Shown here piece by piece: positions 1 to 53,215 of a stretch of 53,215 nucleotides of DNA; positions within the stretch are counted from its first letter, which is position 1, and the number at the start of each line of letters is the position of its first letter. This DNA comes from Bacteroidia bacterium. Lineage in GTDB: Bacteria; Bacteroidota; Bacteroidia; Bacteroidales; GWF2-35-48. Position numbers and translations under genes: made by a program. The stretch lies in contig JACREX010000240.1 in assembly GCA_016212695.1 (NCBI GenBank), positions 1 through 53,215 on the forward strand, in the 5' to 3' direction. Below the pieces are notes generated by a model. The model had not been told where the DNA came from, did not search any database, and saw nothing but the letters and a program-made list of their open reading frames with translations.

Positions 1-32
1 AAAAATTAAAATAATACAAACGCACCAGTTGG

Positions 33-141
33 TAACATAGCGCAAGCCCCATGCCGCAATGGATTGACAACGCTAAGCTGCTCCGCAGCTATGCGCGATT
101 GAAATAAGGTATTGCGGCACGTTGCCTGCGCTCGACCGTTA
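33..141. other. attC-like imperfect palindrome, copy 1
   Basis: Seen: the element starts with TAAC (33-36) and ends with GTTA (138-141). AGCGCA (39-44) pairs with TGCGCT (127-132) and TGCCGCAAT (52-60) pairs with ATTGCGGCA (111-119). An inner stem AGCTG/CAGCT (76-80/86-90) is nested inside CGC/GCG. An unpaired CGACC (133-137) sits just before GTTA. The element at 3113-3215 shares the TAAC-2 nt-stem start, the ACGCTA...ATGCGCG core and the CGACCGTTA end. Known: integron attC sites are imperfect palindromes with inverted TAAC/GTTA cores and extrahelical bases. Inferred: this is the recombination site at the left edge of a cassette. No integrase is in the window, so attC-like is as far as I go. 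Confidence 0.62.
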
Positions 142-165
142 TGGGCAATTCATGAGACTGTCACC

Positions 166-195
166 TTGAAATGAGGATTTTTATTATTAGTTTTG
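166..195 (+). promoter_or_regulatory. Bacteroidota-type promoter inside the cassette
   Basis: TTG at 166-168 and TAGTTTTG at 188-195 (consensus TAnnTTTG) are 19 nt apart, which fits the Bacteroidota primary sigma factor spacing. Transcription would start near 202, about 30 nt before the ATG at 233. It lies downstream of the GTTA end of the left palindrome, so the cassette seems to bring its own promoter. Confidence 0.6.
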
Positions 196-232
196 TCAAA
201 CAGTATTAATTATAAAATAAAGAGATAACAAA

Positions 233-1450
233 ATGAGAGAATTAGGAATTATTGCACAAATAGAAAATAACCCTGAATTATTTGGTAAAGCAACATATTA
301 CTTTCAAGATATGGTAAATTATGGTAAAGAATTACCTGTTAAAATATATGTTTTTTCTCCTGTTGATTGGTTAGACAATTCAAATATTATCATAGCATAT
401 TATTATGAAGATGGATTATGGAAGAAAATAAAAAGAAGTATCCCAAATCTAATTTATGACAGATTTACTGCAAAAACAAAATTTGAAAATGATAGAATTG
501 AAATATTTAGAAATTTCCTAATAAATAATAATTATAATTTTCTTATTAATCCATCATTATCGGAACTATTAAAAAATAAAATAAAATTTCATGATTATCT
601 AATAAATAATAATTTTCCAACTATTCATGGTTTTAAAATTTCAGATTTAACTATGGATATTATTGAAACTCTTTTCAAATATAATGATACTATATATATA
701 AAGCCAATATTTGGTTCAGGAGGTTTTGGTATAGCAATCTGTGAAAAGGAGGATGATAAAATAATTTTAAAAATAGATAAGGAGATACATACTTTTGATT
801 ATAGCAATATTATTAATGAAATATTAAATAGATTTAATAATGACTATTTTATTCAATCAAAAGTTCATACAATTAATTATGAAAATTCACCTTATGACAT
901 TCGGGTTCTTGTACAAAATTATGGAAATCAAAATTATGAAATAACAGGGATGGCAGTTCGTATGGGACAGAAAAATTCTTGGGTTTCTAATTTAAACTCA
1001 GGCGGTAAAGGCTATGCTTTTGAAGAACTTGAGCCTTTCTTTTATGAAACATATCAAATAAATGATTTAAGGAATAAAATATCTCAAATTTGTATAGATT
1101 GTTGCTATAATTTAGACAAGCAATTTGGTAGTTTTGTAGAAATCGCTTTTGATATTCTTTTAACACTTGACAAAGGTCCAATTATTATTGAAGGTAATTC
1201 CAAGCCTGCCCGTTGGGTGTTTAATACGATTGCAGATAATTATCAGGCAAATAGTGAACAAGAAATTAAATACAAAGAATTGAGACGTAAAACAGTTATT
1301 CTTCCTTTAATCTATGTAAGTAACAATAAATTTAATAATATGGAAACTAAAATTGAAATTATTACATCTGACAATGAAGTCAAAATTTGTCAATCACTAG
1401 ATTTATTTAAATGGTTAAATACTGATAAAATAATATGGTGTAACAGTTGA
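233..1450 (+). CDS. ATP-grasp ligase, YheC/YheD-like
   Basis: The 405-residue protein has the layout of YheC/YheD-type ATP-grasp proteins. An N-terminal part contains VKIYVFSP (36-43) and PNLIYDRF (71-78). A central ATP-grasp fold follows, with a nucleotide-binding lysine in YIKP (about 157) and a glycine-rich loop GSGGFG (161-166), then SPYDIRV and late acidic/Asn residues in VEIAFD and IIEGNS that would bind Mg-ATP. Known: ATP-grasp enzymes join a carboxylate to an amine or thiol through an acyl-phosphate; YheC/D are known as spore-coat-associated proteins in Bacillus, but this is not a spore former, so the substrate here is unknown. The gene is very AT-rich compared with the DNA after 3252. 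It is first in a three-gene cassette, 28 nt before the next gene. A role as a peptide or amino-acid ligase for the EACC1/caspase pair is only inferred. Confidence 0.8.
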   Translation: MRELGIIAQIENNPELFGKATYYFQDMVNYGKELPVKIYVFSPVDWLDNSNIIIAYYYEDGLWKKIKRSIPNLIYDRFTAKTKFENDRIEIFRNFLINNNYNFLINPSLSELLKNKIKFHDYLINNNFPTIHGFKISDLTMDIIETLFKYNDTIYIKPIFGSGGFGIAICEKEDDKIILKIDKEIHTFDYSNIINEILNRFNNDYFIQSKVHTINYENSPYDIRVLVQNYGNQNYEITGMAVRMGQKNSWVSNLNSGGKGYAFEELEPFFYETYQINDLRNKISQICIDCCYNLDKQFGSFVEIAFDILLTLDKGPIIIEGNSKPARWVFNTIADNYQANSEQEIKYKELRRKTVILPLIYVSNNKFNNMETKIEIITSDNEVKICQSLDLFKWLNTDKIIWCNS

Positions 1451-1478
1451 AAAAAATGAAACTCCATCAACTGAAAGC

Positions 1479-1694
1479 ATGGGAGCAATTGAAACAGTAT
1501 TAATTTTATTTATTGCCGCTCGTCCTTTACTCATTGAGGTTGTTAAATCAATTAATGTGTGGTTAAAAGAGCGCAAACCCAAAGCTACTGTTAAAATAAC
1601 TGACAAGGAAACTGGCCAAAGTTTTGAAATGAGTTTAGAAAATGTAAAAGACATTGATAAAACAATTGACAAAATTGTTTCTAAAATTAAATAA
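1479..1694 (+). CDS. Small EACC1-like membrane-associated protein
   Basis: This 71-residue protein has a hydrophobic N-terminal helix (about 4-22: ETVLILFIAARPLLIEVV), then VWLKERKP, then a charged two-strand/helix unit with TVKITDKETGQSFEMSLENV and a C-terminal amphipathic helix. The pattern of a hydrophobic helix, W-L-basic cluster, T-V-x-I-T strand and G-x-x-x-E-hydrophobic-S strand resembles the 'effector-associated constant component' EACC1, a small protein described beside caspase, trypsin-like and other effectors in bacterial conflict systems. The stop codon lies 2 nt before the caspase start, so the two are almost surely translated together. The ATG at 1479 is the only plausible start in the frame, which is open from 1434. 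The assignment rests on recall of the family pattern, not an alignment. Confidence 0.55.
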   Translation: MGAIETVLILFIAARPLLIEVVKSINVWLKERKPKATVKITDKETGQSFEMSLENVKDIDKTIDKIVSKIK

Positions 1695-1696
1695 GT

Positions 1697-3091
1697 ATGT
1701 TATCTTTTAATTTTAATGAGAGCCATGTTATTCTAATTGGTATGAAATCATATAAGGATCGTAGCCTTATCCAATTGCCAGCAGTTGAGAATAACATTAA
1801 AGAATTAAAAAATGTACTTTCAGACAAAACAATTATTGGTTTACCTGAAAATAATATTCATACTATTTTTAATGAAAAGGACATAACTAAAATTGGAAAG
1901 GAAATAAGTAAAATTGCTAGTCAAACAAAAGATACATTATTAATTTATTACGCTGGTCATGGAAAATTAAATGATGATGGGGATTTATGCTTAACTGTTA
2001 AAGGTACTGATTGTAGCGTTTTAGATATTACTTCTTTGCCTTTCAAATCTCTTAAAAGTATCGTACAAAAAAGTCCTGCCCAAAAAAAAATCGTAATTAT
2101 AGATTGTTGTTTCAGTGGTAGGGCAATTAATTTTATGAGCAATACAATGAGTGCTGTTGAAACTACTCATTTAGCAGGTACATATCTTATCACATCTGTT
2201 TCAAGTAATAAATTATCAAAAGCTTTTGATAAAGATAATATGTATACGGGCTTTACAAGTGTTTTAATTAAAACTCTTAAACAAGGACTAAATGTTTATC
2301 GAAAGTGTTTAACACTTAAAGAAATTTATAATAATATCAAAAATGATGATACAATTTTTAATGAACCACAAAATGCCTCAAGCCAAACAATTGATGAATT
2401 CGTCTTTGCTTTTAATAAACAATTTATAAAAAACGATTTTGAACAAGTAAATGATGAATTAATTTCTAATAAAAATACTAAAATATGTAGTTTGCAATTG
2501 GATTATTTGAGAGAGATTGAACAAAAAAATGGACAGAATAGACAAAGATTTGTTTCTCTATCAAATGAAAATTTGGAATATTTAGGTTTGAAAGAGGGTG
2601 ATTGGGTTGAATTAGAATTTATTTCAAATAACAAAATCACAAAAGAATATGCAACAACTTTTTCAAAGCCTCTATTTTCAGAATGTTCAGTACTTATGCC
2701 GCTTGTTGTTAGACATTTGCTTTCATTAGATAGTACCTTGAAAAATGAAGATTATAAATTAATTATACGAAAAGCAAAATTGGATGATGTTTCGTATATT
2801 ATTATATCAAGTGATCAATATATTACAAATACAAGTATTCCTCCTGATATAGATAATATGCCTGAAGATTTTCCAATCATTTGTATAAGGAACTTTGAAT
2901 TTGACAGGTTAAGGATTCATTCATTTGATAAAGTTAAAATAAATATTTTTAATACATTAGGTCAAAATTTTGAATTAATCATGCGAGCAATAAAGTATCA
3001 TGATAATCCAGGAAGAGCTATTATTGGAATATCTAAATCATTTTTAAAATTTGAGAAACCTTATAAAATAAAAATTGAAAAGATAATTTGA
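1697..3091 (+). CDS. Caspase-like (C14) protease with unknown C-terminal region
   Basis: The 464-residue protein has an N-terminal caspase/metacaspase fold (about 8-200). The catalytic His is H88 in YYAGHG and the catalytic Cys is C138 in DCCFSG. A p10-like part follows (GTYLITSVSS, then YTGFTSVLIKTLKQG). No signal peptide or membrane segment is visible, so it is probably cytoplasmic, perhaps held at the membrane by the small protein encoded just upstream. Residues about 260-464 match no family I recognise. They contain LGLKEGDWVELEF (296-308), a phrase typical of double-psi-barrel or AbrB-like strands, and a possible second unit near the C-terminus (FDKVKINIFN ... PGRAIIGIS). Known: bacterial caspase homologues act as executioners in several anti-phage and conflict systems. 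The gene shares the cassette's strong AT bias and ends 22 nt before the right-hand palindrome. Confidence 0.85.
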   Translation: MLSFNFNESHVILIGMKSYKDRSLIQLPAVENNIKELKNVLSDKTIIGLPENNIHTIFNEKDITKIGKEISKIASQTKDTLLIYYAGHGKLNDDGDLCLTVKGTDCSVLDITSLPFKSLKSIVQKSPAQKKIVIIDCCFSGRAINFMSNTMSAVETTHLAGTYLITSVSSNKLSKAFDKDNMYTGFTSVLIKTLKQGLNVYRKCLTLKEIYNNIKNDDTIFNEPQNASSQTIDEFVFAFNKQFIKNDFEQVNDELISNKNTKICSLQLDYLREIEQKNGQNRQRFVSLSNENLEYLGLKEGDWVELEFISNNKITKEYATTFSKPLFSECSVLMPLVVRHLLSLDSTLKNEDYKLIIRKAKLDDVSYIIISSDQYITNTSIPPDIDNMPEDFPIICIRNFEFDRLRIHSFDKVKINIFNTLGQNFELIMRAIKYHDNPGRAIIGISKSFLKFEKPYKIKIEKII

Positions 3092-3112
3092 AAAGATAAA
3101 TGAACATGCCCA

Positions 3113-3215
3113 TAACAAGGGGCGTAGCACCATATTTTTTTTATTTAAACGCTAGGGCTGACGCCCATGCGCGTAGGTCTAAGGTAAAAAAAACGGTGCC
3201 AGCCCCCGACCGTTA
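3113..3215. other. attC-like imperfect palindrome, copy 2
   Basis: Seen: TAAC (3113-3116) and GTTA (3212-3215; GTTAGGC fits the integron core GTTRRRY). GGGGC/GCCCC (3119-3123/3202-3206) and GCACC/GGTGC (3127-3131/3195-3199) pair, followed by an A/T arm and a nested ACGC..GGGC/GCCC..GCGT hairpin (about 3149-3173). The unpaired CGACC (3207-3211) before GTTA is identical to copy 1, while the stem sequences differ. Conserved fold with changed stem sequence is what a structure-recognised recombination site would show. It marks the right edge of the AT-rich cassette. It could instead be a repeat family of unknown mechanism. Confidence 0.62.
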
Positions 3216-3251
3216 GGCTTATATAATTAATAGTCTATATAAAAAAAGAAA

Positions 3252-4505
3252 ATGGATTTATCACAACACGAAATAGAAAAAAGAGTTTCAGTTTTAAAAG
3301 TCGTCAGCATTTTTTCCCAGACATCGGAAGATCACCTGAAAGAGATTGCCAAACTCTTCTCAAGCGTGAAATTTCAGGCAGACGAAAAAATTTTTGAAAA
3401 AGGCGATCCTGGCGATTCTATGTATATCATTTCTTCCGGCAGCGTTAAAATACACGATGGCACCCACGTTTTTATCACTCTTTTTGCAGAACAGTCTTTC
3501 GGCGAATTTGCATTGATCGATGCAAAGGTCCGGACAGCCTCCGCCACTGCCGTTGAAGAAGCTGAACTCCTGCGGCTCGACCAGCGTACTTTCTTTTCTA
3601 TATATGAACGGAACATTGAATTCTCAAGGGGCGTGCTTAAATCTATCGTAAAAAGGTTCAACGATAAGGATTTTCTTGAAGCGCAGCTAACACAGCAAAA
3701 GAAAGAGATTGAAGAAAAGAATAAAGAGATTGAAGAAAAAAACAAAGACATCACGGATAGTATCCGGTATGCTAAAAGAATACAGCAGGCTCTGCTTTAT
3801 TTCGACCCCAAAATCAACAGTATCGTTCCGGAGTCTTTTATCTATTTCAGACCAAAAGATATTGTAAGCGGAGACTTCTACTGGGTTAAATTGATAGATC
3901 GTGCAAAAGTATTGATCGCAACAGCCGCTGATTGTACTGGGCATGGAGTACCCGGCGCTTTCATGAGCATGCTTGGCGTTACTGCATTAAATGAAATATG
4001 TAACCGGCCGGATATTAAACATGCAAACGAAGTCCTGAATAAATTAAGAAATTATATCATTAAATCATTAAACCAGACAGGCAAAGAAGGAGAACAAAAA
4101 GACGGTATGGATATTGCCATGGTAGCTTTTCATTATGATGTCGGGAAACTCGAGTTCTCAGGAGCAAACAACCCGCTGATCGTGATACGTAACAATGAAA
4201 TAATCGAATATGACGGCGATCCTATGCCTATCGGGATACACGACCGGGTTGATATTCCTTTTACAAATTATGAAATTGATGTTCAGAAGAGCGATATTGT
4301 TTATCTGTTTTCTGACGGGTTCCCTGACCAGTTTGGCGGAGAAAGGGGGAAAAAGTATATGTATAAGCGTTTTAAAGAATTTTTATTGCGGATACACGAT
4401 AAACCTATGGCTGAGCAAAGAGAACTCATAGAACAGGAGTCGGTTACATGGCGGGGCGCTCTTGAACAGATCGATGACCAGCTTATTATGGGTATTAAAT
4501 TTTAA
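3252..4505 (+). CDS. cNMP-binding / SpoIIE-type PP2C phosphatase
   Basis: The 417-residue cytoplasmic protein has three parts. A cyclic-nucleotide-binding domain (about 12-135) carries the phosphate-binding cassette FGEFALIDAKVRTAS (G84, E85, R94). A coiled coil follows (about 143-170, repeated KEIEEKN). The SpoIIE/RsbU-type phosphatase (about 175-417) has metal-binding acidic residues in SGDFYW (D208), DCTGHGVPGAF (D227), QKDGMD and SDGFPDQFGG. Known: such phosphatases dephosphorylate anti-anti-sigma or other partner-switching proteins in response to a sensor domain. Binding of cAMP or another nucleotide as the input is inferred. The coding sequence is clearly less AT-rich than the cassette upstream. 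The start is only 36 nt from the end of the attC-like element and I see no good promoter in that gap. Confidence 0.88.
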   Translation: MDLSQHEIEKRVSVLKVVSIFSQTSEDHLKEIAKLFSSVKFQADEKIFEKGDPGDSMYIISSGSVKIHDGTHVFITLFAEQSFGEFALIDAKVRTASATAVEEAELLRLDQRTFFSIYERNIEFSRGVLKSIVKRFNDKDFLEAQLTQQKKEIEEKNKEIEEKNKDITDSIRYAKRIQQALLYFDPKINSIVPESFIYFRPKDIVSGDFYWVKLIDRAKVLIATAADCTGHGVPGAFMSMLGVTALNEICNRPDIKHANEVLNKLRNYIIKSLNQTGKEGEQKDGMDIAMVAFHYDVGKLEFSGANNPLIVIRNNEIIEYDGDPMPIGIHDRVDIPFTNYEIDVQKSDIVYLFSDGFPDQFGGERGKKYMYKRFKEFLLRIHDKPMAEQRELIEQESVTWRGALEQIDDQLIMGIKF

Positions 4506-4531
4506 AATGGGTGTAAAATAGCATTATTTTG

Positions 4532-4563
4532 TTTGCAGTTATTAAAAAAAATATATAAATTTG
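4532..4563 (+). promoter_or_regulatory. Bacteroidota-type promoter for the first fibre operon
   Basis: TTTG at 4532-4535 and TAAATTTG at 4556-4563 match the -33 and -7 (TAnnTTTG) elements with 20 nt between them. The predicted transcript starts near 4570 and reads the T9SS protein and the first giant fibre gene. Confidence 0.7.
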
Positions 4564-4585
4564 GGAAAATTAAATTTCTAACATT

Positions 4586-5071
4586 ATGAAAAAAATAACA
4601 ATAATCATCATCGGCTTATTAAGCTACCATGTTGCTTTTTGCCAGAGCCTGGCTCCTGAAGTAATATCTTCCTCAGGCAATTATTTTGAAAATGGTACTG
4701 TTTCGCTAAGTTGGACATTGGGCGAACCGGTTATCGAAACGGATTCTGCCGGCGGGCATATCCTTACGCAGGGGTTCCAGCAATCAAGATATGACATTGT
4801 TGTAGTTGAAAACATTGAAGAAAATCTGAATATATCCCTGTATCCGAATCCTACCTCTCAATTGCTGAATCTTGACTGGGAAATTCCCGGCAATGCAGCA
4901 GTTTTAATTGAATTGATAGATATGCAGGGGAAAAAACTGATTGACAAATCTTATATGGAAAACAAATCAAAAAAACAACTTAATTTATCTAATTATCCTG
5001 CAGCCGATTATTTTGTCAGAATTTCTTCCGGTAACAAACTTGTAAAAACATTCAAAGTTACAAAACATTAA
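4586..5071 (+). CDS. Small secreted protein with T9SS type A sorting domain
   Basis: The 161-residue protein has a signal peptide (about 1-19, ending FCQS) and a short middle section (about 20-75) with a VSLSWTLGEPV...GGHILTQGFQQ pattern often seen just ahead of T9SS tails. A C-terminal sorting domain (about 80-161) begins at LYPNPTSQ and ends FKVTK. Known: T9SS tails direct proteins across the outer membrane and are usually removed as the cargo is attached to the surface or released. The mature part would be only about 60 residues, so it is a linker or adaptor rather than an enzyme. Its stop is 12 nt before the giant collagen-like gene, so the two are co-transcribed; a role in surface display of the fibre is inferred. 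Confidence 0.82.
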   Translation: MKKITIIIIGLLSYHVAFCQSLAPEVISSSGNYFENGTVSLSWTLGEPVIETDSAGGHILTQGFQQSRYDIVVVENIEENLNISLYPNPTSQLLNLDWEIPGNAAVLIELIDMQGKKLIDKSYMENKSKKQLNLSNYPAADYFVRISSGNKLVKTFKVTKH

Positions 5072-5083
5072 ACTTAAAGTTTT

Positions 5084-8000
5084 ATGAAAAAAAATATTCT
5101 TGCCCTTGCTTTATTGCTGGGTGCAATGGTTGTGTCTTTTGCACAATCTCCGATGGCCTTCAAATACCAGGCTATAGCCCGCAGCAGCACGGGCGATGTA
5201 ATCGCAAACCAGGCGGTGAGTTTTAAAATAAGTATTCTCGAGGGTAGTTCAACGGGAACAGTCGTATATTCGGAAGAGCACGCAGCCACAACCAATATTT
5301 TTGGACTGGTTAATCTTACTATCGGTAACGGGAATAACCCGACAGGAAATTTCTCAACAATCAGTTGGGGCACATCATCCTATTACATAAAAATTGAAAT
5401 GGACCCGGCAGGAGGCATTGCTTATACAGAAATGGGTACGTCCCAGTTATTATCAGTACCCTATGCTTTGTATGCAGCCAGCGGGACACAGGGGCCGCAG
5501 GGGCCTGCCGGAAATGACGGATTGAACGGTCAGGATGGAGTAAGTATTACAACAACATTGATTCAAAACGATACCTTGTATATTACGCTCTCCAATGGTA
5601 ATACGCTCAATGCAGGCTATGTTGTGGGGCCGCAGGGTTTACAGGGATTGCAAGGCATACAGGGTGATCAGGGAGTACAGGGTAATACCGGACAGGACGG
5701 AGTGAGTATAAGTAATTCATATATACTCAACGACAGTTTATTTTTAGTTTTATCGAACAGTACTACGATTAATGCAGGTTATGTGAGAGGCGCACAGGGG
5801 CCGCAGGGATTACAGGGTACTGCCGGAAATGACGGACAAAATGGTGTCAATGGTATTTCCATTCTCTGGTTGGGAAATTTAGCCACAGCGCCATCAACAC
5901 CCTCCTTGAACAATGCTTATTACAACACAACCGATAAAAAATCATATATCTTTAATGGTACATCATGGGACATACTTGCACAAGACGGTGCTGATGGCAA
6001 CTCTGGCCCAATCGGTCCACAGGGACCAGCCGGCGCTGCAGGAACAGGTCTTACTAACCGCGGAGCATGGGTAACAGGTACAGATTATAATCCCAGTGAT
6101 TATGTCTTTGACCGTTCCACAAATGAGCCATTAGTCAACTCAATGTGGATATGCCAGGCTACTGCTACTTTTAATTCGACCATTCAGCCTTACTTAGACA
6201 ATACAAACTGGATAGAGTTCCAGGCGCCAGCCGGACAAAACGGTATTTCGCTCACCTGGCTCGGCACATTTGCAACTGCTCCGTCAAGCCCTCAATTGAA
6301 TTTTGCATATTATAATTCATCGGATAAAAAATCATATGTGTGGAATGGAGCAGCTTGGGATGTCATTGCACAGGATGGAGTTGACGGAGTACAGGGACCG
6401 CAGGGTATCCAGGGAGAACCAGGGCTTCAGGGTATTCAGGGAGATCAGGGGACTGCCGGGATAAATGGTGTTGATGGCATTTCTGTTTCATGGCTTGGTA
6501 CGTTGGCTACAGCACCCTCTAGTCCTGCATTAAATCAGGCATATTATAATTCCACAGATAAAAAATCTTACATTTATAATGGCGCTTCATGGGATATTCT
6601 CGCTCAGGACGGCACGAATGGTGTACAGGGACCGCAAGGTATTCCGGGCAATCAGGGACCTGCCGGAACGGATGGTTTATCTGTTTACTGGCTTGGGACT
6701 TTATCATCTGCTCCTGCTACTCCGAATATAAACTATGCCTATTATAATTCCACTGATAAAGTATCCTATATTTTTGACGGCGAAATCTGGCAGATTCTTG
6801 CACAAGATGGTATTCAGGGTCCTTCAGGACAAAATGGTGTTTCAATCTCCTGGCTTGGAGGATTTATTACTGCTCCGGCTACTCCTTCTTTAAACCAGGC
6901 GTATTATAACATTACTGATAAAAAATCATATGTTTTTGATGGCAACACATGGCAGGTTCTTGCTCAGGACGGAATTGACGGCGCTCAGGGACCGCAGGGC
7001 TTACAGGGTTTACAGGGAGATCAGGGTATTCAGGGCATTCCCGGTCTCAATGGCATCTCTGTCTCTTGGCTGGGTACTTATTCTTCTGCACCTTCCAGCC
7101 CGACACTGAATCAGGCGTACTATAATTCTACAGATAAAATATCATATATCTTTGATGGTAATACATGGCAGATTCTCACACAGGATGGTAATACAGGGCC
7201 GCAGGGTATTCAGGGGCCTATTGGAGTTACCGGAACAAATGGACAAGACGGTATATCAATAGCCTGGCTCGGTACTTATGCTTCTGATCCTCCTTCCCCT
7301 TCTTTAAACCAGGCGTATTATAATTCTACCGATAAAAAATCGTATATCTGGAATGGCTCGGCCTGGCAAGTAATCGCACAAGACGGCGCTCAGGGACCTC
7401 AGGGAATTCAGGGCATACAGGGGCTTACCGGAAACAATGGCATATCAATTTCATGGCTTGGCACATTGGCAACAGCGCCCTCAAGTCCCACATTAAATCA
7501 GGCATATTATAATTCCACTGATAAAAAATCTTACATTTATAATGGAAGTTCATGGCAGACACTTGCGCAGGACGGATTGACCGGATCTCAGGGGCCGCAG
7601 GGAATACAAGGCATACAAGGTATTCAGGGTATTCAGGGGCCTATAGGTATTTCAGTTTCATGGCTGGGTTCCTTTGCAACAGCTCCCTCAAGTCCTGCAT
7701 TAAATCAGGCATATTATAATACAACCGATAAAAAATCATATATTTACGATGGAACACAATGGCAGATAATTGCCCAGGATGGAGCCACCGGCGCTACAGG
7801 TTCTACGGGTGCGGCAGGAACAAACGGTATTTCCATTTCATGGTTAGGTACTTTTGCTTCTGCACCCGGCAGCCCTACACTGAATCAGGCTTACTATAAT
7901 TCAACGGATAAAAAATCATATATCTATGATGGCGGTTCATGGCAAACACTGGCACAAGATGGATCTAATGGTGCAAACGGCACAAACGGAAAAACTGTTT

Positions 8001-11000
8001 TGAGCGGCACATCCGATCCCTCGACTCAGGGAGTTGACGGAGATTTCTACGTAAACACTACTTCGCATTATATGTTTGGCCCAAAAACTGCCGGTTCATG
8101 GGGTACGGGTACTTCTCTCATCGGCCCGCAGGGTACTGCCGGAACAAACGGTATCAACGGACGAACCATTTTAAACGGAACTTCGAATCCCACAACACAG
8201 GGCAGCGAAGGAGACTTTTTTATCAACACTGCTTCCAATACTATATTTGGTCCTAAAACTTCCGGTTCATGGGGCACAGGAACTTCTATAGTCGGGCCGC
8301 AAGGGATACAGGGGCCGCAGGGTACTGCTGGCGATAAATATGCCACTACTTCCACTACTTCTCTGTTAATCGGTACAGGTACAAAAAATTTAACGGTTGC
8401 TGCAAACTTAGCCTATACTGCAGGACAAAATATTGTTATAGCATATGATGCTTCCAATAAAATGGAAGGTTCTGTAACTTCTTATACTGCAGGAACCGGC
8501 GCTATGGTAGCCGATATAACCACTATAACAGGAAGCGGTACATATACAAACTGGGGTGTAAACCTCAATGGAACTGCTGGTATTCAGGGTCCGCAAGGAC
8601 CACAGGGCACTGCCGGGACAAACGGAACCAATGGGAAAACCGTACTTAGCGGAACTGTAGATCCCACAATTGAAGGTGTTGATGGTGATTTTTATATTAA
8701 TACTACTTCCGATTATATTTTTGGCCCAAAAACTTCAGGCGCCTGGGGTTCCGGTGTTTCTCTTGTCGGGCCTGACGGCGCTGACGGCATAAATGGTAAA
8801 ACCGTATTGAATGGAACAGTTAACCCCACTACCGAAGGTATTAACGGAGACTTCTACATCAATACTGCTACAAATACAATTTTTGGCCCTAAAACGGGTG
8901 GTGCCTGGGGTTCCGGAACTTCTCTGGTTGGCCCTGCAGGAACTTATACTGCAGGAACAGGTATCAACATCGCAAGCAATACCATCACCAATACAGCACC
9001 AGACCAGACTGTCACTATGACTAATGGAACCGGAATAACTGTTACAGGTACTTATCCGAACTTCACTATTACCAATGCAAATCCCAATGCCACGCACACG
9101 GGTGATGTTACCGGTTCTGCAGCGCTGACAATTGCCGATAATGCAGTTACTACTTTAAAACTAAACGATGGCAGTGTTACATCAGCCAAATTAAATTCTA
9201 TGAGCGCAACGAACGGTCAGGTTTTAAAATACAACGGATCAAACTGGCTGCCTGCTGCTGATAATAACACAACCTATTCTGCAGGTACTGGTATCAATAT
9301 AGCCAGCAGTACCATCACCAATACTGCTCCTGACCAAACCGTGGCATTTACTAACGGTACTGGCATTTCTGTTACTGGCACTTATCCAAATTTTACTGTT
9401 ACCAATACTTCTCCTGATCAAACGGTTTCCCTTAATAACGGAACAGGGATATCCATAACCGGTTCTTATCCTAATTTTACTGTAAATTCCACACAAACGC
9501 TGGCACAAACACTGGCAAACGGTAATAGTGCCGGCTCCTATAATATTGATATGAATTCAAAATCAATCACGAATGCAAATATATTAGGCTTGGGTTATAA
9601 TGATGCTAATTATATTAATATGTATTATGGACATATTTATGATTATTCTGGCAGTCATGGTATAGATGGACAGGTTCTCACGGTTCATGGAACAAGTCCC
9701 AATACACATGTTACATGGGATACTCCGATTTCATATTCTGCAGGCACAGGGCTCTCGCTTTCCAGCAATACTTTCAGTGTAAATTTTGGCACAACAGCCA
9801 CTACGGTTGCCGCAGGTAATCATACACATTCTAATGATCATGCCCGTTCACATACTATGACGTCCACAAGCGATCATACGGCGGGTAACTGGAAGTTATT
9901 CTATTCCAACGCTACTGGCCAGATCACAGAATTAGGGTTCGGTACTTCAGGCCAGGTTCTTTCTTCAACAGGTGCGTCAACTGCGCCGTCATGGGTTACT
10001 CCCGCATCGGGAAGTGTAACCAGTGTGGCTTTATCTATGCCCTCTATTTTCTCGGTTTCAGGTTCTCCTGTTACTACTTCAGGTACCTTAACAGCCACCC
10101 TTGCTTCTCAAACCGCCAACTATGTTTTTGCAGCTCCCAACGGTTCTGCAGGAGCTCCAACATTCAGGGCTTTGGTTTCTGCCGATATTCCTGCTCATAA
10201 TAATGCATGGTCTACTATAACAAGCACTCCAACGACTATTTCAGGGTATGGAATAACAGATGCAGTTACCACAAGCAGGTCGCTTACCATCAGCGGAACT
10301 GCCAACCAGATTTCTCTCTCTACCGGATCACAAACTCTTGCCGCTGACAGAACCTGGACAGTGAGTTTGGCATCCAACGCTATTATGCCCGGGACGGCTT
10401 CTCTTACGCTGCCTATCGGTACTACAGCCCAGCAGCCGGTGACTCCTGTAAACGGAATGACCAGGTACAATTCCACAACCAATAAATTTGAATTTTATGA
10501 AAACGGCGCCTGGGTAAACTTTGTAAATAATAACAGCGGAATTACCGGAACAGGCCTTTCAAGTTATATTCCAAAATTCGATGCTACTTTATCTCTCGAT
10601 ACATCTCTCATGTATCAGAACGGGAAAAAGATTGGCGTAGGTACTACGAATCCTTCAGGACGGTTTATGATACAGCAGGATGCCAATGCCGCAGTTACGG
10701 AACCTATTTTTGAAATCAAAGATAAATCCGGTCAGAGCGTAATGATAGTTTATAAGGACAGCGTTCATTTCTGGGTAAAAGATGATGGCAGCAAAGCCCA
10801 AAACAGGGGTTCCTTTGCCGTAAGCGGAAAAAGCGATTCAAAATCAACAACCAACAGTTATTTTCATCTGAACACACAAAACCTCCTTTCAGGAAGAGAT
10901 GCAGGGAAAAAACTTTCTTCAGGAGTGAATTATTCTGGAAAAAATAATAATTTTTTGGGTTATGAAGCCGGGTATAATGATACGTCGGGTTATAAAAATA

Positions 11001-13648
11001 CCTTTATCGGGTTTAGGGCAGGCTATTCAAACACTTCTGGTTTCAGTAACATTTTTATTGGCGACAGCGCCGGGTATTCAAATACCACGGGTTATAAAAA
11101 TGTGGCCATTGGTAACCAGAGCGGAAAATCGCTCATCACCGGGAAATTCAATGTTTTTCTTGGGTTCCAGTCAGGGTACAGCACTACTTCAAATACTTAT
11201 AATTCATTTATCGGGTACCAGGCAGGATTTACCAATACAGGAAATGACAATACATTTTTTGGATATATGTCTGGCTATAATCACCAGGGAGGCGGAGGAA
11301 ATGTGTATATAGGAAGCAAGGCAGGGCAGCAGGATGTCAATGGTTCTCAAAACATTTTTATTGGCGAATATGCAGGTTATGCTAATTCTACCGGACAGAA
11401 GAATGTTTTTATCGGGACAGAAAGCGGAAGGAACAATAATACAGGTAGCCAGAATTATTTTATCGGTCAGAGAGCCGGTTTCAATAACAGCAATGGGAAC
11501 TATAATATTTTCATGGGCGACAGTACCGGTTTCAATAATTCATCGGGCTACCGGAATGTTTTTATCGGAGATCATTGCGGTTTCAGTAATACTACCGGAT
11601 ACCGGAATGTTTTCATTGGCAACGAAAGCGGATATTTAAATCAAGACGGATACTCCAATGTATTCATAGGATATATGGCGGGTCACGATAATACTACTGG
11701 TGATTTCAATGTTATTATGGGTCGCTCGGCAGGTTATGCAAATATTGATGGCAATTATAACAGTTTTATCGGATATTATTCCGGTATGCTCAATACTTCA
11801 GGTTCATCAAATGCATTCTTTGGCAGCAGCGCAGGGAGAAGCAATACTACCGGATCGTATAATGTTTACATCGGGTCCAATACAGGATATTATAACCAGA
11901 CAGGAGGCTACAACGTATTCTTAGGCAAAGATGCCGGGTATAACAATAATGCCAGCTATAACCTGTTTGTCGGATTTGAAGCCGGAAAGGCAAACACATC
12001 AGGGGCAAATAATTCTTTCCTCGGATATATGGCAGGAAAAAGTAATACCACCGGAAAAAGCAATATATTCATCGGTGATAGTTGCGGATATACAAATACC
12101 ACCGGCAGATTCAATGTATTTCTTGGGAAGGAAGCAGGTTTTACAAATAATGCTGATTACAATGCCTTTATTGGGTACAATGCAGGACGGGGTAATACTT
12201 CAGGAACTCAGAACACCTTTTTGGGTTATCTGGCGGGTTATACCAATTCAACCGGTACAAAAAATGTTGCCATTGGCGATAGCGCCGGGTACTCCGGTAC
12301 AACTGCTTCAAATAATGTTTTCATTGGAAGTAAAACCGGCGCAAAAATAAGCACCGGTAGCTTTAATGTATTTATAGGTGAAAAGGCAGGATCCAGTTCC
12401 ACAACATCTCTGGCCGGTGTTTTTATTGGCCAGAATGCGGGCTTATCAAATACTACTTCCTTGTTTAATGTTTTTGTCGGATATGGCACCGGACAATTGA
12501 ATACAACAGGAGGCCTGAATACTTATGTAGGAATGGCAGCAGGAAATGAAGCCACAGGTACAGGAAATTCATTTTTCGGAGGTGGAGCTGGAATGTCAAA
12601 CACAGGCGACGGTAGTACTTGTTTGGGTACTTATGCAGGACAAACTGGTTCTGGAAATAATAATACCTATATTGGCTATGAAGCAGGACAAAATTCAGGT
12701 GTTGGTGCAAGCAATGTTTTTATTGGTTATAATGCCGGAAAAGATGAAACAGGTTCAAACAAACTTTACATTGCAAATTCTAATACAGCAACCCCTATTA
12801 TTTATGGAGATTTTTCAGATTCTCAGGTAGGTCTCGGAACAACTTCCCCGAATTCAAGACTTCATATTAACGCAACTTCAGCAAGTGAAAACGGATTAAG
12901 AGTTCAAATTGCCGGAAACACCAAATTTTATGTTGATAACAATGGAGGTGTTTGTATTGGGACTAATACTACTCCCCCAACGAATGGGCTGTATGTTTCT
13001 GGTAGTATCGGCGTTACAAAAACTCCTGATACCGATGTTGATGTTAATGGAACCATTCGCGCTTGTGCTGCAAACTGGCCTACCACCGGCGCCGGAGTGG
13101 AAATTGCTTATTCAGGTGGCATCGGATATGTTCAATCGTACGACAGAACTAACTCTCTGTGGAAAAATTTAAAACTTGGCGGGAACGTTACTCCTGTATC
13201 CGATAATACTTTTACTTTAGGATCTTCTGCCTTAAGATGGACTGCTGTCTATGCAGTAAATGGAACCATTCAAACTTCAGACATTCGCCTTAAAGACAAT
13301 ATTAACAACATTAAATATGGAATTAATGATGTAATGAAATTAAGACCCGTTTCATTTAATTGGAAAAATGATGTGAATAAATCTACAAAACTTGGTTTAA
13401 TTGCTCAGGAATTGCAAAATGTGATAAAGGAGGCTGTTATTGTTGGCGATGATAGCGAAAAAACTCTGGGAGTTAATTATTCCGATCTTATTCCGGTATT
13501 AATTAAAGCTATTCAGGATCAACAGACGCTTATCCAGTCAATTCAGAAAGAAAATTATTCTTTAAAAGAAAAAGTGCAGGATTTTGATAAACTCAAAGCA
13601 GAAATCGAATATATTAAATCAGTAATCAGTACTTCTGCCAAGAAATAG
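5084..13648 (+). CDS. Giant collagen-like fibre protein A with S74 chaperone tail
   Basis: The 2854-residue protein is built in layers. A signal peptide (1-20) precedes the N-terminal domain shared by the family (about 21-135, FKYQAIARS...). GXY collagen-like runs such as GPQGPQGIQG then alternate with ten 45-residue ISxxWLG...YYNSTDKKSYI...AQDG modules (258-960). A CBM5/12-like insert (about 321-385) with W-x-x-GT-x-Y lies between the first two modules. Four 49-residue GKTVLSG...GDFYINT...IFGPKT modules (969-1286) follow, then TAGTGINIA-type and phage-tail-like linkers (GTSGQVLSSTG). The head has about 36 copies of a 17-residue NVFIGxxAGxxNTTG repeat (1955-2559). The C-terminal S74 endosialidase-type chaperone has its Ser-Lys pair at S2732/K2737 in SDIRLK and LGLIAQE, then a coiled coil. 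Known: S74 domains trimerise fibres and cut themselves off. A surface trimeric adhesin is the inferred role. No T9SS tail is present. Confidence 0.85.
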   Translation: MKKNILALALLLGAMVVSFAQSPMAFKYQAIARSSTGDVIANQAVSFKISILEGSSTGTVVYSEEHAATTNIFGLVNLTIGNGNNPTGNFSTISWGTSSYYIKIEMDPAGGIAYTEMGTSQLLSVPYALYAASGTQGPQGPAGNDGLNGQDGVSITTTLIQNDTLYITLSNGNTLNAGYVVGPQGLQGLQGIQGDQGVQGNTGQDGVSISNSYILNDSLFLVLSNSTTINAGYVRGAQGPQGLQGTAGNDGQNGVNGISILWLGNLATAPSTPSLNNAYYNTTDKKSYIFNGTSWDILAQDGADGNSGPIGPQGPAGAAGTGLTNRGAWVTGTDYNPSDYVFDRSTNEPLVNSMWICQATATFNSTIQPYLDNTNWIEFQAPAGQNGISLTWLGTFATAPSSPQLNFAYYNSSDKKSYVWNGAAWDVIAQDGVDGVQGPQGIQGEPGLQGIQGDQGTAGINGVDGISVSWLGTLATAPSSPALNQAYYNSTDKKSYIYNGASWDILAQDGTNGVQGPQGIPGNQGPAGTDGLSVYWLGTLSSAPATPNINYAYYNSTDKVSYIFDGEIWQILAQDGIQGPSGQNGVSISWLGGFITAPATPSLNQAYYNITDKKSYVFDGNTWQVLAQDGIDGAQGPQGLQGLQGDQGIQGIPGLNGISVSWLGTYSSAPSSPTLNQAYYNSTDKISYIFDGNTWQILTQDGNTGPQGIQGPIGVTGTNGQDGISIAWLGTYASDPPSPSLNQAYYNSTDKKSYIWNGSAWQVIAQDGAQGPQGIQGIQGLTGNNGISISWLGTLATAPSSPTLNQAYYNSTDKKSYIYNGSSWQTLAQDGLTGSQGPQGIQGIQGIQGIQGPIGISVSWLGSFATAPSSPALNQAYYNTTDKKSYIYDGTQWQIIAQDGATGATGSTGAAGTNGISISWLGTFASAPGSPTLNQAYYNSTDKKSYIYDGGSWQTLAQDGSNGANGTNGKTVLSGTSDPSTQGVDGDFYVNTTSHYMFGPKTAGSWGTGTSLIGPQGTAGTNGINGRTILNGTSNPTTQGSEGDFFINTASNTIFGPKTSGSWGTGTSIVGPQGIQGPQGTAGDKYATTSTTSLLIGTGTKNLTVAANLAYTAGQNIVIAYDASNKMEGSVTSYTAGTGAMVADITTITGSGTYTNWGVNLNGTAGIQGPQGPQGTAGTNGTNGKTVLSGTVDPTIEGVDGDFYINTTSDYIFGPKTSGAWGSGVSLVGPDGADGINGKTVLNGTVNPTTEGINGDFYINTATNTIFGPKTGGAWGSGTSLVGPAGTYTAGTGINIASNTITNTAPDQTVTMTNGTGITVTGTYPNFTITNANPNATHTGDVTGSAALTIADNAVTTLKLNDGSVTSAKLNSMSATNGQVLKYNGSNWLPAADNNTTYSAGTGINIASSTITNTAPDQTVAFTNGTGISVTGTYPNFTVTNTSPDQTVSLNNGTGISITGSYPNFTVNSTQTLAQTLANGNSAGSYNIDMNSKSITNANILGLGYNDANYINMYYGHIYDYSGSHGIDGQVLTVHGTSPNTHVTWDTPISYSAGTGLSLSSNTFSVNFGTTATTVAAGNHTHSNDHARSHTMTSTSDHTAGNWKLFYSNATGQITELGFGTSGQVLSSTGASTAPSWVTPASGSVTSVALSMPSIFSVSGSPVTTSGTLTATLASQTANYVFAAPNGSAGAPTFRALVSADIPAHNNAWSTITSTPTTISGYGITDAVTTSRSLTISGTANQISLSTGSQTLAADRTWTVSLASNAIMPGTASLTLPIGTTAQQPVTPVNGMTRYNSTTNKFEFYENGAWVNFVNNNSGITGTGLSSYIPKFDATLSLDTSLMYQNGKKIGVGTTNPSGRFMIQQDANAAVTEPIFEIKDKSGQSVMIVYKDSVHFWVKDDGSKAQNRGSFAVSGKSDSKSTTNSYFHLNTQNLLSGRDAGKKLSSGVNYSGKNNNFLGYEAGYNDTSGYKNTFIGFRAGYSNTSGFSNIFIGDSAGYSNTTGYKNVAIGNQSGKSLITGKFNVFLGFQSGYSTTSNTYNSFIGYQAGFTNTGNDNTFFGYMSGYNHQGGGGNVYIGSKAGQQDVNGSQNIFIGEYAGYANSTGQKNVFIGTESGRNNNTGSQNYFIGQRAGFNNSNGNYNIFMGDSTGFNNSSGYRNVFIGDHCGFSNTTGYRNVFIGNESGYLNQDGYSNVFIGYMAGHDNTTGDFNVIMGRSAGYANIDGNYNSFIGYYSGMLNTSGSSNAFFGSSAGRSNTTGSYNVYIGSNTGYYNQTGGYNVFLGKDAGYNNNASYNLFVGFEAGKANTSGANNSFLGYMAGKSNTTGKSNIFIGDSCGYTNTTGRFNVFLGKEAGFTNNADYNAFIGYNAGRGNTSGTQNTFLGYLAGYTNSTGTKNVAIGDSAGYSGTTASNNVFIGSKTGAKISTGSFNVFIGEKAGSSSTTSLAGVFIGQNAGLSNTTSLFNVFVGYGTGQLNTTGGLNTYVGMAAGNEATGTGNSFFGGGAGMSNTGDGSTCLGTYAGQTGSGNNNTYIGYEAGQNSGVGASNVFIGYNAGKDETGSNKLYIANSNTATPIIYGDFSDSQVGLGTTSPNSRLHINATSASENGLRVQIAGNTKFYVDNNGGVCIGTNTTPPTNGLYVSGSIGVTKTPDTDVDVNGTIRACAANWPTTGAGVEIAYSGGIGYVQSYDRTNSLWKNLKLGGNVTPVSDNTFTLGSSALRWTAVYAVNGTIQTSDIRLKDNINNIKYGINDVMKLRPVSFNWKNDVNKSTKLGLIAQELQNVIKEAVIVGDDSEKTLGVNYSDLIPVLIKAIQDQQTLIQSIQKENYSLKEKVQDFDKLKAEIEYIKSVISTSAKK
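5855..7963 (+). repeat. Ten WLG modules separated by collagen-like linkers
   Basis: Ten 45-codon modules, each starting I-S-x-x-W-L-G and ending A-Q-D-G, are separated by GXY linkers of varying length. Residues Y-Y-N-x-T/S-D-K-x-S-Y and W are nearly invariant. Codon choice differs between copies, so the protein sequence is better conserved than the DNA. Paralogue D carries two more copies. Confidence 0.85.
10946..12760 (+). repeat. 17-residue (51-bp) head repeats of fibre A
   Basis: About 36 consecutive in-frame copies of N-[VTI]-F-[IL]-G-x-x-[AS]-G-[YF]-x-N-x-x-G-x-x. A few copies have 15 or 16 residues. The Gly/Asn spacing suggests a beta-roll or beta-helix like the YadA head, but with a 17- rather than 14-residue rung. 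Confidence 0.85.
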
Positions 13649-13676
13649 TCTTTGTGTTTTTTTGATCATATCCAAT

Positions 13677-13714
13677 GGGGGTTTTATGTTAGAATAAAAC
13701 CCCTTTTCTTTTTT
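13677..13714 (+). terminator. Rho-independent terminator after fibre gene A
   Basis: A 10-bp stem GGGGTTTTAT (13678-13687) / ATAAAACCCC (13694-13703) with a 6-nt loop is followed by a T-rich tract to 13714. It ends the 4586-13648 operon. Confidence 0.8.
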
Positions 13715-13742
13715 GTATACTACCTGTATTTTTTTACTTTTG
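13712..13742 (+). promoter_or_regulatory. Promoter for fibre gene B, overlapping the terminator tail
   Basis: TTTG at 13712-13715 lies in the terminator T-tract. TACTTTTG (13735-13742) is the -7 element, 19 nt further on. The start codon at 13783 is about 34 nt beyond the predicted transcription start. Confidence 0.68.
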
Positions 13743-13782
13743 AAAGCTATATACATATAGTTCACTTAAAAATTTTATTTCT

Positions 13783-16700
13783 ATGAAAAAAATAGTATTC
13801 TTCAGCATTGTAGCATTGCTGATAAATATTTCTTTGCTTCATGCCCAGGCGCCTCAATCTTTCAAATACCAGGCAATAGCCCGAAACGGTATAGGGGAGG
13901 TCATCGCAAACCAAGCAGTGAGTTTTAAAATAAGTATTCTTGAGGGCAGTTCAACAGGAACAGTTGTATATTCTGAAGAACATGCAGCAACCACCAATAT
14001 TTTCGGACTGGTAAATCTTACGATCGGGAACGGGAATAACCCGGCAGGAAATTTTTCAACGATTAGCTGGGGTACATCGTCCTTTTTTATTAAAATAGAA
14101 ATGGATCCGACAGGATGCGTTGCTTATACCGAAATGGGAACATCCCAGTTGTTGTCAGTGCCGTATGCTTTGTTTGCTGCCAGCGGGACACCGGGTCCAC
14201 AGGGGCCGGCAGGTAATGATGGCTTGAACGGTCAGGATGGAGTAAGTATTACAACAACATTGATTCAAAACGACACCTTGTATATAACACTCTCCAATGG
14301 AAATACTCTCAACGCGGGCTATGTAGTGGGGCCGCAGGGGTTACAGGGATTGCAGGGAACACCGGGAACAAACGGCATTGGTATAATGAATACATTTGTG
14401 CAAAACGATAGTTTATTTATAACGCTCAGCAGCGGCAGCACAGTGAATGCCGGGCATGTGAGAGGACCCCAGGGGCTTCAGGGTATAGCCGGGACCAATG
14501 GTATAAACGGAGCCGATGGGATCAATGGAATAAACGGGACAGACGGAAAAACGATTTTATCGGGAACCGTGGATCCTACTTCTGAAGGCTTGGATGGAGA
14601 TTTTTATATCAATACATCAACCAATATAATATTTGGTCCAAAATCCGGTGGTGCTTGGGGAACCGGTACTTCGTTAATTGGTCCTGCGGGAACATATACA
14701 CCCGGTACAGGAATTGATCTCACAGGCGGTGTAATAACAAATACGGCTCCCGATCAAACTGTGTCTTTATTAAGTGGTTCCGGAATAACTGTTTCTGGTA
14801 TTAATCCCTCATTTACAGTTGCTGCTGATTTTGGAACTATAGCAGGAACAACAGCCCAGGGGAATCACACACACACCAATATGGTTACAGGTACAGGCGC
14901 GAACAATAATATAACCTTCTGGAACGGGGCTTCTACCGTTACATCGAACAATTTGCTATCATGGGATAATTCTACCAACAGGTTGGGTGTTGGTACTTCA
15001 AATCCTGTAACCGCATTGGATGTTTCAGGAAATATCAGGATGGACGATGGGGGATCGCTTGGAGCCGGAAAAGTTATGACCTCCGATGCTAACGGAGTTG
15101 CTTCATGGCAAATGCCTGCAATTACCAGTTCAACAGGATATGCTGATTATATTCCCAAATTCGTTACTTCATCTTCCTTTGATAATTCATTGCTTTATCA
15201 AAATGGAACGTATATAGGATTAGGAACAACTACACCGGTTGGCAGGTTTGTGATACAGGGAAGTTCGTCCACCCCCGACTCCATACCTTTATTTGAAATA
15301 AAAGATAATACCGGCTCAACAGTATTTGTCGTATGGCCAACAGGCGCTCATTTTTATGTAAAAAATGCAACTGGTGGCTCGAAAGCACAAAACCGGGGAT
15401 CTTTTGCGGTTAGCGGAAAAAGTTCGACAAAAACAGGAGTATTGGATTATTTCAATATATCGCCGGATTCTACAAATATTGCCATAATAAATCCGAGCGA
15501 AGCCCGAATCGTATGGTTCCCTAAAAAAGAAGCATTTCTGGCAGGAAGAGTGCTTGTTGAAAGTCCTGACAGCATTGGCTATAATTCAATGTCAATAGGC
15601 TATGAATCTAAGGCCAAAGGAAACTGGTCTCAGGCATTTGGATATATGTCGTATGCGCGGGGAGATTATTCAACCGCTATAGGGAAAAATGCCGTGGCCA
15701 AAAGTTTAAATTCTTTCGCTTTCGGCGATGGGTCACAATCTTTAAATATAAATGCTTATGCTTTTGGGCAGAAAGCTTCAGCATTGGGAATGGGAAGCTT
15801 CGCTTTCGGCTCGCAGGGAGTTGATTCAATTGGGAATCCATTATCGCAATATACAACGGCATACGACCCGTATTCCGCCGCATTTGGTTTAGGATCACAG
15901 GCCAGAGGTATGGGATCATTTGCCCTGGGTACCAATTGTACAACCAATGGAACCAACGCATTCGCTGCAGGTCTTTGTGCCGAAGCTCTTAATCAAAACG
16001 CTATAGCAATTGGCGCTCCGTATACTTATTTACAACCTCCATCAACAATAATTGAAAATCATACTAAAGCTACAGGTATGAAGTCTATTGCTGTCGGATT
16101 CGGTGTGGTTTCTTCGGGGATTTATTCTATGGCTTTCGGATACAGGGATACTTCAAGCGGTTTATTATCCACTTCCATGGGTTATTTAAGTAATGCTACC
16201 GGAAACAGCGCCTTTTCAATAGGCATGTCTGTAACCGCTCAATCTCTTTGCTCTACTGTTTTTGGCACATGGAATATTATTTCCGGCGATAAAACAAACT
16301 GGATTCCCACCGACCCTCTTTTTGTTATCGGCAACGGAACAAGTACGTTGCGTTCAAATGCTTTGACGATATTAAAAAATGGTTTTACAGCGTTTAACAG
16401 AGCTTCTACTACATATCCTATTCAAGTTGGGAATGCACCTACTAATGGAAATGGAGCTTATTTATCTGTTGGTGGCGCCTGGACAAATGGTTCTTCAAGA
16501 GAATTTAAAGACCGGTTTAAAAAACTTGACAAACAGGATATCCTTTCAAAAATAGAAACTATGGATTTGCAGGGCTGGTACTATAAGGAAACAAATGAAT
16601 ATCATATATGGCCTTTTGCTGAAGATTTTTATGATACATTTGGAACCGGTGATAATAATAACAAGGATGTTGCCAGGTATTTATCTGCCGCTGATGTTGC

Positions 16701-16866
16701 AGGAGTCGGACTTGTCGCAGTTCAGGAATTGATTAAGCAAAACGAAACCCAGCAAAAGCAGATTGAAGCCTTACAAAATGAAAACAAAAGCAAAAACAAG
16801 GAAATTGATAAACTCAAAGCAGAAATCGAAAGCATCAAATTGCTTATAGGAAGCACCAAAAAGTAA
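13783..16866 (+). CDS. Collagen-like fibre protein B with YadA-type head and S74 tail
   Basis: The 1027-residue paralogue has a signal peptide (about 1-21, ending LLHA), the family N-terminal domain (about 22-140, nearly the same sequence as in A), short GXY stretches, and one GKTILSG...FGPKSGGAW module. A conserved block includes GTTTPVGRFVIQ, FEIKDNTGSTVFVV and KAQNRGSFAVSGKS. The head differs from A, C and D: residues 597-827 are YadA-type repeats such as QAFGYMSYARGDYSTAIG, rich in A-x-G and S-x-A. The C-terminal S74-type domain has S904 and K909 in SSREFK and a divergent middle (GVGLVAVQELI replaces GFIAQE), then a coiled coil ending STKK. It has its own promoter and terminator. Inferred to be a shorter trimeric surface fibre with a different binding head. 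Confidence 0.82.
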   Translation: MKKIVFFSIVALLINISLLHAQAPQSFKYQAIARNGIGEVIANQAVSFKISILEGSSTGTVVYSEEHAATTNIFGLVNLTIGNGNNPAGNFSTISWGTSSFFIKIEMDPTGCVAYTEMGTSQLLSVPYALFAASGTPGPQGPAGNDGLNGQDGVSITTTLIQNDTLYITLSNGNTLNAGYVVGPQGLQGLQGTPGTNGIGIMNTFVQNDSLFITLSSGSTVNAGHVRGPQGLQGIAGTNGINGADGINGINGTDGKTILSGTVDPTSEGLDGDFYINTSTNIIFGPKSGGAWGTGTSLIGPAGTYTPGTGIDLTGGVITNTAPDQTVSLLSGSGITVSGINPSFTVAADFGTIAGTTAQGNHTHTNMVTGTGANNNITFWNGASTVTSNNLLSWDNSTNRLGVGTSNPVTALDVSGNIRMDDGGSLGAGKVMTSDANGVASWQMPAITSSTGYADYIPKFVTSSSFDNSLLYQNGTYIGLGTTTPVGRFVIQGSSSTPDSIPLFEIKDNTGSTVFVVWPTGAHFYVKNATGGSKAQNRGSFAVSGKSSTKTGVLDYFNISPDSTNIAIINPSEARIVWFPKKEAFLAGRVLVESPDSIGYNSMSIGYESKAKGNWSQAFGYMSYARGDYSTAIGKNAVAKSLNSFAFGDGSQSLNINAYAFGQKASALGMGSFAFGSQGVDSIGNPLSQYTTAYDPYSAAFGLGSQARGMGSFALGTNCTTNGTNAFAAGLCAEALNQNAIAIGAPYTYLQPPSTIIENHTKATGMKSIAVGFGVVSSGIYSMAFGYRDTSSGLLSTSMGYLSNATGNSAFSIGMSVTAQSLCSTVFGTWNIISGDKTNWIPTDPLFVIGNGTSTLRSNALTILKNGFTAFNRASTTYPIQVGNAPTNGNGAYLSVGGAWTNGSSREFKDRFKKLDKQDILSKIETMDLQGWYYKETNEYHIWPFAEDFYDTFGTGDNNNKDVARYLSAADVAGVGLVAVQELIKQNETQQKQIEALQNENKSKNKEIDKLKAEIESIKLLIGSTKK
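15571..16263 (+). repeat. YadA-like head repeats in fibre B
   Basis: Degenerate repeats of about 14 residues with [ST]-x-A-x-G-x-x-[AS]-x-A-x-G character cover about 230 residues, with one longer insertion around SQYTTAYDPY. This is the pattern of YadA/trimeric autotransporter heads, unlike the 17-residue repeat in the neighbouring paralogues. Confidence 0.75.
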
Positions 16867-16915
16867 ATTAAGTGTTTAGAATAAAGAAATAATTTTATTC
16901 TTAAACTTATCCAAT

Positions 16916-16953
16916 GGGGGTTTTATGTTATAATAAAACCCTTTTTGTTTTTT
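16916..16953 (+). terminator. Rho-independent terminator after fibre gene B
   Basis: Stem GGGTTTTAT (16918-16926) / ATAAAACCC (16933-16941), a 6-nt loop, then a T-rich tract. The sequence is nearly the same as the terminator after gene A, including the preceding TCCAATGGGGG, so it was duplicated with the gene. Confidence 0.78.
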
Positions 16954-16980
16954 GTAACTACCTGAAATTTTTTAATTTTG
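16951..16980 (+). promoter_or_regulatory. Promoter for fibre gene C
   Basis: TTTG at 16951-16954 ends the terminator T-tract. TAATTTTG at 16973-16980 is the -7 element with 18 nt between. This decides the start of gene C: a TTG at 16978 would lie inside the -7 box, so the ATG at 17023 is used. Confidence 0.68.
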
Positions 16981-17022
16981 AAAGTATTATATTTAATAAT
17001 TCTCTTTAAAAAAATTAGTTCT

Positions 17023-20000
17023 ATGAAAAAAATAGTATTCCTTAGCATTGTAGCATTGCTAATAAATATTTCTTTGCTTCAGGCCCAGGCGCCTCATGCT
17101 TTCAAATACCAGGCAATAGCGCGCAACAACACGGGAGATGTAATCGCCAACCAGGCGGTGAGTTTTAAAATCAGTATTCTTGAGGGCAGTTCAACAGGAA
17201 CAGTTGTATATTCGGAAGAGCACGCTGCCACGACGAATATTTTTGGTTTGGTTAATCTTACGATAGGAAACGGGAATAACCCAACCGGAAATTTTTCAAC
17301 GATCAGTTGGGGCATATCATCTTTTTATATAAAGATTGAAATGGATCCGGCAGGCGGCATTGCTTATACTGAAATGGGAACATCCCAGTTGTTGTCGGTG
17401 CCGTATGCATTGTATGCGGCAAGCGGTATCCAGGGCCCGCAGGGGCCGGCAGGAAACGACGGACTCAACGGACAGGATGGAGTAAGTATTACATCAACGG
17501 TGATACAAAACGACACCTTGTATATTATGCTCTCTAATGGCAATACGCTTAATGCAGGCTATGTTGTGGGGCCGCAAGGTTTACAGGGATTGCAAGGCAT
17601 TCAGGGTTTACAGGGCAATCCCGGAACAAACGGTTATTCTGTATTAAGCGGAACAAGCGATCCGACAGGAGGCACAGGTGTTAATGGAGATTTTTACATC
17701 AATACAACAACAAATATAATATTCGGTCCGAAAACCGGAGGAACATGGGGAAGCGGAACTTCGTTAGTGGGCCCCGCAGGAACTTATACGGCAGGTACGG
17801 GTATTAATCTCGCAGGCGGTGTTATAACAAATACAGCCCCGGATCAAACCGTATCATTATCTAACGGATCGGGAATCAGTATAACGGGTACTTATCCTTC
17901 CTTTACAGTAGCTGCAAATTTCGGAACCACAGCAGGAACAACCGCCCAGGGGAATCACACACACGCCAATATGATTACCGGTACCGGTACATCTAATAAA
18001 ATCACATTTTGGAACGGTACTTCAACAGTTACCTCTAATAATTTATTGACTTGGGATAACTCAACTAACCGGCTGGGTGTAGGAACTGCAACTCCCCTGG
18101 CCGCATTAGATGTGCTAGGAAATATCCGCATTGATGACGGAGGCACGCTCGCTGCCGGTAAAGTTCTTACTTCTGATATCAATGGCATTGCTTCCTGGCA
18201 GAATGTACCTGCAGGACTTACTTCAAACGGAACTGCCAATTACATCCCCAAATTTATTTCTGACAGTACGTTTGGAAACTCTCTTATCTATCAGAACGGA
18301 ACAAAACTCGGTGTCGGAACAACTACTCCTGCCGGACGTGTTCAGATTGTTGCCGATGCAAGCGCTCCGGACAATGAACCTTTATTTGAGATTTTAGATA
18401 AAGGAGGCAAAACTGTAATGGCGGTTTACAATGACAGCATCCATTTCTGGGTAAAAGATGATCCTTCGAAAGCGCAGAACAGGGGAAGTTTTGCCGTGAG
18501 CGGAAAAAGTTCGTCAAAATCAACAACCAATAATTTACTTTTAGTCAATGCCGATAGTACAAGAATTTATACAAATGATCCGGATGCGGGATTTGGCGTG
18601 GAAGATGTGGGCGGAGGAACCGCTACAAGATATATGCGGCTCACTCCATCCAATTATTTTATCGGGCATGAAGCAGGTATCCACGTCACCGGCGGAGTAT
18701 TCAATTCCTTCTTGGGATACCAGTCCGGTTATACGGATCAGGGCGGTTCATACAACACATTCTTAGGATATAAAAGCGGATACAGCAATGACATTGGTTC
18801 TCACAATTCATTCTTCGGGTTCCAGAGCGGATATTCGAATACGTCAGGTGCATCCAACGTATTTGTAGGAAAAGATGCCGGGTATAGCAACAACGCAGGT
18901 AGCTCTAATGTGTTCATAGGAGAAGAAGCGGGGTATTCAAATGCAATGGGAAAACAAAATGTTTTTATGGGCGATAGCGCCGGTTACTTTAATATGTCCG
19001 GTGAACAGAATATTTATATAGGATATGCTGCCGGAAAATCCTGCACCCTCTCAGGAGATAATGTATTTGTCGGTTCTGAAGCAGGAAAGAATAATACATC
19101 GGGCTCTGCGAATGTATTTCTTGGCAACCAGGTCGGTCTTAAAAATATTAACGGTTGGAGCAACCTGTTTCTGGGCAATCGTTCAGGCTATAATAATGTT
19201 GACGGTTTCCTGAATATATTTATGGGCGACAGTGCAGGGTTTTATAATCAGTCAGGCACCCAGAATACTTTTATCGGCGTGGCTGCAGGCCGATCAAGCA
19301 CTACTTCCTACGACAATGTTTTTATCGGTTCACAGGCCGGGTATCTTAATACAACCGGTTATTCAAATGTGATGATAGGAAATGAAGTCGGGTTGAAAAA
19401 TATTTCCGGTAGCTGGAATATCATTCTTGGAAATCGTTCAGGTTATTCAAATACTGAGGGAAATCAAAATATTTTTATTGGAAATCAGTCGGCGTATCTC
19501 AACACTACTGGCAGTATGAATATTTTCATGGGTTCTTTTGCCGGGTATGGTAACGCTACCGGTTCCGATAATATTTTTATGGGCGTACAAACCGGTTACT
19601 GGAATTCTACCGGCTATGCCAATGTGATGATTGGGGTTGCATCCGGATATTATAATACAACGGGTTATTCCAATGTTTTTTTGGGGAATCGAGTCGGCAA
19701 TAACAACGGGACAGGCTTTCAAAACGTATTTATCGGCGACAGCGCCGGATTAAGCAATCAAACCGGAGCACAAAATATTTTCATCGGCGCGCTGGCTGGA
19801 AAAAATAATTCCTTTGCCGGCGATAATGTGTTTATAGGAACCGAAGCAGGGGCGTTTAATGTAACCGGCTCGTCAAATGTTTTCCTTGGCAACCAGGTTG
19901 GAAAAAATAATATTTATGGTACAAAAAATGTTTATATAGGTAACCGTTCAGGGTTTTCAAATACCAACGGAAACCAGAATATATTTATCGGCGATGAAAC

Positions 20001-22566
20001 CGGGTTAACGAATACTGACGGCTCTGATAATATTTTTATCGGACCGTACGCCGGAAAAAACAATACAACTGCCGGCAACAATGTTTTCATCGGTATTCAA
20101 AGCGGGTTCTCAAATCAAATCGGACATTCCAATGTTTTCCTTGGTAATATGGTCGGTTATAGTAATACCGAAGGATATAAGAATGTGTTTATCGGCGATA
20201 GGTGCGGTTACAGCAACACAACAGGGCTTCAGAATATTTTTATCGGCGACTGGTCTGGAGTATATAATACAATAGGAAATCAAAATTTATTTATCGGCGC
20301 TTCGGCAGGTATGAATAACATTACAGGCGCTAATAATATTTTCATGGGCGACCAGGCCGGTTATACAAATACCACAGGTTATGCCAATGTGATGATTGGA
20401 AATGAAGTAGGGTACGGCAATGAAACCGGTTATTCCAATGTATTTATCGGCAACAAATCGGGCCGCACCAACCAGAATGGTATTCAGAACGTATTTATCG
20501 GCGATAGCGCTGGGATATCAAATTCATCAGGCACACAGAATATTTTCATAGGCGCTCTTGCCGGGCGCTACAATACCTCTGCCGGAGATAATGTGTTCAT
20601 CGGATCAGAAGCAGGGGCCATGAATGTTAACGGACAGGCAAATGTTTTCCTCGGTAACCAGGTAGGAAAAAATAATATTACAGGATATAAAAATGTATTT
20701 GAAGGAAACCGTTCCGGATTCAGCAATTCAAGCGGATACCAGAATATTTTCATAGGCGATGAATCGGGTTTCACAAATACTGACGGTTATCAAAACGTAT
20801 TCATCGGTATTATGGCCGGAAAAATGAATACAACAGGTACTGATAATATCTTCCTGGGCAACCAGAGCGGATTCACAAATTCTACAGGAGTATATAACAT
20901 TTTCATGGGTTCAAGCGCCGGTTATAACAATACACTGGGAAACAGTAATATTTATATGGGATACCAGGCCGGTATTACAAACCAGACCGGTTCGCACAAT
21001 GTCTTTCTCGGCACGGAAGCGGGGAAAAACACGAACAGTACATTTGGCATTACCGGTTGCTATAATGTCTTTCTCGGACGCGGCGCAGGATATACAAACA
21101 CGCAGGGATATTCAAACAGCTTTATTGGCAACCTGTCCGGATATGGAAACACTACCGGTTATTCAAATACCTTCATCGGCGATGAAAGCGGATATTATAA
21201 TACTACAGGTACCAATAATGTTTACATCGGGCGAAGAAGCGGGTATTGTGAAGGAACAGGCGGCACAGGGGGAGACAATATCTTCCTCGGAAATGAAAGC
21301 GGTTATAAGAATACCACCGGCTATAATAATCATTTTTTCGGTTTGAATTCCGGCCATGATAATACCATCGGGCATGATAATGTTTTTCTCGGAAAAAGCA
21401 CAGGGATGACCAATACAACAGGCGCCAATAACATATTTATCGGTACGGTTAGTGGCGCTCACAATACTGACGGTATTAATAATGTTTGCATTGGTGAAAG
21501 CGCCGGTTATGAAAACGGCGCCAGTTCGCACAATACTTTTGTGGGGCATCACAGCGGAGAAAAGAATACAGGAAACGGGTGGAATTCGTTTTATGGCGCT
21601 TACAGCGGAAGCAGTAATACCACAGGCGAAGAAAATACCTATCTGGGACAAAGCGCTGGTTACTATAACCTGACCGGTTCAAACAATGTTTTCATTGGGA
21701 GCGAGGCTGGGAAAAACGCTACGGGAAGCGGCAATCTTTTCATAGGTTACGGAGCCGGTTACAGCCAGGCAGGAGATGATAAATTATTCATCGGAAATAA
21801 CTGGAACGGAGGCACGCCACTGATCGGCGGTGATTTCAATGCATGGAGGGTAGGTATCTACAGAATGCCCACCACCCACACCTTTGAAGTGGAGGGAACC
21901 ATCTGGGCAAATGGGGCAGGATCAACCGGAAACATCCTGAACCTTTTCGGGCCGATCAGCTCTTATGGTTACGGCGCCCGCATAACCTTCGGCGATGCAA
22001 ACAATGCATATATTGAAGAAGACCTTGATGATTATCTTACTATAAATGCCAATAACCGTATTGCGCTTATGGGCGGTAACGTTGGAATAGGAACTCTTAC
22101 TCCCTCTCAAAAACTTTCCGTATCCGGAAATATCTGCTATACCGGATCCATCGGCGCATGCTCCGATATCCGGTATAAAAAGAATGTTGCTCCTCTTGAA
22201 AACTCTTTGTCAAAATTACTGCAGATTCAGGGTGTGAACTATTTCTGGAAGACCGAAGAATTTCCTGAAAAAGACTTTTTGAATACTAAGCAAATCGGGT
22301 TCATTGCGCAGGAAATCGAAAAAATTTATCCTGAAGTGGTGATTACAGACAACACCGGGTTTAAATCAGTTGATTATTCCCGCCTCACCCCGATTTTAGT
22401 GGAAGCAATCAAAGAACAGCAAAAATTAATTGATAAAATTGTAAACGAAAATTCCATCCTGAAATCTGATAACGCGGAGTTAAAATTAAAAACTCAGGAA
22501 ATAGATAAATTAAAAACTGAGATTGAAAAGATCAATTCTATTTTAAATCCTTCTGCCAAAAAATAA
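17023..22566 (+). CDS. Giant fibre protein C, repeat head and S74 tail
   Basis: From the ATG at 17023 the protein is 1847 residues. The frame is open further upstream only through a TTG that overlaps the promoter, and MKKIVFLSIVALL is the proper signal peptide. Parts in order: signal peptide, shared N-terminal domain (about 22-140), a short GXY region, one GYSVLSG...FGPKT module, linkers, then the KAQNRGSFAVSGKS block. The head holds about 61 copies of the 17-residue repeat (544-1586), making it the most head-heavy paralogue. The S74 chaperone has S1714/K1719 in SDIRYK and IGFIAQEIEKIYPEVV, then a long coiled coil ending NPSAKK. Collagen-like content is much lower than in A, so the mature fibre may be mostly beta-roll. 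Secretion by signal peptide is seen; the route over the outer membrane is unknown because no T9SS tail exists. Confidence 0.85.
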   Translation: MKKIVFLSIVALLINISLLQAQAPHAFKYQAIARNNTGDVIANQAVSFKISILEGSSTGTVVYSEEHAATTNIFGLVNLTIGNGNNPTGNFSTISWGISSFYIKIEMDPAGGIAYTEMGTSQLLSVPYALYAASGIQGPQGPAGNDGLNGQDGVSITSTVIQNDTLYIMLSNGNTLNAGYVVGPQGLQGLQGIQGLQGNPGTNGYSVLSGTSDPTGGTGVNGDFYINTTTNIIFGPKTGGTWGSGTSLVGPAGTYTAGTGINLAGGVITNTAPDQTVSLSNGSGISITGTYPSFTVAANFGTTAGTTAQGNHTHANMITGTGTSNKITFWNGTSTVTSNNLLTWDNSTNRLGVGTATPLAALDVLGNIRIDDGGTLAAGKVLTSDINGIASWQNVPAGLTSNGTANYIPKFISDSTFGNSLIYQNGTKLGVGTTTPAGRVQIVADASAPDNEPLFEILDKGGKTVMAVYNDSIHFWVKDDPSKAQNRGSFAVSGKSSSKSTTNNLLLVNADSTRIYTNDPDAGFGVEDVGGGTATRYMRLTPSNYFIGHEAGIHVTGGVFNSFLGYQSGYTDQGGSYNTFLGYKSGYSNDIGSHNSFFGFQSGYSNTSGASNVFVGKDAGYSNNAGSSNVFIGEEAGYSNAMGKQNVFMGDSAGYFNMSGEQNIYIGYAAGKSCTLSGDNVFVGSEAGKNNTSGSANVFLGNQVGLKNINGWSNLFLGNRSGYNNVDGFLNIFMGDSAGFYNQSGTQNTFIGVAAGRSSTTSYDNVFIGSQAGYLNTTGYSNVMIGNEVGLKNISGSWNIILGNRSGYSNTEGNQNIFIGNQSAYLNTTGSMNIFMGSFAGYGNATGSDNIFMGVQTGYWNSTGYANVMIGVASGYYNTTGYSNVFLGNRVGNNNGTGFQNVFIGDSAGLSNQTGAQNIFIGALAGKNNSFAGDNVFIGTEAGAFNVTGSSNVFLGNQVGKNNIYGTKNVYIGNRSGFSNTNGNQNIFIGDETGLTNTDGSDNIFIGPYAGKNNTTAGNNVFIGIQSGFSNQIGHSNVFLGNMVGYSNTEGYKNVFIGDRCGYSNTTGLQNIFIGDWSGVYNTIGNQNLFIGASAGMNNITGANNIFMGDQAGYTNTTGYANVMIGNEVGYGNETGYSNVFIGNKSGRTNQNGIQNVFIGDSAGISNSSGTQNIFIGALAGRYNTSAGDNVFIGSEAGAMNVNGQANVFLGNQVGKNNITGYKNVFEGNRSGFSNSSGYQNIFIGDESGFTNTDGYQNVFIGIMAGKMNTTGTDNIFLGNQSGFTNSTGVYNIFMGSSAGYNNTLGNSNIYMGYQAGITNQTGSHNVFLGTEAGKNTNSTFGITGCYNVFLGRGAGYTNTQGYSNSFIGNLSGYGNTTGYSNTFIGDESGYYNTTGTNNVYIGRRSGYCEGTGGTGGDNIFLGNESGYKNTTGYNNHFFGLNSGHDNTIGHDNVFLGKSTGMTNTTGANNIFIGTVSGAHNTDGINNVCIGESAGYENGASSHNTFVGHHSGEKNTGNGWNSFYGAYSGSSNTTGEENTYLGQSAGYYNLTGSNNVFIGSEAGKNATGSGNLFIGYGAGYSQAGDDKLFIGNNWNGGTPLIGGDFNAWRVGIYRMPTTHTFEVEGTIWANGAGSTGNILNLFGPISSYGYGARITFGDANNAYIEEDLDDYLTINANNRIALMGGNVGIGTLTPSQKLSVSGNICYTGSIGACSDIRYKKNVAPLENSLSKLLQIQGVNYFWKTEEFPEKDFLNTKQIGFIAQEIEKIYPEVVITDNTGFKSVDYSRLTPILVEAIKEQQKLIDKIVNENSILKSDNAELKLKTQEIDKLKTEIEKINSILNPSAKK
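18652..21780 (+). repeat. About 61 copies of the 17-residue head repeat, with a higher-order unit
   Basis: Continuous 51-bp in-frame repeats. On top of the basic unit, a block of about 15 repeats (255 residues, 765 bp) is duplicated: the copy starting at 19723 (NVFIGDSAGLSN) matches the one at 20488 (NVFIGDSAGISN), and rungs before and after stay in register (ALAG, EAGA, NQVGKNN, NRSGFSN). Two copies carry insertions (near 21030 and 21240). Confidence 0.8.
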
Positions 22567-22583
22567 AATACCCATTATCAAAA

Positions 22584-22615
22584 TTTGGGGATATATTTAT
22601 TAATGTATATTTTTG
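22584..22615 (+). promoter_or_regulatory. Promoter for fibre gene D
   Basis: TTTG at 22584-22587 and TATTTTTG at 22608-22615 are 20 nt apart. Transcription would start inside the following hairpin, so the new transcript would lack part of the 5' arm and escape that terminator, while read-through from gene C would form it. Confidence 0.65.
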
Positions 22616-22643
22616 AGAGGAGTAAAAAATACTCCTCTTTTTT
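22616..22643 (+). terminator. Rho-independent terminator after fibre gene C
   Basis: A perfect 9-bp stem AGAGGAGTA (22616-22624) / TACTCCTCT (22630-22638) with an AAAAA loop is followed by TTTTTT. It directly follows the gene D promoter. Confidence 0.78.
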
Positions 22644-22665
22644 GTTCAATATTAAATTCAAAAAT

Positions 22666-25600
22666 ATGAAAAAACTATATGTTTTTATTTGGTTTGTCTT
22701 AGCAGGTTTATATACTTATGCACAGGCGCCCTATGCCTTCAAATACCAGGCAGTAGCCCGCAATGTCGGCGGTAATGTTTTGCAAAATCAGAATGTAAGT
22801 TTCCGTATTTCCCTGCTTCAGGGCAGTTCAACAGGAGCAGCCGTGTATTCCGAGGAACATGCTGCTACCACCAATGCCTTTGGGTTGGTGAACCTGGAGA
22901 TTGGTAATGGTAGTAATGTGACAGGTATTATTGACAGCATCCACTGGGCAAATGGACCCTATTTCATAAAGATAGAAATGGACGCCACAGGCGGTAACAC
23001 CTTTTCTGAAATGGGTGTTACTCAATTATTATCGGTACCCTATGCTTTGTATGCGGCCAGCGGCAACCAGGGACCACAAGGGCCACAGGGATCAGCCGGC
23101 AGCGACGGGATCAACGGGCAGGATGGTGTTGGTATAACAAGCACATTAGTTCAAAACGATAGTTTATATATTACGCTCTCCAATGGAACTACGCTCAATG
23201 CAGGCTATGTAGTGGGGCCGCAGGGATTACAGGGTACACAGGGCGACCAGGGAATACAGGGATTGCCCGGCGCTGACGGAGTCAGTGTTACTAACTCTTA
23301 TATTCTTAATGACAGTCTTTATATTCTTCTATCAAACAACCAAACCATCAATGCGGGTTATGTGAGAGGACTTCAGGGAGAACAGGGAATACAGGGTGTG
23401 GCCGGACAAGATGGAGCAAACGGCATTAATGGTATTTCTATCTCTTGGCTCGGTAATCTTGCCGCTGCTCCTGCTTCGCCTGCTCTCAACAATGTTTATT
23501 ACAATACTACCGATAAAAAAGCATATATTTTCAATGGCTCTTCCTGGGACATTCTTGCACAGGATGGTGTTGACGGTAACACCGGTCCCATGGGGCCACA
23601 GGGCGCTGCCGGAACCGGCCTCACCAATCGCGGTGCTTGGGTTACAGGTACTGATTATAATCCCAGCGACTATGTATTCGACCGTTCCACTGGTGATTCA
23701 CTGGTTAACTCTATGTGGATTTGCCAGGCTGCTGCTACTTTTAATTCGATCTTTCAGCCATACTTAGACAATACGAACTGGGTGGAGTTTCAGGCTCCGG
23801 CAGGGCAGAACGGTGTTTCTCTCACTTGGCTTGGAACTTTTGCAACAGCACCATCAAGCCCACAGTTAAATTATGCATATTACAATTCAGCAGATAAAAA
23901 ATCTTATGTATGGAACGGAGTAGCATGGGAAGTAATATCACTGGACGGAGTTGACGGAGTTACTGGTCTTCAGGGTATTCAGGGGGAACCGGGTTTACAG
24001 GGAATACAGGGAAATGCCGGACAGGATGGTATTGGAATTACCAGTTCCTATATTGCCAATGACAGTTTGTTCCTTGTTTATAGCAACAGTACAATTGTAA
24101 ACGCAGGTCATGTCAGAGGCGCACAGGGGCCACTGGGAATTCAAGGAGACCAGGGCATACAGGGAGAGCAAGGTATTCCGGGTATTCAGGGAAATACCGG
24201 TGATAATGGCATCGGCATCACAAATACATATGTTTCCAATGACAGTTTATTTATTATATTCAGCAGCGGAAGCGCCATCAATGCGGGACATGTAAGAGGG
24301 CAGCAGGGTCCTCAGGGAATAGCCGGAGCAAATGGCACAAATGGAGCAGATGGAACCAATGGCACAAACGGCATTAATGGAACAGATGGAAAAACCATTT
24401 TATCCGGAACAATATATCCCACATCCGAGGGACTGGATGGAGATTTTTATATCAATACAACGACTAACCAGATTTTTGGTCCAAAGACAGAGGGAGCATG
24501 GGGAGCGGGAACATCATTAATCGGCCCGCAAGGCACACAGGGATCGCAGGGAATTCAGGGAGAACAAGGCTTGCAGGGAATTCAGGGAACCCCCGGAACC
24601 AATGGAGTTGACGGAACCAATGGCACGAATGGTTATTCTGTATTAAGTGGTGCAAGCGATCCAACTGCCGGCACAGGTGTTGATGGTGATTTCTATATCA
24701 ACACTACATCAAACACTATTTTTGGCCCTAAGACAGGCGGTACATGGGGAACGGGAACTTCTTTAGTCGGGCCTGCAGGAACCTATACTCCAGGGACTGG
24801 AATTTCAATAGCATCTAATACCATTTCATTATCCTCACCTGTATCCATTGCAAATGGCGGCACAAACGCTTCATCATATACCGCTAATCAGTTTTTATTG
24901 TACAATGGAACGGCATTTACGGCCAGCGGATACAGTAACACCAGTTTTGCCAATGCCACGCATTCTCATACTACGCTTACCAGAGGTTCAGGCCTCACAG
25001 GCAGCAATTATGATGGTTCAACAGCGACAACATGGGCGATAGATTTCGGAACAGGCGCCACACAGGTTGCAACAGGTAATCACACTCACACGCAGCTTCA
25101 CAATCAATCACACGCAATAACATCTACAAGCGACCACACAGCAGGCAACTGGAAACTATTTTACTCCAATGGAAGCGGACAAGTAACAGAACTAAGCTTT
25201 GGCACTTCAGGACAAGTGCTTTCATCAACAGGAGCATCATCAACGCCCTCATGGACGACGCCAACCTTAGGAACTGTAACGAGTGTAGGACTTTCTATGC
25301 CTTCTGTTTTTTCGGTTTCAGGCTCACCTGTAACATCCTCAGGCACTCTGACTGCGTCATTCAATTCACAAACTGCAAATTATGTTTTTGCAGCGCCGAA
25401 TGGCAGCGCCGGTACACCAACATTCAGAGCATTAGTAGCTGCTGATTTACCATCTCATAGCCATAGTTCCTTAACTCCCGGAACGGGATTAACGGGAACA
25501 GCATATAGTGGTTCCGCAGCAGTTTCAGACTGGGCTGTCAGTTTCGCTGGAAGCGGCTCGGTAAACTCAGCGGCGCACAGCGACCATACCCATACAAGCA

Positions 25601-28600
25601 TGGTTACAGGCAGCGGAACAGCTACGCAGGTGGCCTTCTGGAGCAATGCCTCAGCGCTTACAAGCAGTTCCAATCTTTATTGGGATAATACAAATTTCCG
25701 CCTTGGCATTGGTACCTCAAGCCCTACTGCTACCTTATCGGTTCAGGGAAATTCAATATTTAATTTCGGAAGGTCGGGAGGAGCAAACCATGTTACAATA
25801 CGCGGATATCATACTGGAATAAACTATGGAGTGCTTGCTTTCCAGGCATACAATGACGCAACTGATATTAATATTGCTGAAATTGCAGGTTTGATTACCG
25901 GCCATACTTCTGGTTCTGAATCCGGAGGTTTATTATTCAGTACAAAGCCGGCAAGCGGCGCAACATCAGAACGTATGCGTATTAATGAAAATGGCAATGT
26001 TGGTATCGGAACAACGACTCCAAATACAGGTCTTCATATAGCAAAAAATGCGACTTGGGGTGCGCCAGTCTGGATTGATGCTACAGGTGTAACAGGAGGA
26101 AGGCTATGGGTAATTCAGTCTACAGGTGGCGACCATAGTGCTGGTCAGGGTAAATTCATATTCAGAGATGAAATTGCCTCTATCAATGTAATGACTTTAC
26201 TCTCAAGTGGCAATGTCGGTATTGGAACAACAAATCCATCAGCAACGCTTACAGTGAATGGGAGCATGCTTTTAACAGGCGCCACGCGCAGCATTTCAAA
26301 AGATGCCAATCAAAGGCTTGATATTTTTAACGTAGGTGGACTCAATTCAACCGGCCCGTTTTGGATTGGTTATCACTTTTCTCCTCCCGATGCCCTCACC
26401 CTTGCAGGCTCAAATGTTTACCCTCGTACGTCAATATATTGGAATTACAACACCGTTGCGAATCCTACTGATGCGACGTTCAATTATTATCTCGGCAACA
26501 CAGGCGGCCTCACAGCAAGTCTCGCCTTTGGGACAGAAAGCGCCGGCAACATAGATTTCCTAACCGCAGGTACAAACAGGGTACGTATTACAGGCACTGG
26601 CAATGTTGGGATTGGTACAACAAATCCAACGACCACGTTACATTTGGAAGGTTCGTTCAGATATTCTGACGATTCAGAAGCGCCCGGAAAGGTTTTGACT
26701 TCTATTGATGCTAACGGAAATGCCACATGGGCTTCTCCGGCTATTGGCTCTGCCAGCGGAACCGCTAATTATGTTGCTAAATTCACCAGCGCTACTGCTC
26801 TTGGAAACAGCCAGATTTTCGACAATGGAACCAATGTTGGGATTGGCGCTACAAATCCGTTTCATGGAAAACTTGCTGTTGTTTCGACTAACGGCGCTGC
26901 AGCCGGACCAAATGCACAGATTAATGCTATAGCAGGAAGCACTGCCCAGGGACAGCGTGCTGTGATTTCTTTCTGGCCTACATTTGAAGGTACAGGCGAT
27001 AACGGAGCACGTCGCGCTGCTGATATTGTTGCAGGGTTCAGTGGAGGGGCATGGTGTAATCAGTATCTTGCATTTCACACAGGCGACTGCGGCGCTAATG
27101 ATGCAGCTAATCTTACATATGAGAGGATGCGAATCAATGGTAATGGTTATGTTGGAATAGGCACTGCCAACCCCACCGGTAAAGTACAGATAGCAGCAGG
27201 TTCATCACTTCCTGCCAATGTACCCATTTTTGAAATTAAAGATCAGAATAATCATGATGTTATGGTTGTGTATAAAGACAGTATTCATTTCTATGTTCAG
27301 GATCCATTCGGTGGAGCTAAAGGACAGAACAGGGGATGTTTTGCCGTAAGTGGTAAAAGCGATACCAAGGCGGTTACAAGTAATTATTTTTACCTAAATC
27401 CTGCAAATAATTTTATAGGACAGGATGCAGGGAAAAGCCTTTCGGGCGCTTTAAATTATAGCGGGAAATACAATACATTTATAGGCTATCAGGCAGGATA
27501 TACAGACACATCAGGGTATAAAAATTATTTTATTGGTTACAAATCTGGATATACAAATAAAAGTGGTTATAGCAATATCTTCATTGGCGATAGTGTGGGT
27601 TTTTCAAACACTTCAGGACACAGCAACGTCTTTATGGGAAATAAAAGCGGTAGTTCTAATACCATAGGTTGGCGCAATGTTTTTATGGGTTATCAAAGTG
27701 GTATTTCAAATATTAATGGTATGAATAATGTTTTTATTGGTACTGAGGCTGGTTACAGTAATACCTATGGCCTTTCTAACACCTTTATCGGTAATATGGC
27801 CGGCCATAACCATCAAGATGGTCAGCAAAATGTTTATATTGGACAAAATGCCGCTTATTCTGATGTTTCAGGATTAAAAAATGTTATTATTGGTAGTTCT
27901 GCTGCAACTTCTAAAGCGAGTGGCGACAATAATGTGGTATTAGGATATCGCGCAGGAAACAATCTTAATGGAAGCGGAAATGTTTTTATTGGTTACTATG
28001 CCGGTTATAATGAAACCGGTTCAAATAAATTGTATATCGCAAATACATCTACTGATCCCCCATTAATTTATGGCGATTTTTCCAATGGAAGAATCGGACT
28101 TGGAACAACCAGCCCGGACCTCAAATTAAGAATCTGGACGAATGATGGCGACGGCATAGGAATTACAGGTGGTGGAGCCAATACTTTAATGTTATTTGAA
28201 GACAACGGGTTTGCCCGTGTAAAATATGATGGAAACAATTTGAGAATCGGTACGAATGCTGATAATAATCTGCTCACTTTGAATTCCACATATGTAGGTA
28301 TCGGCACTACAAGCGCATCATTCCCTCTTGACGTAGCTACATCGGCGAATTCCACACAGTCTTACGGCTGGCTCAACAGCGCCGGAAACATTGGCACTTC
28401 TTCAGGCACAAATGCATATTCCATCCGCGCTGCAGCCAGAATTCTTGCCACCGAGTTCAATGCCAACTCCGATGCAAGAATTAAAAATATCACCGGATAT
28501 TCTGATACAAAAAATGATCTTGACTTAATCAATAAAATAAAGGTTACCAATTATACCTACATTGACAAAGTAAACAACGGGAATCAGATAAAAGAGGGAT

Positions 28601-29073
28601 TCATCGCACAACAGGTTGAGCAAATAATTCCCGAAGCAGTTAAATACAGCAGCAATTTCATTCCTGATATTTATGAATTAACTACAGTTATTTCTTTTGA
28701 GAAAGAAAAGCAAATACTCACTGTGGGTCTTAGTAAACCGCATCAGTTGGCAGTTAATGATACGGTTCGGATTTATTTAGAAAATGCTGTAAAGGAGGCT
28801 GTAGTTTCCGAAGTGATTTCAGATAAAAAATTTGTTCTGAAGAATTGGAACAGCGACACAGAAAAAATATTTGTATATGGTAAAAAAGTTTCCGATTTCA
28901 GGGCCGTGGATTACGATCGAATATTCACAACAGGTATTGGCGCCATACAGGAACTGAGCAAAGAGGTTGAACTTTTAAAAGTTAAAAATACATCTCTTGA
29001 AAAAGAAAATACCTTGTTCAAAGCAGAGATTGAAAAGATCAATTCTATATTAGGTACTTCAGCCAAGAAGTAG
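22666..29073 (+). CDS. Giant fibre protein D with S74 tail
   Basis: The ATG at 22666 gives 2135 residues. An upstream TTG in the same frame at 22585 lies within the promoter and before the terminator, so it is rejected. A signal peptide (MKKLYVFIWFVLAGLYTYAQ) is followed by a more diverged form of the N-terminal domain (FKYQAVARNVGGNVLQNQ). Then come GXY runs, two WLG modules around a CBM5/12-like insert (NRGAWVTGTDYNPSDYV), two GKTILSG-type modules, and phage-tail-like linkers shared with A (GTSGQVLSSTGAS). Several short GIGTTNPxxTL 'variable head' motifs, the KGQNRGCFAVSGKS block and about 12-13 17-residue repeats (1581-1787) follow. The S74 domain has S1935/K1940 in SDARIK and EGFIAQQVEQIIPEAV, with an extra stretch of about 70 residues before the coiled coil, ending GTSAKK. 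Confidence 0.85.
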   Translation: MKKLYVFIWFVLAGLYTYAQAPYAFKYQAVARNVGGNVLQNQNVSFRISLLQGSSTGAAVYSEEHAATTNAFGLVNLEIGNGSNVTGIIDSIHWANGPYFIKIEMDATGGNTFSEMGVTQLLSVPYALYAASGNQGPQGPQGSAGSDGINGQDGVGITSTLVQNDSLYITLSNGTTLNAGYVVGPQGLQGTQGDQGIQGLPGADGVSVTNSYILNDSLYILLSNNQTINAGYVRGLQGEQGIQGVAGQDGANGINGISISWLGNLAAAPASPALNNVYYNTTDKKAYIFNGSSWDILAQDGVDGNTGPMGPQGAAGTGLTNRGAWVTGTDYNPSDYVFDRSTGDSLVNSMWICQAAATFNSIFQPYLDNTNWVEFQAPAGQNGVSLTWLGTFATAPSSPQLNYAYYNSADKKSYVWNGVAWEVISLDGVDGVTGLQGIQGEPGLQGIQGNAGQDGIGITSSYIANDSLFLVYSNSTIVNAGHVRGAQGPLGIQGDQGIQGEQGIPGIQGNTGDNGIGITNTYVSNDSLFIIFSSGSAINAGHVRGQQGPQGIAGANGTNGADGTNGTNGINGTDGKTILSGTIYPTSEGLDGDFYINTTTNQIFGPKTEGAWGAGTSLIGPQGTQGSQGIQGEQGLQGIQGTPGTNGVDGTNGTNGYSVLSGASDPTAGTGVDGDFYINTTSNTIFGPKTGGTWGTGTSLVGPAGTYTPGTGISIASNTISLSSPVSIANGGTNASSYTANQFLLYNGTAFTASGYSNTSFANATHSHTTLTRGSGLTGSNYDGSTATTWAIDFGTGATQVATGNHTHTQLHNQSHAITSTSDHTAGNWKLFYSNGSGQVTELSFGTSGQVLSSTGASSTPSWTTPTLGTVTSVGLSMPSVFSVSGSPVTSSGTLTASFNSQTANYVFAAPNGSAGTPTFRALVAADLPSHSHSSLTPGTGLTGTAYSGSAAVSDWAVSFAGSGSVNSAAHSDHTHTSMVTGSGTATQVAFWSNASALTSSSNLYWDNTNFRLGIGTSSPTATLSVQGNSIFNFGRSGGANHVTIRGYHTGINYGVLAFQAYNDATDINIAEIAGLITGHTSGSESGGLLFSTKPASGATSERMRINENGNVGIGTTTPNTGLHIAKNATWGAPVWIDATGVTGGRLWVIQSTGGDHSAGQGKFIFRDEIASINVMTLLSSGNVGIGTTNPSATLTVNGSMLLTGATRSISKDANQRLDIFNVGGLNSTGPFWIGYHFSPPDALTLAGSNVYPRTSIYWNYNTVANPTDATFNYYLGNTGGLTASLAFGTESAGNIDFLTAGTNRVRITGTGNVGIGTTNPTTTLHLEGSFRYSDDSEAPGKVLTSIDANGNATWASPAIGSASGTANYVAKFTSATALGNSQIFDNGTNVGIGATNPFHGKLAVVSTNGAAAGPNAQINAIAGSTAQGQRAVISFWPTFEGTGDNGARRAADIVAGFSGGAWCNQYLAFHTGDCGANDAANLTYERMRINGNGYVGIGTANPTGKVQIAAGSSLPANVPIFEIKDQNNHDVMVVYKDSIHFYVQDPFGGAKGQNRGCFAVSGKSDTKAVTSNYFYLNPANNFIGQDAGKSLSGALNYSGKYNTFIGYQAGYTDTSGYKNYFIGYKSGYTNKSGYSNIFIGDSVGFSNTSGHSNVFMGNKSGSSNTIGWRNVFMGYQSGISNINGMNNVFIGTEAGYSNTYGLSNTFIGNMAGHNHQDGQQNVYIGQNAAYSDVSGLKNVIIGSSAATSKASGDNNVVLGYRAGNNLNGSGNVFIGYYAGYNETGSNKLYIANTSTDPPLIYGDFSNGRIGLGTTSPDLKLRIWTNDGDGIGITGGGANTLMLFEDNGFARVKYDGNNLRIGTNADNNLLTLNSTYVGIGTTSASFPLDVATSANSTQSYGWLNSAGNIGTSSGTNAYSIRAAARILATEFNANSDARIKNITGYSDTKNDLDLINKIKVTNYTYIDKVNNGNQIKEGFIAQQVEQIIPEAVKYSSNFIPDIYELTTVISFEKEKQILTVGLSKPHQLAVNDTVRIYLENAVKEAVVSEVISDKKFVLKNWNSDTEKIFVYGKKVSDFRAVDYDRIFTTGIGAIQELSKEVELLKVKNTSLEKENTLFKAEIEKINSILGTSAKK
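27406..28026 (+). repeat. 17-residue head repeats in fibre D
   Basis: About 12-13 in-frame copies of the N-x-F-I-G-x-x-x-G-x-x-N-x-x-G unit, followed by NKLYIANTSTDPPLIYGDF, which matches the exit from the head in paralogue A. Confidence 0.8.
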
Positions 29074-29082
29074 ATTCAGGAT

Positions 29083-29277
29083 TTAATAGAAGAAAAACAA
29101 AAAAGTGACGAAGTCAGGAAAAAGGCATTCGGATGGGATTTATTGCCCAGGAAGTTGTTAGTGTGATTCCTGAAGTGGTCAGTTATGAAACTGAAGACCA
29201 ATAATGCCGAGATCGGAAAACTCAAAGCAGAAATCGAAAAAATTTGCATGTTTGACATTAAGATTAGTTATGAATAA
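29083..29277 (+). pseudogene. Decayed S74-chaperone tail of a fifth fibre paralogue
   Basis: Just after gene D the DNA encodes MGFIAQEVVSVIPEVVSY (from 29133, frame 3) and stops at 29202-29204. The typical C-terminal coiled coil EIGKLKAEIEKI then continues in frame 1 (from 29209). Upstream, KSDEVRKKAFG is in frame 1, separated from the motif by another frame change. These are the S74 core and coiled-coil segments of a gene whose 5' part is missing. The 3' end overlaps the convergent M1 peptidase gene by a few bases. Confidence 0.75.
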
Positions 29278-31603
29278 TCTTTTCTCTTGCAATCCGGTTC
29301 TTCCCTTCAGAGAGTTCTGCAGTATATATTCCTTTCTGAAGTTTGCCGGGGCGCCATTTCAGCGATGTCTGCTGTGCCGTGATATTTTCTGAAAATACCT
29401 GCCTGCCGGATGAATCATAAATTTTCAGAACACCGTTCATATTCATTTTGAACTCAAAAATATATTCGCTGTCAGATGGATTGGGGAATATCTTAAGATT
29501 ACTGTTGCCGGCAGCGTTGTTTATTTTATTATTCATGTTCCAGTCGTACAGAACCATCGTATATTCTCCCAACCGCAACGTATCAACCGTAATACTCCCG
29601 ATATAAGCATTTCCCTGCTTGATAAAGTGAACAGGTCTCCAGTCTTGTGCTGTATTTGGCCTCCACAGGATTCTCAGGGAATCGAGGGTATTTGTGATCA
29701 GTTCATTATCTAATTGGCTGGTGACTCCTGCATTATACGAGAATTTACCTTTCGCTTTAAAGCCGGCCGGCAAAATGCCGTCAATTCTCCAATAATGATT
29801 GGGAGAAATAGTTAAGCCGGGAACCGGTGTTTTCAGCGGGTCAGGCGCCGCCCAGTTATGCGTTACTCTGAGAAATGCCGAGTCTGTAACGATATTTACC
29901 AACGCTATAAAGTAGGTTTTATCAAAGGTATAATTCGCTACCGTTTTAATAGTAGTATAATTATCTACGGTTGCATCCGAAATTTTTTCTTCCATATCCA
30001 ACATGGCAACTGTAGGGATAAATGGGATTGTAAAAACAGCGCTTCCTGTTTGCCCGGAAAAGGTAAGAAGTCCCGAATATTTTTCCCAGTTGTTATTCAT
30101 TAATGTGACTTCGATCCGGTTAGAGTTCGCAAACTGCGTAGCGCCTCTCAGCTTCTGGCGGACATATACTGTTACATCATAAGGACCGTTGCCGGCAACC
30201 GTGAATGAGTCAACAGAAAAATGTGTGAATCCCGGAGAAAAAACCCAGAAATCAAAAAAATCGTTCAGGTTTACCCCGGTATATCCGGATAAAAAATCTC
30301 TCATCTCAAATGTTGAAATATCTTTAAATGCATAGTCATTCAACATCTGTTTCACTGCGTTAAAAAAAACGGTGTCGCCAAGGTAACCCCTCAGGGTATG
30401 AGCCACATCTGCTCCTTTTTCATAAACCGTACTGCAATAAGTCATGCTCAGGGGAAGGTCGTAAACCGCCCTGTATCCGTTGTCTTCTATATGGAGGTAA
30501 CGAACCGCTTCGTTGTGTTTATTTCTGACATAATTTTTATAAGCGGTTTTCCCGTAAAGTTTTTCATGGAAAATGGTTTCGCAAAACGTAGCCCAGCCTT
30601 CGTTTATCCACATATCAGCCTCGGAATGACAGGTGATAAGGTCGCCAAACCAGTGGTGCGACAGTTCATGCGCATACAGGTATTCATAGTTCAGGGTGCC
30701 GTCAATACAAGCGTTTGGATAAGTAATATTCGTTGCGTGTTCCATAGCTCCTCCATTGAAAGGAACTCCCACATAGCCGACCCGTTCCCACCTGGAAGGG
30801 CCGAAATCATCTTCAAATGCAGAAAGAATTTGTTTGAGATGCAAAAAAGAATTTTTTGCTTTATTGGTATCGGCAGGATTCACATAGATTTCAATCGGTA
30901 TATTTCCCTGCAAACCCGGAAAAGTATCTTTTACCGCCGTATAATTTCCTGCAGCAACAGAAGCAAGATATGTAGGAATATCGTTGTGCAGCGCCCAATG
31001 ATATGTTGAAGTGCCATTTCCGTTATTGGTTACTCCCATTAATGTACCTCCGCATACGGCTTTGTTGCCGCTGTTAACGGTAATATAACAATCGTACAGC
31101 GCCCTGTCAACAAAATCATCGAGGCAGGGAAACCACACTCTTCCATAATTATGTGGTATATCATCAAATCCCACACCTAAGTTATATGCTGTGGTTGCCG
31201 TAAAATAAAAACCGCCCCACCCGGAAGGATCAATAACAGGGTGGCCGTGATATAAAACAGTTACTTTAAACGTATCATTCATTGCAAAGGGAGAAACCGG
31301 GATATTCAGCAATGTATCATTATATGTGTAGGACGATATAACAATATTGTTAACTTTTATGGTGTCTATAGTAAGTTTTAACAGGTCTAAGGAAACCCGG
31401 TTCAGGTTATTTATTCTGGAAACAATTGTAAGTTCTGTATTGCCAGTAATATTTTGTCCGGGAATATCGGTTAAATTTAAACGGATCGTATAGCTCAGAA
31501 CATCGAGGGAATCGCTGTGAAGTTTGGCAAATATAGTATTTGAAAACAGCAGCGAAAAACTGGTTGAAAACACGAAAATAATGATTATTCGCATTCTGCT
31601 CAT
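29264..31603 (-). CDS. Secreted M1-family aminopeptidase with T9SS sorting domain
   Basis: Numbered from the chosen start (779 residues): signal peptide about 1-26 (MSRMRIIIIFVF...), an N-terminal beta domain, then the M1 catalytic domain. Zinc ligands are in HELSH (312-316) with E335 in NEGWATF, 19 residues after the last His; the substrate-binding GAMEN-like motif reads GGAMEHATNI. The C-terminal T9SS domain has KIFPNPSDSEY and ends EGKNRIAREKIIHN. Known: M1 enzymes remove N-terminal residues from peptides; the T9SS tail puts it on the surface or outside, fitting nutrient peptide breakdown. The frame is open to 31690, but a start there would add 29 residues before the signal peptide; ATG 31594 is an alternative. 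It runs convergently to the fibre locus. Confidence 0.88.
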   Translation of the reverse strand: MSRMRIIIIFVFSTSFSLLFSNTIFAKLHSDSLDVLSYTIRLNLTDIPGQNITGNTELTIVSRINNLNRVSLDLLKLTIDTIKVNNIVISSYTYNDTLLNIPVSPFAMNDTFKVTVLYHGHPVIDPSGWGGFYFTATTAYNLGVGFDDIPHNYGRVWFPCLDDFVDRALYDCYITVNSGNKAVCGGTLMGVTNNGNGTSTYHWALHNDIPTYLASVAAGNYTAVKDTFPGLQGNIPIEIYVNPADTNKAKNSFLHLKQILSAFEDDFGPSRWERVGYVGVPFNGGAMEHATNITYPNACIDGTLNYEYLYAHELSHHWFGDLITCHSEADMWINEGWATFCETIFHEKLYGKTAYKNYVRNKHNEAVRYLHIEDNGYRAVYDLPLSMTYCSTVYEKGADVAHTLRGYLGDTVFFNAVKQMLNDYAFKDISTFEMRDFLSGYTGVNLNDFFDFWVFSPGFTHFSVDSFTVAGNGPYDVTVYVRQKLRGATQFANSNRIEVTLMNNNWEKYSGLLTFSGQTGSAVFTIPFIPTVAMLDMEEKISDATVDNYTTIKTVANYTFDKTYFIALVNIVTDSAFLRVTHNWAAPDPLKTPVPGLTISPNHYWRIDGILPAGFKAKGKFSYNAGVTSQLDNELITNTLDSLRILWRPNTAQDWRPVHFIKQGNAYIGSITVDTLRLGEYTMVLYDWNMNNKINNAAGNSNLKIFPNPSDSEYIFEFKMNMNGVLKIYDSSGRQVFSENITAQQTSLKWRPGKLQKGIYTAELSEGKNRIAREKIIHN

Positions 31604-31825
31604 GAGAAAAGTTCGGCAATATCGGGTAAGGTTCATGATTAATTCATTTATAAAGATTATTTGCCAAGATACGGATATATTTTTTCTCATGCAACCCGCA
31701 CTATAAAAAAAACGTCAATAAATTATGTGTAATAACATACCATTTTAAAATATTTTTTTTATACTTTTACAACCCGAAAAATCAGTTCACTGAATTAATT
31801 GTATTAACCCAAAATCTTAACCGTT

Positions 31826-34800
31826 ATGAAAAAAATCACGTTATTGTTTATCCTGTCGTTATTTGCATGGATGAATGCTTATTCACAGCCGGCTGCCAGT
31901 TATATCTTTATTAACTCAACCGGGGCTGCGCTTGAAGATATGAGTTCCGGTACCACCCAGTTAATCGGCAGTAATGCCCCTGACGACTCTCCTTCTACCC
32001 TGAAAACAATCGGTTTTACTTTTGTTTTTGCAAATATAAGCTACACAACTTTTTCCGTAACACCCGATGGTTTTGTAAAATTAGGCGCAGTTGCAATAAG
32101 TCAATATCAAAATAATTTTACCGTTGCAACCAATCAGCCGAAAATAGCTGCTTATTGGGACGATTTACATACAGGAACAACCGGAGGGGTAAAATACAAA
32201 CTCTTAGGTACCGCGCCAAACCGAAAATTAGTTATCCAATGGTTTGTAACGGTGCCGAAAAGCTCATCAAGCCCTGCAAATGCAACATTCCAGGTATGGT
32301 TAAACGAAACATCCAACGCTATTGAGTTTGTTTATGGAGCTATTAACACAGGACTATCTTACAGTGTCGGGATAAGCGGTTCAGCTTCAGATTTCAAGAG
32401 CATTACAACCAGCGCCACGCCAACTGCGTCAACAACAGTATCCAATAATTCCAATACACTGGCATTTACTGCAGGTATTAAATATGTATTTATGCCTCAA
32501 CCGCCATCAGCGCCGGATGCAGGCTTTACGGCAAGTACTTTAAATCCGATCATTTATCAGCCGGTTAACTTTGCGGATACCAGTGAAAGCTATCCGTCAT
32601 CCTGGCATTGGACGATCACTCCAGGAACTCACACATATGTGAATGGAACCAGTACGACAACACAAAATCCATGGGTTAAATTTACCACCCTCGGATTATA
32701 TACCGTAAAATTGGTCGCTTCGAATATGACCGGTTCGGACAGTATTACAAAAACGAATTATATTAATGTTCTGATGCCGACAAACGCCCCTGTGGCAGGC
32801 TTCACAGCAAGTTATCTGACACCTACAATAACCGATACGGTTCTTTTTACAGATACCTCGCAATACATTGCAACTTCATGGAAATGGAATTTTACTCCCA
32901 ATACGGTGACATATGTTTACGGCACGACAGACAGCACTCAAAATCCCAGGGTGAAGTTCAATGCTTCTGGATTATACACGGTACGGTTAATTGCATCCAA
33001 TGCCGCAGGGGCTGATACTGCAATAAAACCCAATTACATTAATGTGTTATTATCGTATTGCGCTTCAAACATGGGAGGCAGCGGTTCCTGCCCGGGCGAT
33101 ATCACCCTGGCATCTATAAACGGAACTACTTTCGCTAATTCCACCCACACAAACTGCAGTACGGCGAATGGAAGCACATATGGCGAATATCCGGCCACAG
33201 GAAGCAATACCGGCACATTGACCATCGGGGCTAATTATGATTTTAAAATCATTACATCAAATTACGACATCATTTCCATGTGGATTGATTATAATCATAA
33301 CGGAACTTTTGATTCATTGGAATGGAAACTTATTACATTGTCTTCGGTAGCAAATTCACCAACTTTAACAAATTTCACGGTACCGGTAACTGCATTAACA
33401 GGCGCAACCAAACTGCGGATCAGAACAGCATACCAGGGTACGGTAATGGAAGCCATCAATGCCTGCACATATCTCGGATCAGGGATAACAGAAGATTATA
33501 TTATCACGCTGGCTGCCCCGTTAACGCCTGTTGCCGGATTTGAAGCAAACCTCACAACGCCGATCGTTGACCAGGTGGTTTCCTTCACAGATACCAGCTT
33601 AAATTATCCGTCAACATGGCAATGGCAGATTACCCCGGGGACACATACATATGTAAACGGAACGACCAATGCTTCGCAAAACCCAAAAGTAGCTTTTGGT
33701 TCTGCCGGTTTATATACGGTGCAACTGATCGTATCAAACATGACCGGATCGGATACGGCAATTACAGTTGATTATATTAATGTTTCCATGCCAACCGCTC
33801 CGCCGGATGCAAATTTCATTGCCGGCGATACATTAGTCAATACGATGCAGATTGATACATTAACAGATTTAAGCACCGGCACGCCTACAGCATGGAACTG
33901 GATCATCACGCCAAATACATTCGGTTATGTAAACGGCACTTCTGCCGCTTCGCAGAATCCGCAGGTTCAATTTAACGCGCCCGGATATTATACAGTGCAA
34001 CTGAATGCTTCAAATGCAGCAGGCGACGACAGCCTTATAATCACAAATTATATTCATGTTTTGCTTGAGTATTGTCAACCCGTTTATACAACAGGGACAA
34101 GCTCCAGCGATTATCTTGCAGGGGTTCATCTGGATGCAATTAATAATGTGACAACAGGTGCGCCCAGCCCTTATTACACATATTACAGCGCTATGACTAC
34201 GGATTTGATGCAAGGATCCACTCATACGATAATACTTACCAATGGCAGTTCTTATTCCGGCACCCTGGTGGCATGGATTGATTTCAATTATAATGGAGTT
34301 TTTGAATCTTCAGAAAAATTAGGCGAACTGAATGTTCCTATAAACGGCACGGCATCCTTTGTTTTTACGGTTCCTCCCGCTGCAACAATCGGTACCACGA
34401 GGCTCCGCACAAAAGAAGTATATTCCAGCACAAATATTGATCCCTGCGCCACATATACCTATGGTGAAACAGAAGATTATAATGTCAATATTATTCCACT
34501 TGTAATGCCTACCGCTAATTTTATGGCAGATGTTACAAATCCAATCATAGATCAGTTGGTAACCTTTACAGATACAAGTGCAAATTATCCCACTTCATGG
34601 TATTGGACGATCGCTCCCGGAACTCACACATATGTAAATGGAACAGCAGATACAACACAGAATCCGCAGGTGAAATTTACGGCAGCAGGATTATACACTG
34701 CAAAATTAGTTGCAGCGAACTTAGCCGGCGCTGACAGTATTACCAAGACCGATTATATTAATGTTACCATGCCCGCGAATGCTCCGGTTGCAGGCTTCTA

Positions 34801-37789
34801 TGCAAACAACCTGATGCCAACAACAACAGACACGGTTACATTTACCGATACTTCGCAATATGTAGCTACTTCATGGCAGTGGAATTTTACTCCCAATACG
34901 GTAACTTTTGTAAATGGAACGAATGCCACAACACAACACCCAAAAGTAAAATTCAATGCTGCCGGTTATTATACTGCAGAACTGATTGCATCCAATGCAG
35001 CCGGTTCAGACACTGCCAATAAAATTAACTACATACATGTTATTATTTCCTTCTGTACATCCGGAGCAACAAGCACAGTGGACGACGATATAGGCAATGT
35101 AACATTTGCCAGCATTAACAATGGCGTCGCAACTCCTTCTCTGAACAATACTACTTCGACGCATACCTATACTGATTTCACCAGCCTGCCGCCGGCACAG
35201 GTAATGATAGGAGCAACCTATCCGATATCGGTCAGCCAGATTAATTCCGGCAGTTACTATACATGTTATGTAAAAGCCTGGATTGACTTTAATCAGGACG
35301 GCGTGTTCAATGATACCACAGAAAGAATACTTGGCGCAGGAACCACATCTACATCCATGACCGTAACCGGTAATGTTACCATCCCTTCAAATGCTCTGAC
35401 AGGCATCACAAGAATGAGAGTTGTGTTGCAGGAAGGAGGATCTGTTTCAGGCACTTTGCCGTGCGGTACATTCACATGGGGAGAAACAGAAGACTATAAA
35501 GTACAAATTAACCCTCCGCTTCCGCCTTTAGCCGCTTTTACAGTCAATATCCCGGATCCAATAATTAATCAGGTTGTAACTTTTACCGACACCAGCGCTA
35601 ATTACCCTTCTTCATGGCTCTGGTACATCACTCCGGGAAGCTATACTTATTTCAATGGAACCACTGCTACAACACAGAACCCGCAGGTGAAGTTTACAGC
35701 AACCGGATTATACACTGTAAAATTAGCTGCAGCGAACATAGCCGGCGCTGACAGTATAACCAAGATCGATTATATTAATGTTACAATGCCCGCGAATGCT
35801 CCGATTGCAGGCTTCTATGCAAACAACCTGACGCCGACAACGGCAGACACGGTTACATTTACAGATACCTCGCAATATGTTGCCACTTCATGGCAATGGA
35901 ACTTTACGCCAACCACAGTAACATATGTTAATGGAACAAATTCTGCAACACAAAACCCGCAAGTGAAATTCAATACGGCAGGATTGTACACGGCAGAGCT
36001 GATAGCAACCAATGCGGCAGGTACAGATAATGAAATCAAGACGAATTATATTACTGTTTTATTATCCTACTGTGTAACAAATCTTGGCGGTTCTGGCAGT
36101 TGTCCGGGAGATATTTCTCTGGTTGCAATTACTGGAACGACCCTGAACAATACAAGTCACACAAGTTGCAGCACAGCAAACTCAAGCACCTACGGATCCT
36201 ATCCGGGAACGGGAAATACTACAGCCATCCTGTCAAAAGGGACAACCTATCAGATGAAGGTTACAACGACAAGCGCCGATATTATATCCATGTGGATAGA
36301 CTACAACCAAAACGGAACGTTTGCAACTACAGAATGGACTCAGGTTGCAACTGTTTCTACTATAAACGTTGCATCTGTTGTAAACTTCACAGTACCGGCA
36401 AATGCACTGACCGGCCAGACCAAAATGAGAATACGTTCAAGGTTACAGGGAAATATAAATGGAGCCGGTGATGCCTGTACAAATTTCGGTTCCGGAATCA
36501 CAGAAGATTATATTATTACCATAGCTCCGCCCCTTGCTCCTGACGCAGGGTTTACTGCAGACCTGTTGAATCCAATAATTAATCAGGTGGTTGCTTTTAC
36601 AGACACCAGCGCTAATTATCCTTCTTCATGGCATTGGACCATTACTCCGGGAACTCATACATATATCAATGGAACTTCGGCGACAACACAGAACCCACAG
36701 GTGAAGTTTACAGCAACCGGATTATATACGGTTAAATTAGTTGCCGCAAATACTTCCGGATCGGACAGCGTTACAAAGACCAATTATATAAATGTGATAA
36801 TGCCTGCAAACCCTCCTGTGGCCGGGTTTTACGCAAGCAACATTACACCCACTACATTAGACACGGTTATATTTACAGATACTTCCCAAAATATCGCAAC
36901 ATCATGGCAGTGGAGTTTTACACCTAACACGGTATCTTATGTTAATGGCACAAATGCCACTACACAAAACCCAAAAGTAAAATTCAATGCAGCGGGATTG
37001 TATACAGTAGAGCTGATAGCAACCAATGCGGCTGGTTCTGATAATGAAATTAAAACCGATTATATCCATGTGGTACCTCAATATTGTATTCCGGCTTATA
37101 CCGGCGGAACTACAGGCGGAGATTATCTCTCCGGCGTTCAGATCGGAACGATCAATAATATTACAACAGGCGCTCCGTCTCCGTTCTACACCTTCTATAG
37201 TTCTCAGAGCACAACCTTAATAATCGGATCAACCAATAATACCATATCGCTCACAAACGGCGGGTTTGCGGGAACACTTGCAGCATGGATAGATTTTAAC
37301 GGAAGCGGCGTATTTGATACCGGCGAAAAACTTGGTGAAACAGCCAATGTACCGACTAACGGAACAACCAATATCGTTTTCACTGTTCCTTCATCGGCTG
37401 TTCCCGGAACAACCAGACTAAGAGTCAGAGAAGTATTTGCCACTACCAATATTGATCCGTGCAGCACATATGGCTATGGTGAAGCCGAAGATTATGTCGT
37501 AAACCTCCAGTATTCAGTAAACATTGTTGAAATCACTAAAAATACATCCTTATCTGTTTATCCTAATCCCTCGAATGAACTATTCAATCTTATCATCAAA
37601 ACAAATGAATATAACAATGTTTCGATTGAACTGTTCAGTGTTGACGGACGGCAGGTATATAAAAACGAAATTGAAAACATAAATGAATTCAACGGTAAAA
37701 TCAATGTATCAAAATATTCACCCGGCATTTACATTTTAATTGTTAATACAGGGAAAGACAGGATCACAAAGAGGCTTATTATTGAATAA
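31826..37789 (+). CDS. Giant PKD/GEVED repeat surface protein with T9SS tail
   Basis: The 1987-residue protein has a signal peptide (about 1-20, ending AYSQ) and an N-terminal beta-rich domain (about 25-225) with WDDLHTGTTGGVKYK of the kind found in Bacteroidota surface proteins. Five super-repeats of PKD-PKD-GEVED follow (about 229-1895). PKD units show PVAGFxAxxxxPTxxDTVxFTDTS and end YTVxLIASNAAG; GEVED units end GITEDYIITL, GETEDYNVNI, GETEDYKVQI, GITEDYIITI and GEAEDYVVNL. A T9SS type A domain (from about 1910: SVYPNPSNELF...ITKRLIIE) closes it. Known: PKD and GEVED domains are found in adhesins and in non-catalytic parts of exported enzymes. No catalytic domain is visible, so an adhesive or structural surface role is inferred. 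Confidence 0.85.
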   Translation: MKKITLLFILSLFAWMNAYSQPAASYIFINSTGAALEDMSSGTTQLIGSNAPDDSPSTLKTIGFTFVFANISYTTFSVTPDGFVKLGAVAISQYQNNFTVATNQPKIAAYWDDLHTGTTGGVKYKLLGTAPNRKLVIQWFVTVPKSSSSPANATFQVWLNETSNAIEFVYGAINTGLSYSVGISGSASDFKSITTSATPTASTTVSNNSNTLAFTAGIKYVFMPQPPSAPDAGFTASTLNPIIYQPVNFADTSESYPSSWHWTITPGTHTYVNGTSTTTQNPWVKFTTLGLYTVKLVASNMTGSDSITKTNYINVLMPTNAPVAGFTASYLTPTITDTVLFTDTSQYIATSWKWNFTPNTVTYVYGTTDSTQNPRVKFNASGLYTVRLIASNAAGADTAIKPNYINVLLSYCASNMGGSGSCPGDITLASINGTTFANSTHTNCSTANGSTYGEYPATGSNTGTLTIGANYDFKIITSNYDIISMWIDYNHNGTFDSLEWKLITLSSVANSPTLTNFTVPVTALTGATKLRIRTAYQGTVMEAINACTYLGSGITEDYIITLAAPLTPVAGFEANLTTPIVDQVVSFTDTSLNYPSTWQWQITPGTHTYVNGTTNASQNPKVAFGSAGLYTVQLIVSNMTGSDTAITVDYINVSMPTAPPDANFIAGDTLVNTMQIDTLTDLSTGTPTAWNWIITPNTFGYVNGTSAASQNPQVQFNAPGYYTVQLNASNAAGDDSLIITNYIHVLLEYCQPVYTTGTSSSDYLAGVHLDAINNVTTGAPSPYYTYYSAMTTDLMQGSTHTIILTNGSSYSGTLVAWIDFNYNGVFESSEKLGELNVPINGTASFVFTVPPAATIGTTRLRTKEVYSSTNIDPCATYTYGETEDYNVNIIPLVMPTANFMADVTNPIIDQLVTFTDTSANYPTSWYWTIAPGTHTYVNGTADTTQNPQVKFTAAGLYTAKLVAANLAGADSITKTDYINVTMPANAPVAGFYANNLMPTTTDTVTFTDTSQYVATSWQWNFTPNTVTFVNGTNATTQHPKVKFNAAGYYTAELIASNAAGSDTANKINYIHVIISFCTSGATSTVDDDIGNVTFASINNGVATPSLNNTTSTHTYTDFTSLPPAQVMIGATYPISVSQINSGSYYTCYVKAWIDFNQDGVFNDTTERILGAGTTSTSMTVTGNVTIPSNALTGITRMRVVLQEGGSVSGTLPCGTFTWGETEDYKVQINPPLPPLAAFTVNIPDPIINQVVTFTDTSANYPSSWLWYITPGSYTYFNGTTATTQNPQVKFTATGLYTVKLAAANIAGADSITKIDYINVTMPANAPIAGFYANNLTPTTADTVTFTDTSQYVATSWQWNFTPTTVTYVNGTNSATQNPQVKFNTAGLYTAELIATNAAGTDNEIKTNYITVLLSYCVTNLGGSGSCPGDISLVAITGTTLNNTSHTSCSTANSSTYGSYPGTGNTTAILSKGTTYQMKVTTTSADIISMWIDYNQNGTFATTEWTQVATVSTINVASVVNFTVPANALTGQTKMRIRSRLQGNINGAGDACTNFGSGITEDYIITIAPPLAPDAGFTADLLNPIINQVVAFTDTSANYPSSWHWTITPGTHTYINGTSATTQNPQVKFTATGLYTVKLVAANTSGSDSVTKTNYINVIMPANPPVAGFYASNITPTTLDTVIFTDTSQNIATSWQWSFTPNTVSYVNGTNATTQNPKVKFNAAGLYTVELIATNAAGSDNEIKTDYIHVVPQYCIPAYTGGTTGGDYLSGVQIGTINNITTGAPSPFYTFYSSQSTTLIIGSTNNTISLTNGGFAGTLAAWIDFNGSGVFDTGEKLGETANVPTNGTTNIVFTVPSSAVPGTTRLRVREVFATTNIDPCSTYGYGEAEDYVVNLQYSVNIVEITKNTSLSVYPNPSNELFNLIIKTNEYNNVSIELFSVDGRQVYKNEIENINEFNGKINVSKYSPGIYILIVNTGKDRITKRLIIE
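32510..37510 (+). repeat. Five PKD-PKD-GEVED super-repeats of about 1 kb
   Basis: Super-repeats begin near 32510, 33526, 34510, 35524 and 36538. GEVED copies 1 and 4 resemble each other most (GGSGSCPGDI), as do 2 and 5 (NxxTTGAPSPxYTxYS), while copy 3 differs. The order type 1-2-3-1-2 points to duplication of a block of about 3 kb. Confidence 0.78.
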
Positions 37790-37858
37790 AACAAAATTAT
37801 TTTGATCCGATAAAAGTAAAATACTATTGTTCGGTAATCTTAATGAGTGTAATACCAG

Positions 37859-37893
37859 AGAAGCTGTCCAAAAAGGGCAGCTTCTTTTATTTT
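37859..37893 (+). terminator. Rho-independent terminator after the PKD/GEVED gene
   Basis: AGAAGCTGTCC (37859-37869) pairs with GGGCAGCTTCT (37875-37885) with one mismatch and an AAAAA loop, followed by a T-rich tract. Confidence 0.75.
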
Positions 37894-37919
37894 ATACTTC
37901 CCGTTATCCAGGAATGGGA

Positions 37920-39311
37920 TTAAAACTCAGCATTCAGAGGCGTACGCGGGAAAGGGATCACATCACGGATATTTGCCATCCCTGTAATAAATAATATCAG
38001 CCTTTCGAAGCCAAGTCCAAAACCGCTGTGAGGCGCAGTTCCGAACTTACGCGTTTCGAGATACCACCACATATCTTTTTCGGGTATATGTAATTCTTTT
38101 ATCTTTTGCGATAATTTTTCATACTCTTCTTCTCTTTGCGAGCCGCCTATGATCTCCCCGATTTTCGGGAACAACACATCCATTGCCCTTACCGTTTTTC
38201 CATCATCATTCTGTTTCATGTAAAATGCTTTTATCTCTTTTGGATAATCTGTCAGGATCACAGGTTTTTTAAAATGCTGTTCCACCAGGTACCGCTCATG
38301 CTCAGCCTGAAGGTCGCAACCCCATTTGACAGGAAATTCAAATTCTTTTCCTGATTGCGCCAAAATATCAATCGCTTCGGTATAGGTTAACCTGATAAAT
38401 TTATTTTCAATGACAAATTTTAACCGTTCGATCAGCTCATTATCATACATTTTATTGAGGAATTCCAGGTCGTCTTTGCAGTTTTCAAGTGCGTAGCGGA
38501 TGATAGCCTGTAAAAAATCTTCAGCCAGATCCATATTGTCATGTATATCGTAAAATGCCATTTCAGGCTCTATCATCCAGAACTCGGCAAGATGGCGCGG
38601 CGTATTCGAATTTTCCGCCCTGAAGGTCGGGCCAAAAGTATAAATTTCTGAAAGGGCCAATGCTCCAAGTTCCCCTTCAAGCTGGCCGGACACGGTAAGA
38701 TTAGTTTCTTTACCAAAAAAATCTTCAGTATAATTTATTGAGCCGTCTTCATTCTTAGGAGGATTTTTAAGATCAAGCGTGGTAACATGAAACATTGCCC
38801 CGGCGCCTTCAGCGTCAGAACCGGTAATAATTGGAGTATGCAAATAATAAAATCCCTGATCATTGAAATATTTGTGAATTGCATAAGCCAGGGCATGACG
38901 TATTCTGAGCACGGCGCCAAAAGTATTTGTACGTGGTCGCAGGTGAGCGATCTCTCTTAAAAATTCGAGGGAATGTCCCTTTTTCTGCAGAGGATAGGTT
39001 TCAGGATCTGCAGTGCCATATACATCAATGTGTTTTGCCTGTATCTCTACATTCTGACCCTGCCCTACAGATTCTACCAGTTTGCCGGTAACACAAATAC
39101 ACGAACCCGTTGTAATAGGTTTTAATGTTTCTTCACCAAAAACAGAAACATCAGCAACGATCTGAATGGTATGAATAATCGAACCGTCATTCAATGCAAT
39201 AAAACTGACATTTTTATTTCCGCGGCGTGTACGAACCCATCCTTTAATCGTGACATCCGAGCCTGTTTCAACTTTGTTATGTAATAAATCTTTAATTTTT
39301 ACCCGTTTCAT
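37920..39311 (-). CDS. asnS: Asparagine--tRNA ligase
   Basis: The 463-residue class IIb synthetase charges tRNA-Asn with asparagine in the cytoplasm. An N-terminal OB-fold (about 17-105, [18 protein letters not shown]) binds the anticodon. The catalytic domain shows motif 2 around [21 protein letters not shown] and motif 3 in [10 protein letters not shown], near the C-terminus ([15 protein letters not shown]). AsnRS rather than AspRS is supported by overall length, absence of the large bacterial AspRS insertion, and the [11 protein letters not shown] wording. Length is normal for the family. A minus-strand TAnnTTTG match lies at 39339-39346, without a convincing -33 element. Single gene, convergent with the PKD/GEVED gene. 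Confidence 0.95.
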
Positions 39312-39451
39312 AGCATTATTATTTTACACTTCTTCTCTCAAAAATATATAATTTTGTGTGAAGTTTTCGTTATTTTGTTAAAAATATAAACCCGCGGCAT
39401 TATTTTTTTGTTAAAGATAAATTTTATATTCGCTGAATCAAATATTAAGAA

Positions 39452-40180
39452 GTGACAGAAAATTTAGTCATCGTCCCGACGTATAACGAAAAAGATAATA
39501 CGGAAAATATTATCCGCAAGGTGTTTTCTCTTCCTGTCGGATTCGATCTTCTGATCATTGATGATAATTCTCCGGATGGCACGCGGGAAATTGTAAAATC
39601 CCTTCAGAAAGAATTTCCCGACCGGCTTCACCTGATGGAAAGACCCGGTAAACTTGGTTTGGGTACGGCATACATTGCCGGCTTTAAATGGGCGTTACAA
39701 AAACAATATGCCCATATTTGTGAAATGGATGCTGACTTTTCCCACAATCCTGACGATCTTGTTCTGCTTCACCGTGCATGCACCGTTGATGGCGCCGACC
39801 TTGCAATAGGATCAAGATATATTTCAGGCGTTAACGTGGTGAACTGGCCCATGGGGAGAGTGATCATGTCGTATTATGCATCCGCATATGTTCGGTTTGT
39901 TACAGGCATGCCTGTCCGCGATACCACAGCAGGTTTTAAATGCTATACAAAAAAAGTACTTCAGACCATTGACCTTGAAAAAATAAAAATGAAAGGCTAT
40001 GCTTTCCAGATCGAAATGAAATTCACAACCTGGAAAATGGGCTTTAAAATTATCGAAGTCCCTATCATATTTACCGAACGTAAATTAGGCTCTTCAAAAA
40101 TGAGCGGCGGTATCTTTAACGAAGCTGTGTGGGGTGTTATTAAAATGAAAGTTGGGAGTTGGTTCAAGAAATATAAATGA
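39452..40180 (+). CDS. Polyprenol-phosphate mannose synthase-like GT2 glycosyltransferase
   Basis: The 242-residue cytoplasmic GT2 enzyme starts at a GTG. It shows VPTYNEKDN near the N-terminus, LIIDDNSPDGT (UDP/GDP-sugar binding), GKLGLGTAYIAGF, the metal-binding EMDADFSHNP, DTTAGFKCY and GYAFQIEM, and ends after ERKLGSSKM. This matches the DPM1-type (dolichol/polyprenol-phosphate beta-mannosyltransferase) subfamily, catalytic domain only, without C-terminal membrane helices. Known reaction: transfer of mannose (or another hexose) from a nucleotide sugar to a polyprenyl phosphate at the inner membrane, feeding extracytoplasmic glycosylation. In Bacteroidota this could serve surface protein or polysaccharide glycosylation; the exact sugar is not known. 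Confidence 0.85.
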   Translation: MTENLVIVPTYNEKDNTENIIRKVFSLPVGFDLLIIDDNSPDGTREIVKSLQKEFPDRLHLMERPGKLGLGTAYIAGFKWALQKQYAHICEMDADFSHNPDDLVLLHRACTVDGADLAIGSRYISGVNVVNWPMGRVIMSYYASAYVRFVTGMPVRDTTAGFKCYTKKVLQTIDLEKIKMKGYAFQIEMKFTTWKMGFKIIEVPIIFTERKLGSSKMSGGIFNEAVWGVIKMKVGSWFKKYK

Positions 40181-40196
40181 TCCGTTTTCCGGTTTG

Positions 40197-40222
40197 CAGT
40201 TTACAGTTTACAGTTTACAGTT
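40197..40222. repeat. Heptanucleotide repeat (CAGTTTA)n
   Basis: Three full CAGTTTA units and most of a fourth, between two convergent genes. It is one of four heptamer tracts in the window, each with a different unit. Confidence 0.85.
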
Positions 40223-40227
40223 GTTTT

Positions 40228-42387
40228 TTACTTGAAATTATATCTTACCTGTACCGTAACGTCAGTTTTTGTTTTACCATTAATTTCATTCAAACCGGAA
40301 CCATTAGTGGTTTGGTTCGAATAATAGGTTTGCGCTATTCTAAACCACATATCCAAACCCTTAAAAAAAGTATATTTTGCCATCAGGTAGGTTCTGGCGC
40401 CTCTATTGTAAAATGCAGGAACTGATGAAGCATACAACACATCAGTTTCATACACATATATTCTTGCATCATAGGTATCAATATCAAAAATTCCATACCT
40501 GGCAACCAGCGAAAGAGGGATCCTTTTCAATGTATAAAAAATATCCTGTGAAATCATATAACCATGCTGTGTACTGTTATTTCCCTTTTTATATTCAACC
40601 ATATCAATTCTGTTTTTCAGCCGCAGATTTGGAAAAACAGTATATGAAATCTGGTATCTCAACTTTTTAAAATCCACATTTTCTAATTGAGTAATATCAG
40701 ATGTCTGGCCGCTTATATTTTCTGGTTTTACTTCCTGCTTGAACCGCAGGGACATGTTTACCCTGCTTGATAAATAATAGGATGCTTCGGCAAGGTAATC
40801 AAAACCGGAAGAAGGTGCGCTGATTGTATATTTTAACCAGGGGAATTTATACATATCATAATATCCGGATAGTTTTATTTTTTTATAAGGATACACTTCT
40901 GCGCCGATATAAAGTCCATTTTCATTAGCTGTAGCGCCGCTTTCGGAAAATGCTTTGCCATAATACGACTGGTAATCTTTTTCATAATTGCGGTGAAGCA
41001 CACACATGGATACCTGCGGCGCCATTTTCACCGACATTCCGTTCAGGAAAGCGTAGCCGCCATTCTGACTCATGGCTGCCTCGCCAAAAAAATTCATGTC
41101 CTTTATAACAAACTGGTAATTAAATCCCAAATCAGAATTTTGCTTACCCATAAAATCAAACTGGTTATACGGTTTCACACTGGTTTCAAGCGGTGCGCTA
41201 AAAGTATAATTTACATATGATGCGCCAAGCTTATAATATTCCTGATTAAATACCACATTGCTGCCGTAAACGGTTTCCGTGATTGCATGCCGGTCTGTCA
41301 TTTCACCGGGAATTGTATGGAGTCCGGTAATCTGCAGTGTTGAAACACCGAGAGCTTCACCATCCGAGCTATCAACAGATGTAATATTTGCATCAATTTT
41401 TTTCCTGGAATAAAAACCGGTGATGTCAAAATCTTTTATACGGACAGTGGTTGCGGTTCCCCTCATAAACTGGTTCTCGTTGGTAGAACTGTATCGTTTT
41501 AATCCATATCCGCGCTTTTTGATATTCATAACCGAAGACGACTTGCTATAACCCAGGCCGGACCACATGGTGAGGCCCTGTCCAAACTGGAGTTCGTAAT
41601 CACCGAAACACACGGTTCTTAAAGAAATAATATCTCTATACAATTTAATATCATTAACCTGAAGATGGGCTGCATAATAATCGAACCCCTTAACCTGATT
41701 CATTTTCTTATTTAATTCGGCATCGTTTAAAATCCGGTATCTTTTATTGCTGTTAAAAAAATTTTCTCCGGGATCCTTTTCAGCAGTGATTCCCCAATAA
41801 ATCTTGTTTCTGTAATTATATTTATATTTTAAATATACTTTTTGCCGGCTACCCAGGTATTGCTGGTTGGGATTGGCCATGTAAGCCGAATCACTGATCG
41901 GGGCATACCCTTTTTGTTGTTCCAGTATTTGTTCCACACGCGTGAAAACCTGATGACGTCCGTTTGTAAAAGCTTTTGATATGGGAAACTGGCCTGACTC
42001 TGCTTTTGGAGCGCAGATAACAAAAGGGAGAAGCATTTGTATTTTATCATCAGTCAGCCCATAAACCAGTTGCAGTTCATAGAGGGTATACATAGGCCCG
42101 TTTTTTTTGATATAAAAAAGAATACTTTTTATTTCAAAATCCGTAAGAAACTGAAGTTTTCCCAATTCTTCCTCTGTGGCGTCATTAAGATTAATAGGGT
42201 TTCGGGCAAAATTATTCAGGTCTTCGGTAAGAGAAGTGAAATCAATATTTTCACTTTCGGCGCTGCTTGAGATTTGTTCAATGATATCTTCAATAGACGG
42301 TATATTTTCTTCTTCAATAACCTGGGGAAAAGTAAGATTTGTAAAGCAAGTCAGTACAATAAATAATATAATGATTTTTGCTTTCAC
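40228..42387 (-). CDS. Helix-hairpin-helix outer-membrane barrel protein
   Basis: The 719-residue protein has a signal peptide (about 1-21, ending LTFPQ) and a helix-hairpin-helix region (about 63-130: INLNDATEEELGKLQFLTDFE and YTLYELQLVYGLTDDKI) resembling ComEA-type HhH repeats. Alternating hydrophobic/aromatic strands then run to the C-terminus (for example QKVYLKYKYNYRNKIYWGITAE, cited here only in part; ending VTVQVRYNFK), consistent with an outer-membrane beta-barrel. This combination is widespread in Bacteroidota but has no established function. It lies 21 nt downstream of a PorV-like gene in the same orientation, so the two probably form an operon. Confidence 0.72.
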   Translation of the reverse strand: MKAKIIILFIVLTCFTNLTFPQVIEEENIPSIEDIIEQISSSAESENIDFTSLTEDLNNFARNPINLNDATEEELGKLQFLTDFEIKSILFYIKKNGPMYTLYELQLVYGLTDDKIQMLLPFVICAPKAESGQFPISKAFTNGRHQVFTRVEQILEQQKGYAPISDSAYMANPNQQYLGSRQKVYLKYKYNYRNKIYWGITAEKDPGENFFNSNKRYRILNDAELNKKMNQVKGFDYYAAHLQVNDIKLYRDIISLRTVCFGDYELQFGQGLTMWSGLGYSKSSSVMNIKKRGYGLKRYSSTNENQFMRGTATTVRIKDFDITGFYSRKKIDANITSVDSSDGEALGVSTLQITGLHTIPGEMTDRHAITETVYGSNVVFNQEYYKLGASYVNYTFSAPLETSVKPYNQFDFMGKQNSDLGFNYQFVIKDMNFFGEAAMSQNGGYAFLNGMSVKMAPQVSMCVLHRNYEKDYQSYYGKAFSESGATANENGLYIGAEVYPYKKIKLSGYYDMYKFPWLKYTISAPSSGFDYLAEASYYLSSRVNMSLRFKQEVKPENISGQTSDITQLENVDFKKLRYQISYTVFPNLRLKNRIDMVEYKKGNNSTQHGYMISQDIFYTLKRIPLSLVARYGIFDIDTYDARIYVYETDVLYASSVPAFYNRGARTYLMAKYTFFKGLDMWFRIAQTYYSNQTTNGSGLNEINGKTKTDVTVQVRYNFK

Positions 42388-42408
42388 TTACTTTCTGTCA
42401 GGCTGTAT

Positions 42409-43263
42409 TTACAGTAATGATTCTTTTTTCTCCTGCTTATTGAATTCCCAGAGCAGCGAAAAATGAGGAGTTAATCCAAGTTGCGGATGAGTAGAAAAGG
42501 CAAGGTCTGCTTTCAGTCCTTTGATCTCATATCCGATTCCAAAAGTTGCTTTTTCAGGATTTGAAGCCACACCGGTGCGGATAAATAAATGTTCCATGAA
42601 ATTATATTCGATACCGGCTTTAAAAACCGGATCATTTTCAATGTCCTTCTCCGTTTCAGCAGTAACAAGCACTTTCCTGGAGAAATTATATCCGAGGCCC
42701 AGCCTCATTATCGTAGGAATTCTCTCGTCATGGTAAGCGGCAATTTTCGATCGTGTCGGATTATAAATATGGGCGCCGATATAAAAATTTTCTTTCGGTA
42801 CGGCTCTTACTCCTATTTCAACCACAGCGGTTCCTTTATTTCCATAATATTCGGAGAAATACGTATTAATATAATCAAACTGTATCCCGGCAGAAAAAAC
42901 CTCTCCAAGGGATTTAGCAAAAGCCAGCCCGATTTTGCTCTCATTATATTTGCTGTAACCGAACTGGCTGATGCTTAAACCAAATACGCCTGTTTTTGTA
43001 GGTAAAATAAATGTTCCAGCTTTAAGTGAAAGTTCATTGACAAGAAACCGGTTCTCATAATGAAATCCGACAGACATATTTTTCAATGAAGCCAATCCTG
43101 CCTGATTATGCGATATTGACCAGATGTCGGAAAGCATTACCGAAGCGTTGGCCATTCCTGCCGAACGTGCGCCGAAAGGATTATCATCGCCGCCGCCTGC
43201 AATAGCTCCTGTTGTTGACAGAATAAAACAAGCAAATACCGGAATTAATTTATAAACACTCAT
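42409..43263 (-). CDS. PorV/PorQ-like outer-membrane protein
   Basis: The chosen ATG (43263) gives 284 residues beginning MSVYKLIPVFACFIL, a good signal peptide ending near AIAGG; a TTG five codons upstream is less likely. The mature start reads NPFGARSAGMANASVMLSDIWSISHNQAGLA, close to the N-terminus of PorV/PorQ and related FadL-like barrels (GARS-G-A-...-NPAGLA). Beta strands continue to the C-terminus (HFSLLWEF). Known: PorV shuttles T9SS cargo to the attachment complex; PorQ and other paralogues have less clear roles. With several T9SS cargo genes nearby, a T9SS link is possible but not shown. Confidence 0.68.
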   Translation of the reverse strand: MSVYKLIPVFACFILSTTGAIAGGGDDNPFGARSAGMANASVMLSDIWSISHNQAGLASLKNMSVGFHYENRFLVNELSLKAGTFILPTKTGVFGLSISQFGYSKYNESKIGLAFAKSLGEVFSAGIQFDYINTYFSEYYGNKGTAVVEIGVRAVPKENFYIGAHIYNPTRSKIAAYHDERIPTIMRLGLGYNFSRKVLVTAETEKDIENDPVFKAGIEYNFMEHLFIRTGVASNPEKATFGIGYEIKGLKADLAFSTHPQLGLTPHFSLLWEFNKQEKKESLL

Positions 43264-43333
43264 ACCTGTATTATGCAAAAATGTAAATATAAAAATTTGT
43301 TTTAATATTGTTCATGCATTTTAAAATTAAAAA

Positions 43334-43427
43334 TGCCACAAAAACACTAAGTCACCAAATTTCACAAAACAAAGAGTACCAACGTGATTACTTTGGTGGA
43401 TTTTTGTGTTTTAGTGCTTTGGTGGCA
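43334..43427. repeat. Long imperfect inverted repeat
   Basis: The left arm (43334-43370, TGCCACAAAAACACTAAGTC...) is an imperfect reverse complement of the right arm (43391-43427, ...TTTTAGTGCTTTGGTGGCA). Such CACTAAG/CTTTGTG palindromes are familiar as dispersed intergenic elements in Bacteroidota. No T-tract follows directly, so it is not an ordinary terminator. Confidence 0.7.
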
Positions 43428-43608
43428 AAAAGGGGACTTTTCGGAGGGGGCTCATAAATGAATCAAATCAAACTTTGTTTATAATTTCATATATAAAAAA
43501 AGTAAAAAAATATTTTTTTAAATAAAAATTTGTATTTTTGGTTAAATAAGATAATAAAAAACATTAAAAAATAATTTATACTTGAAACGGGATAAATTTA
43601 TACATTAT

Positions 43609-43682
43609 AGTAATCAGTATTCGGAAGCCAGTAATCGGTTATTTTTTTACTGATTACCGATTACCGACACTACTGATTACCA
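43609..43682. repeat. Heptamer repeats arranged as an inverted repeat
   Basis: The left half is AGTAATC-AGTATTC-GGAAGCC-AGTAATC. After a T-rich spacer the right half is ACTGATT-ACCGATT-ACCGACA, roughly its reverse complement (GTAATCGGT against ACCGATTAC). Confidence 0.7.
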
Positions 43683-43753
43683 TTTATGGAAAGTACAAAC
43701 TTAACCCGTTTACAGTATAGTTAATTAATCAATAGAATTTTTAAGTAATAGAT

Positions 43754-46663
43754 ATGTCCAAGAAAAAAGAAATTGTGAAAGAGAAATCAAAAGCGAAGGG
43801 AAAAGTAATATTGAAACCGAAGGCTAAAGCAGTTCCTACAGCAAAAGCTAAAATCAAAGTTTACCCAAAGCAGGCGTTAAAGGTAAAAACAAAAGCTAAA
43901 GTTAAATCAACGCCGAAACTTATCCCAAAAACAAAAGAGAAAGCTTCGGGGAAAGTTGTTTCCAAAACAAATGTTAAATCCAAAGGGGCTGTAAAAGGGA
44001 TGGCTAAAACCAAAGAAAAAAAAACCATTAAGGTAATTCCAAGGGTAAAATCTAAAATAAAGACAACGCATAAAGAAATTTATATCAAAAAAAAGAAGGG
44101 TAAGGTTACAAAAAAAGAAACCCATAGAGCAGGCGGTAAAATAAAAATTATTTCGAAGCAAACTCCTAAAACAAAAGTTAAATTAACTCCAAAACAAACC
44201 CCGAAAACAAAAGTAAAGGGATTTGTTAAAACTGTTTCAAAAGCTATTATTAAAGCTAAAGGAACTGCTAAAGAGTTGCAAAAATCTAACGTTAAGAAAA
44301 TAAAGAAAGACATACCCACGGCTAAAGTTAAAAACATTCCAAAAGAAAAATTCAACAAAGCCAAGGGTAAGCTTGCTCAAAAAGAAACTCCGAAAATTAA
44401 AGGGAAAGAAAAAACAATACCTGTTGCTATCATTGAATCATCCGAAATAAAATATCTGCTGAATGGAAAAACTGATGTTTCAATTCCGGATCCTGTTCTT
44501 TTTGCAAATCTTAAAAGACACTTTGGGTTCAGTAAATTTAAAGGCCTCCAGGAACAAGTCATAAAAAGCGTATTTCAGGGTAAAGACACTTTTGTATTAA
44601 TGCCTACGGGTGGCGGAAAGTCATTATGTTACCAGCTCCCTGCCCTTATCATGAATGGCACGGCTATTATCATTTCTCCCCTTATTGCACTGATGAAAAA
44701 CCAGGTGGATGCGATGAGGAGTTTCAGTACAGAAGACGGCATCGCTCATTTTTTAAACTCTTCTCTCACAAAAGTGGAGATGCAGCTTGTGAAAGACAAT
44801 GTCATCAAAGGGAAAACCAAATTATTGTATGTTGCGCCGGAATCGCTGACCAAAGAAGAGAATATTCTTTTCCTCAGAAACTGTAAATTATCTTTTTATG
44901 CCATAGACGAAGCGCATTGCATCTCTGAATGGGGTCATGACTTCAGGCCGGAATACCGCAGGATACGCCCAATCATCAACGAAATCGGAAGATCTCCGAT
45001 TATTGCTTTAACAGCAACGGCAACACCCAAAGTGCAGCACGACATCCAGAAAAACCTCGGGATGCTCGATGCCAATGTTTTCAAATCATCCTTTAACAGG
45101 CCCAATCTTTATTATGAAGTAAGACCCAAAGTGGATGCCTCAAAAGAAATTATCAAATACATTAAAAATAATTCCGGAAAATCCGGTATCGTTTATTGCC
45201 TGAGCAGGAAAAAAGTGGAAGAGATGGCAGAACTGCTTGTGGTCAATGGCATCCGGGCATTACCTTACCATGCAGGAATGGATGCAGCCAGCCGTTCTCA
45301 AAATCAGGACAGATTTTTGATGGAGGAAGTAGAAATTATTGTTGCCACCATAGCGTTTGGGATGGGTATTGACAAGCCGGATGTCCGCTTTGTCATTCAT
45401 TACGACATGCCCAAAAGCCTTGAAGGCTATTACCAGGAAACAGGCCGTTCCGGAAGAGACGGCGGCGAAGGGGAATGTATCACGTTCTACAGTTATAACG
45501 ATATTCAGAAATTAGAAAAATTCTTACAGGGTAAACCGGTAGCGGAACAGGAAATAGGGAAGCAGTTATTGCTAGAAACGGTTGCATATGCCGAGTCATC
45601 CGTATGCAGAAGGATCCTGCTCTTAAATTATTTTGGAGAAGTGCTTGAACAGCCCTGCGGAAACTGCGATAACTGCCTGAAACCAAAAGTTCAGTTCGAA
45701 GGAGAAGACTTCATCTGCACCATGCTGGAAACAATCCTTGTAGTAAAAGAAAAATTCAAGGCAGAACATATCGTAAACATCCTTACCGGCACATCAAATG
45801 CCGCTATCAAAACATACAGGCATAATCATCTTGATGTATTCGGAATCGGCAAAGACAACGACGGTAAATTCTGGAACGCTGTTATCCGCCAGTCGCTGAT
45901 TGCCGGGTTTATTACTAAAGATATCGAAAACTACGGATTGCTGAAAGTAACCAAAAAAGGCCAGGATTATCTCAAGAAGCCATACTCATTCATGCTGACC
46001 AAAGATCACGACTTTGACGATGTGGATGATGAAGAAAAATTAGCTTCACAGGGCGGTACCAGCGCTGTTGACCCTGTATTATTGTCCCTGTTGAAAGACC
46101 TGCGTAAAAAAATTGCAAAACAGCATAACCTGCCGCCGTTTGTTATTTTCCAGGATCCGTCGCTCGAAGAAATGGCGATCCAATATCCGATATCCATGGA
46201 AGAGTTACAGAAGATATCCGGTGTCGGCGCCGGAAAAGCAACAAAATACGGCGCAGAATTTATTGAACTTATCAAAAAACATGTTGATGAAAACGAAATC
46301 ATCAGGCCGCAGGACCTTGTGGTAAAATCCGTTGTTAATAAATCCGGGCTTAAAGTATATATTATCCAGAGCATTGATAAGCAGAAACCACTTGAAGATA
46401 TTGCAGAAGCCAAAGGGCTTGATATGAATGAGCTTCTCACGGAAATCGAATCAATTGTGAATGCAGGCACAAAACTGCAACTCAATTATTATATCGGCAA
46501 AGTGATAGATGAAGATAAACAGTATGAAATATATGAATATTTCAGGGAAAAAGCTGAGTCCGGCTCTATTGAAGATGCTTTGCATGAACTGGGAGAAGAC
46601 GACTATACCGAAGAAGAAATCAGGCTGATGAAGATCAAGTTTATGTCTGATATGGGAAATTAG
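43754..46663 (+). CDS. recQ: RecQ DNA helicase with histone H1-like N-terminal tail
   Basis: The 969-residue protein has residues about 1-235 of low complexity, almost all Lys, Ala, Pro, Thr, Val and Ile (SKAKGKVILKPKAKAVPTAK style), like histone H1/HU tails. A full RecQ follows from about 246: Walker A MPTGGGKS, DEAH in AIDEAHCISEWGHD, motif VI QETGRSGRDG, a zinc-binding RQC region (CRRILLLNYF...CGNCDNC), a winged-helix part, an HRDC domain (about 775-840, LPPFVIFQDPSLEEMA ... ISGVGAGKATKYG) and a C-terminal helical extension. Known: RecQ unwinds DNA 3' to 5' in recombination and fork repair. Typical RecQ proteins are some 600-730 residues, so the tail is the unusual part; it is in frame with no internal start that looks better. 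Confidence 0.93.
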   Translation: MSKKKEIVKEKSKAKGKVILKPKAKAVPTAKAKIKVYPKQALKVKTKAKVKSTPKLIPKTKEKASGKVVSKTNVKSKGAVKGMAKTKEKKTIKVIPRVKSKIKTTHKEIYIKKKKGKVTKKETHRAGGKIKIISKQTPKTKVKLTPKQTPKTKVKGFVKTVSKAIIKAKGTAKELQKSNVKKIKKDIPTAKVKNIPKEKFNKAKGKLAQKETPKIKGKEKTIPVAIIESSEIKYLLNGKTDVSIPDPVLFANLKRHFGFSKFKGLQEQVIKSVFQGKDTFVLMPTGGGKSLCYQLPALIMNGTAIIISPLIALMKNQVDAMRSFSTEDGIAHFLNSSLTKVEMQLVKDNVIKGKTKLLYVAPESLTKEENILFLRNCKLSFYAIDEAHCISEWGHDFRPEYRRIRPIINEIGRSPIIALTATATPKVQHDIQKNLGMLDANVFKSSFNRPNLYYEVRPKVDASKEIIKYIKNNSGKSGIVYCLSRKKVEEMAELLVVNGIRALPYHAGMDAASRSQNQDRFLMEEVEIIVATIAFGMGIDKPDVRFVIHYDMPKSLEGYYQETGRSGRDGGEGECITFYSYNDIQKLEKFLQGKPVAEQEIGKQLLLETVAYAESSVCRRILLLNYFGEVLEQPCGNCDNCLKPKVQFEGEDFICTMLETILVVKEKFKAEHIVNILTGTSNAAIKTYRHNHLDVFGIGKDNDGKFWNAVIRQSLIAGFITKDIENYGLLKVTKKGQDYLKKPYSFMLTKDHDFDDVDDEEKLASQGGTSAVDPVLLSLLKDLRKKIAKQHNLPPFVIFQDPSLEEMAIQYPISMEELQKISGVGAGKATKYGAEFIELIKKHVDENEIIRPQDLVVKSVVNKSGLKVYIIQSIDKQKPLEDIAEAKGLDMNELLTEIESIVNAGTKLQLNYYIGKVIDEDKQYEIYEYFREKAESGSIEDALHELGEDDYTEEEIRLMKIKFMSDMGN

Positions 46664-46701
46664 TTTAAAGTTTGACACTTCGACTGCGCTCAGTGGAGCA
46701 G

Positions 46702-46727
46702 TTTGAAATTTGAAATTTGAAATTTGA
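46702..46727. repeat. Heptanucleotide repeat (TTTGAAA)n
   Basis: Three TTTGAAA units plus TTTGA. The likely TTG start codon (46724-46726) of the ABC ATPase gene lies in the fourth unit. Confidence 0.85.
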
Positions 46728-47611
46728 GTGCAATTTTAGAAATAAATAACCTAACCAAGCATTACGGAAGAATCCACGCGATTGACGGGCTCAACCTGTC
46801 CATTGAAAAAGGAAATGTTTTTGGCATTCTTGGCCCCAACGGCAGCGGGAAAACCACCACGCTTGCCATTGTTATGGGGATTATCCGGCCCGATAACGGC
46901 AATTATTTCTGGTTTGGACAACCTACTGCCAGAACGGTAAAACAAAAAATCGGAGCCCTGATTGAAGTACCCTATTTTTATCCCTACCTGTCTGCAGAAC
47001 GAAACCTGAAAATACTGGCAGAGATAAAAAATGTGCCGTTGAAAAATATTGACAGGGTATTAAAGTTCACGCATCTTTCAGAAAGGAAAAAAACTCATTA
47101 CGAAGCATTTTCTCTCGGCATGAAACAACGCCTGGCACTGGCATCCGTACTGCTCAGCGATCCCGAAGTGCTGGTGCTTGATGAACCCACCAACGGGCTG
47201 GATCCTGAGGGGATTGCAGAGATTCGTGAGATTATTAAAATAGAAGCCTCCAAGGGTAAAACCATTATTCTTGCCAGCCACATTCTCGACGAAGTTGAAA
47301 AAGTATGCACTCATGTAGCCGTATTAAAATCAGGCAAGCTCATTTCGCAGGGGAAAGTGAAAGAACTTCTTTCATCGGGCGAGATTATTATTGTTTCTGC
47401 AGAAAATATGGAAGAATTATTTAATGTATTAAAAGACGCTGATTTTATTAAAGCCATCGACAGGAACAATAATGAATTTATTATTACACTGAAAGAAGAC
47501 CGGTCGTCATCCGATATCAACAAATTTATATTCGGCAAAGGCATTATTCTCACAAAGCTTGCCGTTAAGCAGAGAAGCCTTGAATCGCAATTTTTGGAAT
47601 TAGTGAAATGA
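46724..47611 (+). CDS. ABC transporter ATP-binding protein
   Basis: The 295-residue ATPase powers a membrane exporter. Walker A is GPNGSGKTT (about 37-45), the signature motif is FSLGMKQRLALA, Walker B is VLVLDEPTNGLDP, and the switch His is in ILASHILDEVE. The C-terminal extension (about 220-295) resembles that of BcrA/NatA-like drug or antibiotic exporters. The N-terminus MSAILEINNLTKHYG is complete only if TTG 46724 is the start; no ATG or GTG in frame gives a full first strand. The stop overlaps the permease start by 4 nt (ATGA), showing translational coupling. Substrate unknown. Confidence 0.88.
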   Translation: MSAILEINNLTKHYGRIHAIDGLNLSIEKGNVFGILGPNGSGKTTTLAIVMGIIRPDNGNYFWFGQPTARTVKQKIGALIEVPYFYPYLSAERNLKILAEIKNVPLKNIDRVLKFTHLSERKKTHYEAFSLGMKQRLALASVLLSDPEVLVLDEPTNGLDPEGIAEIREIIKIEASKGKTIILASHILDEVEKVCTHVAVLKSGKLISQGKVKELLSSGEIIIVSAENMEELFNVLKDADFIKAIDRNNNEFIITLKEDRSSSDINKFIFGKGIILTKLAVKQRSLESQFLELVK

Positions 47612-48438
47612 TTAAAAAATTATTAAAATTAGAATTCATTAAACACTTTGCATACACCAATTTCTGGGTGCTTACAGGGCTGTGGGCTGGTCTGTATTTT
47701 CTGGTTGTCCTGATCGTATCGCTGATGAACATCAATATACCCGGACTGGAATCCAAACCTTATCTGCAGTTTCCTTCTGTCTGGACCACTTTTACCTGGA
47801 TTGCCAGCTGGTTCAATTTACTGCTTGCCATTATTATTATTGTATCCGTTGGAAATGAATTTTCTTACAAAACATTCAGGTCGCAGGTGATAAACGGCCT
47901 CAGCAGAAACGAACTCATTCTTGGAAAAAGCCTTTTTATACTGCTGATTGCAATTACCTGCACTCTCTTTGTTTTTATACTTACATTAATATTTGGTATC
48001 ATCTATACAAACTTTGGAAGCGAAACCTCTGTTTTTAATAAATCCTGGTTATTACCGGTATATTTTATTCAGGCAATCGGATATATGACCATTGGAATGT
48101 TGATTGCGATAATTATAAAAAACACTGCACTCTCTATCGTTTCATTCATCCTGTATTTTTTCCCGGTGGAAGTAATCATACGAAATATTTTTCCGGATAC
48201 GATCGGACAGTTCTTCCCTATGAAAATTATTTCTAACCTTACCCCGTTGCCGGACATGTTTCATATAGCACCCGCCTCTTCGCAGATGTATACGTCAATT
48301 AACGGACAGCAAATGGCAATGCAGGCTACGCCGCCGGTTCCGGAACTGGCAATCTGCATTGCAGTAACGGTAGCTATTATTTATATCATTGCTTTTATAA
48401 CATCCTCGACAATCATAGTTAATAAAAGGAATTTATAA
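47608..48438 (+). CDS. ABC-2 type permease
   Basis: The 276-residue inner-membrane protein has about six hydrophobic segments: near 20-42, 69-90, 112-135, 150-172, 178-195 and 245-267. It begins MIKKLLKLEFIKHFAYTNFW and contains SVGNEFSYKTFRSQVINGLSR, the cytoplasmic motif typical of ABC-2 permeases of the BcrB/NatB kind. It overlaps the ATPase gene by 4 nt and forms the membrane half of that exporter. Confidence 0.85.
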   Translation: MIKKLLKLEFIKHFAYTNFWVLTGLWAGLYFLVVLIVSLMNINIPGLESKPYLQFPSVWTTFTWIASWFNLLLAIIIIVSVGNEFSYKTFRSQVINGLSRNELILGKSLFILLIAITCTLFVFILTLIFGIIYTNFGSETSVFNKSWLLPVYFIQAIGYMTIGMLIAIIIKNTALSIVSFILYFFPVEVIIRNIFPDTIGQFFPMKIISNLTPLPDMFHIAPASSQMYTSINGQQMAMQATPPVPELAICIAVTVAIIYIIAFITSSTIIVNKRNL

Positions 48439-48479
48439 TTAAACCTTTTAATTTTTCGCTTGTTCATGTAGAAAACTTT

Positions 48480-50786
48480 ATGAAAAAACTTCTTTTCTAT
48501 TTTTTACTTCTTTTAATATCGAATCCTTTATTTTCCCAGGAAAATAACCCGGCAGATTCATTATTGAAAATTCTGAATACGACAAAAAACGATACCGTTA
48601 AAGCAAATATCTTAATTGATCTTTTTAAAGAAACCGTTTACAGCAACCCTGAAAAAGCCAGAAAATTTGCCAAAGATGGCCTTGAAATTTCACAAAATGC
48701 AGATTATAAAAAAGGGATCGCTAAATTTCTGCGCTACCACGGGATTTTATTTCAAAGGCAAGGCTCCTATAATAAAGCCATTGATTATACAAAAGAGGCA
48801 TTGGCGGTATATGAAAAGTTGTCTGATAAATCGGGCATTGCAGATTGCTGGATCGACATGGGAACAGCTTACTGGTATCAGTCAAATTATATTCAGAGCA
48901 TCGAGTGTATGCAGAAGTCCATGAAGATCAAAGAAGAGATCGGCGATAAAAACGGCATCTCGATATGCTTGATTAACATCGGCAACATATACGGCGATCA
49001 GAAAAATTATCTGCAGGCTTTAAATTATTATCAAAAATCAAGAATAATTTTTGAAGAATTAGATGATAAAAAAGGCGTGTCTGACTGCATGAATAATATT
49101 GGCGTTATTTATATGGACCATCTGAAAAATAACGACAGCGCGCTTTATTACATTCAACGTTCGCTGAATATCCGTGAGGAATTATCAGACAGGAACGGAA
49201 TCGCAGAATGCATTATGAGTCTCGGTATCATTTATAGCAACAAAAAAAATAATATAAAAGCTCTTAAATGCTATCAGCAATGCCTTACGCTTTTCGAAGA
49301 ATTGGGCGATAAAGCCAAAATCTCTGTTTTGTATAGTAATATCGGCACATTATTTTACAACCAGGGAAAAGCAAAAGAGGCAATCGAGGCATACAATAAA
49401 GGGCTTGTTCTTTCAAAAGAAACCGGAAGCATTTACACCATCCTGGTTTTATATAAAGGATTATCTGCCGCATATGCCAAAATCTGCAATTTCAACGCTT
49501 TCAGAGAGTGCGATTCGTTATGCACCGTGTTCAGCGATAGTATTTTCAGTTATGAAAACAGCAAGAAAGTTTCCGAGATAAGCGCAAAATACGAAACTGA
49601 AAAGAAAGAACTTCAGATCAATCTCCAGGCAACAGAACTTAATAAACAGAAAACTGTCAGAAATTATTTGTTTGGCGTAATGGCGCTGGTGCTTTTATTA
49701 GTTGTAGTAATGATCATTGCCTACAGAACCAAACAAAAAGCGAACCGGCAACTGCAGATACTGAACGTTGAGATTACAGGGCAGAAAATGGAAATTGAAT
49801 TTAAAAACGATGCGCTCACCCGGCAAAAGTATGAGATATCCGAAAAAAATGAAGAGCTCAGTCAGCAGAACGATGAAATACGGGCACAACGCGATGAAAT
49901 TGAACATCAGAAAAAGATAATTGAAGAACGGAGCAAAGAAGTGATGGACAGCATTCACTATGCAAAACGCATTCAGTCGGCCATCCTTCCGGATAAAGAA
50001 ATAGTGGATTCCTATCTATCGGATTATTTTATTCTTTTCCGGCCCAAGGATATTGTTAGCGGCGATTTTTACTGGATAGTCAAAAGAAAAAATTACATTT
50101 TGCTTGCAGCAGCCGATTGCACCGGTCATGGAGTTCCGGGAGCGTTCATGAGTATGCTGGGATTTTCTTTTCTGAACGAAATTATTGCAAAAGATGAAGT
50201 GACCATGTCGAGTCATGTATTGGATCAGCTTCGGGAATATGTAATCCATTCGCTTCAGCAGAAAGGGGTAATGGGCGAGCAGAAAGACGGGATGGATATG
50301 TCGTTCTGCGCATGGGATATTAATACTAACATCCTTCAGTATGCCGGGGCAAACAATCCGCTCTACATAATTAAAAAGTTGCAGTTAACAGAAAAGCTGC
50401 AGGATGCAGTAGCAGTAGGCAGTGAAATGCCCCAACTGCCAACTACCAACTACCAACTGCCAACTGCTGCTGCCGACTGCCAACTGTTAGAAGTTAAGCC
50501 CGACAAAATGCCGATTGCCATTTATGAAAAAATGTCGCCGTTTACTAATAATGTGCTCCATCTTGAAAAAGGAGATTCGTTCTATATTTTTTCTGACGGC
50601 TATTCAGATCAGCTTGGAGGCCCGAATACTAAAAAAATGCTGAAAAAAAGATTTAAGGAATTACTCCTTGAGATACAACATCTGGGTATGAACGAACAAC
50701 GGGATTTTCTTTTTAACACCTTTGAACAATGGAGAGGCGCTCATGAGCAGGTAGACGATGTTCTTGTGATAGGCATACGGGTTTAA
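48480..50786 (+). CDS. TPR sensor with SpoIIE-type PP2C phosphatase
   Basis: The 768-residue protein has a signal peptide or N-terminal anchor (about 1-19), TPR-like helical repeats (about 25-370, for example KGVSDCMNNIGVIY), a membrane helix (about 395-415), a coiled coil (about 418-487), then the same DSIHYAKRIQSAILP lead-in and SpoIIE phosphatase as the protein at 3252-4505. Metal-site motifs are SGDFYW, DCTGHGVPGAFMSMLG, QKDGMD and SDGYSDQLGG. The TPR part would lie in the periplasm and the phosphatase in the cytoplasm. Known: partner-switching phosphatase. An insertion of roughly 40 residues around 640-680 includes QLPTTNYQLPTAAADCQL, encoded by a heptamer DNA repeat, between strands of the phosphatase. 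Confidence 0.88.
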   Translation: MKKLLFYFLLLLISNPLFSQENNPADSLLKILNTTKNDTVKANILIDLFKETVYSNPEKARKFAKDGLEISQNADYKKGIAKFLRYHGILFQRQGSYNKAIDYTKEALAVYEKLSDKSGIADCWIDMGTAYWYQSNYIQSIECMQKSMKIKEEIGDKNGISICLINIGNIYGDQKNYLQALNYYQKSRIIFEELDDKKGVSDCMNNIGVIYMDHLKNNDSALYYIQRSLNIREELSDRNGIAECIMSLGIIYSNKKNNIKALKCYQQCLTLFEELGDKAKISVLYSNIGTLFYNQGKAKEAIEAYNKGLVLSKETGSIYTILVLYKGLSAAYAKICNFNAFRECDSLCTVFSDSIFSYENSKKVSEISAKYETEKKELQINLQATELNKQKTVRNYLFGVMALVLLLVVVMIIAYRTKQKANRQLQILNVEITGQKMEIEFKNDALTRQKYEISEKNEELSQQNDEIRAQRDEIEHQKKIIEERSKEVMDSIHYAKRIQSAILPDKEIVDSYLSDYFILFRPKDIVSGDFYWIVKRKNYILLAAADCTGHGVPGAFMSMLGFSFLNEIIAKDEVTMSSHVLDQLREYVIHSLQQKGVMGEQKDGMDMSFCAWDINTNILQYAGANNPLYIIKKLQLTEKLQDAVAVGSEMPQLPTTNYQLPTAAADCQLLEVKPDKMPIAIYEKMSPFTNNVLHLEKGDSFYIFSDGYSDQLGGPNTKKMLKKRFKELLLEIQHLGMNEQRDFLFNTFEQWRGAHEQVDDVLVIGIRV
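50433..50487. repeat. Heptanucleotide repeat (CAACTRC)n inside a coding region
   Basis: About eight units of CAACTGC/CAACTAC, one shortened to six bases (TGCTGC). It is in frame and translated into residues about 652-669 of the TPR/SpoIIE protein. Confidence 0.85.
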
Positions 50787-50797
50787 TGCCGAAACTT

Positions 50798-50834
50798 GTA
50801 TTTATTGTCTGAGACACTATAAAAATACTTTTTT
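50798..50834 (+). terminator. Possible terminator after the TPR/SpoIIE gene
   Basis: GTATTT (50798-50803) pairs with AAATAC (50823-50828), with an inner TGTC/GACA stem, followed by TTTTTT. The stem is interrupted, so confidence is moderate. Confidence 0.5.
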
Positions 50835-50897
50835 GTCGTTGCAAACGAACATCATCATAGATAAATGATACCCGTTAGAAGTATAACCAAATGGTTT

Positions 50898-51941
50898 TTA
50901 ATCTTCTTCCGTAAAATACAATTTATAGTAATGCATTCCGGTTGCTTTATCATAGCCTTTTTCAATCATCTCCCGGTTGCCGTGAACATAAATATGGAAA
51001 TTTTTATCAAGTTTGATAACGCTTTTGAAAACCCGCTGCTGCTTCTTGACCGCCGGCGCTGAAATATCAAATTCATCGGCAAACTCGACATCCTGCTCAA
51101 ACTGGTATTGCTTTTTATAATCCTTAAATGCTTTGATTACCTGGGGTTCCTTAATCACTTCCTTTGTAAAACTGTTCATATCAAAGGTTTCTTTTTCCTT
51201 AAAAAATTTTACGGATTTATTCAGGAGATCGGCCTGATCTGCTTTTGTAACCTCAAATTCTTCGGGTAGTTTTTCCGTAACAAAATTTTTGCACAGGCTG
51301 AGAATATTTTTTGTGTGATGATAATTATCCGCCCTGTAGCGCACATGCAGAAAATTATCTTTCCAATACTGTGCCTCGTTTCCTTTGCTTATATTGTCTA
51401 CAATGGCAACAAGAAATCCTTTTTCCCTTTCCGTATTGAAGATCAGGCAGCCTTTGTCTAATTTATTGATATTAATTCCATCGTCACTGTTAATTTCGAA
51501 ATTATTCTTAGCATGAAAAATTTTCAGGTAGGTTTCTTTGGATTCTGATTTGAAAAGCCCCAGCGCATCTGTAACTTCACCGTCAACAATGCAATCTTGG
51601 ATATAAACCGCATAAAATTCTCCGCCCCGCACTTTCGGGTGGGTGGCCTGTTCATACAAATGCCGGGCAAGGTTAATGCTCTGCTCATGGAAATCCTCCA
51701 AATGATCAAAAATGTTGCCTGCATAAGTATAGACCTCATTCAGATTAAGATCGCTCTCATGATGCAGGTTGTAGTATTCGTTGGATTTAAAAGAAGAAAG
51801 AAAATATTTTTGCAGAAGTTCCCGGATATTTTCATCGGGGTTTACCTGGGTTTTTGATAATTTAACTCCTTCTTCGCCCAGTTTGCTTCCTACGTAATGC
51901 ACGGAAATCAGTTCGAGGCGGCTTTCAGAACATTCAATCAT
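50898..51941 (-). CDS. Nucleoid-associated protein, NdpA-like
   Basis: The 347-residue cytoplasmic protein fits the NdpA/YejK (37-kDa nucleoid-associated, NA37) family in length and layout. The N-terminal half contains VHYVGSKLGEEGVKLS and a central region GGEFYAVYIQDCIVDGEV; later parts include KGNEAQYWKDNFL. The C-terminus ends in VHGNREMIEKGYD...GMHYYKLYF, the pattern seen in Bacteroidota members. Known: YejK associates with the nucleoid; the biochemical role is unsettled. It is oriented toward the TPR/SpoIIE gene and has no operon partner. Recognition is from memory of the family. Confidence 0.7.
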   Translation of the reverse strand: MIECSESRLELISVHYVGSKLGEEGVKLSKTQVNPDENIRELLQKYFLSSFKSNEYYNLHHESDLNLNEVYTYAGNIFDHLEDFHEQSINLARHLYEQATHPKVRGGEFYAVYIQDCIVDGEVTDALGLFKSESKETYLKIFHAKNNFEINSDDGININKLDKGCLIFNTEREKGFLVAIVDNISKGNEAQYWKDNFLHVRYRADNYHHTKNILSLCKNFVTEKLPEEFEVTKADQADLLNKSVKFFKEKETFDMNSFTKEVIKEPQVIKAFKDYKKQYQFEQDVEFADEFDISAPAVKKQQRVFKSVIKLDKNFHIYVHGNREMIEKGYDKATGMHYYKLYFTEED

Positions 51942-52061
51942 AGTTTAAATTTTTAATCTTATCGGGCGCTATTATACAAAAAATAATAGATTTATACATT
52001 TTATGAATTTAAAAAGGTATAAGGATATAAGGTATTAATCGAAGATTATTGTAAAAAATGT

Positions 52062-52069
52062 TATTTTTG
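52062..52069 (+). promoter_or_regulatory. -7 element for the AbiEii gene pair
   Basis: TATTTTTG matches TAnnTTTG; no TTG is found at the best -33 spacing. It lies inside the upstream extension of the next ORF (an ATG at 52058), which supports the later ATG at 52109 as the true start. Confidence 0.45.
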
Positions 52070-52108
52070 CATAGGGTAAAATACTTAATAAGAAGTAATG
52101 GTATAACA

Positions 52109-52411
52109 ATGACAAGGCAATTATCAGAATCCGAAATTAAACAAAAGCTTAAGGCTGCTTTTTGGGACACGAATATTTCAGAAAATGATCTTTTTTTAAT
52201 ATTAACAGGAAATCTTAATGAAAAAAAGTTTCACATTGATAAAAATTTTATATATTCAAGAATTTTGAATACATATGATTGGTTTACTATTTTACAAATA
52301 TTCAAATTAGATGATCTGGAAAATATGTTAAAAGACGAGGTTCTTAACAAATTGTTTCCGCGGATTTTAAAAAATAAATATCTTTATGTCAGAAGAATAT
52401 TATTTGAATAG
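52109..52411 (+). CDS. Small partner (likely antitoxin) of the AbiEii-type gene
   Basis: From ATG 52109 the protein has 100 residues, starting MTRQLSESEIKQKLKAAFWD; an ATG 17 codons upstream would lie before the predicted transcription start. The protein is mostly helical and charged, with no membrane segment and no recognised domain. It overlaps the next gene by 26 nt, so translation is coupled. Small genes in this position often accompany AbiEii nucleotidyltransferases in Bacteroidota; the antitoxin role is inferred from position. It lacks the winged-helix look of classical AbiEi. Confidence 0.6.
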   Translation: MTRQLSESEIKQKLKAAFWDTNISENDLFLILTGNLNEKKFHIDKNFIYSRILNTYDWFTILQIFKLDDLENMLKDEVLNKLFPRILKNKYLYVRRILFE

Positions 52412-53069
52412 TCTTTATCCTCTACAAAATAAAGTATTAAAAGTTATTGAAGCATGTAATACTTTGTTTTATTTAACAGGAGGTACTGCATTAAGCAGAG
52501 CGTATCTAAATCATCGTTTTTCTGATGATCTTGATTTATTTATGAATATGTCAAATACGTTTACCGGAAGCGTTACATTGATTATCAATAAACTATCCGG
52601 TTGTTTCAAAGGTGGGATTGAAACAGGCGTGTCTGCAGATACATTTTATAGAATCATTATCAAAGAGAAAAATGTTGAATTGAAATGTGATTTTGTTAAC
52701 GATATTGAACACTATTTCGGAAAACATAACTCTTGCAATTTTTTTTCTAAAATTGATAATCCCTTAAACATTCTTTCCAATAAAATATCAGCATTGCCTC
52801 GAAACAATCCTAAGGATATTGCGGACATATTATATTTATCTTATTATTATCAATTCAACTGGTTTGAAATAGTTGAAGATGCAAAACAGAAAGATTTATG
52901 GGTAAATCCTATAGATACGTCTTCAATAATTGAATCGTTTCCTATTGACTTGTTTGATTCTATAATCTGGATTACAAAACCCGATTATCAAAAAGCAGAG
53001 AAAGATTTAAAATGTATTGCCAAAGAAATTCTTTTAGGTTCAGACAATAGCTTATACCGGAAAGGATAA
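52386..53069 (+). CDS. AbiEii/AbiGii-family nucleotidyltransferase toxin
   Basis: The 227-residue protein has the nucleotidyltransferase core: TGGTALSR (31-38) and SDDLDLF (46-52) give the GG...DxD signature, and a further carboxylate lies in VELKCDFVND. The fold then continues with LNILSNKISALPRNNPKDIADILYL (partly cited), typical of the family. Known: AbiEii-type proteins transfer nucleotides to RNA and act as toxins or abortive-infection effectors, restrained by a partner. Length is shorter than classical AbiEii (about 300) but normal for this branch. It forms a two-gene unit with the overlapping small gene upstream. Confidence 0.82.
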   Translation: MSEEYYLNSLYPLQNKVLKVIEACNTLFYLTGGTALSRAYLNHRFSDDLDLFMNMSNTFTGSVTLIINKLSGCFKGGIETGVSADTFYRIIIKEKNVELKCDFVNDIEHYFGKHNSCNFFSKIDNPLNILSNKISALPRNNPKDIADILYLSYYYQFNWFEIVEDAKQKDLWVNPIDTSSIIESFPIDLFDSIIWITKPDYQKAEKDLKCIAKEILLGSDNSLYRKG

Positions 53070-53119
53070 TAAATAAAAATGGCTCTTATCTAATTGATGG
53101 TTGATTAATAATTTTTGCT

Positions 53120-53127
53120 TACCTTTG
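53120..53127 (+). promoter_or_regulatory. -7 element before the last, partial gene
   Basis: TACCTTTG matches TAnnTTTG. TTG triplets upstream lie 16 or 23 nt away, not the ideal spacing. It is about 20 nt before the ATG at 53148. Confidence 0.45.
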
Positions 53128-53147
53128 GCACAAATATTAAATATACG

Positions 53148-53215
53148 ATGACTACGAAAGAACATATATTTGCACTTTTCAAGATTCTACCTGATACGGA
53201 AAGGCAGGAGCTATT
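53148..53215 (+). CDS. Partial hypothetical protein (N-terminus only)
   Basis: The frame opens with MTTKEHIFALFKILPDTERQEL and runs off the window. It is a short charged helix with no recognisable domain yet. The position after an AbiEii pair and a -7 element suggests a separate transcription unit, perhaps another small toxin-antitoxin-type gene; this is a guess. Confidence 0.5.
   Translation, partial: MTTKEHIFALFKILPDTERQEL

Follow-up and report, generated by a model that had tools for sequence, protein, structure and literature searches.

MAT-like fibre genes of a Bacteroidota genome and their link to a small gene bearing a T9SS signal

The window analysed here, a stretch of 53,215 nucleotides (contig C169 of a Bacteroidota genome of 4.0 Mb in 259 contigs), contains four fibre genes in tandem at 5084-29073, all on the same strand and encoding proteins of 1,027-2,854 residues. 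The fibres are a variant of the known mosaic adhesive trimer (MAT) type of Bdellovibrio bacteriovorus; the new part is their link to a small partner gene that encodes the type IX secretion system (T9SS) signal missing from the fibres. This link is undescribed as far as the open literature was searched, no description of the partner/fibre pair being found there. It is very probable that the fibres are cell-encoded and exported, with S74-assisted assembly, and almost as probable, on the combined analysis, that they would serve as surface adhesins. The complete reading, in which MAT-like mosaic trimeric surface fibres receive a T9SS signal in trans from the partner, we regard as evenly balanced.

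The initial annotation had described four tandem fibre paralogues starting at 4586. The four-gene locus was confirmed as real and far above chance, each gene encoding a signal peptide, an N-terminal domain (NTD) and a C-terminal S74 region, which in fibre 2 is divergent. However, the first 486 bases (4586-5071) belong to no fibre and encode a T9SS type A protein of 161 residues, the partner. The partner gene heads an operon-like row and ends 12 bp before fibre 1. For fibres 3 and 4, the ATG codons that begin MKKIVF and MKKLYV are more fitting start sites than the TTG codons of the ORF list. The features are as follows.

4586..5071, + strand: partner (P0001), 161 aa; signal peptide, conserved segment of ~47 aa, T9SS type A sorting domain
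5084..13648, + strand: fibre 1, 2,854 aa
5144..5479, + strand: fibre 1 NTD, MAT-type; NF053851 6.1e-8 (mature domain alone); AlphaFold2 beta-sandwich
5483..8803, + strand: fibre 1 collagen-like stretches; 17 runs, 121 triplets, alternating with ten WLGT...AYYNTTDKKSYI... modules; PF01391 3.8e-23
10946..12763, + strand: fibre 1 beta-roll, 17-residue repeats
13277..13438, + strand: fibre 1 S74 chaperone/protease (PF13884); predicted cleavage at Ser2732 in SDIRLK; 4UW8 E 3.5e-4
13783..16866, + strand: fibre 2, 1,027 aa; YadA-head repeats
13846..14181, + strand: fibre 2 NTD, from NTD homology search
16492..16737, + strand: fibre 2 divergent S74-like end; SSREFK; profile-profile 65%, E 6e-5; 82% identity to C249 fibre tip
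~17023..22566 (ORF from 16978), + strand: fibre 3, ~1,847 aa; very long beta-roll and S74
17086..17421, + strand: fibre 3 NTD, from NTD homology search
18652..21735, + strand: fibre 3 beta-roll, 17-residue repeats
22162..22341, + strand: fibre 3 S74, SDIRYK
~22666..29073 (ORF from 22585), + strand: fibre 4, ~2,135 aa; collagen, tail-fibre-like modules, beta-roll and S74
22723..23058, + strand: fibre 4 NTD, from NTD homology search
28468..28644, + strand: fibre 4 S74, SDARIK
29103..29200, + strand: decayed S74 fragment after fibre 4, GFIAQEVVSVIPEVV..., with stops and frameshift; PF13884 2.1e-4, TGA inside

The neighbours of the locus encode a caspase-domain protein, a SpoIIE-type phosphatase, an M1 peptidase, a large PKD/GEVED protein, a class II tRNA synthetase, RecQ and ABC transporters. 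T9SS tails are present on the M1 peptidase and the PKD/GEVED protein. The caspase-like (C14) gene lies shortly ahead of the locus (1697-3091). Shortly upstream of the fibre row, at 3252-4505, is a gene for a cyclic-nucleotide-binding protein with a SpoIIE phosphatase, whose C-terminal part resembles the biofilm regulator SiaA (NF038263 1.6e-48, far under the cut-off). This phosphatase is a possible regulator of the fibre row.

Every fibre chain starts with a hydrophobic signal peptide ending in ..AQ, called by inspection, followed by an NTD of ~112 residues. The NTDs of the four window fibres share 66-95% pairwise identity. The domain plan was initially thought to be shared by all four; this holds for the NTD, but collagen, YadA-head and beta-roll content differs by fibre. 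G-x-y collagen triplets number 121, 23, 15 and 75 in fibres 1, 2, 3 and 4, respectively, and PF01391 (collagen) matched fibre 4 (3.8e-21) as well as fibre 1. Fibre 2 has YadA-head repeats (Pfam 5.9e-22), and a 17-residue beta-roll periodicity was found in fibres 1, 3 and 4. Tail-fibre-like modules are also part of the shafts. Few tandem repeats were detected at the DNA level, indicating that the protein repeats have diverged. A module GLTNRGAWVTGTDYNPSDYVFDRST..MWICQA....W in fibre 1 (window ~6053-6238) and the corresponding stretch of fibre 4 presumably resemble a chitin-binding CBM5/12-type fold.

An S74 domain had been assigned to all four fibres. Pfam recognised it in fibres 1, 3 and 4 (1.6e-13, 7.9e-16 and 4.4e-11, respectively), each with an SDxxxK cleavage motif. 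The tip of fibre 2 alone gave weak coiled-coil-type Pfam matches and no S74. In a profile alignment built on few sequences (hhalign probability 65%, E 6e-5), the C-terminus of fibre 2 aligns lengthwise with the other S74 ends; the Ser...Lys pair is retained there as SSREFK. By these sequence comparisons, the fibre 2 end is likely, not certainly, a divergent S74. Two related proteins of the same genome, on contigs C41 (L012:1711-5916) and C38 (L013:241-3486), have no MAT NTD; each contains two internal S74 domains followed by a T9SS-type tail (C41 PF18962 2.5e-4, under the cut-off). This order of S74 before a secretion tail on one chain is unusual if S74 self-cleaves.

Of 18,950 NCBIfam models, the NTDs of this genome matched a single one, Bdello_MAT_N (NF053851), whose name and description point to the Bdellovibrio MATs (PMC10769870). 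This model matched all ten NTDs of the genome with the signal peptide removed (four window fibres and six other genes; best 3e-11), and it matched 84 of 85 complete Bacteroidota NTD proteins (best 3.7e-14). Because the best score in this genome, 39.9 bits, is below the curated cut-off of 60 bits, we class the NTDs as a homologous Bacteroidota branch and not as members of the Bdellovibrio subfamily. Their homology to the Bdellovibrio MAT NTD, overlooked by the initial annotation, is nearly certain from sequence. No Pfam model covers the NTD. AlphaFold2 predicted a beta-sandwich for the fibre 1 NTD (pLDDT 90.5), with low confidence confined to the last ~ten residues. The LLSVPYAL motif at this end is among the most conserved parts of the domain, and the low model confidence there may mean that the end needs a trimer or partner. 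Compared with PDB and BFVD, the model gave no match below E 1e-3, only generic beta-sandwiches with TM ~0.5. The MAT NTD has also been described as lacking a structural homologue (PMC10769870). That study reported 21 Bdellovibrio MAT proteins with a signal peptide and a beta-rich domain of ~130 residues, 13 of which end in S74 with SDxxxK. It demonstrated cleavage of Bd3182, including a cleavage-dead mutant, imaged fibres by electron microscopy (Bd2133) and localised MAT members on the predator surface. The MAT NTD was expected to bind a surface receptor, whose identity that paper left open.

A search for the NTD across Bacteroidota, as the initial annotation had proposed, found it in 57 of 296 sampled genomes and 34 of 140 genera; MAT-type fibres are thus common in this phylum. 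The named loci with an NTD number 75 and come from Bacteroidales, Flavobacteriales, Saprospiraceae and other groups. S74 co-occurs in 41 of the 57 NTD genomes (expected 17). Among the ends and domains of 85 complete NTD proteins, S74 was found in 21, FISUMP (Fib_succ_major) in 10, Lcl_C in 5 and Collar in 1, the others being unnamed. Further fibre clusters of the same genome are on C249, C64, C32 and C15. The NTD had been proposed as the constant end of the fibres, which the analysis supports. Across ten genes of this genome, NTD identity does not track S74-tip identity (r -0.10). Fibres 1 and 3, for instance, are 95% identical in the NTD but 33% in the tip, whereas fibre 2 and a C249 fibre are at 64% and 82%, respectively. 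Together with the broken S74 remnant behind fibre 4, these uncorrelated identities form a pattern of tip exchange. The remnant is possibly a leftover of such an exchange or of a fifth fibre.

No T9SS tail was found on the four fibres, in agreement with the initial annotation, or on any of the 85 complete NTD proteins. The route across the outer membrane had been called open; a candidate had been overlooked in the locus's own first gene, which is T9SS-tagged and repeatedly linked to NTD genes. The tail of the window partner matched PF18962 (7.6e-13) and TIGR04183 (1.6e-11), and its segment of ~47 residues reads SLSWTLGEPV..ETD....LTQGFQQ. Partner homologues have ~165 residues with the same three parts, and TIGR04183 matched 36 of 36 tested. 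The partner directly adjoins the NTD gene in 30 of 70 testable independent named loci, whereas of 493 control genes from these loci just one has a partner beside it (Fisher 3e-29); 27 of these partners are upstream, mostly within 30 bp, and 3 are downstream. ORFs of 120-230 aa lying immediately ahead of NTD genes were gathered without a homology filter; of these 56, 51 were by eye of one kind, with a signal peptide, an SLSWTLGE....LTQGFQQ-like segment and a type A tail. A profile of the segment alone identified 60 places in 42 of the 296 genomes. Forty-eight are linked to an NTD gene (37 within 1 kb upstream, 11 more within 3.5 kb), and 39 of the 42 genomes have the NTD (expected 8, p 3e-31). 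Since this profile was trained partly on partner-NTD pairs, the count was repeated in genomes outside the training set, where 31 of 39 places, in 27 genomes, were NTD-linked. No other neighbour family exceeds 11 of 76 NTD loci. A functional link between partner and fibre is likely.

Two partner-NTD arrangements elsewhere were noted. On plasmid pAUEa of Aureispira anguillae (12260-14650, L122), partner and NTD protein occur as a pair; Aureispira is a genus with predatory members. In the same genome as the window, three genes stand in a row on C229 (L127:647-4204): one for a T9SS partner, one for a small protein predicted to form an outer-membrane beta-barrel (PF13505 3.5e-5) and one for an NTD protein whose tip is Collar-like. 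The barrel is a further candidate NTD receptor.

Forty of the 70 loci have no adjoining partner, nor do the C249, C64, C32 and C15 clusters, so one partner serves many fibres or is dispensable. No ORF fusing the NTD to the partner segment was found. We modelled partner and NTD with AlphaFold2 as one read-through chain, in which two stops were read as Gln purely as a linker. The model (pTM 0.47) left the partner segment unfolded (pLDDT ~30) and gave no confident contact. Speculatively, a segment that is conserved yet unfolded in the model would fit folding on binding. Co-variation was also considered as a sign of partner-NTD contact. The partial r was 0.51 for segment and NTD, but partner tail and NTD reached 0.45, so that common descent accounts for it. 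SprA is present in all 57 NTD genomes, including this one, but also in 136 of 140 genera, so its co-occurrence with the NTD says little.

We propose the following mechanism. Each fibre chain would be exported by Sec. The collagen and beta-roll stretches would drive trimerisation, with the C-terminal S74 chaperone assisting; judging from the motif and from Bd3182, S74 probably cleaves itself at the Ser of SDxxxK after the trimer has folded. The constant NTD would stay at the cell side, the variable repeats and tip would point outward as adhesin, and recombination would swap tips between fibre genes. The type A tail would carry the partner through the T9SS. The conserved N-terminal segment of the partner would bind the NTD, and the fibre would be carried out with the partner or held by it at the surface. 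This in-trans reading was drawn from the absence of T9SS tails on the fibres, their presence on every tested partner and the strong genetic linkage. T9SS substrates are thought to exit SprA tail-first on PorV (PMC10994853), and lipopolysaccharide linkage can anchor type A proteins (PMC9143113); a tail given in trans could thus both export and fix the fibre. We place T9SS delivery or anchoring of the fibres by the partner a little short of an even balance. In its more specific form, secretion or anchoring by proxy, the NTD of separately encoded fibres would be bound by a small T9SS-tagged protein, one signal thereby serving many untagged giants; this form is slightly less likely than not. The loci without a partner and the lack of a confident contact in the fold were counted against the in-trans reading. 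Also weighing against it, SprA would have to pass a very bulky cargo if trimerisation preceded export. Bdellovibrio is not known to have a T9SS, though its MATs are displayed, a further point against T9SS delivery in Bacteroidota.

Because the shaft and tip modules (S74, collagen and beta-roll) are like those of phage tail proteins, the fibres might be parts of a tailocin, an extracellular contractile injection system or a prophage. The S74 region is phage-related, as initially stated: it matched 801 phage records, each below 60% identity, and its sole match among solved structures was the T5 L-shaped tail fibre (4UW8, by fibre 1). However, the NTD matched none of 50,697 phage records and none of the viral contigs scanned; phages thus share the modules of shaft and tip, while the NTD is cellular. 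A signal peptide on each chain also argues against a virion part. Neither the window nor the surroundings of the other fibre clusters yielded a gene for a sheath, tube, baseplate, capsid or lysis protein. Pfam and PHROGs detected no phage structural or replication genes beside the fibres in the window, PHROGs matches outside the fibres being to helicase-, peptidase- and caspase-like families. These findings and the housekeeping neighbours uphold the initial view of a cellular locus without other phage genes, and a particle origin is extremely improbable.

Whether exported fibres stay on the cell is a separate issue. They could be released or periplasmic structural proteins, since no lipobox, cell-wall or outer-membrane anchor was seen in their sequences, the T9SS tail is absent, and no window fibre has a Pfam match to a C-terminal YadA anchor barrel. 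The homologous NTD on surface-displayed Bdellovibrio MATs (PMC10769870) and the T9SS partner linked to the locus speak against this, and we consider it improbable. A stronger competitor also has the fibres at the surface. In it, docking on an outer-membrane protein would need nothing beyond the NTD, export would bypass the T9SS, and the partner would have a separate role at a later stage, such as capping, processing or common regulation. The display of Bdellovibrio MATs, the receptor expected for their NTD (PMC10769870), the many loci without a partner and the C229 barrel all favour it, and the NTD itself is a plausible anchor. On the other hand, the partner is the sole widely recurrent neighbour across families and bears exactly the missing signal. 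Docking by the NTD alone is possible but somewhat doubtful.

MATs are the prey-gripping fibre superfamily of Bdellovibrio, and their reach now extends to a second phylum. What the conserved NTD attaches to is a question common to both systems, and in Bacteroidota the linked protein bearing the missing T9SS signal is a candidate answer. Through this link the anchoring question can now be tested by simple deletions. If the in-trans reading is true, T9SS cargo cannot be counted from C-terminal domains alone.

Compared with known systems, the fibres share with phage S74 fibres and spikes (T5 L-shaped fibre, K1F endosialidase) a C-terminal self-cleaving trimerisation chaperone, here predicted; phage N-termini, in contrast, dock on virions, and no MAT-type NTD was found in phages. 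Like type Vc adhesins (YadA), they have YadA-head-like beta-roll repeats and suggest a trimeric adhesin, but the window fibres lack the YadA anchor/translocator, end in S74 instead, and have their constant end at the N-terminus. As for T9SS type A substrates, the Por_Secre_tail is on the partner and on none of the 85 NTD proteins. The closest likeness is to the MATs, with a signal peptide, a homologous beta-rich NTD, a long fibre, S74 with SDxxxK in some members and other tips elsewhere, many paralogues per genome and no other phage genes. Unlike the MATs, which have about 1,000 residues, the window fibres reach 2,854; the Bacteroidota fibres have collagen and 17-residue beta-roll shafts with FISUMP and Lcl_C tips, their NTDs score below the 60-bit cut-off of the model, and a T9SS-tagged gene is linked to them.
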